Shown here: in pieces, positions 1-64,000 of the stretch
How the letters are laid out: each line of letters starts with the position of its first letter
Position numbering within the stretch: position 1 is the first letter of the stretch
Assembly: GCF_037975245.1 (NCBI RefSeq)
Contig: NC_092582.1
Coordinates: 9,263,501-9,327,500, forward strand
Direction: 5' to 3'
From: Apostichopus japonicus
Lineage: Eukaryota; Echinodermata; Holothuroidea; Aspidochirotida; Stichopodidae
DNA: 64,000 nucleotides
The notes under the pieces: model-generated
Databases searched by the model: none
Told to the model about the DNA's origin: nothing
The model's input: only the letters and a program-made list of their open reading frames with translations
Position numbers and translations under genes: made by a program

Positions 1-2519
1 ATTAGTCAGTCAAATTAGGTTACATTGAATCAACTGCTTCTCAAGTTAGGAGCAAGATATTTGAGATGGAGTTTTCAGTGAACAGTGTGGAATAATTTTC
101 TCTTTTAAGAAAAGTGTCGCTTTGTCGGCCACCAGACCGACGTCCCTTGAACTGATTAAAACAAACGATAAAAAAAACATAATGACGTTATAATTGTTAC
201 GCTGTGAATATCACCGGCTTGTTGTCTTCTGTCTCAGTCCTCGTGGGACCTCTCACCCCCCTACAGTACCCCTTTCTTTACTTACAGTACCCCTTTCTTT
301 ACTTGAGAATTTTAATGGTAAATGAACCGTAGAAGATAAAAACTACAGTTTGCATGTTCAACCATTCCAGCTTGAACATCAAACACTAATTGGTAGAATA
401 ACTATGTCATCCCTTAAAGTTTGAATTTCTGTGCCGTTGGGGTGCAAATTGTATCTATAATATTCCAAAATTTTCCCCCAAAAATTGTAAAAAGTAATAA
501 AGAAAAGTAGAAGTATGATGAAGATTAAGTTTGGTGTGAGTCAGAACGGTTGAATGTACAAAAGTGTAATGGTTTTAACATATGAACAAATTTCTCAAGG
601 TAAGGCCATACTTGTGTCTTTCTTTCTATAATATCCATTTATTCAGACAGATTAAGTTTTACTTTATAGGTGGCAGCTCTGTTCCTTGCATGCCCCCCCC
701 CTCCCCTCCCTCCCCCTTCTGTCAGTTTGCATGGCATTCCTTTACCTCAAGTGTTATTCACTGCTGTGGTTAGAACATTTTATTTCATTTAATAAATGGA
801 GAAAACATGATACTATAGAGGATAAAATACAGAGTGGTTGTTCCTCCCAGTAGTAGTTGTGGCACTTAGAATAGCAGCAGATAATAGCAGATTTAGTTAT
901 CATTATGGTCACAGAATGAATGTTGACTGTGTCTCCATAGCAATCCTGTTACCTATCTCTAACATTGGCGGTTGGTGTAGGACTTTTAAGCCATTGTACA
1001 AAACCTCATAGAAAATCATCCCAAAAATTTAAGTATTTCAACTGCTGGAAAACGTTTCTAAAGTGTATCAGTTTAATGATCTTCATAGTTTGTATAGAGA
1101 TTGATTAAACCTAGAACAATGAGAATGTCGGAAGAGTTGATGTCTATGCTTAGATCAATTCAGTGATTGTTAGAATTGTTTTCCCACAAAAGGAACTGGT
1201 GCCGAGATATTCTGTTGTGACAGTATTCTCATTTGTTATATCATATGAGCACTACTGTATCAAGAAGGGGTTTTTTTGTTTTTTTTTGCTGTGCTTTAAA
1301 TCTTAAAATCTAATCTTTCATTGCAACTTTGAAGTGAAAACTGTCTGTTTGATACAGTTTTGTCACATTTTATCATAAAGCAACCTGGAATATGTGATAA
1401 TTTTATTTAATAAATATAAATATAACATGTAAATAATAATATAAATAATAATATAAAATAATATAAAAATATTTAATGAATTTATGTTCCAAAGTAAGCA
1501 TCTTAGTCGATGAAAATTGTGATTATAAATAAGTATATCAAAATCAGATGGATAACATATTGAATACTGCCCAATTGCCTTTGCAATCTTACTCTTCATT
1601 CTTACACTCCCAATAATACACAAGGAATATTTTGTTCAACTGTAGATTTAAAGTCAAAATAAATAAAGACAAAAGTAAGCTGCCGTAATCACTTTGTAGG
1701 TTTAAAGTGATGCAAAGAATTGCTGTCTGTTGGTCCAAGTAGATTGATAAGAGATTTAGACTTGCTTGTTTTTATTTTAATTAATTTGCATATCCTTTGC
1801 ATGTCTATTTATAGAGTTATTGTAATTTGTCCCAAGTTTAGTATTTCCCATGCCTAAAACTGTCTGCTCTGGGTCAATTGCAAAGTTTTGAAAATAAACC
1901 TTTTTTTATTCAGCCAAGACAGGGCTCTACATTAATTCAGTATTTTTCTCCCCCCCCCCCCCCCCTGTTGTAATTGTGAATGTCAAAGAATTTAAAGAAC
2001 ATCTACTTTCCGGGGAAATCTCGAAAACTGAAATTTGTGGTCTAGGTTGATTAAAGGAGTCATTGTTTAATTGCTCACTATGGCAAACTGTCCAGAAAGC
2101 AACAGCGAAACGATAAACCCAGGAAAGGAATTACATATTAAACCATTTCCATTTAAATTTTTGATGAATATGTCCAAGTTCTAAGGTTTAGGATTTGCTC
2201 ATATATAGGTGTAGGACAGACTACTTTTGATGTGGATGGTGTAGGATTTGTAATCATTTTCAAATTATCATGTCAATCAATAACAAAATGACACAAAGAA
2301 TACTTGAAATCTCTTTTAAAATGGTGCTTCCTAACAGGAATTTCACTTACATTGGTTTCTTTCCCCCGCCCCATTCACCCCCTTGTTTCAAATTTGCAAG
2401 TTTCAAATTTGCAAGTTATCTCCTTTTTTTTTAACCTTTTTAAGTTTTGTTTCCCTCGCTTATTGGTAATGGTCTTTTAGACGTTTTTGCTTGTCTCATT
2501 TTATTCTCTGCATGCGCAG
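1..2519 (+). other. Intronic sequence of the first gene
   Basis: AT-rich sequence with homopolymer C and T runs (for example 1952-1965). I see no exon with usable splice sites and no open frame of note. It is probably intron upstream of the 2520-2579 exon. Confidence 0.5.
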
Positions 2520-5500
2520 TTATCCCATTCTAGTTCCCGGAGTTCTCTGTCAGAGGAAGTCAGTCACCTCACCAGCCAGGTATAATCAGATACTTTCTTG
2601 GCATGCTTCTCTCATTTTATTATTATTCTCTGTTTTTTTTTTTTAAATATATCATATGCACGTGGGACATTACCTCTGCTTGGCTTTATCTTCTCGCTAT
2701 CATGACATCAAATGATCTATTAGCCTATAAGCAAATTTTAACAAAGTAGGATTTTTTAGCGTGCTCTAGACCTGAAATTTAAACTTGGGCAGTCGGCCAG
2801 TTTTAAGGTCATGTATGGACTTCAATAAAGGTTACCATCATTCTTCCATCCCTCCTCCCCCCAACCGCCATTTCCCTCACCCCCTCCCACCCCCTCAACT
2901 GATTATCTGTCTTCCAATTCTTTGGAGTTCTATTCAAGGGTAAGGAGGGCCTGTTGTTCTGCATCTTCAAGGTTATCAGTATTACCCCCAAATATGCTAG
3001 AAAGTCAATAATGGTCACTCATTCTCGAATATTAATGAGCATCTTACTGCCACAGTAAACATACAGTAGTGTATCCACACAGTAATTGTTCGATGTTAGT
3101 CATCCTTCACGGATAGCAATAATTCGGAGGATCAGAGCCTCACGGAAAGTACTTTAAAAACAAAAATGAGTTATTTATTAGTGTGTTTAAATTGTGATGC
3201 TCCAAATTTTACACAATCTGTTTTGAACATTAGTGGTTGATACATTGCTTTATTGAAAGCATCCAATAGCTTGTGTGATATATGTGGTGTTAGACTATTG
3301 TGTCAAGGCCTTCTTACTGTACATATTAAGAAGAAGCAATTAGAAATCACATTTTTATCTCTGTAGTAAAATTTAGGTTAAATCATACACATTCAGTATA
3401 AACACCTCCTTTTTTCATTTAAGAACTTCATTTACATTTTAACACTTCATAATATGGACAGTGTGTTTTTGATTCGTCTCAGGTTTCCTATATACCATTC
3501 ATCGAAAGTATTTAATCACACAAATTATTGTTTTTAGGCTTTCCATCATTTCATGTGATATTGTTACTCAGCATCTGTGCAAATAATAATTGATTCGTAA
3601 GAAATACAGAGAGACTGATGGGATGCAAAACAATAATAAATAACCTGTTTCTCTCTCAAATTATGTTTCCTTGATTTGAAATTTGTTACAAAAGATGTAC
3701 TTATGTTTGCATCCAGGGAATTAATGTTGTGTTTGTCTCAAAGCTGTCGTTTTGATGGTTAGTAGTTGAGGATGTAAGTTTTCGTAAATGTAATGTACAT
3801 TTTTCCATGTTCGTGTTTGATGATTGACGATCTCAATTTGCTTGGTTATACCCAAGCTCGTTACAGTGATTGCCTATTATAAAGTTTAGACAGAATTATG
3901 CTCATCTTAATACAAGTCAGACTACTGTAGTTTGCAATGCTAGTCCACCAACAGTTATAAGCCTCATCAGTTTTATATGATATCAGACATTGAACGTACA
4001 AGTTAAAAGCTGAATCAGGAGTTTAAGACAACTTTTGACAGGTGAGAGGGAAAAACAATAGCAATTTTAAAACAATGTAAAGCTGTTATTTTTCTATTCA
4101 TGCTGTATATGAGATGAGCAAGCAGCATGCAACAAATTTATTGTTAATTAATATTTATGATCCCCCACTAAAACCAAAGAGAAAACGAATGCAAATGGAA
4201 TTTGAATCTAGTTAATGACCAACTGTATCTCTCTCTGAGGACCCATTCCTCTCCCCTCCTTCCCCTCCTCTATGTCACTCTGCTAATACTATGCAACTTA
4301 CCAAATAATCATACAAAGCCATTGACCCCTTGATGTCGACCCCCCCCCCCCTGCTGTCTAAGACCACTGTTGGTGTAAACATAGCATATTAAATTCCATG
4401 AATTTTACTTGTATTAAATTTAGCATACTTGGAATAAAAAAAAGCAGCTCAAATTCTGTTTGTTACAACAAGTCTTGACTTTCTGTTTTGCAAGAATAAA
4501 TTATTAACGGATATGTGTGTTAGCATCCAAGCCTGCATTGCCATAAGTAGTATGTACTAACACTGGCAAGTGAAAGTTAAATGATTTGGGGAAAACCTAA
4601 TCTGAAACAAACAGCAAAATTTTGCTACCACATATTTGTATTTATTTGCTTTATGGTACTTCTTTAAATAAATGGGATCATCAAGTAGGAGAGATGTATC
4701 GCAAAGCCGACTCATTTACAAAATAATTTTATCAACAGTCTGCAATTGATACTTTTATTATTTTAACTATGCTTGCTTTTAAACTTCCACCAGCCCTGAC
4801 TTTATTTTTGACAAAGACATATTTTGAAAGTTTCTTCTCCAGGTCGGCTTGTCCTTTAAAAGTCCCACAATGATTGCTTTCCTTTTCTAATACATAAAAT
4901 TTGTGGGGAAGAAAGAGATTTTAACCAAAAATAGCTATTTGCTTGCTTATTAGCTGCCAAGAATTGCCCTACCGTTTTTTTTTCTGCAATTTGCAATTAA
5001 TACTCAAACTCAATGAATGGGTATTCTTAGTAATTAGAATAGAAATTTGTGCCTAGATAACAACTTATTCAGATTTTATTTAAATTTTTTGATTTGTATC
5101 GATCTGTATTTAAAGTGTAATATTTATGAATATTTCAATCTCTCTTTTCTTTCAAAACAGCAAAACCCTTAGTTTGGCAAAATAACCTGTTTATCTTACA
5201 TTCAGTTTCTCTTCATTTTGTAATCTACTAATATTTCAAGCTGCTAACGTTGATTTAATTAAAAAAAAGTGTTGTTTTGGTTAGAAAGTTTGTTGAGATA
5301 AAATCATGTGAACATTGACAAAATCATCTATGTAATTGGAACATAAAGTTTAAAAATATCACATAGTCATATTTTGTCATGGACTGAGCTATCCAGATTT
5401 GCCCATATTAAAGTGCAAGGTTTTCAAGAGAGGGTGGGGTATTCATTTTAGGAAATGTTGCATTCATAGTTCGTCACATTTCATTTGTAGCCATGTGGTA

Positions 5501-6422
5501 GCTTCAGCTCTTCAAAATTAATTTTGTTTCAGTGTTTTAGTATAAAATATCAGGTCGATGTTTACAATCCTGTTCTAGCCAAATAGTTTCTCCATTTTTA
5601 ATTTTCCAAAGAGTTTTACTTCTTCATTTACATTGATACATTTATATTTGAAATTTTAATGAGTTAAAAATGAGTTGAAAATCTAGAACAATGAGAAAAC
5701 TTCCAGCCTCCACCAGCTTCCAACCTGGGGCCTCCCGCTTCATATGCGGACATGCTAACCAATTAGGCTCTGCACAGTGTTTGTATGTCCAGAAGTTTCG
5801 AAACCAGTAAGGAAGATCGTAATTCCACTGTAGACTTTTCCCACTTGTATGGAACTATGCTATTTTTGTGTTAGCGACATATTTTGCCTTACTCTAGAGA
5901 TCCATCATGATGCTAACCAACTCAAAATCATTTGTGATACTAAGGCTGCATCTGGCAAGAGATTCGTTGATACAATATATATATATATATATATGTAGAA
6001 ATTATATATGTGTTGTTGTTGTTGTTGTTGTCAGCTCACACATTACAGGTTAGGATTCACATCATCATGATTTCGAAAGTAGGTTGCATTTTACTATGCA
6101 CACAGACCAGACATCGACGTTAGGCACCTCCTCTGATTTGAAGCCATAACATATTTGGTTATTAATATGTAGCATTGTGATAAATATCATAAATGGACCA
6201 TACATAACTTCTTACTCTTTCGTTCTTTCTTTCAAATAGAGTATAAAAGAAGCACCACAGACGAGTACCGCACCATCAGCTACTGCAGCAGCAGCACCAC
6301 CTCCTCTCGGTGCACCACTCATGTTTAACCCCTCTCAGATGGCGCAACCTGCCAGCTTTCCTGCTCCGGGCGGCACCAACAAACCTTCAAGATACGGAGC
6401 CAGGAGGCAATATCCTAGGTGA
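2520..6422 (+). CDS. C-terminal two exons of a Sec16-like protein (partial gene)
   Basis: Two coding exons can be joined. Exon 2520-2579 follows a GCGCAG acceptor and ends at a CAG|GTATAA donor; it encodes 20 residues rich in serine (SSSRSSLSEEVSHLTSQ). The last exon, 6240-6422, follows AAATAG and encodes 60 residues plus a TGA stop: an alanine/proline-rich stretch, then MFNPSQMAQPASFPAP and a basic end (RYGARRQYPR). Both junctions are phase 0. The 3.7-kb intron between them holds microsatellites and a tRNA-like fragment. A serine-rich segment before a proline-rich tail with an FNP(S/A)Q motif resembles the C-terminus of Sec16, the ER exit-site scaffold for COPII vesicles. This is a family impression from a short, low-complexity tail, not a domain match. 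Earlier exons lie to the left of the window. Confidence 0.5.
5707..5775 (-). repeat. tRNA-like fragment (SINE head or tRNA pseudogene)
   Basis: On the minus strand the sequence has an A-box-like TTGGTTAGCATGTCCG, an anticodon-arm-like stem (CCGC/GCGG around a 7-base loop beginning A-T), and a degenerate B box (GGTTGGAAGC). Part of the acceptor stem is missing, so it is not a working tRNA gene. It lies in the last intron of the first gene. Confidence 0.45.
5975..6031. repeat. Microsatellites (TA)n and (GTT)n
   Basis: A run of alternating TA near 5975-5995 is followed shortly by a GTT trinucleotide run at about 6012-6030. Both lie inside the last intron of the first gene. Confidence 0.8.
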
Positions 6423-6651
6423 TACGTGGAAACAACAGACTCAGATGTGACACAGAACTATTAAAGTATCTCTCTGGATCACCCAGCTTTACACTCTTGG
6501 AAGGAAATTGTTTCAGAGATTGTGATGGTCTTTAACTGAGAGACAAGAATGGATGTGTATTAAAAAGCAAGTTGTGCCTGTTTCAGTTTGTGATACTCCT
6601 TAGCTTCAATGTTTGTCCTGTTCATCAGCTGTAATACTGTTTATTTCCTGG

Positions 6652-6657
6652 AATAAA
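6652..6657 (+). terminator. Polyadenylation signal AATAAA of the first gene
   Basis: AATAAA lies 230 bases after the TGA stop at 6420-6422, followed by a T/C-rich stretch. This fits the 3' end of a short 3' UTR. Confidence 0.55.
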
Positions 6658-6659
6658 GG

Positions 6660-9600
6660 AGGTTTGTTCTCTCCTCCACACGCAAGCTCTATATTTCATG
6701 CTTCATCACTGCTATGTCTTTGTAATTTATCCCATAAGATTATATGATTTTTAATATCATACTTATGGTTAATTTATGAAGCACATGTTGCGTTTTTCTT
6801 TATTCGGGGGGGTTTGTCTGATAAAGGAATATGTTACTAATTTAAGAAATGAGGAATGTTGTTAACTTTACTCATTATGATGCATCTCACTCATGAACCC
6901 AAAAAAAAAATACAGCGATGCCATCTGATGTAAAATTGAGAGTTTCGAAAGTTATCGGTTAAACCTTTCTACAAAGTAATATAGCCTGAATCGAAGAAGC
7001 GTTTGACAGCCCATTGATTTAAGAGTGAAGTCTGATTGATTTCATACAGCATTGCATGTTACAATTGACAATATAGTTTATGTCACATGGATTACAGGAA
7101 TGACAGAGAAAAGTTTGCATATAGTGTATCTAATGTTATACTGGAATGCAGAGTGTTAAATAGCCACACTTGTAGATCACATCGGTGGCTAACAATTCTG
7201 CAGCATGTCAACACAATTTATCAAGTTTAGTTTCCATAAGAAAGAAAAATATTTGTTAATTTTATCACATCACTAATTTGTTTTTTTTTTTCCTTTTCAA
7301 TCTAGCTACAAGAAGTGACATTAATTTAACATCTTAAATTTCTAAGTGTTACATTTTGTAATGCACTTTAAATACAAGGATACTAAGGTTGTTTCTGATC
7401 CTAAAGTGATGACTTCATTTGACCAAACATGATACAGCCTTCATCTAAAACATTGTTGCATTTCTTGTTAACTTCCAAGTTTTAAAACATTTCTTGAAAA
7501 AGAGGATCATCATAAGGAAGGATTTAGTAAATGCATTCGATCGGATGGTATTTGTTAGAAAGAGGGCAATCTTTTTTTGGTGGGGTAAGGGGCGGTCTGT
7601 CGTTCTCAGCAGATCAAATTAAATATCGGTATAATTTTTGCTCTATAGTCAAGTAGTAAAGCTTGGTAATGATAGAAACAGAATGTGAAGAGAGAAATGA
7701 TGTATTTAAAAGTCATGTGCAATTTTATTTCTAACAGGGAACGGAATGAACTCGTTCCCTTATATTCAAGGTTTGAGATAGTAGTTTGAAGTGGTGAGTA
7801 GATTTGCAGAAATTCATTTTTTGTTATTATAGTTATTATTTCTGGTAGGTGACGAATAACTGTAACGGATTGGAAACTTTGTCAAAGAAAATATTACGGT
7901 ATCATATTGTCAATATCTCTTGATCTTTGCTTTTTTTCCTTTTTTTTCCTCAATTTTTCCCCCCATTTCTTATGCAAAACTGATTCACCTTATTGATTCT
8001 GTTTTGTTAATGTTTGGATCGAGCAAATAATTCAACTCAGATTTTTTTGTTTTTCTGTTAAATAGTTTCATCCAATATTAAGCTCATTCTTTGAAAATTA
8101 TGATCACTTTGTTTTTTGTTTTTTGGTTGGAAGAGGATTAGGTTAATTGACTTGTCTTTAAAAAGGGTGTAAAATTGTTATAACTTAATCTGAAGTTCTC
8201 TTACCTTTATTGAAATTTATTATTCAAATATATCGAACAGACCTTTTTGAAGACTTTTCTTCACTGTGCTTATTAGAGAAGCTGTTAATCTACATTGACT
8301 TTATATGTACATATTCACATTAGTCACTCTTCTCTACAGCCCATTGGGACCACATTTTAACAGGAACAAAACAAAATTGAATAACAAAAAAAGAATAGAT
8401 GTTGAAATAACTGATGAAGTCATTTTTTGGCCAAATTCAGTGTATAAAATATTTCCCTCATCAAAAAATTGTAGATTTTTTTAAATTAAACAAAATGTCC
8501 TGCTTGAAGGATATAGTTGGTCTTTGTTATGATAATGATAAAGTATTTTGTGTTTACATATACATAGTTATTTCTTTATCAGAGAGCAAGTGAAATATAA
8601 ATGTCAGGGTTAGTCTAAAACAGAATGAAATGGTTGATTTCACCTCTCCGATGACACAAGTTATTTGTCAGCATTATTTCCAGATAAAATGTAACAATTA
8701 GAGACATTAGCTTCCTTTTGTTTCAATTCTTCAACTTTTCCTTGAGCATAAGAAAGTTAACGGTTGCAAGTAATGTCCCAAGTTTTTCTCTAGTTTTTAT
8801 ATATTTTGCCAAATTTTTGGTAGTTGAAGCACAGCTTATGTCCCTGTTTGATTCTTCCACGATGGTGTGAACATGTTAGCTTGATTCTTTAAAGCTGGGT
8901 CACACCATCCTTGCTTTGAGTTATTCATTTTTAAAATTTCTAAGTCATCAATCATTTGTGTCTTATATTCTCTGGTAGGTTTTTAATGATCGTGCCAATT
9001 CAGCAGTGGTCAATACTAGAAATCTTGTCTGTAGTGTTACAGTAAATATTCTTATACCAATATAAGGTCACTTGACTGTCTGGTTTACATCTTCAAACAT
9101 CAATCAATTTTTGTGTTATACACTTTGGTAGGTTTTAATGATCAGAAAAAAAATAATAATAATTTAATAGAGTTTGATATTTAGTGTAAGTCAGAGATAA
9201 CAGGAATCAGTAAATAATACATTTTTGAATATTTCTCTGAATATGAAATTAATGTAAAACTCTGATGTTTAGGGATTTTTCTTGTAACTATCATTGTGAA
9301 TAACACCAATATAAGGTGAGAAATAATATAGCCTATGATGTCTGAGTTCTATGTAATAAATGGGTATTGGACATTACAATTCATGGTGTGTTGTAATGTA
9401 TGCGACCAAAGTACTTCATTCATCAATATCATGTAGCAGCAGTTGGTTTGAACATAAAATACAGTAAAAGTCTCTGAGATGGAAACTATCTTTAACTAAA
9501 CGTACCAAACACTTTTTTAACTGTCACACTTGAACAGAATTAATCCTCTCATTGGAGGATAACTTCTTGTTAATGAATGTTGTATAAAAGAAGAAAACTG

Positions 9601-11200
9601 GTTAATGCTATAAAAAAATATATAAAAATGAAAAGTTGAACTGAAGCTGCCATTTAAGTAGTTGTCAGAATCCTACTTTTGCAGTTTGAAAGAATTGTAA
9701 TTTCATGCAACGTTAAGAATGATTTTTTGATAGATTGAAACAAGGTACTTAAAGTAAACATCAAAACTATGCTTATTTGCATAGTTATGTACCCTTTTAT
9801 TAAAAGGAAAAAGTGTTCTCTGTGTTTCCGTTGGAAATTACCAACTATAATAAATAGAAGGCACAACAATTTCTTGTTACTCCCATAATCTCAAAGTTAT
9901 GAAATATATTCACTTTAACTCATAGGCTTGAGATTCTCTGAAAGACAAACAAAAAGAGCTCCTTCGACTTTTGACTTTTTCTATAAAAAGAAAATTATCC
10001 AATATTTGGAAAAAACTTGGTATTACTATTCTCTGCCTGGAGCACATTTTCAAGGATGAAGAAGAGACAAAAACCAAAAAAACATCAAGTTAGATCTAAA
10101 ATGCTTGTTATTCTATCTATGAAAATGTAATGTTTTTCCTAATATTTAACAGATTATATGAGTTGAAACCCAGATACCTACTTCATCAATTTGCCTGCTA
10201 TCCAATTAATTTTGCTTCCAATGTTTTTTTGATCCTGCACTTTTCGATGGAAAATATTTCCATAATTACCATGGTATATGTCATATTGATTTTATTGTCC
10301 CCTCTGTATTAAATTACCGTGAATATTTTTCGAAAATAAATGAAAGATTATTTTAATACCTCGCCACTTTCCATGGAGCTTGTAGGCCTTGTAGTAAGTA
10401 ATGTAAATTATTTCACTCCTGGAATTTTTAGTAACATGAATACCGAATTCTCGTAGACTCGGGAGCATCAAGTTCAAGGTTTAATAGAAATTTGAACCTT
10501 TATCGAAATAATGGTGATGAACTACGGTACTACTACAATATTAAATATTTAATTTTGGGTGATGATTAAGGTAACTCAATTGCAATCAATAAGGTAACAG
10601 ACTAAAATATAGAGAACTATTCTTTGTAAAATAATTTAAATGGTGGATGGAGAGAACAAGAAAGAGAGAGTGACAAAAGATAAACAAAGACATGGGTCTT
10701 GTCTCTGTTGAATAAAAGAAAGTTTGAATTTAACTTAATTTCTTGTGTTCTTTATTTTCTTAATCTACTTCTTTGTCTTATTTTCTAATAAGTGATATAG
10801 TGAACTGCCAAACTTAAGTAATATAAATCGTCATTGAAAATTTTCATTAGACCAAAGTATAATTGTTGCTTTTTCCTATACTTTCATTAGAGAGGTTAAT
10901 AATAGATTAGGTATCATTACTAAACTAGAGACGCATTATGTATGGTAGCTTCATACGGACATGTTCGAAAAGTCCATATTTCGACTAAGAAAATCTAAGT
11001 TTGATATGATATCCACAAATATTTCGAGATGCAACATTAAATATTTGTCTCTAGGAAACCACAGTACCGATTTCCGTTGCTACTGCGTTTGGCATTAGAT
11101 TGAATTGATGTTAGTGTATTCTGAATCCTTCATCGTTCTTTGTTTTGTTTGTTATTCTTTTTTCTTCGTATTTTGACATTTTTGCATTTCAAGTGGTCAC
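6660..11200. other. Intergenic region, no gene seen
   Basis: AT-rich sequence between the polyadenylation signal of the first gene and the 5' end of the SAM-RING gene. Open frames here are short, lack recognisable motifs and have no convincing splice context. No RNA gene was recognised. Confidence 0.6.
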
Positions 11201-11835
11201 CCTGGCACTAACCTGCATCGGTATAGTCCCTAATCAATTCAGTCAGCGCGCTCGTCCTCTGAGCTAGCGGAAGAGAAGTGTCCCCCTATTGCTTACACCC
11301 TGTGTGCCTAAAAGTCACACACATTCCTGCCATATTCAACATACCAGGGGTCCCTGGTCAGAATGTTGCGTTTCGTTATCGTACACAGCAACGTTTCGTG
11401 AGGTATTATCGGTAACTGTTAGTGTTAGACTCAACTGTAAATATCGTACACGTTCAGTGATGTCATGTTCGTCAGAGTAGGATGAACTCTTCTGATCTAA
11501 TTTCTGTCTGTCGACAAATAGAATTATTAGAAGACGTGTGGAGAGTACATAAAAGCGTAACGTTAGGCTACTTTATATTTGTTTGACTGCATCCTAACGT
11601 TAGTAACAAAACAGTTAGACAATCAGCCGCTAGGTTGTAGGCTATACGGATTTTCATCAGAATCTCAGATAATAACACTATATCAGAGAGAATTTTGATA
11701 TAAGTTAGTTCATCATAACTTTCACTTCAACGCTTTTCAAGAAATTGTAAAGAATTGTAATGTAAGCCATGGACTGTGACTTTGTCAGTGAAGATGTAAT
11801 CAGAAGTGGAACTGTTGTTACTGAATGTTAGACAG
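11200..11835 (+). promoter_or_regulatory. Probable promoter/5' UTR exon of the SAM-RING gene, with a 20-codon upstream ORF
   Basis: This block contains many more CpG steps than its surroundings (for example CAGCGCGCTCGTCC near 11245). It ends at a good donor, ACAG|GTGAGA, at 11835/11836. The next exon begins after CTCTCCAG at 13974 and carries the first in-frame ATG of the long protein at 14025, so this exon is most simply a noncoding first exon. A short upstream ORF (ATG 11769, TAG 11829-11831, 20 codons) ends four bases before the donor and could damp translation. The transcription start was not located; the left edge is approximate. Confidence 0.45.
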
Positions 11836-13399
11836 GTGAGAAAGTTCTTAAGGCATGCTTAAGATGTGTGGTTTTCTAAGTTATAGTATTTTAAAAATAA
11901 TAACTCAAATGCCTCATCACAGCTTAGGCCTATGTAATTCATTCTTAGTTCAACTTTGCCAGTTTTAACCAAGAGTTAAATTAAGAGCTCAGTAGCAATA
12001 CACTCCCATGCTTATATGCAGTATAACTAAATGTCCATTTTGGCATCTGAAGTTTGTCCATAGTTTTTTGGTCCATGATAAGTACATGTGTTTTAGTCTA
12101 TACTTGCAGTTGATTCTTTCTTTGCTTAGTCTCCTTGATTACCTTACTATATATTCATTTAATCAAAATTTTAAGTGATAGATTTGCTCAGTTCCAATAA
12201 TATGGGCTAGAAAATCATTTCTTATTTATCTTGATAACACAAGCTGGGATCCTGAATTTTCCACTTTTATTTTGTCATTGTTTATTTAATGAAAAGTAAA
12301 CTTTAATCAGTAAGTTGCATCATGACCACCATTTGAAAATTAATTAGTTGATGTACTTTGGTCCCCTTAATCATGTTACTTGAATATCACACATACTGTT
12401 ACTCCCAAAATTGCTCTCCAAGTTCAACTGAGTGTGAATATGTTATAGTCTTCTTCAGATTTTAATGTAAGGCAAGCACTGTAACAAGACCAGTATCATT
12501 GTCCTGTGTACATAGTAATAGCAAGACAGCCTATATGGTTAATTAGTTTCAGTAATAAAATCATTTTAATCAAGCAGGGACCTCATTTTTTATATATGAA
12601 ATTTCCCAAGTAGACTAAAAGCAGTAAAATCACAAGAAAGAGCTGATATCTGTGCGTAAAGAAGATGACACAAATTTATCCATCCTCTTTAGCTAAATAT
12701 GGCTGAATTGTTTGTGAAGAACAACTGCATCCAAACAGCTTAGAAAAATCTTGCTTTCTTTGGGAGGTACCCTGGTTTAAAAGTTTTGTCTGGGAGCCTT
12801 TTTTTTAATCTGTGATGTCATACTGCTACTTCAATCTTAAACTTTTTACTTTGTCTCTTCTTTCTTCATTTTTCCATGGTAAAATATTAACACTGTTGGC
12901 TTTAAGACAACTGTCATCATTTGGTCATGTAAAGAATTTCAATATTTTAGATTCAGCTTTGGCAGAAACTAAACATTGTAATTTATAAGTAAAGAAAAAC
13001 ATAAGAAAACTGAATAAGATGTGGCTCAATGATGTTCTACTTAGACTTGATCAAGTCTTCAGCCTAGTTTGTGAAGGAGCACTAAATATGTGTGATATCT
13101 CCCAAATGCAATTAGATTTTTCTGCTGTTTGGGAAAATTAATTGTTCTGAATGAATTGATCCCTATCACATAAAACAATATATGATGGTAGCTGGCTTTG
13201 TGTCTCCGTTAATGAAAAAAGAAATTATTCTTGCCCTCTGCAAAAAATTCATGCAATCCAAAACCTAGTCCATACATGTCCAACAGCAAATCTTGCTGTT
13301 AAGAAGTAATTTCGTAAAGTCACAAGAGAGTCACAAATCCTATTTTGGCATCGTGAAATTATTTGGTCATGTAGCAAAATCACAGAAGAAATTTAATCC

Positions 13400-13765
13400 T
13401 TTGTGTTTTTAATTATTACATGTTTCAATCAATCAGTGAAAGATTAACTGATAAAAAATTCAATTAATCAAATAATTTATATCTATGCTTTGATGATACA
13501 ATATTTATATAATAATATTTCTGATAACAAACTTAGAAGCCCTCAAATTGGATATATTCCAGCACTGCCCTATATGATCAGACACTGATTGGGAGCTAGA
13601 CAAAAAGTCCACAAATCTAGTCAGTATTTATGTCTCTATGCTATGTTTGAGGTAACATTAATAATCAATTTATCAAATTAATCAATAATTAAAAATCAAT
13701 CAATCAATAATTAAAAAATAATCAACAATCAAATTAATAATCATTAGTAATCAATAATCATAGTT
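13400..13765. repeat. AT-rich simple repeats (AATCAATCA-type)
   Basis: Imperfect runs of ATCAATCA and AATAATCA, densest at 13660-13760, just upstream of the first coding exon of the SAM-RING gene. Confidence 0.6.
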
Positions 13766-14024
13766 TCTCACAGGATTACTTGTGTGTTTTTCTGTTAGCT
13801 TAACACACATTCTTCAAAAATTACATTTTCCCTTGTGCCATATTATTTGTTGATAAATGGCATTTATGGGATTGTTTGATTACCTTCCACTGTACACCTA
13901 AACCGAGTAATTATCAAAATGACTTATTATCGTTATTGGGGGGGAAATATTTCCATCTTTTTTTTCTCTCCAGGACTGATTTATTGAGAGGAAAGTTTGA
14001 ATCCTTACATGGTGGTTAAGAATT

Positions 14025-17000
14025 ATGGACTCACTTTTCACAGAACCTTCCATGGAGAAGTCTCCCAAGGTAAAATTATAGCATTCCATCATATTTATTC
14101 CTTGAATTTTATATTCTAGTAATTTATATAAATTGCAACTTTTTCCCCCCAATGATGGGTCAATACATGCATGTGGTTGTTCCTCCTTTAAAGTACATCT
14201 TTCATAGTAAGTTAATTAAGTCCTACATTAAAGAACTCAGTTACAAACAGTTTTCCTTTGGCCATTGCCTTATCATTAAGTAAGATATTGAAAATCACTT
14301 AAAGGCGTTTACTCCATAAATAAACATTTATATTTTCATTTCTTTTGTATGGACTCAAGAATAAATATCCTGTCAAATGTGTGTGTAGATGTGGTTTGTG
14401 TATAATCCCTATTAGCTAATCTTTCATCAAAACTAACCCCTTCATCTCCTCTGTTTTTTAAAAAAAAAATTATGATACAGAAGTTGTCACCCATTGTTAT
14501 CTGGGATGCAAATAGCTAGAAAGCTTCTGTATTGTTCCAACTACAGCAGCCCTGTCCTTGTCTAAATGCAATAACTCTGGGTAGTGACAGCTCATTTTCA
14601 AAAGTAATACAGTACTTAAACAATCTGATCATGTAATGGTAGAAGAAATAATGTTAAGGTCGGTTTAATTAAAGCCTACTTTCCTGGCTGCAAGTTTTCT
14701 GTGGTGCTGCAAGTGAATGGCAATGTAATGCTGTACCTCAGTCATCATACTGTTCCTTACATTAGATCATCTCGCATCCAAGTTTGTGAAAATTACAGTC
14801 CATTCTCTGATAATGTATGTGAGAGTAAAATGAAATAGTGTCAAAATATGGGGAAAAAAGGAACAGTTATTCCATACGAATACACAACAAATGAGGATCT
14901 TGTCTTAACGTGTCTAAGTGGCATGCATGACAATGGATATATGCTATAGCCTTACATCTCATGTAGATCTATAAAGAGGAAAGTAAATTTACATCTATGT
15001 AAATTTACTTACATCTTATTTAAATGATATGACTGTACATAGTCTCTTCTGTCTGAAATGAGCTATTTCGTTTCCATTCAAATAAGAAGCAAGAATTCTC
15101 CTTTAACAGACTTCAACCCAGACAGATGCCAATCTCTTCAAAATTCCATTTTCTGCTACAAAGTTAAGACACAGCTTGTCGGAGGGAGGCAAGCCGCTGC
15201 CAAAGCCTCGTAATGGGTATCACAGAATGCATTCCTTTCATAGCACACTGTCAGGTAAGAGTTCAGTTGGATTTGACAGAGCCTCTGCGTTTCAAAGTTG
15301 TTATTATTATTTATTCTCCCTGCCTTGACCTTTTAGGGATGTCATCAAACTCCAAGCCAACAAAATCCAGGGGTCATATTTTAACTCCCTGCTGCCATCT
15401 GCCCAGAAAGAACCTTTTCTATTTATAAGCTGGCTGTATTTGTTCAAGTCTCAAAGTGACTTGCATGTTAATACATATATGTATACATCTAAATACTCAA
15501 TATTGTCCTTTCCTGTATATCCATGGCTTCTGTCATCTTTCACTAAGCTAGATTACATAGAATTCTTATTTATAACAAGAGTGGTAATACACTATGTAAG
15601 TACTCAAGTTTATTTTGACACCAGATTTAAGATCAAATTATAAATCTTTTCTTTCTCTTTTAGAATTTATTTATTAAGTCCATAAATTTGCATAATCCAG
15701 GAGATATTTATTTAACTTTTGTTTTGTTTTGCTTTGCAAATTCAAACTGTCTGGAATAAATGATTGTGAAGTACTTAACCCCTTTAATGAAATAATTTCT
15801 TATTTAATATGTCAGGGAAATGGATTATAATTTGATGATCCCAGTAGTTTGGATTGTGGTTTATAACTACATATGTCAGACTTGGTACGCACCAGACGGA
15901 GACATAATATTAAGAATAATAATAATCATTACTGTCACTTACGTAGCAACCATGTATATTTACCATAACAAATACCGATTTTATCACGCATTAGAGTCTA
16001 CTTTAAAAGACATTTACTAAAGTAATGATTTCATCAGCTTTGAAAGTTTGGTTATGACTTCTGTTTTTGGCAGTTAGTAATTAAAATCTAACACAGGAGC
16101 CTGACACAGGATTTGACATTTCAGGGGGGTATGAGAGAGGAGGGGGGATGGCAAGAGTCTGTTCAATGCTTGTTGTTGGAGTTAAAAAATCGTTAAGGTT
16201 GAAGTTCTTGTATGAATTAGGCAAGGCCTTCTCACTAGTTCTACTTTGAGCTGTGTTATTTGTAACTTGTTATACCCACACACATAAGTGTGCACAAGAT
16301 AAACAATTGTTCCTCAGGGACTGCAGTGTGCTCCATCTATGTGTCACCTGGGGAAATTCCCATTGGGTGCAGCCACACACGGGTGCATGCAACAATATTT
16401 ACACAGTTACCTCGTAGGGTCCCCATTATTACACCTGGGTAAAGAACTTTGCCTTCGGATGCAATATATAATAATCTAGCTGCAGGACTTGAACCTGAAA
16501 TCCATAGATCGCAAGTCCATCTCCTTTTATTTGGCCACCACTCTTCACAGTGTTATTGTGCCATTTGGGGTCGCACCATGCAAGTCTGCATAAAAATCAT
16601 TGTTCTAAAAAGTATCGTCATCCAATATCTGGGCCCTGGCTGCACCATCTGTTTAATATTTAAGCATAATTTTGAATAAATCTCTCATTCCTAACAAAGG
16701 AATTTTTATAGTTACAATCATATATAGGTTAGAACACTTGATCAGGCAAGTGTTCAATCAATTATGTCAATATAGAAAAGCTTTTTCGTGTCCCACAAAG
16801 TTATGTCAATGTGTTATTCCTGTTTAATTTGCAAGTTTTTAAAGTTTTGGATTAATTCCATTATACGTACCTGTGCAACTTTTGTAAACTAAAACTATCT
16901 GATTATGATTTCGGAGTAACCTTTTCTGTTCTTGTTGCAATTGTTTTACCATCAGATATCTAGTGAAAAGATTACCACAAAGTGCAGCTTTAAGATTCAC

Positions 17001-20000
17001 TTATGCTTTAATCATCCAATTATGTAGAAGCAACATCATAATTCTCAGTGGTACCTTATAATATCATACATCATAGAAAGGGTAATCAGTTCATGGTCAC
17101 AACTTCTCACTAACTTCAACTTTCCTCTTAAATAGATGGTAACTGGGATGAGGATGATAGACCAACCTCACAGAGTCCATCCTCTGAGTCTACCTTTTTA
17201 CCTTCAGAGTTCAGAGACACAATCTTCAAAGATTTTCCAGGCCTGAGCAAAAATGGATTCCATGTAAGTATTTATAGTTTTAAATTGAACCTTATTTTTT
17301 ATTGAAAATCCCAGAATTTATCAATTTCCCAAGTGTCTAGCTATCTCCTATAATCTCAATTGCTTTACTGCCTAATATTTTACTTTACTTAACAACTTGG
17401 CAAGGAAGATTTACGATTTGACAAGTAACAAGTAAGAATTGACTTCAGTAACAAGGATTTTTTTCTCATATGGTTTACCAATGTGTAACGTAACTTGGGA
17501 GTAATTTTACTGTGTTAAGTTATGTTGGCTATAAGTTTGGGTTGTCTGTTATAAATGCTTTGAATATGTGGTGTAGTGGTAAGCTATCAGACTATCAAAC
17601 ACTTAGTTAAATTAACTGTTTGAAAATGAGTTAAATTTATTGTTTGTCTGGTCTTTGTGACAGTAATACAAGTTTTATTCTTACACATCTGGAACCCCAC
17701 CACAAGTTTGTGATTATGGGACCAAATGTTAAGTTGTGTTGAAATTGTAGCCTGTGACGGCCCCATAAAGTCATAGCTGTGACAGTAAATACTGGGTGGC
17801 ATAGCAACGTACTCTGTGTCCCACCTTGATCTTGAGGACCCTGTTAAGGGTCATTTCTATCTTTCTCCCCCCCCCCCCCCCCACTCCATCTTCAAAAATA
17901 TGCAGGAAAGATTAAACTGGTCACAAACATATAAACCTTTAGGACGCCTTTGACTGTCTCTCTTAGAGCATTTCCAATCAACACTGATATTTTAATAACC
18001 TAATTAATTTGAACTAAACATCTGGGAAATGTTTGACAGATTACAACTTGCTGTTAATTAAAACTAGACACCTAAATAAGTTTCAAGATTCTAAAGTTTG
18101 CCAGCTCATAAAGCTAATAAATTGCAATGTAATAACTGTATAGCATTTTAAATCGATATACATGTGTAGTATCAAATCAACCTCAACTAGCTAAAAACGT
18201 CATCTGGCTTATTAATTAATCGTTTGTTGGTCCTAAAAGTGGTCACAAAAGTTAGCCTAATAGTAGTCATAGTCAAGCTTCCAGTTTTATGGCATCTCTA
18301 TGTTTGGAACAATCATAGGAGAGTAATACCTAATGAAGTATTATGATGATTATTTTTGTTATTATTGTCATCTTTTAATGAGGGAAGTCCTGCTCAATGT
18401 AACCAGGGAGTTGTTATGGAACAACTCGATCCCTGGTATAGCTAGAGTAATAATAAGAGAAGTACCAGGTCTGCTTCCACACATGTGATCAGAATCATTG
18501 AGACTTTACATCAGATGGCCTTCTATGACATCACACTTTCGGGGAATTATAAACAGTGAAACTATATTACCCAACTTTACCCACCTTAAATCCACAGAAG
18601 AACTTGCAAATATATATACGAAACACACAACCTTAATGGCAAAATAACATTCCCATTTTGATATCAAGGGATCACTTAAATCTTTGTTGAATACGTCAGA
18701 CAAAATTTAAAAATAAAAATTAAAGATCTGGAGCTACTCCAAACATGTTATTTTCTCTCCGCCAAACCCCTGGTCCCTACGGAGTCTGTGCAAACCTGCG
18801 TCATTACAGAATGTCTTTTTAAAGTGTCAGGCGATCTACTTCTCGGTTGATATACGATCATCCCCAGGCGAAAGACGAGAAGTTATTAAAACTTCCTTGT
18901 GGTGTCAACATTGGATAGCAAAGAACTTTCCAGAAGAAGTACTTAATGTCACCTTCAGCCTGTGACTTTAGTTTGAACTTCTCTGACGTCAATCCAGACA
19001 ACTGCACATAAATGTATGTATCCAACGATTGGCAGCTTGAAACATTAAAGTAATAACTTGCGATAACTGGCAGCTTGAAATATTTCAGCCACGACGATTA
19101 ATCAAGAAACTTAAACGATCATCGAGACATGAAGCTTCAAGATTTTGTTTTCCGTCAGAGTATATCTTGACGATGGACGACACATCTGATGATGTGGACG
19201 AATCTTTTATACAAGTTTTGTGAACAATGTCCAATTTGAAATTAGAAAGGGCCAGTAGAGGATGCTAGTTAAAAAATGTATAGAGAATATTGCTTTCATG
19301 TCATTTTCATATTTGTTAGTTGTTCAACTATTTCACTAAACCTGCCAAGTATTATTCAAAATGACATGATTATTGATCAAGCTAACTGAAACCCAATGAG
19401 GGATTTATGAATTTGATTCAATTCCTAAAATTTCTATCCACCCAGACTTGGGTTTTTAATATAACAATATGGAGAGAAAATTTAAAACTGTTTGATATTT
19501 CGCTTTATTTTTTGAAAGGTAATTTCATTTGTCAAGTTGATAAAATTACATATTTGCTATGTCAATTGAGTATCAAACAGCAACCAGATCAACATTCATG
19601 AAATGGACTTAAAAGAAAACTTAACTTAAAGTGATTTCATGTGATTTCATGGAATTGAAAGATTTTCCTATTTTATTATTTCTCTATACAGGGAAATTTA
19701 CCTATTTTGTCATTGACATACAGTAAAAAAATTGCTTGTATTTGAGAAGAAGTTTGACTTGTCAAGCTTTAAAATGACATATTTGTAATCTGAATTTAGT
19801 ATCGAACAGGACCAAGCTCGATATTCTTGAAACGGAATTCAAAGATCATCTTAAACTTTATTATTATATCATGATTAATCAAACTGCTTGATTTCATCCT
19901 TGAAAGATTGCTCTTAGTTTATCTTCTTCTCTCTACGCTGAATATTGACTCATCCACCAGCCGACCGTAAGAAAGATATCTGCTAAGTAACTTAGTGATG

Positions 20001-23000
20001 GATGTACGTATTTTGATGTGAGGTTTGTTTTAATCTATATTAACTTCTCATTGCGACTACTTCCTGACATTATTTCACGTTAATCATTGTATTAGCGTTG
20101 GAATTAAATGTGAGAAATTCCAAAGTGACACCAACATATGGACCTCATTTGTTCTGATTTTATTCATCATGGTCTGTGAATGTCGAATTAGAAAAAATCA
20201 TTAAATCCTTAAAGGGTGTGAAGAATCCCGCACAAAGAAACGTCTCATGCAGGTAATCTGACCTAGTTTCGAATGAGGTGTAACAGAAGTGTTAGACACC
20301 ACCATCGATCCCAGAAAATACACACACAACTTGCTACCGTCTGTAATTAGACACTAGTGTACAGTCAATACATACAGCTACGGTCAATACCCACAGCACA
20401 GTGTACATAGCAGCATGGACATCTCAGGTCTAGATAAAAGATAACAGGTATCACGTTCATTACTGTCTGCATTTTGTAGTGACAAGAAGAAAACTTCACT
20501 TGCAAGCAATGGAAAGTTAACTTTTTCAGAGCGCGGCACACGGTTTGGGGCGAGTCTTCAATGCCTTTAATGATCAAAATTTGCATGCTGCAGGAGATTA
20601 GTAACGGGGATATTAGAAAGGTGTCTATATTTGTGCTCTTGCCACATTTGAAGTTAATCTGGCACTGGAAGGGAGATAATAAAATGGAATTATTCTGACG
20701 CAGGGAATAATTTATAGATCTGATATCGCATTGCAAAGTGCTATGTAAAGTAATCAACTTGATATGCGACACCAACGATATTGTAACACTTTCCTCCATG
20801 AGAAGCGCCGGCCAGCCGATTCAGGGTTCTTGGCCTAAGATGTTGTATTGTAATTGGCCAGAGAATGAAGATGTACACAAAATAAATCCAGAGAGGTGAT
20901 GGTATGTTTGGCAGCGATATATTGAAAAGAAAACTTGTTACAGTAAGGTTAAGTGTCTTGTACTGGATATACTAACTTGAGGCTACATGGCCCTGAAGCC
21001 TACCATCAAGAGTGTTTCGTCCAATAGCAACAAGACCAGAGTAGACTGTTCTGTCCCTCCCAGGTAATGCATTTTATATAAATCCCTCAACAATACGTGG
21101 AAATACCACATGTATATAAATGATGAACTTTACCCTACAACTTAGCTTAAGCCATAATACACAAATACTACCGTGCATTCCTACCATCCCCAAACAATTG
21201 TACTCCTTTTACAGAGATGAATGTGATCACATGAGTATCCCTAGAAAATATCACATGTGTTACATCACAATCCCAGGATAAGCCTGATACCACATGCCAA
21301 TCCATAGGAACAGCCCCAAAAGCCATAATCTGCCAACAATTACAACTGGTTTACTTAATGCCAGGAGAGATAACCCCTATATAAGTCCAAGGGGATTTAA
21401 ACTACCACAATGGTTCCACACCATCCACACAGAACTCCCATTGCTCCACAACTTTACAGTAACAGTGTTACAATATAATAGCATGTATTTATGTACACAG
21501 AAATCATAGTACTATATAAGAGACAGAAATTTTATCTGATAATGCATGACAAAATTCTATGCAAAGTAATCAACTTGATATGCAACACCAAAGATATATA
21601 ATAGCATGAGTTGGGAATGAACTTCCATCTCATGGTAAAGGAAGATGAAGCTAAACAGGTTTTTCTTTTCAAAAAGTTTACAGTAGTGTAATGATCTCCT
21701 TCCAGCATTGTAGCAACATGTAGGACCACTTGTAGAGAGAAAGAGTAAGTAAGAAAAGTAAGAAGTAATTGTAAAACAATAATTCATCAAGCTATAGGAT
21801 TAATAGCATTTTAAAGGAAGGACTTTAAGCAAGCTTAATGCAAGGTTTCACTTCCAAAAGAGGGGTGGATGGTGGTAATCATATACAGTAGTTCTCTAAG
21901 TATATAATAACTGCTAAGAAGTCTCCACTATCATTGTATTTCTTTTTTCCTACCCCCTTCCCTTAATCCTCTCTTTGTCCCTCCACTGTTTATCTCCCAC
22001 CTCTCCTCTTCCCCTGTTGGTTTCTTTCTTTCTTCTCTCCATCCCTTGTCTACTAATCCCCTTACATCTATCTCTTTGTGTTCACCATGCTCATTAACCT
22101 GTCTGTTTTCTGTGCGTGTTTTTCTCCCTTCTGTTACTGTTACTTGTCATTTAGCCTTTGAAGAAGATCCTGCTAGGATCGAAACGTCAGGCCAACTTAC
22201 TTTTACACATTTCTTTTGTCAACATTTAAAACAAACTTACGTACATGCATTTCTGTTTTGACTGCTCATTGTCGTTATTCATAAATCTGTTCGCTACTAG
22301 TTTTACAATGGGTTTTGACGACCTTACGTTTGTCTTATGATCATTGGGTTGTTTTGTCAACGTTTATAACAAAATTATGAGTATGTATTTCTGTTTCAAA
22401 TGCTCATTGTCAGTTTCATTAAGAAAGAAAAAAACTTCACTATCCATTTACAAAGCCCTTTGACGTGTTAACACCTGTCACATGATGAGCTGCTATAAGT
22501 AGGTTACGGAGCTCCGCACGGCATCAAAGGAAAATAGTCTTCTGATAGAGATATAACTGTCAAGTGAATTAGCTAGGTTGTAATTTACAGTAGGGCCATG
22601 ACGAGACACACGTACAGGTAATATTAATAAACCTTCTGGAAAATTAATAAATGACTTCGGTCAGACAATTCCTTCCCTGGGAGAAAGAGATAAAAAGCTC
22701 TCATGAAAATTCCTTGAGATGGCGAGGGTCGAGATATATCTGACAAGTCGCTGTGTGATGGAGAAGGTTGGACTATTTAAAGGAGCTCTGTTTACAGTAG
22801 TTTCTAAGTTTGATCACTTTTTAGAGAGATTGTTTGGCTCTGTTCCATTTACTAAATATGCTTCTTTCTCTAACATAGAATTCGGTGAAATGTTATCACC
22901 ATCCAGGTTACATGTACTGTACAACAGGATGCATGATATGGATTTAAATAACTTTATCTGACAAGTTGCTGCACGATGGAGGTTGGACTTTTTAAAGGAG

Positions 23001-26000
23001 CTCTGTTTGCATTAGTTTCTAAGTTTGATCACTTTTGAGAGAGATTTTTTGACTCTGTTCCATTTGCTAAATATGCTACTATCTCTAACATAGAATTCGG
23101 TGAAATGTTATTACCATTTTTTACATGTACTGTACAACAGGATGCATGATAAATATATACTAAATATGCTACTATCTCTACATAGAATTCAGTGAAATGT
23201 TATCACCAATCACCATCCAGATAACATTTGTACAGCATACATGATATGGAGTGAAATTATTTTACCAGATTTAATTAGTTTTCTTTGTGCATATATATCT
23301 CCAAAGAGGCAACTGTTTCTACTTCTTCTTGTGTTCTAGCTACCTCTGAAATGTTTGTTATACTCAGGAAGCAAAATGATAACAATCTTTTAACAGGGTA
23401 GCTGTAACTTTGGGAAAGGTGTACATGGGATCTGCAATTAATAGATCGGTTGGAATTATATTTAGGGGTCACCTAGCAGGAGGCATCTAAAATTAAAGAG
23501 ATTTGTTTATAAAAAGATGTATTTTTGTAGCAGTGATAGAGCTAGGCCATGCCATGCAATGGAGGTTATTTAGCAGGCAGTGCTCATTGTACATAATAAG
23601 AATTATTAGCGATTAAAATATTATTCCTGACCATGGATGCTCACAGAAAATGAGCCAGACAGAGGGGGAAGGGGGAGGGAAGGAGTTAATTTAGGAGGGA
23701 GTTTCCAGTGATCCAAGTACAAATTTTACTACTTGCTACATGTAATGAATATGGTTTATAAATTTGACATGTGGTCATGTAGAAATTGTCACAGTTATTA
23801 TTACTGAATAAATCATATTATAGTAATATTTCTTTTAATTTCCGCCTCTTCCAGAGTCATAGTTTTGATGGAGATATTTTTGAAGAAACTGCTGATAAGT
23901 TTTCCTCTGGGTTTTTTTCAGGTATGTATTCCTCTCATATTATTTCTGTTTTTGAGTATTCTCCTTCCTCCCCCCCCCCCCGCCCTATCCTTCCCCTCCC
24001 CTTTTAAATTTTAAAGATAATATTTGATGGAAAAATTACATACAGGATGTTCTTGTAGTATTGTTGGTTTTTTATTCATCAGGGTATTTATAATTCAGTC
24101 AGTCAAACGTAGTGCATGTTCATAATAATATATTTATGTAGCATTTTTCCTTAAAGTATATCTCAAAGCAATTCAGTTCACATTGGGATCAGAGAGAAAA
24201 TTCTTAAAACATAAAAATATGAGATACAAGAAGATAATAAACATATTTAGCATCTTGTCGTTGTATCTAAAGTGGCTGGATTAGTTAGTCTAATATTCAG
24301 ACTATTAAAGGCATTGAAGACTCGCCCCAAACCATGTGCGGCCATCTGAAAAAGTTAACTTTCCGTTGCTTGCAAGTGACGTTTTGTTTGTGTCGCTACA
24401 AAATGCAGACAGTACAGTAATGAAACGTGATACCTTGTTATATTTAGCTGGACCTGAGATGTCCATCGCTGTATTGTTTGTACAGTGTGCTGTGGGTATT
24501 GACCGCAGCTGTTTGTACTGACTCTACACTAGTGTCTAATTACCGATGGTAGAAAGCTGTGTGTGTATTTTCTGGGATCGATGGTGGTGTCTAACACTTC
24601 TGTTACACCTCATTCAAAACTAGGTCAGATTACCGGCACTAGACGTTTCTTTTTGCGCGAGTCTTCACACTGTCTAAGTCAGTTCCTCAGATGTGAGACT
24701 CAAAAGTACATCGCAAAATGCAAGCAATTTTTGTAAACATGCTAAATTGGGTCCATGGTGTTGAATGACATCCAAGATGTGCTCTAGATCTGTTGTTCAT
24801 GTGAAGTTAAAAAGGATTTGTTCGACCTGAAGTATTAGAATTTATAAAACAATGGATTGGCATTGAAGCATGCACTGCTGAGCAGACATCTTCATCATGC
24901 ATGATTAATCAATCCTTAAAAGAATTAATTATTCCAGAATACCAGCTTATTTTGAAGATCAAATAACCTAAAACCCAATATAGATGTAGAAAACATTGCA
25001 TGATAATGCCAGTTCTCATTTTTACCAGTTCTTGGACAACGACATATATATTAAGACTAAAATTCTGCCTAACTTAAGTCACCTTCAGGCTTCAAATCTA
25101 AATTTACCAAATTATAGTCTGTTTTATCAGTCACTGAAATTTTCTCCTAGAAAGATACCTTGTATAGATTTATGATCAAGTTGTATACACACATATATGT
25201 AGCTGTGGATACAGTGTCATATAACATAATTTATTTATTGAAACAGACCCCTAGATTATTAGCTGGATAAAAAATGTAAAGAAAATATGTTAGACAAGCA
25301 TTGAACGGAATGTTGTACCGATGAAAATGATTACCAGTAGGGTACATATGTAATGTTTGTTTATTTTGGGTTCACATTATCAGTGACATATCGCTATGGT
25401 TACATAGATCACGTCAAACAGAAGGTATACCCAATGCCAATTTTTCAGAGGTACCTACAAGGCCTAAAATATACCAACTGATATGGACGGTGAGATAGAC
25501 GTCATAAAAGCACATGCCAATGTTGCGTACAGCTGGTGTACATGATACAAAGCATGACTACATTACAATGTGAATTATGTTATAATGTTTAGTTTACGTG
25601 ACTGACATGCCTCTCTATGTTCTATTCAGAGTCCGAGATTGATGTCATTCCCAGATCCTCCCTCTTCCAACGAACCGGTTTGAGAAGAAGCACATCTCAA
25701 GTCGAGCCCGAGCGCCACAGACGAGGATTCAGGCAGAATTGCGAGGAGGCGGCAGCTCAGGAATCTGACGAAAGAGACTCCAGGGTGAGGACACTCTTTA
25801 TAATTATGGTTGATTTATATTCTAAAATTCAAATCACTTTCAGGCGTGCATATATACCAGGAGGAGTCTGACCATACTTCTTACAGATCTTAATCAGATT
25901 TATGGTGAACGTTGATATCGAGATTAAGCCTGTGTTATTGTTGGCAGATCGCACCAACTCACCTCCAAGTAAAAAAAGGTTTCTTTTTAATCTTAATTTA

Positions 26001-29000
26001 TTGTTCATAGCAAAACATGTCTAATTGCCCCTTCTTGGAATTTGTTGTACATTTTCCACAGCACCAGATACATATATATATATTGCATGTGTTGTGCATA
26101 CCGCGATCAAGTAATTTGTTTATATCTGCCGCTAATGAAACTATGTACGTAATTAACTCTGACAGATGTGGGTCTTGGTTCAATGTTACTAATTAATCAT
26201 CCAAGGACAGTGCTCGGCATTAAAACTTTACAACAATAGTACACCATGGTATTAAAGTAACCCCAGAGGAATTATTTGGGTCACAAATCATTTGTCCATG
26301 TAGTTTATAACAAAGAAAAGTCAATACCATCAGTGGCATGAGGGGTTGGAGGGGGGTTGAGGGGCACATGCCATGTAACAAAAACCTTAGGCAGAAAGAC
26401 ATAGACAATTTTTTTGAATTTGACTGATTATAATTTATATACCTGTACCTCCAAAATTTTGCTGATTTGAAAGTGATATCATAAGTTCTGGAAATGATGA
26501 AAATCGCAAAGCTCCCTGTGACCCTACCAGGCGCCCTCTGGCCAGTCCCTGGATCCCATGCCGAGATGGCATTGCACTAGTACTAGCCACTTTCTGTTCC
26601 CCTGTTATTCCATTATGCATTGACGCAGAGGCTGAACTGATTACATTTGCAGCAGTTTCATTGGTGGACTATATATAGAGAGCAAAATTAAATATCTTTG
26701 GCCTTGATTGCAGTTGAGAAATGATTTGTGGAATCAAATTTTGTTTTGTTATCCGAATTATTTGACTGATAAGGAGGAACATTTTTATCGTGAAGTACGT
26801 TGTACTTACCTGCACTACAAGTATAATTACGGGACTATTATGATCTATTATTATTTTTATATCAGAAAGTGTTTATTGCAAACCAGGTTCTGGTTATCTC
26901 TCTCTCTGTTTCTGTTTAGACATGTCCTTGAATTATTTAATAACTGAAATGATCTTTGCTTAAGTTTCCTCGCATTAAAGTAAACTGGATATTGCCAGGA
27001 TACCCAATATAGCCTGAGATTAATAGCAGCTAAGAAAAACACTCACATCTTAGGCAGGTTTCTTATAAAGGATTTGATTGCAGAAGGATCATTTTTACCA
27101 AAAGAGCTAACCAAAAAATTGTATTCCATATGGGAGAATATTACAGTATTTAATTATAAATCCTTCACACACAAGACTTAAAGCAAGAGCATAAGTCGTA
27201 ATTAATTTAATATTCGGACTAAAAAACACATCCTGGCATCATGAGATATATGATCAGATTGACTTCAATAGCAAGTCACTAAAGTAAAATCCGAAGATAT
27301 TTGAGGTATAAAAAAATGATTACTGTTTCACATCCCATGCAGGATGAAGGCGGTAAATGACAGCTATTATAAGCTTAACTACTGTAGATGAATGTTTACA
27401 GAGAGAAATGTTTGGCCTACATCTTATTCGCCATATAACAAGAGGTTAAAGGGGATTTAATTATTACATTGATCTGTCAAGCCTCGAGAATTTCACAATA
27501 TTTTGAAATTTCATCTGCACATGTGAAACAATTAATTCGAGAAAGTGTAACTTTTGTAACTTTTGTAATTTGTGATATTGTTATAATTAAACTCAGAAAT
27601 TTTGTTCATGTACAAAGAAGATGGTAAACATTAAATTGACCGAAGTTAAAGGGATTGTTAAAAAAATGTAAACTTTCTGTGATATCAGATAGTTTGAGAT
27701 ATCTTCATGACAATTAATGTTTGTTACATTATCAGGATTTAAATTTTGGCATAATTGAAATAATGAAATTTGGGCATCTACAGTTATCTAGAAAAATATT
27801 CTTTTTCATGAAGCTTTCATGGACGAATAAATCATAAGAATTATGGCATAATATGTGTGAAATCATGATATGAAAAATTATTGTTTTCTTTTGTTTGTGC
27901 TTATGTTTTTTATGGTTTACAGAAATGTCATTTTAATAATTATCACAGTCACTTTATAAAAGTTGAGAGAATTTGATGCACATAGCTAGAGGTTCCTTCT
28001 TTGTATAAATTTGCCTTCATAATATTATTTTACTGAAAATGGTTTGCAAACTTGAGGATAACGTGGTATTAATTAGCTATATCACAGCATAATTGTCCTT
28101 ATAAATAAATCTTTATTGTTCCAAAAATAGTTCTAGTAACACACAAAGTGTTATTTAGCTTCTATTCAATTACTGGGGTCACAATTAAGGCAAGAAATGA
28201 AAAAAATCCAGCCAGTGTTGCAGGAATAACTGGGTTTTGTGTCTTGCCTTCAAGTGTTCACATAGGCCCCTTAACCTTGAACACCTCAACTGTAGGTACT
28301 TGGAACATCTGCAATCATTATCTCTGATTGGACGGTATTACTGTACCGACTCAGGTTGGATAATCTGTAGGCGTGATAATATGGCATTTTGCCGAAGCTC
28401 TCAGTGTATAGATCACGGGAAGTCCCTGAAACAGAAAATTAGGATACATGAGAAAATGTTACCGTCTGTTAAAGTCCTCAACAACTTTGAAACAGTGAAT
28501 CCCTAAAGCATCATTCGAAAATTGCTGTGCTATGTTTAAAGGGATATTCCACATTTATAAATACATATATGTATATAGATATATGTAATACATATATAAT
28601 TTTATATATATATTATATATATATTCTTCACAATGATGATATAATTAGGGGCCTACATGAGATATATATATATATACTATATGTGAGATGGAGTTATTGA
28701 CCTAAATATTTCTTGGAGGGTTTTCTGGGTGAAAGCAACAGACTTGTCTGCACAGCTAGTTATTAATATGCATGCAGAGAGGATGCACCTCTTTATTGAT
28801 ACATTTATTATAAAGACCAACCAAGCATGCAGGTATTAGTTTGACTGTATTGTAACAGTTGATCTTTATTAAATTCACTTGCAAATTGGTTTTTGTCTGT
28901 TGGAACTAGAGATGAACGAACATTATGAGGTCACTGTTGGGCAGTGTATACACATAGAGCCTTCATGCTGCTTCCTAGGAATTACCCGATTGTATTAAAA

Positions 29001-31534
29001 TTGCTAACTGTTGCTATGTTTATAGCATCGTAAAATTAAGCTGGACACTGAATATGTGAAGCATATTAAAACAGTACTGCATGGATGTGGTAACAAAAAT
29101 TCAGTGAATACTGTCATGCCACTTTCAGTTGCATGAACTTAAACTTATCAGAGCTTTATAAGATAATAAGCCAAAAATAACAAATATCATGTAAAACTAG
29201 GTACCCAAACTTGAAGTTTCCAAGACTGCACACGTCAACAAATTGCTAAAAGACTGGAGTAAGGTTTGAATTTTATGGCCATCTTTAAGCTTTTACAATT
29301 TTTCTGTCATTTTTATGATAGTAAACTTAGAGGACTAAAAATCCATTCAATGGTCTACAAGGGGTCATTCCCCTCCTCCCGGCCTCTTGCTTGGCTGGGC
29401 CTGCCATTATGTCTAATATAATGCAATTTTAACTTATCTAAGTAAATTTATGATGGTTCTGTTTCTGCAGCATGCCAAGATTGAAGAGCTGATTAGGCTA
29501 AAGAAGAAATTGGAAGATTTAAAGGCCAGTTGGCAATCTAATGGTGACAAGGGTGACCAGCATGAACAGAAGGTCTGTCAAAAGGAGGCCAAGGAAGGAA
29601 AGGTATTGAGAACTCATCTTTTAGCTGTTAGTCAAAGAGTATGGAAGGATAAGATGCAGGGGGGGTGAGGGAAAGGGGAAGGAATGGGTGCATCTGAGTG
29701 TTATAGAGTACTTTTCATTCTTTTAATCAGTTCATTTGTTACGGAAAACATCAAAAAGAAAGCAATATTACTTACTATTTAATTGAGTGTAACAAGAGCT
29801 TTTTTCTAATTACCATATCAAACACAATTTAGAATCTGTGTATAATAACAAAGTAATTTCTGTTTTGTTTAACTTTTTTGCTTTAAATGAATGTTTATTA
29901 ATAGCATTAAGGTATAATTAACAATCAATTAAAAAGTTCAATACACTGGTGTTATTAAGTACTCCTGATATTAAACTTTCAAGAGTATTCTTGAATTTCT
30001 TGAAAAATTGTTAAATTTTGTAAGATGGTGGTAGCATGTGAGTTTATTATTCACATCAGTTTCAAACAATTGATTAAAAAAAAACTGTAGGTAAATATCA
30101 CGATATATTTGATTGTCAGATCAAGTAAAGTTTGTGAAATATTTGCTTTCTTCCAATTCTATGTGTTTTTTTTTTTTCCTTTCATTTCAGGAAGAGGATT
30201 TGTTGGAAAGTCGTCTGAAGACACTAAAAGATAAAGGGAAGATGAAACGTAGAAGGTTGTCATCCTCTAAACGTTGTAAGAATTTCATTTTTGTGGTAAA
30301 AACTGCATTTTGTGTTTTGGAGTGTTATCTTATATCAAACTTAAAGAAAATTCTAAAGAAAACCCTGTGTCTCAAAAATTAATGTTAACGTTTCTATTTT
30401 TCCAATTGCAAACCTGGTTGAAATGTGTGTACCATTTCATTGTTCCTGGTGTAATTTTGGTGAACTAACCAGTAAAGTGGGTTTTCTGATTTCCATCAAA
30501 GGATAAAACTTGTTGTTACCACCAGGTTTTGTCACTTGTAGGGAGATTGCCAACATCGTAAAGTTTGGTCATAGTCTGTTTAACATTTTCGTAATACTAA
30601 CCTTGGTAATTAATGTTCAGCCTATCTTTTGTTTAACATTTACCATTTGATTCAAATTAATATATAAAAGTGTAAAATATTTTCTTTTCACCATACCCAT
30701 TGTTAAGGAGTTACAGGTGGATACAAATTTAGGGGGGAAAATGTTGCTAAATATTTCCCATGTTGCCATACCTACTAGTCCTTTACTCACATTAATAGTA
30801 CTTACAAGAGGCCATTCAATCATACCGCTTTGAGCACTTAGCCCTTTTTTCTATCATTTTGGCTAATTACTATTTTTGCCAATGAATAGACCGCCACAAA
30901 TGTATATCAATTATGTCAAAATGACAAGGAAATTAAATATATGTCTAAAGCCCAGCTTGTAGCGATTTTGGTCTCATTAAGAAAGTAATATATCACAATG
31001 CTATAAATTATTCATATTTAAAAATTATTAAGTTGAGGATACAAACCAGTTTGCTAGCTTTTGAAATCAGGTTAACGAAATATCCACAGTTTAGCCAATT
31101 GAGGGATGGCCAATAAAGATTTGACTATACTTTATGAACACCACACTTCCTTTTGATATTTTATTGGTTTGAAATGTAAAAGCTATGGACTATTAGAACA
31201 AACAAGTTTGTTAGGATTCAGGCTTTTCTATAGACAACATATTGCTACGATGGACGTATAATGGTAACGTTTAATGTTGCAAGGACTCCCACACAAGTAT
31301 GATAATTGGGAGTAAAATGGACAAACTAATTTCTGTGAAAGTGTTTGGGGGCATGGCCCCTGTTATCCTTCCCCTTGCCAATGTCAGGGGCCCGGAAAGA
31401 GAATATAGTCAGTGATAGTCTTTATTATGTAACTGTGCTTCATCAATTAATCCTTACCTGTTTATCTTTTCTTGGTTCTTAGCTCAATCTCTCTCTTCAA
31501 AACTCATGGAGGAGCTTCTGGAGGAAGATGAAGG
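14025..31534 (+). CDS. SAM-RING gene, exons 1-8: disordered N-terminus and coiled coil
   Basis: Exon 1 starts in 5' UTR at about 13974; the first ATG (14025) opens MDSLFTEPSMEKSPK. Exons 2-5 encode 165 residues rich in serine, charged residues and arginine (ends: phases 1, 0, 1, 0) without a known domain. Exon 6 (29471-29602) begins HAKIEELIRLKKKLEDLKA, a likely coiled coil. Exon 7 (30191-30275) continues the charged helix and ends in a basic patch that could be a nuclear localisation signal. Exon 8 (31483-31534) is a 52-base micro-exon encoding MEELLEEDE. Introns are long (up to 6.6 kb), in contrast to the compact 3' half. Confidence 0.75.
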
Positions 31535-34500
31535 GTAACCTTTTTCGAGATGAACTTTCTCTTCAAATAACTTCTTTTGTTTAAAGTTGACCATTAATTT
31601 ACAGATGAAAATTGCAATTAATTTCTTATAAAAGTTGGAAGTCATTGGCATTTAAACATGTTTTCAGGTTTTTTTTATTTATTTATATAACTTTTTTGTA
31701 ATTTTTATGTTACCCACTTTTTTTATATGAAAATTGTATTATAAACAATATAATATAAGAATTAATGGAAACAGCATACAGAATAGGTAGAAAACCATCT
31801 ACAGAAAGGATTTTCGGCTTACCATTGGATAACGTAAAGGGTGGCTCTAGGCAAAATGTCAGTCTTGATATGTCATAGCGAACAAAAAAAGAAAATTTAG
31901 GGTTATAATTAATGTTGTGTGTAAGTTATTCAGAATTAAAATATGCTTAATCTAACAAATGCTCCTCTAAGATTACTAATTTTAATGATGATGTCGTTCA
32001 GTGCAGGCCTAAATGTTAATGTTCAATGATCGTTTGCTTTATAGATTCTAATAATGCCACCAAAATATGTTCATTAGCATCATATGTGGACAACAGAGCT
32101 CCCAAACCATTTGTGCTTTAAAACTTTTGAAATGCAATGTAAGTTTATCACTTGAGGCTATAAAAAATATCATGCTTTTTAATAAAGCTAATCATTTATT
32201 TTTTCAACTGGAATATTACAGAAGAGAGAACTCACAACTTTAACATCTCTTGTGTCTTTTATTTTATTTAAATAGTTACAGAGTTTGAGACAGCTAATAA
32301 CAGCATTCATGTTACTTGCCAATTTGCAGATCAACAGAGATTGAAACTTTTGACGATGACGACATAAAAGTGGAAAAGGAAGCAGCTTCATCAGCAGTGA
32401 ATGAAAATTGTCAAGGATCGCTGAGAGACGGAGCGAGATATAAGACTGATGAAAAGTTAAAACAGAGTGAAACTTCAGATGAGTTTGAAAGTGAAAGTAG
32501 TCACATGTCCCCTTCCAGTGTCAGACAAACTAGGCTCGATGACACATCAAGATGGAGCGAAAGAAGGGATACCTCCGACCAAGAGATCAGTCCAGCCTCT
32601 ACACCCTCAAGTAATCGACAGAGAGACACTGATTATGAATTAATATTTAGAGGAAGGCATGACGAAGACGATGATGACATTACTCCTAGATATAGTAGCA
32701 GAGACAGGTTTAATGACACCCAAGGAACATGTCAGAAAGATCTCGGTTGTGAAGAAGATGATGATGACATTACTCCTAGATTTAGTAGAAGACACAGGTT
32801 TGATGACACTAGAGGAACCTGTCAGAAAGATGTCGATTATAAAGAAGGGGACAAGGATGTGCCGTTTTCGTACGTCAGAAGACGACATCAATATGATGAC
32901 TTATCAAAATGGAGTAAAAGACATCAATCTGATTCTGCAAGAGCTATGTCACTGTCAGACATGTCACCAACAGATAAGGGAAGAAGTCAGCTAAACGCTG
33001 CTCCAGTACAGAATGAGAAACTTATCGATTCTGAACCAGAGGATGAAGATTGGTCACCATCAGATAGTAGGTTTGATGATTCCAACAGATGGAGTACCAG
33101 AGGTACAGATTATGGTCAAAAAAGTGATTATCCAACAAAAGTGGAGAGGAACAGGTCAGATAAAGCCACTAGAGGAAAGAGTGGAAGATCGACTGAAGTA
33201 GAAGACATAGAAGCCAATTTAGGAAGAGGAAGCAGTTGCAATGTCAGACCGAGAGACAGCAACTACAAACGACATGGGTCATCGAGCGAGACTAGGAGAA
33301 GTAAGTTTGATGATGCTGCAAGATGGTCTGGGAGAGGTTCTGATCCAGAAATAGATATAAATCGCCATTTTCCATCCTCACCTGGAAGAGAGAAAAATAA
33401 TGTTGATACTAACTTTCGACAGAGAGGGAGAGATATTATCGATCCCAAACCAGAGGGTGGATATGAACCGTTGTCATATAGTAGGAGAAACAAGTTTGGC
33501 AACGTCTCTAGAGAGATTGAAAGGGGCAGCGAGATAGAAGATGGTCGCTTCTCACCATCTTATGAGACAAGAATGAATGAGCCTTTACAGCGCAGTGAGA
33601 GTTGCATTAATTCCGATTGCAAAAGCTGGAAGGACGAACATAAGGATAGCTTTTTCACAGAGTAAGTTCTTTGGCGAACACATGATTTTTAATATCTGAA
33701 CCTGTGATGATGAATTTCGAGAGACCAGGGCATTGAAAATGCATTGTTCATATTCATAATGAATACTTAATATCTGTAATTGACCCTTTATTCAGTCTGT
33801 AATATAGTGTTCAGTACAATTTTGGTTTTAGTTTTAAACAAGAAAAGTTGGAAATGGTAATTGGAAAACTAAAGCCAATACTATAGGGAATGGCGTATTG
33901 TAGATAAAGGTTTAAATGCAGTCCATATCTATAAGTGGAAAACGTATACACACAGAGTACATTGATCCTTTTCATCAATTTCCTTTAAAGGGTAATCTGT
34001 ACTCTTCTTTTTCTTTGTTATCTTTCAATCTCAGGGGAGAAGGTATCTCTGTTAAGAGAAAACCCCAAAACAGACCTTTTGCTGGAAGGAAGACCAGTCT
34101 AGACAATGAGATCATTGGATCTAGCTCGGGTCAGAAGTTTAGAAGAAGTTATTCCACATCGTATGATGTAAATGAATCGGGGAGAAGAACAAATTCATCT
34201 AGGTTAGGAAGCTCTCGGAAATCTGACAGGTAATTATTGAAATATTATTTGTACCGTACATTGCACAAAGTTTAACCTGACATAATACACTTCACTGTTG
34301 TCGTCCTATATACATATATTGATTACTCATCAGCAGGGACATGTAAACCATACTATCTTGTTCTTTTCTTTTATCTGAAGTATATGATGACAATGAGAAA
34401 TACATAAATTCTTTATCCCATATTTGCCCAACAAACCCCCTCATCCCACTCATCCGGCCTGCTGAGCCAGTTATATATTAATTTCAAGTTTCATACTTTC

Positions 34501-37500
34501 AAATGATTTCAACAGTGATGATGAGAAAGTTAATCCTGACATCTGTAGCAACTTCAGGAGAAGGTCACAAGATCTTGAGGAAGAAGCTAAGAATTACAAC
34601 ATCCAGCAAGACCGTACTTTCAGCATCCGTTCTGAAGATAACTCTTCCCATCAGGCTGCAAAAAGCTTTGCATCTGCTGCGGTAGATTTCAAAGATAGGA
34701 TGGATAGACCATTCTTAGGAACAGGAATGTTAGGAAGATCACCTGAAAGGTGAGTATTATTTAAACTACAGCAAAATTACAATATAACTTTATAACCCGG
34801 CCTATAACAAGCCTGGATGAACTTCTTTTGTGGGTGGGGATTTAGAAATATGTTGGTAATACAAAATATATTTCAAAAGTTGGAATGCATTGAGTGGAGG
34901 CAGAGAGAGGAGTGAAAAATATGGTTGTTGAAGGGTAAATAACATAAGAGCAGTACATTTGCTATATAACTAAATAAAATGTTGGATGTAAGAATATGAA
35001 ATCAGAAATTATAAATAAGTAGAAGTTGATGGCGATCGAGGCATAGCAATGAAATTGTTTGAACTAACTAATTGGTCAGCATCCCAATATGAAATGGGGG
35101 GGGGGGTGAGGGGCAACAAATCCATCATTTACTGTGAATATGTTCCCTTTTTTTTAGGAAAAGCAAGCAGTCTGTGAGACCTGACAGATTTGGTGTGGAT
35201 GATATTTTCAAGAAGTTTTCCATTCCGAGTAGAGATTTCTTTGAAGATGAATTTTTTGCCAGTGATTGGAAGAGGCACCGATTAATAGAAGAGGTTTGTA
35301 GATTGATGCTAAATATAACTTAGGCTAAATGAACATTAAGAAAGAAAATAATGCTAAAACCCTATGATCTATAATTTCAGTCTTTAAGTCACCTGACAAT
35401 CAGATATTAAGTTTCTATCAAAGTAGGTTTCATTACTATAAATCATGTATTTTAATATGTTTTCTTTTTATAACTGCATGCCCTTTAAACACAAGAGGAT
35501 TCATAAAAGAGGCTGAGGTCTCTAGTCCAGTAAACATATTTCATTTCATTTGTTTCCTTTCACAACAACATACAAGTAAAAAACAAAGCAATCAGTGTAC
35601 AGAACATCAGGGTAATAGTACATGTTGTGAAAAGGGAAGTGTGCTACTAAATACCTGGTGGGCTTGACTCTAGCACACTCATTGAATGTAACAGTACCAA
35701 AGCAATACATACATTGCAAAACAGACAAAAATAAGTTACGTCACTTAAACTAGCTATAACTAGATATAAATACCAGTAAGTCATCTCCTCAGAAACATCC
35801 CAAACTTTACCATAAAATACGATGGCCCTAGAGCATAAATCGAAACATGTTTACAATGTATTACTACTTTTACATTAAGAATAATTGGTGGTTGATGACA
35901 TCTTTGCATATTTTTATATCTACATAAAGTAAAAATACATTTATAAATTGAAGTTATTGTAAAGTTTCATAACACACAACATTGGGTTAACATTCGCAAT
36001 TAGGAATTGACCAAGCAACAGACTAATCATGAGTAATGAACATTTCAAACATTTTCATTTTTCCTACAATTTTTCGTATGACTAATTTTCTTTGTACAGT
36101 ACAAAATTAAGTATAAGTTGTTTGTTATTTTTTGAACATTTCGGAATAGATCGGAGGTATTCAAAGAAATCTTGCTGACATTACCAAACGAGAATTAGGG
36201 AAAAGGAGGAACACGCAGGGAGATGAGAAAGAAGAAACAGGCCAGCCATCACGACGACGGGATTGTGAGGATGTAAAGATACGAAGAAGTCCCAGTGTAA
36301 TTGACCTTCAGACGGAAAGGTCAAATCTTACTGGTTTACTTAAACAATTAATCTGTAAGAAACAGGAGAGGGAACAGCAGATAAGAAACAGAATTGTAAG
36401 TAAAAAACAGTCTTTTAACATCTTTTACTGTATTCTACTTTGGAGTTTCTGTTGCGCCCATGTGAATTAAATAACTACTAAGACCTCTGTAACTAATACA
36501 TTTCACTGACACAGTCAATTCATACACAGCAATATGGTTGAAACATTTGATTTTTGTTTCCTTTGATCAACATTTGTTACTTAAAAGTCAGACCCTCTGT
36601 CTGTTTTAGAGTAAACAGTTCTAAATAGTCATATGTGTATGAATCTTTTTTTCTTCTTTTTGACAATTGTTTTGACCTTAAAGATTGGGTTTATTTGTGC
36701 ATATGTAATTAATATAGTCACAACAAGAAAAATATATCTTATGTGTCCATTTTGAGGTTTTTTAATTTTAGTTTGCATAATATCAGATATCAACCTGAAC
36801 ACATTTGAATCCGTATGCTATGTTAGTAATATATCCGTCAAGATTCTTTCAAGGGCACTTTAGTCCTGGAGTCTCTGTTGTGTTCATGTGAATGCAAACT
36901 ACTAAGAACTCTGTAACTAATACATCTCACTGCTACAGTCGATCCATACACAGCAGTATAGTTGCAACATTTGAAATTTTTATGCCTTTGGTCAACAATT
37001 TTCCCAAGGACCAACTAAAGCATGAAAAGCAGACTGAAGAAGGTGAGAAGCAAGACAAAAATGGCAGGCTAGGTGAAGATGGAGAGGAAGAAGAAGAAGC
37101 AAGATGCAACAAAACAGATGAAAGAATTGAAATAGTTCAGGTAAAGAATGGCCGGCTATTCACAAAACTATGAAGAGAAAAAAGTAGTATTTTGATTCTG
37201 CTAATCATTTCAAACAGAAATGTCATGATCTTTATATTATTTTAGCAATGCCATAAAAAAGGAGTAAATATCACAATGGATTCATTTAATCTATACAAAC
37301 ACTGATCACCTTCCGATACATAAAAAAAACGGTGGGATTTCTATCGCGACGTAATATCAGAAAAAAAGTTCTCCAAAAGTGGTCATTAATCACTGTGGGG
37401 AAATATATTTTCCAGAGATGAATAACATTGAAAATAATATGACCATTTCATGTTCCTAACTTGTATATAAACTAGTAAGACTGCTGTATCCTGCTGGTAA

Positions 37501-39920
37501 GGACTCCTCCCCAATGGTTGCTGAGAAAGTATATAAACCCAATTGTCTTTAAATGCATAGTGGTCTGCACATTAGCCTTTCTTTAACATTTTTTTATTTG
37601 CCAAGTCCGTCTACACCATTTTTGGTTTTGCAAAAGGGGAAAATGTGGAGTCAGTCAGACTTTGCAAAATTGTGAATGGGGCCGCAAAGTCGGTATCTAC
37701 TATTACGATTAGATTCCTCCAACACGGCAGCATACAGAAACGTTGTACTCAAAGCCGAAGCCAAAGTGAATTAATCAGATCACACATCCAGGGTCTATAT
37801 ATGCTAAGTTCTTCAATACCGCCTTCCTTACATAACGGGGAAACATTTCATTCTGTAGTGTTTGATATAATTGTTTGTCTCTAGAGAGACGGTGAAGATG
37901 AGGTGTCTTTTGTTCTGAGGAGAGCTGGAGCAGATGATTTCATTCCAATTATGAAGAAGAACGAGATCACCATTGATAGGCTCTACCAACTAATGCCCTC
38001 AGATTTCATAGAGGTAGGTCTAAAGTTATGAAGGAATTATCTATCTACGTAATAAGTCAATCTCTTTTTTTATCCTTTCAAGTATTACATACGCCAAATT
38101 TTACCAAAGGTAAATCTATGAGTAAATGAAATAGAAAATGAGTGTCAAGCTAAAGAATTATATAAAAAACTACAAAACTTTCTGTGCATGGTCTGTCTCT
38201 TCACTATATCACAGCTTGGAATAGCAGACCCAGAAATACAAAGACGTCTCCAAGAGGAAATTGATAGGCATTTTGTGGAACAGAAAAATGCTCAGTTGAA
38301 AGCAGCGTCATTGGAGAGGCCGACTACTGACAGTAAGAGCAAGGATGAGAAGGAGGAAGATGTGGAAGGGAACAAGGAGTTAGGAGAACCGTGCACCCCA
38401 ATCTCATCAGCGCCACAGGGGTACGAACCAGAAGTGCCTGTTCATGTCAGCGCTGAATGCGTGGTTTGTATGGATAATCAAGTAAGTATCATTTGGAGTT
38501 TTGTGTGTTCTCACTGCAACAGAGAGAAATTCTTTGCCAACAGAATGCTGCTGTATAAATCAACGTTGTATCCTTGCTCATGGTGGTTGCAAGGATTAGG
38601 ATTGAGCCGTGTGATATTATTTGTAAAAAGTTTGATTGAAGTCAGTCCAACTGAGAGATTCATGAGGTTTAAAGCCAATGCAAAAGTGTTTGGGTCCCAC
38701 AAAATTTGAAATATAATTTATTTACTTCCTTTGTAAAACTTCAAGTGAAGTTAATATCTTATTTCATCATACCCTGATTATATCGTAACTCTGATTCAAT
38801 GGTTGAATACATGATGCTACCAGAAGATAATTGGAGATTAAGTCTTAATTTGCAGCTTTGAAATCCATATCCAGCATTCTTTATACTCAATGCCATGCTG
38901 GGCAAATTAAGTATATCTATGTTGCATAAGTGTTATAGATACGTTCAACATTGTGATAGGTATCATAAATGAGATACAAACCCAAACATCATTATTGATC
39001 TATGAGAAAGAGATAAGTAGTGTCATGAACAGCTTCCCCAAATAACTAAGACAAATCTTGTTCCATTTGGGAGATATTACAGATTTAATGTACCTTCCTA
39101 TGTATGTGTGAAGATTTGATCAAGCCTAAATATGACATCATCGAGCCACATGTGCTTTCATTTCTTTGCGTTTTTGCTTTTATTTCTTGGCAATCTTTAT
39201 TTTCTAGAGTGGGTTTGCAAATGCTGACTCTAAAACATTGAAGTTGTCTACATGACTTACTCAGTAATAATGGCAGTGGTTTCAGTGTAGAAAAACTGTT
39301 AAAATTGCACCTTGAAAATATGAAGAGAATAACAAAAGTGGAAGTAAAACTTTCAGATCCTGGTGGCACTATGACATCACAGATTTATAAAATGGCAGCT
39401 CCCAGACAAGACTTTTAAACTAGGATATCTCTTGAATGGAACAAGTTGTTCCATAGCTCTTTGGGGAGTTGTTCTTCGCAAAGATCTATGTTAGCCTATA
39501 TAAGCTAAGGATAATGCTTGGCTTTGTCACCCATTTAACAATAGTTACTATTGATGAAGCCTTCCAAGTTTGTTGACATCCACATACCCAAGAGATTTAA
39601 TAAATAACCAAAAGAGTGTCATATGCATGTAACCTTAAGTTTAATGTCCCTTCACTTCTCGTCCAGACGAGGATACTAGCTTTATAGTTAGTCATTTGTC
39701 CTCCCAATTTTCTTTTTTTTTTCTTTGGGTTCTACCTCAAAGTAAGGCTGATGATTTCTTTTCTCTTTATCTACAGTCAAATCTTTTGTTTCTCAACTGT
39801 GGACATGTTTGCTGCTGCTATGACTGTGCCATCAGTCTCAGCCTCTGTCCTCTCTGCAGATCAGAAATTGCATCTAAACTTATCATGAATGATAGCCTGC
39901 CGGATGCCAGTGAACTATGA
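14025..39920 (+). CDS. LRSAM1-like SAM and RING E3 ubiquitin ligase, 1207 aa, 17 coding exons
   Basis: Exons: 14025-14069, 15110-15254, 17136-17263, 23855-23921, 25630-25784, 29471-29602, 30191-30275, 31483-31534, 32330-33661, 34035-34229, 34516-34749, 35158-35293, 36150-36395, 37009-37140, 37885-38013, 38215-38481, 39777-39920. Every junction has AG/GT borders and matching phase; the total is 3624 bases. Order in the protein: disordered acidic/serine-rich N-terminus (1-180), short coiled coil (about 181-250) ending in a basic KRRRLSSSKR patch, repeat-rich disordered region (about 338-680), charged linkers, a second helical stretch (about 960-984), SAM domain (about 1030-1095), linker, C3HC4 RING (about 1153-1188). 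The RING (ECVVC, NCGHVCCC, CPLCR) and SAM closely resemble LRSAM1, which ubiquitinates TSG101 and acts in xenophagy. The N-terminal leucine-rich repeats of LRSAM1 are absent and the protein is much longer than LRSAM1 (about 720 residues). The ligase role is inferred from the RING; substrates are unknown. Confidence 0.85.
16270..16560 (-). mobile_element. tRNA(Ser)-derived SINE, minus strand
   Basis: Read on the minus strand from about 16550, the element starts with a tRNA(Ser)-like head: GTGGTGGCC, a degenerate A box, GATGGACTTGCGATC, a short variable arm and a perfect-looking B box GGTTCAAGTCC. The body follows to about 16270 (CCCAGGTGTAATAATGGGGACCC and onward). It lies in intron 2 of the SAM-RING gene. 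Left and right ends are approximate; no target-site duplication was confirmed. Confidence 0.6.
18402..18437. other. Short intronic hairpin
   Basis: ACCAGGGA and GTTGTT on the left pair with AACAAC and TCCCTGGT on the right, with a 4-base bulge and 4-base loop. It lies in intron 3 of the SAM-RING gene. It is too short for a typical pre-miRNA; function unknown. Confidence 0.4.
20213..20566 (-). mobile_element. TTAA-flanked MITE, copy 1
   Basis: The 354-base element is flanked by TTAA on both sides (20209-20212 and 20567-20570). Its ends form an imperfect terminal inverted repeat (AGGGTGTGAAGAATCCCGC against AGGCATTGAAGACTCGCC). TTAA duplication is the hallmark of piggyBac-type transposition. 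The 144-codon minus-strand open frame that runs through it is not matched by an intact frame in copy 2, so it is not counted as a gene. Confidence 0.65.
20720..21600. repeat. Short direct repeat pair in intron 3
   Basis: A 65-base segment at 20720-20782 (core AAAGTAATCAACTTGATATG, then CGACACCAA) recurs at about 21534-21600 with few changes. It is probably the remains of another dispersed repeat. Confidence 0.5.
22148..22420 (+). repeat. Repeat with hammerhead-ribozyme-like core
   Basis: TTGAAGAAGATCCTGCTAGG followed by ATCGAAACGTCAGG shows a perfect GATCCT/AGGATC stem followed by GAAAC, as in helix II and the 3' core strand of hammerhead ribozymes carried by Penelope-like elements. The 5' core reads TTGAAGA rather than CTGANGA, so it would be inactive. 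Downstream, a segment at 22208-22275 is repeated at 22353-22418 (TTTTGTCAAC...TGCATTTCTGTTT pattern). Confidence 0.35.
22737..23250 (+). repeat. Tandem repeat, 218-bp unit, two full copies and a partial third
   Basis: Units begin TATCTGACAAGT at 22737 and 22955; a third partial unit (about 23159-23250) starts within the motif CTAAATATGCTACTATCTCTA. Unit 1 contains an 80-codon open frame beginning at 22719 that is broken by a frameshift in unit 2, so I treat it as chance. It lies in intron 3 of the SAM-RING gene. Confidence 0.75.
24309..24673 (+). mobile_element. TTAA-flanked MITE, copy 2 (inverted relative to copy 1)
   Basis: The sequence is the reverse complement of copy 1 across its whole length with scattered differences. 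The left flank is TTAA (24305-24308); the right flank is CTAA (24674-24677), a one-base decay of the target duplication. The two copies lie on opposite sides of coding exon 4 (23855-23921) of the SAM-RING gene. Confidence 0.65.
28550..28685. repeat. AT dinucleotide-rich microsatellite
   Basis: Alternating TA/ATAT tracts within intron 5 of the SAM-RING gene; no other structure seen. Confidence 0.7.
32330..33661 (+). CDS. SAM-RING gene, exon 9: 1.33-kb exon encoding degenerate RFDD..RW repeats
   Basis: The exon follows TTTGCAG and ends at GA|GTAAGT, keeping phase 2 at both ends. It encodes about 444 residues, very rich in Arg, Asp, Ser and Glu, with no globular domain. A motif recurs about seven times: RLDDTSRWSERRD, RFNDTQGTCQKD, RFDDTRGTCQKD, QYDDLSKWSKRH, RFDDSNRWSTRGTD, KFDDAARWSGRGSD and KFGNVSREIERGSE. 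It is often preceded by an acidic run plus a serine/proline phrase (DDDDITPR, EDEDWSPS). The two middle copies are nearly identical over about 35 residues, so recent duplication has occurred within the exon. No family was recognised. Confidence 0.85.
34035..36395 (+). CDS. SAM-RING gene, exons 10-13: charged linker
   Basis: Four exons (34035-34229, 34516-34749, 35158-35293, 36150-36395) join in phases 2, 2, 2, 0. They encode basic and serine-rich sequence, then a more hydrophobic segment in exon 12 (DDIFKKFSIPSRDFFEDEFF) that could be a short docking motif, and end in exon 13 with a predicted helix (LTGLLKQLICKKQEREQQI). The last may correspond to the coiled coil that precedes the SAM domain in LRSAM1, but I cannot align it with certainty. 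Confidence 0.75.
36441..37005 (+). repeat. Duplicated intron segment upstream of exon 14
   Basis: The segment 36441-36580 (TGGAGTTTCTGTTG through GATCAACATTTG) recurs at 36867-37005 (TGGAGTCTCTGTTG through GGTCAACAATTTTCCCAAG). The second copy supplies the splice acceptor of exon 14; the first lacks the AG. Confidence 0.7.
37009..37140 (+). CDS. SAM-RING gene, exon 14: acidic linker
   Basis: A 132-base, phase 0/0 exon between TTCCCAAG and CAG|GTAAAG. It encodes 44 residues dominated by Glu, Lys and Asp (EDGEEEEEARC). Because it is phase-symmetric it could be skipped without breaking the frame. The acceptor lies at the end of an intron segment that is duplicated 425 bases upstream (36441-36580). 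Confidence 0.6.
37885..38481 (+). CDS. SAM-RING gene, exons 15-16: SAM domain and start of the RING
   Basis: Exon 15 (37885-38013) and exon 16 (38215-38481) join in phase 0. Together they encode the SAM helices (VLRRAGADDFIPIMKKNEIT, then LYQLMPSDFIELGI and a terminal helix IQRRLQEEIDRHF). This matches the layout of the LRSAM1 SAM domain, including a leucine/serine turn before DF/DL. A charged linker follows with ISSAPQ, a weak echo of the P(S/T)AP TSG101-binding motif of LRSAM1; it lacks the first proline, so TSG101 binding is doubtful. Exon 16 ends ECVVCMDNQ, the first RING zinc ligands. Confidence 0.85.
39777..39920 (+). CDS. SAM-RING gene, last exon: rest of the C3HC4 RING and C-terminus
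   Basis: The exon follows ATCTACAG and encodes LLFLNCGHVCCCYDC, then CPLCRSEIASKL and a 14-residue tail ending DASEL before TGA (39918-39920). With CVVC from exon 16 this completes the eight zinc ligands of a C3HC4 RING; the hydrophobic residues around GHVCCC and CPLC that contact the E2 enzyme are kept, so an active ligase is likely. Splitting the RING after the first Cys pair means that retention of the 1.3-kb intron 16 would give a protein with a destroyed RING and a different C-terminus ending at 38709. Confidence 0.9.
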   Translation, partial: SNLLFLNCGHVCCCYDCAISLSLCPLCRSEIASKLIMNDSLPDASEL

Positions 39921-40336
39921 ATTCATATTTACCATATGACATCACATGTATGTGAACTGCAAAATATCAGTTCCTCTCTGTAGATCAGAAATTGTATCCA
40001 AACTGCTTATCATGAACGATATAGTCTGCCCGATGCTAGGGAATTATGAATTCCTATTTACCATATGAATTCACATATATGTGAACTGCAAAATACCAGT
40101 TCCTCTCTGCAGATCAGAAACTGTATCTAAACTTATCATGAGTGATATAGTCTGCCGGATGCCAGTGAATTATGAATTCCTATTTACCGTATGACTTCAC
40201 ATGTATGTGAACTGCAAAATACCAGTTCCTCTCTGCAGATAAGAAATTGCATTTAACTTGATCATGAATGCCAGTGAACTATAAATTGCAATTTACTGTA
40301 TAGAATTTAGTGTAAATGAACTATGAAATATCAGTT
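39848..40336 (+). repeat. Tandem repeat (about 126 bp x 3.8) copying the last exon into the 3' UTR
   Basis: Copies begin with TCCTCTCTG at 39848, 39972, 40101 and 40227 (periods 124, 129, 126). The first copy overlaps the coding end of the RING gene (from the CPLC codons to the stop and about 50 bases beyond). The others lie in the 3' UTR and still show the decayed codons for SEIASKLIM...DASEL. The last copy is incomplete and most divergent. Confidence 0.85.
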
Positions 40337-40546
40337 CATGGTATAGTGACACTGGGTGGTAAAATGTTGTCCCCTAGCACTTAATTGTTCCCTGTCTTGT
40401 TGGGGTTTATGACTTGAATACAGAATATGTTTATTAAATATTGCAACATAAATTATGTCATAATATAATAGTGAATTTTCTTTATGATACACAAGTATTA
40501 TGTATAAGCATGTGAATTATATATTATAAAAAAAACTGTGAATTAG

Positions 40547-40552
40547 AATAAA
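40547..40552 (+). terminator. Candidate polyadenylation signal of the SAM-RING gene
   Basis: AATAAA about 630 bases after the stop codon, beyond the tandem repeats. A second AATAAA at 42555-42560 is an alternative distal site; the sequence alone does not decide between them. Confidence 0.35.
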
Positions 40553-40559
40553 ATAAGAA

Positions 40560-42820
40560 ATATGGAAGTCCAAGCTGGAAACTTAAGAACCATTCAAGTT
40601 TGAATGAAACTTTAATCTCTTGGGAATTGATTAAAGACACTATAATACACCATAAGCTAAGTATCTGTAAGAAGAAGATAACTAGTTCACTATTATTACG
40701 TACATATGATTAAATGATGCATATATGAACTGTAAAATCATATTTACTGTGCAGTGGACATGCCCTTCTTGCAGGACACTTCAATACCATATTTGATTGT
40801 TTGAAGTTTGTGTAAGTGTTATCAGGTGGGAAACACTGACCATAACCATGCAACATTAGTCAGGAGGTACATGCCAGCTGAACTTGTAAATACATTTTAG
40901 AGTTACCCAACTTGATCCTAGCTGAGTGTGACCATAGTGTGTGGAAATTGAGTCTTTAGTAGTAAAGCTAAGGCATAAAAAGCCATTAACATGAATGAAA
41001 TTTAAACTTTCATGATTTTTAAAGTATATGTATCAAAAATAAAACAAAACTCTTCTGGAAGCTTCTTTGGAAAGAGCCAGCTGCAGAAGGCTTTTTGAGA
41101 GCCAGTGTTGATAAATATTCCACTTCTTTTCTTTCTCATTTTCAATGTAACATATTACTGTAAATTGTACATTTCTGTTGAATTTAATTTTGAAGATACT
41201 TACTTTAATTTTTGAAGAGCCCAAACTTGATTTGATTAGATTCAAGAGGATTGAAACAGTCGTTCTCTGCATTAACAGATTAATGATAGGTTTCAATTGA
41301 TATTCTTCTTTTTTTTTCTTTCCTTGAAATGATAAATCACTGGTTCACTCACTGATGGTATTTATACATTGTCTCAGTGAATATGCAAATAGTAGACCTA
41401 ATTTATATGTACATAATTAAGATATGAATAATGTTTAATATGCTATCATGTAGGCTCGGTTTTATCACAGCTAGGCCTAAATTTAAGCAAGCATATCCAA
41501 ATGAACAAAATAGCATTTCATTTAAGATATGAAACCATCTTCGTGGCATATATCCTTCACAAACAAGAACATTTCCTATTGATTGTAAATCATTATCAAA
41601 CTGTATTGCTTTAAACTGAAAAGGTTTACATTAAGTACTGGTGTATCCAGACCACTTAAGTTATCCACATCCTGGATTATCCGGATCTAGTACTCAGTCG
41701 TTGTAGATAGCAACATAGACCAAAAGCATATTCATCAAAATGTAAGTTTTATATATGTTCAAACATTGTAAGGTTAATACCCTCTGGAGGCCTGAAAGAT
41801 CATATGCTTCTTCTAACCCGCACTCTCTCTCTCTCTACTAATTGTTGCATGATACAACTTGAAAAAGAAAGTTGCAATGTTTGCCTTTAGAGGCCTCTAG
41901 ACCTAGGGGCCACAATGCACATGCCTAACCTGCATATGAGGTAGACATTACGTACATGTGCAGAGAACAGTAACTTTCAAAGCTTTACCAGTACATTACA
42001 ATAGCAAACTGCACAATATTAGTACTTCCAGATAACCTTCAGTCCCAGCATATTGAGAGGTAATCAAGGCTTTAGATTAAGAATTTTTTTAACTCTACAA
42101 AGTAATTATATAAACTTTGGAAAATACAGCACAAATGCAGACATTAACCATTAAAAAAAGCCGTTCATATATCCAATCAGTATTTCTCAGTATGTCAAAC
42201 TTTGGCTCATTTTTCGAATGTCAAATGAAATTTTGTTCGAATTATCTCATGAAAAAAATGTTTGTCATCAATTAGTTCTTAAATATGTCTATTTAATTAG
42301 CTTCCGTTTTAGATTCATTTTTATGTTAGATTAGCAGTGTGATATCTGTTAAGCTAGCAATACACTTTATCTATAAACAACTGTCTGACATTTTTTATGT
42401 AATGTTTTAATTGTTTAAGATACGCATTGGAAGAAATAAAAATGTTAAATATGACCAGTATTCATGAAAAGGGCACATTTATTGTTTCCATTTCCTTCAT
42501 ATATAAGCTTTTAATGATCATGTGATGAACCAACAACTGCACAGTGAATTTATCAATAAAAGTATGTCAAAAACTGTAACATACTGACTTGTCTTATTTT
42601 GGCGAGAAAACCTTTATCTTTATATGAGAGGTCAGCCATATATAGGCAGGGGGACCGGCGCGGTCAATTGACGAGCTTAAGACATCTAAACGTTGACAAG
42701 AGGATTAAAGAGGCTCCAATAACTGCTGTCAACTTAGGTTGTTCGTGAATTGTAGCTATTGCTACAGTAAACACTGAATGCGATTCAATTATAAACGCGA
42801 AAACCTGGGGAAAAAAATTA
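40560..42820. other. Region downstream of the SAM-RING gene, no gene seen
   Basis: AT-rich sequence with short random open frames only and a CT microsatellite at about 41825-41837. A second AATAAA at 42555 could be a distal polyadenylation site. Confidence 0.5.
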
Positions 42821-42829
42821 AAAATGGAA

Positions 42830-43530
42830 AAACTTGGGGGGCTGGAAAAAACTGGAACATAAATGGAACAATTTACAAAATTTAATGAACCCCATTAAAA
42901 ATACCGGTAATACAGACCAAGGCCTTAGAGTTAACGTCGGAAACTTGGTCACGAACATTCAAGAGCAAATTATACTTTTCGAATCATACTCTAAAGATAT
43001 TTCCAATATCTTCAATGGCCATAGCTCCTATGATAATAATTTCAAACAAGTAATATACCTTATACAACCATCAATTATGCCAACAGTTTTATTCCTAATC
43101 CATTAGGATGTCTTAACGAAACCATCCCTCTACTCAAAGATATAGATATAAACGAGTGGCACAATGCCACTAAAAAGAATTTGCCTCCTTACCTTGTCTC
43201 GACAACATTATCAAATGCAAAAAAAACACTCTTTTAATGAACTCCTTAGATTGGCTTACTTCCCAGCTCCATGGAAATCCGCCAAATGATTTAAATAACT
43301 AAACACAACAATGATCGCACCAAACCTCAAAACTACCGACACATCAGTCTCCTTTCAGCTTTAGGTTACAAGATCTTCCAGAGAATTATCGACAACCGCA
43401 CCAAAACCCACTTAAAACAAAACAATCACTTTTCCCTGTTTCAATCAGACTTTCGCCTACACAGATCCACAATCAACCAAAGAATCACAAACCACAATTA
43501 ACCACAATCAACCAAATAAATCAACCGAAG
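42830..43530 (+). pseudogene. Decayed non-LTR reverse transcriptase fragment (jockey-like)
   Basis: Across frame breaks and stops, the region reads as a typical non-LTR retrotransposon segment. An early part, LFESYSKDISNIFNG, resembles the linker after the endonuclease. At about 43310-43470 there is KPQNYR.ISLLSALG and RIIDNRTKTHL...QSDFR.HRSTINQ, equivalent to the first conserved blocks of jockey-type reverse transcriptases. Several frameshifts and stops make it non-functional. No element ends were identified. Confidence 0.6.
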
Positions 43531-43926
43531 TAATGTATGTATGTATTTTACTGAGGCTATAATACACTTGGAACTTACGTTCGACCATACATACATATAT
43601 AGTAATACAAACACAATTTCACACTTGTAAAAGTGAAATATTCAACCTGCCAAGACCGATTGCTTGTTTTTGTCTAGTTGTACTTGAATTGTAAGCGATC
43701 AAGCAGAATATTCCAAGTTAATATTCATGGATTTGATGTCCATCCCCATGTATAGGCCAACATCGGTCCCAGGTACTATTTAATTAGGTCTAGGACCCTA
43801 GGCCAATGTGTGGTTTACGTTCAAAATGTGAAGTATTAGAGTTAGGCTGGAAAATCCTGTCGTATCTACTTGCTAACCGCTTGGCCTTGATGTTTCACTA
43901 TTCTTCACTGAAGTTTCTATCCTAGT

Positions 43927-44538
43927 CAGGAGCGGACTGGGTCTGAAAACCGGCCCTGGCATTTTCCACCTAGACCGGCCCATTATTCAATGATATGCTA
44001 CTTAGATAGTGATTGCCATCCTGGGGGAGGGGTCTAAGGGGAGGGGTCGATTTTTTTGAAGTTAAGGAATGCCTAGATGCAAAATTGTGCTATATTTCTC
44101 AATTTTGTAGGTAACAATAATCCTTTACAAATAAAATCCCCCGAAAATAATTTTCCAGAAGCAACACTTGATTAAACTGAGGAAAGTTAAGAACGTAAAC
44201 AAAAATAGACAAAAATATATGTTTAAGACTGGATTTTATTTAGTTTATCAAGCATTTTGTGACAACATGCTTCAAAAAAATGAAAAAAAAACCTAAATAA
44301 AATCCATTAGCACGGACGGGTTGCCAATAGCACGTTCTTTTGTTACGAACTAACAGCCTAATTAACATGGTGATTTCATTAGCTGATTCCCACAGTTAAA
44401 AATATATTTTTACACAGCCCATCTACACCTATTTACTACTGTGAAAATGGGCTGTAAGTTTTACCAGGCTCCCCAGCTTAACCGGGCCGCCGGCCCACCG
44501 GACATTGCCCAAATGCCCGTGTGGCCAGTCCGCCACTG
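43927..44538. mobile_element. hAT-like non-autonomous element, 612 bp
   Basis: The ends are CAGGAGCGGACTGG and, inverted, CAGTGGCGGACTGG. They are flanked by 8-base near-duplicates ATCCTAGT (43919-43926) and ATTCTAGG (44539-44546). An 8-bp target duplication with CAG-starting inverted ends is typical of hAT transposons. Inside is one copy of a GGGGAGGGGTCTAAGGGGAG block that also forms the monomer of the repeat array in the element at 52568. No transposase is encoded. Confidence 0.75.
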
Positions 44539-44945
44539 ATTCTAGGCAATTTTACTAATGTTAAAGTTCTGAACTTGGTGAGACTTTAGCACTAGTACTA
44601 CTACTAATAGCCTAGCTCTTTCTGAAGTGTTTTGTGACGCATATGGTGTGTCGGGAAATTATAAAGTTCAAGCTTAGTAACTGCCCTAGGCTCTACATGT
44701 AGGCAGGCTCATTTATAGAGAAACATCATACAGCATTAAAAAAGGGAATGATGTATGTTATATCACTTCATATAGGCTACTTTTGAGGAACCTTTATGCG
44801 ATTGTAACTATTATGGGGGTGGTGGTGGGCGGTATATGTCCATGAACCTTAATTGAATTTTTACTAATTGAGTAGGCGTACTATACATTTGTCGTCATTA
44901 TTTCCTGTTAGGTGTACGAAACTATCAAGCCCACTGTTAGGGAGC

Positions 44946-45503
44946 ATCATCCATTATTTGCTCTGATCTCGAACTGAATTGGTTGTTACAGCCGTGACAA
45001 TTGTAATATGTGACTGATGTTGGCTTTACATGCTACCTTGTAGGATAGCAGCTGAGATTCATTTTTTGTCTGATCAGTACTAAGGAGTGTTAGCTCAGTA
45101 GTTAACGCCGGTGCCTTTCAATCATAAGGTCCCGGTTCGAGTCACTCCAAGATTAATGTATGTCGTCCAGTTACAGAGTTGTTGACAATTCATAATCATG
45201 GACGTTAAATATGAATCTAAAAGACTGACTTCGCCGGTCAGCTTGCGGCATTGATGAGCCAATGAGGCTTCTTTGCGAGTTCCTGCTTGCAGGAGGATCT
45301 AAAATACAAATACATACAATACACTGGACTTCATTTTTATAATTTTAGCTGATATAGCAGTAGGTGGAGCCCTGCTTGGTTTCGTTTATGCCTATATAAA
45401 GCTATACATTCGTTTCCGCAATACTCAACGGATTGTACTCGAAATAAAAGGACTGTGGTTGAGGCTTGATTCTTTGATGCACTCAAGAGACGGAACATAC
45501 TAA
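44946..45503 (+). pseudogene. Gene A-prime: pseudogene of a small membrane protein, split by a SINE
   Basis: This is the duplicate of the intact gene at 60682-60999. The start codon position reads ATC (44946-44948), the first codons are frameshifted to an early stop, small indels follow, and a SINE interrupts the frame after the codons matching RFI.CLI. The 3' part after the SINE is intact and reads DIAVGGALLGFVYAYIKL through SLMHSRDGTY to TAA at 45501-45503. With the start lost and the frame interrupted it cannot encode the full protein. Confidence 0.85.
45081..45316 (+). mobile_element. tRNA-derived SINE inserted in gene A-prime
   Basis: A 236-base insertion absent from the paralogous site in unit 2. 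It begins TAAGGAGTGTTAGCTCAGTA with a tRNA D-arm/A box (TTAGCTCAGTAGTTAACGCC) and has a B box GGTTCGAGTC, followed by an unrelated body and an A-rich AAAATACAAATACATAC tail. Flanks CAGTAC (45075-45080) and CAATAC (45317-45322) are a one-mismatch target-site duplication of CAATAC in the empty site. Orientation is plus, same as the gene. Confidence 0.85.
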
Positions 45504-46815
45504 CTTTATGTAAGTTATATAATATATAAATCAGCCTAAGTCTTGTTTGTTCACTTTTTCATGATCATCATCAATTTGACAGGTATTTGATGTACCGTGA
45601 CCTAAGTTGGGAAAAGAGAAATTTTCTGTCCCTTCCTCATTTTCCATGATACACAATCCAAGCAGTAACCAAACATTTATGATAATCTGTGGAACGTACA
45701 TACTGTAACTTATAATAAAATTTGATTCGTGTGGTAATTTTGGAGATATCCAACAATCACATGTACACGAACATGTTGGGGAGTTTGGTTCTTGTACAAC
45801 AATTTTTGGTTGAAATGTTTTTTCTAGGGGACCAACTTTCTGGGGATTCTTTAAGTGGGATCACAACAATAACTAGAATTCAGTCAACAAACACAATACT
45901 TTCAGCACCTCGAGATGAGGGGTACACCATGTGTAAGTTAAGGAAAATCCTTTTTTTCTGAAGGGGTAGGGGTGTTCCTGGACACTTTTGAGAATTGCAT
46001 TGTCTGGGGACATCAACTGTTTGAGAGGACATGTCATGAAGTACTTTTGGAGGTCTTCCCGTTATGTCATCCTGGTTAATACAATGTCTGCATGATGTCA
46101 TGAGTGTACAAAGCAGCAGGTTTATGTATAAATTAATGTACATAGGCTATTTGTTTTCAGATTGTATGTCATTTGAAGAAGTTTTATTGACAAATCAAGA
46201 TCAGAAATAGAAACTGAAAGGATACAAAAATATCAAATGGTTGTCAAATCATTGAAACTGAAATTAAGTAAAATACTGCAATGATCTGAATATTATGAAG
46301 TAGGTAAGGTGTTGTATATTTGCACAAAACAATATTTACGTAATATTTCGAAGTGGGATTTCTCAATTAGGCCCTCTCCCCAGTTCAAAACGATGGCTGT
46401 GCCCTAGTGACATCAATGGTGGAGCCTTCACAGAACTAATGTTGTAATTCCGCATGGACAGGTTGAACTGAAAGGTTGACATTACAAAGCTATGCTACAT
46501 TGATGCCGATTTGTTTGCATCACACAAATTTTCTTTCTGTATAGATGATGTGGGTAAATGTAGAGATTGAGGAGTGCCAACAAGAAGCTCTGTAGAGCTT
46601 GTTTACGTTGACACCCCTTTACAGAGATTACAGGTATGATATCGAGACTGTAAATAGCTGCAAAGTTCAAGCGACGCGGATACGTATTTATGTACTATTT
46701 CGTCATCATTCACAGTGCTCAAATGTTCGACATATAAACGTCACAAACACTGCCTATATAGGAATGGACACGTTTCATATACATTCGATTTAAAGGAGGT
46801 GACAATGACCGGTGT

Positions 46816-47350
46816 GAAGTTAGTTCCTTCTTCGCGTTCCTCGTTCGACATTCGCGAATAAGTACATACATATGTTACTTATTCGATAATGGATTCGATA
46901 TACACGTATGGAAAGCCGAATGCTTCCGTACGAGATTATCAAGATTTTTTCGTCAAAAAGGTACATTTTAGTGTATTTTTCCAAAGATAATGAGAGTTTA
47001 TGTATCATATGCACTCTGAAGACGGTGTATAAAATTACCAAAATGCGTCTTCCCGGTCCAAACAGTACTTGACCAATTCACATGACCACTACATCAACAC
47101 TTATGAAATGGATGTAACGGAGCCACGAAAAACTTTTGACCCTAATCAAATCAAACACGCCTTGGACCACCAAACCATATAAGTAATACGAACTCTAGCG
47201 ACAATGTAGAAGAGTACCATAATGCGTCTTGCCCGTCCAAAGAGTGCTTGGTCAATTGAAATGACCACTACACATCACTTCTTAAAGAATACAAAGAGAC
47301 CACGAACAAGCTAATGTCGAACGAGGAACGCGGAATAAGTAACTAACTTC
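46816..47350. mobile_element. MITE, 535 bp, with 35-bp terminal inverted repeats
   Basis: The left end (46816-46850, GAAGTTAGTTCCTTCTTCGC...) and the right end (47315-47350, inverted) match with a few changes. The element is absent from unit 2, where TGACAAT joins AGTAAAGGTAGACG directly (about 62800). A longer direct repeat, roughly GTGACAA..ACCGGTGT, flanks it. Inside, a segment of about 70 bases at 47035 (ATGCGTCTTCCCGGTCCAAA...) is repeated at 47210. No coding capacity. Confidence 0.65.
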
Positions 47351-48109
47351 ACAGCGGTGTGACAAACCGGTGTATAGTAAAGGTAGACGTATACTGTATG
47401 ATGGTATATACGGCCATTTCGCGATAGTAAGGGCATTAATGTTCTTTTAAAGCCTAACATATACATATAGCGTTAATGACCTCGCTGAGTTACCCAGTGG
47501 TTTAGAACTATCGTTCAACTATGTGATTTCATCGATGGTTTTACCAAATTCCACCATAGATAGAGAAATTATACTGTTAAAGGTCGGGAGTCAAACTAAT
47601 CGAAGCAATGAATTTCCGGTCTGATGTAGCGTTGCATGAAGTTGACTGCGTCATTTGCTAAACAGGTGAAATAATTCACAAAATGTTTCAAAACAAAAGC
47701 TGGATGTTTCCTTCTTTTATTGTGGCATTTAAAGTTGCGATTGAAAATATGGTAACAATTTGACTAACGAATACGGTAATTACAGGGTCCATCAGTGTAG
47801 CTACATATGTTTAACACAGTACACGAAGTTGCCGTGTACCATCATACGTCATCCTGTGCTTTGCAGTTTCATTTATAATTTTACTCAGAGTAATGCTCAC
47901 AACTTCTTGTATCATTTGATAATAAGCCTAATTGCATGATACCAAACTACAGCACGTTATTCAAATTGTGGTATGTTATGATATTATATAATCTACAGCA
48001 GAAATAAGTGTTCGTTTATTTTCTTATTTCAGATGTTTGATGATCGTTCATGACATAGTGGAAGCTGAATTGAATTATTTGTGAAGTTCCATTCTAAACG
48101 AATTGTAAA

Positions 48110-48445
48110 ATGAATATGGCTGCTTTGATTACGAGAACTCTTTCGCTGCTGCTTTATGTTTTGATTGTGGTTGTGGCTTTCGTTGCAACCATGAGCGTTA
48201 AATTGGTTTTCTTCATGGTCGAGCTTGTTTATGAAATGTACAGCATTATCCAGTTAATATTGGTCTTTCTGTGGTATTTTGTGTATGCTCTTCTTCTCGT
48301 GCTTTCTAAGTTAGGAACCATCGCTCAAATGATTCAGTCAGCTGGGGTGTTCTTGTCTTGGAGTTTTAAAGTACTATCCCTCCTTACATCATATTTGCTT
48401 TTGATTGGATCGCATCTGTTTAATCTCATTAACTTCCGAGATTGA
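48110..48445 (+). CDS. Gene B-prime: small multi-pass membrane protein, 111 aa
   Basis: An open frame following an acceptor (TTATTTCAG, exon from 48033) and a short 5' leader. Two start codons are possible: ATG 48110 and ATG 48116; the second aligns with the only start of paralogue B at 63815, so 109 residues is also likely. The product is highly hydrophobic: about 10-35 (LLLYVLIVVVAFVATM), 36-75 (LVFFMVELVYEMYSIIQLIL) and later segments suggest three to four membrane spans, with no soluble domain. I do not recognise a family. The loose similarity to the N-terminal membrane half of RNF26-type RING proteins is only of composition, and no RING follows. Whether it is complete or a truncated copy cannot be judged because B is cut by the window end. 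Confidence 0.6.
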   Translation: MNMAALITRTLSLLLYVLIVVVAFVATMSVKLVFFMVELVYEMYSIIQLILVFLWYFVYALLLVLSKLGTIAQMIQSAGVFLSWSFKVLSLLTSYLLLIGSHLFNLINFRD

Positions 48446-49172
48446 TTTTGGGGTGGAAAACTCCTTTTTTTGTGAAAGACAGGTTGAAAGATCTGCATAA
48501 GTTACTTTCGAATAGATATATTGTAACTTAAAGGATTTATCTGCTCAAATGCTCTGCAAGTTTTGTTGAGAGGAGTCTTCGGAAGATTTGGTGGTTTCTT
48601 CTTTTTGGAGGGGGGGGGGGGCGAGGGATTATGAGGGATTATGAAAATAGATGGGGACTTTCTGTTCTTACTTCGTTCATCATAGCTGACTGGAAGAGTC
48701 AATAATTGAGAAAGTAGTCAGATGCTGATGGGGTATAGGCGTCGATTTGCTTTTCACAATGGAGGAGGAGATGAAGTGACATTGTAAGCAGTGGGGTAGG
48801 AAGCCTTACCTTATTAAAAAGTGGGAGGGTGTCTTTTCAAAGAAGAATGTTATATTTATGTAAAATTACTGTTGCCCAATGGGAAATTGGAAATTAATTT
48901 GGTAATTTTTAATTTTTTAATTTTTAATTCTTTTCTCGAAATGTCGACTGTCTATGCACCGCTTCTTTTTTGTTTTGTTCCTTCTATCTTTTCTTTTTTT
49001 GCTATAGGCTAAGTCATGTTCGAATATGTCTTCACAAAGGTCAAGTTTTGTCTTCTTCTTTTTTGACAGTATTTATCTTGAATATTTTCGTGATTGATGT
49101 GGAGTGAAAGTGAAAATGTTTTCAAGTTCAATCGAGAACTCTGTTATAGGATATCAAAGTTTCGACAACTTA

Positions 49173-49432
49173 TGGCAAACACAAATGTTATCATAACATT
49201 TTTAAAAGAGCCTCTAAAATATGTTTTTATAACGTTAAATGTGGTGTGATAAAATCGTCGGCATAACGTTTTTATGAGATATTAATGTTACATTAATGTT
49301 TTAACGAAAAAATGTTTTGAAATAATAGCCTAAAAACGTTTTCGTGACATATTTACTACACCACAAATAACGTTATCCAAACAAAAGACGAAACGTATTA
49401 ATAACGTTTTAAAAACGTTTTTGTGTTTGCTA
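49173..49432. mobile_element. Palindromic MITE rich in AACGTT motifs
   Basis: A 260-base segment begins GGCAAACACAAATGTTAT and ends in the inverse (AAAACGTTTTTGTGTTTGC). The inside is packed with AACGTT and its variants (at least eight), so the element could fold into a long imperfect hairpin. No coding capacity. Confidence 0.5.
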
Positions 49433-49439
49433 GATATTA

Positions 49440-50500
49440 TACTTTTTTTTTACTTTTTGTTTAAAAATTTCAGTTTACACTATTTTCTAAAAAGTTGGAC
49501 AGATTTTTCCGCTCAAAATGTGAACTATTTCTCGATGTAAAAAGTCGACGAAAACTTTTTCATTTTATGATGAAATAATATTTCTACTATTAGTATCCAA
49601 ATTGTGACTATATTATCTCGAATTTCCGTCTTTTTAATCCAGACTTTTTGTTTCAATATATCTAGTTTGGATTTAAGTTAATTCTGCTGTTTTCTTCAAA
49701 TTTCGACATGATTTTGTTCCAAACTTTCTACTTCTTTTGATGGAAATTCAACCCTTTCTATCTCTTTCTATCTTTCTTTTCTATCTCAAAATGTTGATGC
49801 ATTCTCGAAATGATGGTCTATTAAATTAAACTATTGTTTCTTGCAATATCGATTATTTTCTAGAAATTTAGACAAGCTTTTTCTGAGTTGGAAATATCGA
49901 GTTTTTATAGGCAGTATTTTCATTCAATTTTTTATGCTGAAATTGTTACTTTTTAGCAAGGTTTTGAGAAGAAGTCGAACATTTGAAGTACGTAGGCCAT
50001 TACGAACGAAACATTGATCATTGCGTTGTATGGCACTCTGTTAATTGTTTGTGTACAGGATATTGTAGGAATACAAACTCAATGATCCTTCAATACTGAA
50101 CAGTGAGTGAGTAGGGAGGTGCAGGGTAACTTAGTGCACCTATGTGAGCGGAAAGAGGGTAGGTAGAAGGAAGAGACACATCTAACAAGAAATGTGTGCA
50201 TGCTTCGATCTGAGCAAGTGCATTTGCTTTCATGGATGACTTGTTTCGGTAAAGTTATAGTTTGCCCCTCCAATCCTGGAACTGTGGCGACCGGCCGAGC
50301 TTCCGCAGTGCCGTGGCCTTCGTACAGAATAAACACAATGTATGATCACATGTGTATGATCACCGTAATCAGTGCATACAATTAATGCAAAGTAAAGCTA
50401 TAAGAATGGCCAATTTTCATCCTTTCCTAATCTGGATCTTGAGAAGTTGAGATATCCAGAAATTACTTAGAGGTAATATGCTTAATTCTTCGTATACTCT
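49440..50500. other. Spacer between gene B-prime and the retrotransposon cluster
   Basis: AT-rich and T-rich sequence to about 49980, then a more GC-balanced block (50080-50340) with overlapping short open frames on both strands. No family was recognised, and I do not call a gene. Confidence 0.4.
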
Positions 50501-50509
50501 TCTTGTAAA

Positions 50510-51400
50510 GAGATAGTTATTCTATGTGACTTCAATATCGACATGTTAAATAAAATAAAAACCATGCAGCTGGAGTAATGTTTTATGTCATTTTAGTCTG
50601 CATCAACTTGCAAAAATGCCCAACTATAGAGTGACGGAAATTGTCTTCCATCTTATTAGATCATGTGTATACTATACAAACAAGGAATTGATCATATTTA
50701 CTGTTCCTCAAATTAGAACCAGGGATCATTTTCCTGTTTATTTTACTTGCCGATATGAATAAAAACATGAACGTTATGATAACCACATCCTCATGAAATG
50801 CCAATAAAATCAACGAAGAAGCTTTTTACGAGATCTTGGTTGCTGCAACTGGGAGAACGATTTCTTTTAGAAAATGACCGAGATGAGGCTCTATAAGTCT
50901 GGGAAGTATTGTTAGTGAGCACGGTCAAGAAACACGCGCCAAAAAAAAACCAAACGAGTTAAAAAGACAATTCCAAACCAGAAATAGAGAAATAAAACCA
51001 GCGATTAGGAAAGAGATAATGCAAAGAATACAGAACCAGATGTATATATCTGTTCTGATGAAACAAAACAACGTATACAGCTCTTGTTCGACATTCTAAA
51101 AGGAATTACTTTAAACATTATTTCTAAGAAGCAATTAAGACGATGTCAACGCTATTTAAATTGATAAAGAATAAGAAAAGTTCTATCAAATAATAGTACA
51201 CCAAGAGCAAGTGGAAATAATGTCTTAAATGTTAATGGTGACGATATCACTGTTCATATCACGATATCACGATACAATGTAATAATGTTTCAAGACTACC
51301 CTACAAGCGATATCTGTTTTAATATTCCTGACGTATCGCAAGAGTTTATTATAAGTATCTGAACAGTACGTCACAAAGGCCACAGGTATATATGGACGGA
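50510..51400 (+). pseudogene. Degraded non-LTR retrotransposon fragment (endonuclease to RT)
   Basis: Across stops and frameshifts the sequence shows VILCDFNIDML (the GDFN block of AP-endonucleases), then YRVTEI.FHLIRSCVY.NKE and RDHFPVYFTC (the SDH block), and later KHAP.KKK as found between endonuclease and RT in CR1/jockey-group elements. It is a separate, older copy from the larger element starting near 52195. Confidence 0.6.
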
Positions 51401-52567
51401 AATAGTTCTTACATCTTAATCAATTGTATAATATTGCTGTGAAACCAACTGTGGCTGGTCTCGAACTCGACCGAGTTGTCGGGGAACATGGCGCATTTCG
51501 GTATTATACCAGAATCTATATGCGAACTGCACTATACTATATGTCTTTCGGTGCAACACTGCCATCCAGCGATAAAATGTTATACACTCCGACCTGAATA
51601 CTAATTGTTACCCCAAATCTAGTACCGTAACTCTTACAATGAATCTAAAAATATATTCCGCATGCGATTGGAGAATTGAGCACGTCTCCTGTGAATGTCA
51701 TGTAGTGGATCCAAGGCGTATCATGGGTGGAGGGGCGGACGCACCCATTACTTCTTGAGATTGTTCCCATCTGCATGAAAACGCGCGCCTACAACCCTGC
51801 GCCCCACCCCTCTAATCGCTTCCCGATGAGTTACGAAACTTAATTAATGACCTTCGCCCGGAGTACCAAGACCGACAAAATCCGGCAACACACCACTTCA
51901 TCGATAACATCGGGTTGTGTATTATTGACGTCTAGAGGTCGTGCACTGATCTACATGGAGGGTGACCACTCTCGACTTTGCAATATCCCAAGATCAGGCC
52001 CCCAAAATTCGGTGTATCTGGTAAGTAAAAAAGCACAGGAAATTAGGCTTAGATGGAGACCAAGTTTCAGCCGAAATTAGGCCTATGCTTAGGTTTGATT
52101 ACTGTATTTGTACAGTAGTCTCCATTACACTGAAAAATCATTACAATACAGACTCGAATCACTGAGCTAACTACTCCAAATAGACCATACTGCAGTGAAA
52201 CCGAACTTTAAAGTTTCATATAAGTATCATGCTTCTGAAATCTATAGTCAACCACCAAAGCCTCCATGCCCACCCACAACCAAAGTTCTCATAGCTGGGG
52301 ACTCGATCTTGCGTGATTTTTCAAGCGATGACTTTGAAAGCAATGTCAATGTGTTGTCTTTGAGAGGAGCGACGATCAGTGACCTAAAGCTGCATATCGA
52401 AGAACGTGAAGCCTGCCTGGACACCAATCACGTCGTTTTACATGTTGGAACTAATGATATTGCAAATAACACCCCAGTACAAGAAATTATAAGCGATTAT
52501 GAAGGTCTTGTAACTTAAATACAGACGAAGAATACATCCCCGACAAAGTAACCATCTCAGGTCCCTG

Positions 52568-53851
52568 CAGGGGCGAAGCGAAGGGGTTTTTGTTGGGGGG
52601 TGTGGAGAATTTGATTTGCCGACGGATCTGGAAGTGGTGACTGAAATGGGGGGTCTAAGGGGAGGGGGTGTCCCCCTCCCCTTTGGCAATTTTTTAGTTT
52701 TGAAACGTCCTTAGATGCAATCTGGTGCATATTTTAAGTCAAATTTGATTTGCCGACGGATCTGAAAGTGGTGACTGAAATGGGGGAGGGGTCTAAGGGG
52801 AGGGGGTGTCCCCCTCCCCTTTGGAAAAGTTTTAGTTTTGAAACGTCCTTAGATGCAATCTGGTGCATATTTTAAGTCAAATTTGATTTGCCGACGGATC
52901 TGGAAGTGGTGACTGAAATGGGGGAGGGGTCTAAGGGGAGGGGGTGTCCCCCTCCCCTTTGGAAAGGTTTTAGTTTTGAAACGTCCTTAGATGCAATCTG
53001 GTGCATATTTTAAGTCAAATTTGATTTGCCGACGGATCTGGAAGTGGTGACTGAAATGGGGGAGGGGTCTAAGGGGAGGGGGTGTCCCCCTCCCCTTTGG
53101 AAAGGTTTTAGTTTTGAAACGTCCTTAGATGCAATCTGGTGCATATTTTAAGTCAAATTTGATTTGCCGACGGATCTGGAAGTGGTGACTGAAATGGGGG
53201 AGGGGTCTAAGGGGAGGGGGTGTCCCCCTCCCCTTTGGAAAAGTTTTAGTTTTGAAACGTCCTTAGATGCAATCTGGTGTATATTTTAAGTCAAATTTGA
53301 TTTGCCGACGGATCTGGAAGAGGTGACTGAAATGGGGGAGGGGTCTAATTTTTAGTTTTGAAACGTCCTTAGATGCAATCTGATGTATATTTTAAGTCAA
53401 ATTTGATTTGTCGACGGATCTGGAAGTGGTGACTGAAATGGGGGAGGGGTCTAAGGGGAGGGGGTGTCCCCCTCCCCTTTGGAAAGGTTTTAGTTTGAAA
53501 CGTCCTTAGATGCAATCTGGTGCATATTTTAAGTCAAATTTGATTTGCCGACGGATCTGGAAGTGGTGACTGAAATGGGGGAGGGGTCTAAGGGTAGGGG
53601 GTCTACCCCTCCCCTTTGGAAAAATTAGTTTGAACGTCCTTAGATGCAATCTGGTGCATATTTTAAGTCAAATTTGGCACGGAAGAAGCTCCCGTTCTCC
53701 TTTTTCTATTCAGCTTTCCTTCTTTCTTCCCCTTCCGCTCTCTTCACCTTTTCTCCTTTTGCCGACAGACCCAAAATTTGCCGACAGCGACCAAATTATT
53801 GGGGGGTGTGACACCCCCCCCCCACACCCCCCCCCGCTCGCTACGCCCCTG
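52568..53851. mobile_element. hAT-like element, 1284 bp, carrying an internal satellite array
   Basis: The ends are CAGGGGCGAAGCGA and, inverted, CAGGGGCGTAGCGA. An exact 8-base duplication GGTCCCTG flanks it (52560-52567 and 53852-53859), interrupting the retrotransposon ORF1. The interior is almost entirely tandem repeats followed by a C-rich right end. It encodes no transposase, so it would depend on one supplied in trans. Confidence 0.85.
52611..53670. repeat. Tandem array, 138-bp unit, eight copies
   Basis: Units start TTGATTTGCCGACGGATCTG at 52611, 52745, 52883, 53021, 53159, 53297, 53403 and 53540 (periods 134, 138, 138, 138, 138, 106, 137). Most contain a perfect 12-bp stem with 3-base loop, AAGGGGAGGGGG-TGT-CCCCCTCCCCTT. 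The unit at 53297 has lost it by a 32-base deletion and the last carries changes. Central units are nearly identical, indicating recent expansion or homogenisation. Confidence 0.9.
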
Positions 53852-55396
53852 GGTCCCTGCCCAAGGACGGATCCACGCTCCGAATCTATCAAGGAATTCA
53901 ACAGCAGTCTAAAGGAACTAGCCATGAAATGTGACTGTAACTTCATTGAAAACATACAATCGATTTCATATGCTGATGGTGAAGTCGACACATCCCTATT
54001 CTGTGATGATGAACTACACCTTAGCCAGCTAGGCAGTGATAAACTCAAATCTAAATTCACGTCAATAGGACCCGTTTGTCTCCGGAACAAGGTTCGTCTC
54101 GATCATCAAATGAGGGCTAAAACTCATAATGGAGCATGCCATACCTATAGAAGACATCCCGTCAGCTACAATAACCAGAGTCGCCAACATAGGATTTTCT
54201 CGCATCATCAGCCTCAGCCCTACAACCCTCACCACTCCAACGAAAAGAACAGACTATCTATCAAAGCTTACCCACACCAGTTAAACAAGAGGACCAACCA
54301 TTAGTTCTTCGGAAGATCGTATATAACAGATACGAAAGGGGTTGTTACAACTGTGGGGAAAATAACCACAACTCAGAAAGATGTCGATTTGACCGACCCA
54401 TTAAGTGTAGAGCATGTGGTCGTCATGGACACAAGGAACGGTCATGCTTTAACACCACACCCATTTATTAGATTCTTGGCCAAGATGAGGGTGCCGCTAC
54501 ACATGAACCCTGTCCTGTGATTACCCCGGACGACACACATAATGAATCAAACAAACTAATCCATTATCAACACATGAATAGTGCACACATTGATGTAAGT
54601 AAGAGCTTTAACAATGTTTTTAATAAATTTACCAATTTTATGACCACCACGAAAACCAATAATTTCATCGAAATAGGTTTTATAAATATTCATCACCTTT
54701 TACCTAAGGTGGATCAATTACAGGCTATTTTATATGATGGTACGAAATCTTTTAATGTATTTGCTTTGAACGAATTTTTTTTAAATGATACCATCCAGGA
54801 TTATGAAGTATGCATGCCTGGTTACAATGTAATTCGTAAAGACAGGACTGATAGAGAAGGAGGGGTTGCTGTATACATTAAAAACAACACCAGCTTTATT
54901 CGACATTCCGAATTTGAAACAAATAGAATCGAAGGGATCTGGGTCGAAATTATTTTACCTCATATTAAAAATTTGTTATTATGTGTTTTGTATAGCCCCC
55001 TGATTCAACTGCCGAGTGGACTGATCATGTTCATGACATGTAATTCTTTTTCTGATATAGTTATTATCGGGGACTTTAACATAAATCTACTATAGGTGGT
55101 GGTAACAAATGGTGGATGCAAGACAAGGAGATGTACAACTTGAAGCAAATAATAAAGGTACCAACTAGAGTAACTAATTTATCGTGCACATTAATTGATC
55201 ATATTTATACGACTAAAGAAAGTCGAATTGTGAATACTGAAGTTCCAAAACTTAAGTTGAGTGACCATTACCAGATATATTTCACTTGGAAACACGCTGC
55301 CTCACACCAACCATCATAAAAAAAACAGGTCACGAAACCATGAAATATCGTGCTACAAATAAATTAGATGTAAATGCGTTCAAGCAAGACCTAAGG

Positions 55397-55729
55397 CAGT
55401 GGCGGAGCTAGGGGTATTGGTCAAGGGAGGCGAGAATGGTCTGTAGGGCGCTTTCGACACTATCTAAGCGGAGCGCCACCACAGGTTGGCGCGGAGCGTA
55501 CAGAAAAAAATTTTACAGTATTTTTTGAGTAAAGATACTCCTTAGATCGCCGGAAATTACCCTTTCCGAGCATTGCTAATTTGCAGATAATGTGACAAAT
55601 GTCAATAGGTAGATGAGAGCACAATAAAAAATAGTAAATAATTGCGAATAAGTAAAAAGTGGTAAAAAGCTGAAAAGGGCGCCAGCAGTCCATTTGAGTC
55701 CGTCTGACTGTATGGCCGCTCCGCCACTT
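55397..55729. mobile_element. hAT-like non-autonomous element, 333 bp, in ORF2
   Basis: The left end CAGTGGCGGAGCTAGG and inverted right end AAGTGGCGGAGCGGCC are flanked by ACCTAAGG (55389-55396) and ACCTAATG (55730-55737), an 8-bp duplication with one change. It splits the linker between endonuclease and RT; the protein reading resumes directly after it. It contains the block CTATCTAAGCGGAGCGCCAC and GGTTGGCGCGGAGCGTAC shared with two other elements. Confidence 0.85.
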
Positions 55730-57538
55730 ACCTAATGTATTGTTCTTGGCAATCTGTGCTGCAGGTATCAGATGCAAATCGTTCGTTAGAAAATTGGGAA
55801 AATATTTTTCTTAATATTGTTAATAAACATGCTCCCGTAAAAGAAAAAAGGAATGATAGAGAAGGAGGAGGGTCAAAATAAAAAATCAGCCCAAGTGGTT
55901 CAATGCTGAGATAAGTCAAGCCATTAAAATGAGGAATTCGTCAAAATTAAAAGATTCAGAGACATATCGATTCTGGAGAAACAAAGTTGTAAGTTTAATT
56001 CGATCGGCTAAAACAAAGTTATTTCAGAGATTCTATTGTTAAGGGCAAAGGCGATTCCAAAGCTATTTGGCAAATCCTTAGAAATGTTCAGTCCAATGAT
56101 ACTTATATGAAAAGTCATCAGAAAATAAGCAAGAAAATCAACAATGGTATAGAAACAGATCCAATCGATATCGCTAAGTCATTTAACGAATTCTTTACGT
56201 CTGTATCGTCTAAGTATCTTATTGGTATTAACAACAATGTGGATAATGATTATTTAGCAAGTGTTAAAGAGCTTGTTTCTTCCGAATTACGCAATTGTGT
56301 TGCATTCCAAATTCCAGAGGTGACTGATGAATTTGTCTACAAAGCGCTTATTTCAATGGATGCTACTAAAGCCACCGGTCTGGACGGGATTAGCTCCTAT
56401 CTTCTTAAGTTATCTGCTATTGAAATAACAAACAGTATCACCCATGTACTGAATAGTAGCATCAGAAACTCCGTCTTTCCTACTAGGTGGAAGAAAGCCA
56501 AAGTTGTTCCCATTTACAAGAGTGATTTCAAATCTAGAAGTATCCAATTATCGACCCATTTCAATCTTGCCTGTATTATCTAAGATATTAGAAAAACACG
56601 TTCATGGTGCTTTATCCAAGTTTTTAATACATTTGGTCTAATACGATCGTCCCAGTCAGGTTTTAGAAAAGGGTACTCTTGTGACACTGCATTACTAAAG
56701 ATAATCGACGACTGGAATAAATCTATTGATAGCGGATATCTTATAGGATCTGTATTTCTAGAACTGAAAAAAGCATTTGACCTATAGTAAGCCATTCTAT
56801 TCAAATAAATAAGTTATCCATATATGGTCTTTCCGAAAGCTCTGTTGCATGGTTTAAGTCGTATTTATGTAATAGACAACAATCTACTTGTGTAAATGGT
56901 GTATTTTCCCCCTTACTGCCAGTAACATGTGGGTGACACAGGGGTCAATTCTGGACCCGTTGCTCTTTGTTTTGTTTATTAATGATATGGGTCAAAGTAT
57001 TAATTATTGCAATGAGGACATGTATGCAGACGATAAAACATTTCATATGAAGGTCAAGTCTATGGATGATTTAAATACCAAACTTAATCAGGATAAAGCT
57101 AATGTTTCCACATGGGGCAAGAAAAATGAAATGGTTATAAATAGTAATAAAACTAAAAGCATGTTGATTGGTTCAAGAAAAGGTTGAAATCCATTGAAAA
57201 TAACAAATTAAATATTGCCGTCGAAGATTCTATAATTGAAGGTGTATATGCTGTGAAAAGATTTTGGGCGTAAAAATCGACAATGTATTATCTTGGAATG
57301 AACAAGTCGATTCTGTTGCAAGCTCGTTTCCAGTAGATTGGCTCTTCTTAGACGCATAAAACCATTCATTGATACCAATACTTGAATTCTATTTTATAAT
57401 GGATATATTTTACCGATGGTTGAGTACTGTAGTTTAGTATGGGGAAATAGTAATGCCAGAAATGTTCTCAGACTTAGTCGTTTACGGAAAGCTGCAGCAA
57501 GAATTATTCTCAATGCAACATTTGATGATAGATCTGAA

Positions 57539-58175
57539 CAGGCGCGGCGGAACGGGGAAATTATTGGGGGGTGGGCTAATGTGTGGAGACTATCTAAGCG
57601 GAGCGCCACCATCGGTTGGCGCGGAGCGTACAAGAAAATTTTGGGTTCTTCAAACCCCCAGATGGCCGGAAACGGCACTTCCCGAGTGTTTTATGATGCG
57701 AATACCTAGCCCTAAAATATGGGTCTCAAGCCTGCAATTTCTCAGATTGCACGTAAAAATCTGTAAAAACATTGTAATTTATATATTCGACGGTGTTTTA
57801 AGAGAGTAGCTATTACTCGTAGTGTACTCGCAAAGACGTTTTTGAGTGTAGTAAATTGGCCTAAGACGAAGTTGTGTTGCGCTTACCGGTACTCACACTC
57901 ACTGCTTCCACTTTTCACGGGGCGCGAAGACACGGTTGGGGTGACAATGTGGTCTATAGCCAGGGGACGGGCCGAGGGTCCCCCAACATTTACTAAAATT
58001 ATTACACCTATATAGTATACGTGTGCATCGGACAGATCGACAAGTATGCATTGAAAAATGGGCAGATGCACGTTTCGGAGCCTTGGTAAATATTGGGGGG
58101 CTTATCATGCATTTGCCCCCTCAACTTTTTCATTGGGGGCTGAGCCCCCCAAGCCCCCCGGTTCCGCCGCCACTG
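57539..58175. mobile_element. hAT-like non-autonomous element, 637 bp, in ORF2
   Basis: The left end CAGGCGCGGCGGAACGGG and inverted right end CAGTGGCGGCGGAACC are flanked by an exact 8-base duplication GATCTGAA (57531-57538, 58176-58183). It shares the CTATCTAAGCGGAGCGCCAC block with the 55397 element. Open frames within it are by chance, including C-rich ends. Confidence 0.85.
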
Positions 58176-58499
58176 GATCTGAAGACATTTTTAAAACTTT
58201 AAACTGGTCCTCACTCGAAAAACGTTTAAAATGTAAAAGATTGACAATGGTGTATAGGTCTTTAAATGGTCTGGCTCCACAGTATGTTGTGGAAATGTTC
58301 CGCCACACAAATAATATACATAACCACTCTCTAAGGTCTACCACACGAAATAATTTTTTTTAGAGGGCGGTAATACCTAGTATCACCAGAAAACATTTTC
58401 ATATGTTGCTGCTAAGGAATGGAACGAATTATCAAAGGAGTGTAAGAATGAAAAGTCTTTAAATACTTTTAAACGTTCTGTGCAGGACTTTAACTAATT

Positions 58500-58740
58500 T
58501 ATTATGCTCTTAATTTCTTTTCATTGATTGTTCCATGTTGTATTTTATGCCAAAGTCAATTTTAAGTTTTATTTTCATTGTCGTCATATTTTTTATTTTT
58601 TTATTATTATCATTATTTTATATGATTATATTTTTTCTTTTCACTATTAGTTATTTTATTTCAGGGCCTCGGGGAGATTAGCTTTACGCTAACCGAGTAT
58701 ACCCTTTAATGTAAAATAAATAAAAAATAAAATATACTCC
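58500..58740 (+). other. 3' end of the retrotransposon
   Basis: A T-rich 3' UTR, then GGCCTCGGGGAGATTAGCTT and a tail of AAATAAA-type repeats. The same closing motif (GGCCTCGGGGAAGATAAGCT, then AATAAATAAAA) ends a second copy at about 59665-59745, showing this is the genuine 3' terminus of the family. Confidence 0.65.
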
Positions 58741-58745
58741 ATACA

Positions 58746-59172
58746 ATAGGTGGGGCGCTTGCCCACCCCCCCCCCCGGAAAATGAAAAATAAAAAATAAA
58801 AGTTAAGCATTTGACATTTCAATGATTTCCCCCAACCAACAGTTCACTAGTTATGTTCATTGCATATACGGACCCATAATGCATTACTGAAATTATCCTA
58901 AGACATGAGATCTCAAAATAACCGATGTGTAAATGCAACTTGAACGGGAAGTGTCTTTTCCGACGATCTATGAGTATCTTCAAAAAGGTTATAGATGAAA
59001 AAGCTATTGGGAAACCGGTGGTTGGTCATTTCAAGCCCGAGAAGTGCCATTTCCGGTGATCTGGGGGTATCAAAACCAGAATTTTCTTGTACGCTGCGCG
59101 CCAACTGATGGTGGCGCTCCGCTTAGATAGTCATTCGCGCCCCAGGGTTAAAAAATCCTGGATACGCTCCTG
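58746..59172 (-). mobile_element. hAT-like fragment, opposite orientation
   Basis: It contains the inverse of the shared block (GTACGCTGCGCGCCAACTGA, then GGTGGCGCTCCGCTTAGATA) and ends TCCTGGATACGCTCCTG, i.e. CAGGAGCGTATCCAGGA inverted. The left end is degenerate and no clean 8-bp duplication is seen, so the left border is uncertain. Confidence 0.45.
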
Positions 59173-59745
59173 ATATGGGTATCATGTTCTCAAGAAAATC
59201 TTAACAGACTAGAGAAACTCAAAAAGAGTGCTGCTAGGATTATACTAGATACATGATATGATGATATATCTACTGACCTATTCGACAAATTTGGATGGAA
59301 AATATTAGACCAATTCGTAAATATAGAAGGTTGATGATAGTGTATAAATCCCTAAATGGTTACACTCCTTCATGTTCACTTTTACAAATTCTATCCATAA
59401 TTATTGCTTTAGGTCTGCTTCAAAATCAGCTTTATATATGAGGAAGAACATAATTTCATAGAAAACGATTTCTAATCTTGGGGCAAAACAGTTGTTTTTA
59501 CTGTTGTGTTTTCTTCCGCTTCTCTTTTGTCTGTATTTCTACATGCTCTTTTTATACTCTCTCATTTGGTTCTTTTATTTGTGTAGGCCTATCTACCCGT
59601 CTTCAATTTTATTTTCTTGTTGTTTAATTTTTACTACAATTATTTTATTTGTCTTTGGAACTGAAGGCCTCGGGGAAGATAAGCTCTGGCTAACCCTCAA
59701 TTAAATAAAGGTTAAATAAAATATAAAATAAATAAAAGTTGAAGA
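59173..59745 (+). pseudogene. 5'-truncated second copy of the retrotransposon
   Basis: It shows the C-terminal RT region with stops (SAARIILD, a degenerate FGWKILDQFVN and MIVYKSLNGYTP) and then the same 3' end motif and A/T-rich tail as the larger copy. 5' truncation is the usual product of target-primed reverse transcription. The hAT-like fragment abuts its 5' side. Confidence 0.65.
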
Positions 59746-60681
59746 GCGGTGACGCTGATACATGTATCTTTTCGAACGGCAGATACTACGGGTGCAATGG
59801 TGAAGTGTTTATCGGTGTGCTTCCATTGTCCAAAGTTCATAAGAATTTTGAATTTTTTAACAACTGATCAATCTAATTATTTCGCGAATGTACCATAGGC
59901 TACTATACGTTCGGAATAGAATTTCACCATGATATAGTATAAGAAATACAAACACAATCATTGATACATGCTTACTTAATGTGGTTAATTCGGGTGTCCA
60001 ACTTCAAGAAAGTAAATCCCCGGTGAGGAACACGATGTCGCACTTGTAAAGGTGAAATATTCATAGACCTGCCAAGGACGCGAGCTGGTTATGTTTTGGT
60101 TTAGCCTGAATTTAAGTTGTATTGTAAGCGATCAATCAGAATATCCGAAGCTTATATTCGTGGATTTGGTTTACATCCCCAAAGGCCAACATACATTACC
60201 GGTATGTACTAACTAATTAGGTCTAGGACCCTATATAGGTCTATGTGAGGTTTACGTGCAGAATGTGAAGTACTTTATTACTAATACTAATGTCAACTTG
60301 GTTAGTCTTTAGCACTAGTAGTAGTATTACAGTAGCCTAGCTCTTTCTGAAATGTTTTGTTACAACTTAGAAATATGGTGTGTCAGGAAATTATGAAGCT
60401 ACAGTAAGAAAGTTAAAGCTTAGTAACTGCCCTAGGCTCTACACATAGGCAGGATCATTTTACAGAGAAACATCATTACAAAAGTTGTCGGTTGCATCAA
60501 TTCATATACTTTTGAGGAACCTTTATGAGATTTTAGTATTAAATGGGAGCAAAAGTGGGGGCCTGGGGGGTATGTCCATAAGCCTTAATTGAATTTTTAC
60601 TAACTGAGTAGGCCTACTAAACATCTGTTGTCTTTATTTCATTTTAGGTGTACAAAACTATAAAGGCCACTGTAAGGGAGC

Positions 60682-60999
60682 ATGGATCCATTATTTGCTC
60701 TGAGTCGAGCTGAATTGGTTGTTACAGCCGTGACAACTGTAATCTGTGTGACTGTTATTGGCTTTACATGCTACCTTGTGGGATGGCAGCTGAGATTCAT
60801 TATTTGTCTGATCAATACACTGGACTTCATTTTTATAATTTTAGCTGATATAGCAATAGGTGGAGCCCTGCTTGGTTTCGTTTATGCCTATATAAAGCTA
60901 TACATTCGTTTCCGCAATACTCAACGGATTGTACTCGAAACAAAAGGACTGTGGTTGAGGTTTGATTCTTTGATGCACTCAAGAGACGGAACATACTAA
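60682..60999 (+). CDS. Gene A: small multi-pass membrane protein, 105 aa
   Basis: An ATG frame following an acceptor (CATTTTAG, exon from 60648). Hydrophobic stretches at about residues 12-34 (VVTAVTTVICVTVIGFTCYL) and 38-75 (IICLINTLDFIFIILADIAI, GGALLGFVYAYIKLYI) predict two to three membrane spans, followed by a basic tail (RFRNTQRIV). No family was recognised. The stop is followed six bases later by a donor (TTTAT|GTAAGT), present in both duplicates, so the exon may splice onward, perhaps to the acceptor at 63722 before gene B. The paralogue in unit 1 is a pseudogene, so this is the surviving copy here. It could also be an exon of a longer gene. Confidence 0.6.
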   Translation: MDPLFALSRAELVVTAVTTVICVTVIGFTCYLVGWQLRFIICLINTLDFIFIILADIAIGGALLGFVYAYIKLYIRFRNTQRIVLETKGLWLRFDSLMHSRDGTY

Positions 61000-63814
61000 C
61001 TTTATGTAAGTTATATAATGTATAAATCAGCCTAAGTCTTGTTTGTTCACATTTTTCATGATCATCATCAATTTGACAGGTATTTGATGCACTGACCTAA
61101 GTTTGGAAAAGGGAAATTTTCTGTCCCTTCCTCATTTTCCATGATACACAATCCAAGCAGTAACCAAACTTTGATGATAGTTTTGGAACGTACATACTTT
61201 AACTCATAATAAATTTTTATTTGTTTGGTTATTTTTGAGATATCCAACAAACACATTCACAAGAACAAGTAAAAACTGTAAGAATTAAGCCATCGCCTCT
61301 TTTCAACTTGTTTTTATGGCAGGGGCAGACCTAATATTATAAGGTATTCTTTTCAACAAATTGGCTTCATTGACCAATGCAATGTTGAACATTGACTAGG
61401 TCCCCTCAGTTCCACGGTCTTTTAAATTTCCCCACAATCCTTAGTCTGGCTGCAATGAACTGGTGGATTACTGTACCTCACAAGTTAATAGTAATGACAA
61501 CTAGTTCTGTCTGCTTTGATTCTCATAGTATACAGTATGTGGAAAGTGTTGTAGTCCTTTAGGTAACAGACTGTTGTGACATTTTAATCACCTGCTTGGG
61601 TTATTAATGCTATCACCATGTAGTATGTATATTAACATTGCAATCAGCTTTTCCCAAAGGTCATTAAGTATATTGGAAGGCACACTAGCTACTTTTGTAG
61701 ACATACTGTACATTATATATACTGTACTCCCAGCATCTCAAAATATTGGTGAATCTGAATCATGTGTGAGCCAGGGAAGTTCTTGTTTCGTGGAAGTGAG
61801 GGGGTGGGGGAGAAAGTTCTTGTACAACAATTTTTGGTTGAAATGTTTTTCTATGGGACCAATTTTCTGGGGATTATATTTAAGTGGGATCACAACAATA
61901 ACTAGAATTAAGTCAACAAACACATTACTTTCAGCAGGAGAAGGGGTAGGGGTGTTCCTGGACACTTTTGAGAATTGCATTTTCTGGGCACACCAGCTGT
62001 TTGAGAGGACCTGTCAGGAAGTACTTTTGGATGTCTTCCTGGTATGTCATCCTGGTTAATACAATTATAGCCTTCATGATGTCATGAGTGTACAAAGCAG
62101 GAGCTTATGTATAAATTAATGTACATATTTGTACTCATTTGTAGAATCTTTCTTGGAAAATCAAGATCAGACCATATTAGAAAGTAGAAATGCAAAAGAA
62201 ACAAACTGTCAAAAGGTTGTCAAATCAATAAAACTGAAATTAAGAAAAATACTGCAATGATCTGAATATTATGAAGTGGGTAAGGTGTTGTATATTTACA
62301 TAAAATATATTTCCGTAATTATTATCAAAATTCCTACTGTACAGTACATAAATACATAACATATGTATGTGGTGCAACCTTAAGTCAAACATTCTTTAAC
62401 ATCATTTCAAAAGTTGCATATATAGCACCATTTTACAAAACAAAATCTCAATAAGGCCCTCTCCCCAGTCCAAAGTGACTGTGCCCTGGTGACATCAATG
62501 TTGGACTCTTCACGCTAATGTTGTAATTCCGCATGGGCAGGTTGAACTGAAAGGTTGACATTACAAAGCTATGCTACCTTTATGACGATTTGTTGCATCG
62601 CACAATTGCATGTAAATTGATCAATTCAAAGTTCAAACGACACGGAGACTTATGTTTGTGCTATTTCGTCACCATACACAGTGCTCCAAAGTTAGACATT
62701 AGCGTCAGTTTGTGACAAACATGTTCCCAAGAATGGACATGTTTCCCATTCATTTTCAATTCTTTCACTGGTGATTTCATCCATTCGATGGAAAGGAGGT
62801 GACAATAGTAAAGGTAGACGTACTGTATGATGGTATACGGCAAATTCGCGATAGTAAGGGCATTAATGTTCTTTTAAAGCCTAACATATAGCGGCAATGA
62901 CCTCGCTGAGTTGTCCATGGTTTAGTACTGCCGTTCAACTGTGATTCCTTCGATAGTTTGACCAAATTCCGCCATAGATAGAAAGAATTATACTTGTTTA
63001 AATTGCGATTGAAAAGGTGGTTACAATTTGACTAACGAATACGGTAATTACAGGGTCCATCGGTGTAGATACATGTTTAACACAGTACACGAAGTTACCG
63101 TATACCATCATATATGTGTTTGTGATATGTGTTTCAAAAGTACAGTAAATTCGCATAACAGGTCTACACTGTACATCGTTCGTTTGGGGAGGAGGCAGGG
63201 GTGGGGGGGGGGGGGTCAGCCTATCAATTTGTACACGGTAACCATTATGTTTAGGCAATTGTTGAGTTCACAAGTGACAGGGTGATATGAAAGGAATAAT
63301 ATGAGTTTTCATTTCAAGTTTGGCATCATAACCTTGCTTCTTAACCTTTCTGCTCCACTTTGAAGTCCCTAGCCCTAGCCTACATGGCATTGTCTTAAGT
63401 TATACTCTGAAGTTGACTAAGTACAATTCCACAAGTGAACCTTTTTATGGGATGGTTAAGTACATTTCCATCATAACAGTGTTATCAAGAGTTTGTTGTC
63501 ACTGCAAATTGATTTAAACATTTTAGAAAATGGTTTAGCCTACCTGTGCTTTGCAGTTTCTTTTATATTTTACTCACAGTAATGCTTGCAACTTCTTGAA
63601 TCATTTGAAACTAAGCCTAATTACATGATACCAAACTAAAGCACGATCAAATTGTGGTATGTGATGATTCTTTATAATAGTGAAACAGCAGAAACAATTT
63701 TTTGTTTATTTTCTCATTTCAGATATATGATGATCCTTCATGAAGTAGTGAAGCTTTCAGCTGAACTAAATTGTTTTTGAAGTTCCATTCTATACGACGT
63801 GTAAAAAGAAAACT

Positions 63815-64000
63815 ATGGCTAATCTTATTGAGAGTACGATTTGGCTGCTGGACGAGACAGTTTATTTAGTCATCAGTTTGCTTGATGGTTTGATTGCTGT
63901 TGTGACTTTCATTCCAACCATGATCTTTAATTTGTTTTTCTTGATGGAGCTCCTTTTTGCTGGCATATTCAGCAGTATCAAGTTAATAGTGGTCTCTCTG
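63815..64000 (+). CDS. Gene B: membrane protein, N-terminal 62 aa (cut by window end)
   Basis: An open frame from ATG 63815 to the last base, following an acceptor CTCATTTCAG (exon from 63723) and a leader homologous to that of B-prime. The product is hydrophobic (YLVISLLDGLIAVVTFIPTM, NLFFLMELLF). Compared with B-prime it has about ten extra residues in frame after the initial LL (DETVYLVISLLDG region). The family is not recognised; the full length lies outside the window. Confidence 0.6.
   Translation, partial: MANLIESTIWLLDETVYLVISLLDGLIAVVTFIPTMIFNLFFLMELLFAGIFSSIKLIVVSL

Follow-up and report, generated by a model that had tools for sequence, protein, structure and literature searches.

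A gene on the + strand of the 64,000-nt window (the whole stretch of DNA analysed) probably encodes a RING E3 ligase whose last ~260 residues, comprising a coiled coil of the CC2 type, a SAM domain and a RING, have a common origin with LRSAM1, and in which a long, mostly disordered N-terminus would replace the leucine-rich repeats (LRRs). LRSAM1, also named TAL and RIFLE, is a vertebrate RING E3 ligase. If true, a relative with CC2, SAM and RING and without LRR and PTAP separates the catalytic core from the two best-known recruiters, and would allow asking which LRSAM1 functions came with the LRRs.

Seventeen hand-placed exons between 14025 and 39920, rebuilt here from the sequence, join into 3624 nt of coding sequence including the stop, which gives a spliced product of 1207 residues (1207 codons plus stop; Table 1). 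All 16 introns of the predicted gene have GT...AG ends and none of the 17 exons has an internal stop in the chosen frame, which bears out the exon chain with consistent phases and 1207 residues proposed in an earlier note on this DNA. At the stop frequency of the gene's introns (6.45% per codon), exon 9 (1332 nt) would be open by chance with p ~1.5e-13. In a leave-one-out codon score, the chosen frame outranked the other two forward frames in 15 of 17 exons, with another forward frame favoured in exons 7 and 13, and a reverse frame outscored the chosen one in exons 1, 8 and 17, which counts against the model. Three of these five exons are short (45-85 nt), and exon 17 is cysteine-rich.

It is improbable that two genes are joined in this chain, with a disordered protein encoded by exons 1-12 alone and a short CC2-SAM-RING ligase starting near exon 13. 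Such a division would fit the N-terminal part, in which Pfam recognises no domain, and exon 13, one of the two exons where the codon score disfavours the chosen frame; exons 13-16 all start and finish in phase 0, which would make a shorter transcript easy. Against it stand the 16 of 16 junctions, which keep the phase, have GT-AG ends and bring in no stop.

Table 1. Exons of the predicted ligase gene and associated features (window positions).
Feature	Position	Strand	Remarks
Exon 1	13974..14069	+	5' leader with in-frame TGA 13998-14000; ATG 14025; coding 14025-14069; start 13974 inferred from acceptor only
Exon 2	15110..15254	+	holds TQT (residues 18-20) and PLPKPR (44-49)
Exon 3	17136..17263	+	exon chain
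Exon 4	23855..23921	+	exon chain
Exon 5	25630..25784	+	exon chain
Exon 6	29471..29602	+	coiled-coil-like by eye
Exon 7	30191..30275	+	basic stretch at its end
Exon 8	31483..31534	+	exon chain
Exon 9	32330..33661	+	1332 nt; Ser/Asp/Arg-rich, hydrophobic-poor
Motif array, seven copies	32520..33530	+	span derived from the exon table
Exon 10	34035..34229	+	exon chain
Exon 11	34516..34749	+	exon chain
Exon 12	35158..35293	+	exon chain
Exon 13	36150..36395	+	from about residue 955 matches LRSAM1 CC2
Exon 14	37009..37140	+	CC2-like coil ends at ~residue 995, then acidic linker
Exon 15	37885..38013	+	first two thirds of SAM (residues 1029-1071)
Exon 16	38215..38481	+	SAM end, linker, first RING cysteines (residues 1072-1160)
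SSAP (residues 1135-1138)	38404..38415	+	near the PSAP place of the provisional human LRSAM1
Exon 17	39777..39920	+	remaining RING (CPLCR, Arg1188), tail, stop
126-bp tandem array	39848..40270, or to 40337	+	starts within last coding exon, runs into 3' UTR

All comparisons with human LRSAM1 rest on a provisional sequence of 723 residues. This sequence agrees at 5 of 5 residues named in two papers (Glu674, Glu682, Ala683, Cys694 and Leu708; PMC7874611 and PMC4060843), and Pfam finds the LRR, SAM and RING in it. By our own translation, the RT-PCR primers given in PMC4060843 encode LLSQMS and IYHSS-stop, which stand at residue 599 and at the end of the provisional sequence, respectively; the primer names imply 380 nt, and the provisional sequence from LLSQMS to the stop spans 378 nt. 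The control product of 443 bp mentioned in the text of that paper fits neither, unless a 63-bp larger product was meant.

The description of the product as LRR-less, made in the earlier note, is supported within the window. No LRR family was listed by Pfam for the 1207-residue protein at a max_evalue of 10, a setting at which the search filters still remove most matches above ~0.1; as a positive control, the provisional human LRSAM1 was searched against this library and matched LRR_8 at 5.8e-18. A local profile made from four repeats of the provisional human LRSAM1 was run on the spliced protein and on 2112 six-frame ORFs of the window of at least 20 aa; the human control scored 6e-44, and the spliced ligase protein was absent from the match table. 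A loose LRR pattern matched the ligase once (residue 24), and a strict pattern gave 10 matches in the six-frame window, five of them crossing stops and none in a row. Kinship of the N-terminus with the human LRR half was considered and rejected (score 31, below the mean of 36.6 for shuffled sequences, of which 190 of 200 did as well). LRSAM1 has N-terminal LRRs, whereas no LRR was found in the protein here, or convincingly in the window.

The lack of a convincing LRR within the window would also suit a history in which CC2-SAM-RING existed before LRRs were joined to it, the LRR-less form having been kept here and LRRs gained elsewhere. In its favour, a review describes LRSAM1 as conserved among chordates and states that no other phylum has yielded an ortholog (PMC7874611). 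LRSAM1 relatives outside chordates are nevertheless in print by name: an oyster LRSAM1 appears in the title of a paper, and an oyster herpesvirus annotation table has two ORFs named 'E3 ubiquitin ligase LRSAM1'. If the oyster protein is LRR-bearing, the full architecture reaches molluscs, and one genome cannot separate gain from loss. We hold such a history to be quite improbable. Among the titles and abstract starts listed from the open-licence literature, there was no LRR-lacking LRSAM1 relative.

The evidence for shared ancestry with LRSAM1 comes from the C-terminal part. Its RING belongs to PF13920 (50.3 bits vs a cut-off of 27 in Pfam) and has its first cysteine at residue 1153; by reading of the sequence all eight zinc ligands are kept, and Arg1188 in CPLCR presumably takes the position of the linchpin arginine. 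This C3HC4 RING is C-terminal, closing the protein as it does in LRSAM1. Identity with the RING of the provisional human LRSAM1 is 25 of 45 residues (score 168), and the RINGs of BIRC3, BIRC2 and BIRC7 score lower (130, 120 and 116, respectively). The tail aromatic Tyr720 of the provisional human protein aligns with an Asn here. A search of solved structures assigned the RING to the same type as IAP-type RINGs (BIRC2/3/7, XIAP) and those of MYLIP, MUL1 and CGRRF1; similarity to IAP RINGs was strong (best E 1.2e-10), in a comparison where LRSAM1 could not compete, no LRSAM1 chain being among the best 60 of 64 matches. XIAP, MYLIP, MUL1 and CGRRF1 were compared via this search only. Unlike the IAP-type/MYLIP group, the ligase here has no BIR or FERM domain by Pfam.

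The SAM domain reached 12.4 bits with Pfam SAM_2, under the cut-off of 20.5, although its score of 87 with the SAM of the provisional human LRSAM1 was attained in 0 of 5000 shuffles (maximum 56). Taken together, the SAM-RING block is 32% identical to the provisional human LRSAM1 over 180 columns, with an E of 7e-15 (database size set to 1e7). When the SAM alone was compared with solved structures, ANKS6 (E 0.014) and SAMSN1 (0.084) led, and the remaining 18 of the 20 matches listed were unrelated enzymes. A two-row profile of this SAM and the provisional human SAM listed 29 sequences with ANKS6 first (2.4e-7) and tankyrase SAMs among them, an outcome that draws on the human row; 28 of the 29 are, judging by their names, SAM proteins. 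The SAM domains of ANKS6, tankyrase and SAMSN1 are the best solved-structure matches of the SAM here, and none of the three proteins is known to have a RING. Relative to LRSAM1, the SAM here is without four residues ahead of the last helix; the SAM of SAMSN1 aligns gap-free across this four-residue excess of LRSAM1, with one gap elsewhere.

The coil ahead of the SAM scored 72 with the provisional human CC2 (shuffle maximum 62; 0 of 2000 as good), vs 44 and 34 with two other human coil regions. A single-sequence structure model of residues 948-1207 contains a confident helix at this CC2-like region (block pLDDT 84-93), but is poor overall, with the SAM and RING unfolded and a mean pLDDT of 52.6. 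Residues ~853-991 had no match among solved structures up to E 1. For a remnant of CC1 in the N-terminal coil two comparisons differed: residues 128-296 against provisional human 251-495 gave a weak but suggestive similarity, equalled by 13 of 1000 local shuffles, and residues 176-270 against human 250-380 were equalled by 436 of 500. The C-terminal 179 residues had no match in PHROGs at E up to 0.01, and the prokaryote-genome and viral collections yielded 30 and 4 pattern matches, respectively, none passing tblastn, as expected for an animal gene; an animal source is also suggested by the introns, domains and retroelements of the window.

The position of one intron also corresponds. From the human splice variants c.2046+1G>T and c.2047-1G>A, reported in PMC4060843, the last intron of LRSAM1 separates codon 682 from codon 683; that of the ligase gene here is a phase 0 intron and follows codon 1160. 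In the alignment these sites coincide exactly (human ECVVCLERE|AQMIF vs here ECVVCMDNQ|SNLLF), such that the RING is split at the same codon boundary and in the same phase in both genes. A second human intron, mapped from c.1913-1 at codon 638 (PMC4060843), has no counterpart here because exon 16 is unbroken from residue 1072 to 1160; one of the two mappable human LRSAM1 introns thus coincides.

A SAM and a RING of LRSAM1 type at the C-terminus, as claimed in the earlier note, were recovered, with a RING above its threshold and a SAM beyond all 5000 shuffles, though under its Pfam cut-off, and the label LRSAM1-type can be widened, in that the SAM, the RING, the pre-SAM coiled coil and the RING intron position all correspond. 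We consider it very unlikely that a general IAP-like RING and an unrelated SAM were assembled convergently into a protein that is LRSAM1-like in architecture only. The strong similarity to IAP RINGs and the weakness of the SAM alone in Pfam could be read in that way, but the RING scores higher with the provisional LRSAM1 than with the three IAP RINGs, CC2, SAM and C3HC4 RING follow in the same C-terminal order in both ligases, and the RING intron coincides.

At the 5' end, a TGA at 13998 lies 27 nt upstream of the ATG at 14025 in the same frame, and a plausible acceptor AG ends at 13973. Exons spliced in at this acceptor would be non-coding because the in-frame TGA precedes the ATG. An LRR-coding exon upstream of 14025, which the earlier note had named as able to overturn its claim, gave no convincing match in the profile and pattern searches. 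The best non-control match of the LRR profile (E 0.099; the next was 0.75) is an ORF at 13448-13585 (+), directly upstream of exon 1, with two weak domains; against the control at 6e-44, an LRR exon at this place or in the introns was rejected and the match taken as chance. It is highly improbable that LRR exons exist and that transcripts from another promoter splice them to exon 2 or beyond: exon 2 begins in phase 0, which is compatible with a splice that skips exon 1 and could admit an upstream coding exon, and the chance-level match adjoins exon 1, but its E is far from that of the control, none of the other matches among the ten listed is better than 0.75, and a + strand last exon seems to end at 6422, past which an upstream-reaching gene must run. 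This neighbour, at 6240-6422, is by our own reading probably where the coding part of another + strand gene finishes; the exon ends ...KPSRYGARRQYPR followed by a stop, has no Pfam match and is reminiscent of the C-terminus of SEC16.

In LRSAM1 a PTAP/PSAP motif stands between SAM and RING, whereas P[ST]AP occurs nowhere in the 1207-residue protein here, which has SSAP instead (residues 1135-1138), aligned near the PSAP of the provisional human LRSAM1. TSG101 is a substrate of LRSAM1 and is bound via PTAP. Direct recruitment of TSG101 by this route is predicted to be weak or absent in the ligase here.

At the end where LRSAM1 has its LRRs, the ligase has an arm of ~940 residues in which one motif occurs in seven copies. 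Judged from its composition, most of this N-terminus is probably disordered: residues 271-714 contain 13.1% LIVMF and 39.2% charged residues, and this hydrophobic-poor, charged character makes a folded LRR-like domain implausible. The motif, encoded in exon 9, has a consensus of about [RK]FDDxxRWSxR (e.g., RLDDTSRWSERRD, RFDDSNRWSTRGT and KFDDAARWSGRGS). Its 17-residue cores start at residues 334, 392, 422, 453, 513, 591 and 654, with anchors at residues 338 to 658 and a spacing of 30-78 residues. A leave-one-out profile, with p values read from the highest scores in each of 300 shuffles of residues 271-714, recovered five of the seven copies at p < 0.01, with copies 4 and 7 at 0.13 and 0.06; these values are somewhat generous because the copies were chosen by eye after self-comparison. 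Copies 2 and 3 arose by recent tandem duplication of 90 bp of DNA and vouch for each other in the profile. In an unaided self-comparison this tandem pair scored 99 and the next two pairs 56 and 52, and the highest score in 60 shuffles was 45. We infer that this array, which was not mentioned in the earlier note, is a concrete candidate for a new substrate-binding half. Nearer the start of the protein, TQT (residues 18-20) and PLPKPR (44-49) are possible motifs of the LC8 and CIN85 types, respectively; they were reached in 10% and 30% of shuffles and are leads only.

How such a ligase might operate can be proposed from the roles of the LRSAM1 domains, which PMC7874611 gives as transfer for the RING, substrate interaction for the SAM, PTAP and CC2, and dimerisation for CC1 and the LRRs; the N-terminal LRRs number six according to the same review, and in mammalian LRSAM1 they are held to bind bacteria (PMC3777862). 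By analogy, CC2 and the SAM would self-assemble the ligase and the RING would recruit E2-ubiquitin. As CC1 is uncertain and the LRRs are absent, dimerisation would rest on CC2, the SAM or the N-terminal coil. The N-terminal arm might pick its targets by many weak [RK]FDDxxRWSxR contacts, i.e., by avidity, where LRSAM1 would offer a rigid surface of LRRs. In four of the seven copies there is an [RK]WSxR sequence, resembling a site of basic-directed kinases; because of this, it is conceivable that phosphorylation at [RK]WSxR could switch target binding.

The working principle suggested by this comparison, a RING ligase assembled by a coiled coil and a SAM, is LRSAM1-like. The protein should not, on its predicted features, be filed as LRSAM1 since two defining features, the LRRs and P[ST]AP, were looked for and not found. 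Whether it represents an E3 class of its own animal lineage, with the LRR reader swapped for a disordered, multivalent motif arm that is possibly phospho-switched and uncoupled from TSG101, is doubtful, though such a class deserves consideration. Alternatively, the gene could be no more than a diverged relative of the usual kind, already auto-annotated as LRSAM1-like.

Several repeats lie within or beside the ligase gene. The tandem array of roughly 126 bp at its 3' end takes in the last few ligase codons with their stop and runs for three to four repeats into the 3' UTR, with a 70-nt stretch that is 74-93% identical between copies. An inverted repeat connects intron 3 (20208-20580) with intron 4 (24295-24678), with arms of 200 and 120 nt that are 91% and 88% complementary, respectively. 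Intron 13 holds a duplicated stretch of 92 nt (84%) at 36473-36564 and 36897-36988, the second copy of which ends 20 nt before exon 14.

Rfam gave no match at the gathering score across the window. Downstream of the ligase, pieces of non-LTR retroelements occupy 52171-57184, including a reverse transcriptase at 56876-57184 (RVT_1, 1.3e-8) and two matches that stay under their cut-offs, one GDSL-like (52171) and one endonuclease-like (54472); a 138-bp tandem array (52608-53676) lies between these two. A direct segmental duplication is present at 43684-48445 and 60117-64000, its copies 15.3-16.4 kb apart and its matched pieces 83-98% identical; it holds short membrane-protein-like ORFs (48098-48445 and 60676-60999), with no Pfam match above cut-off.
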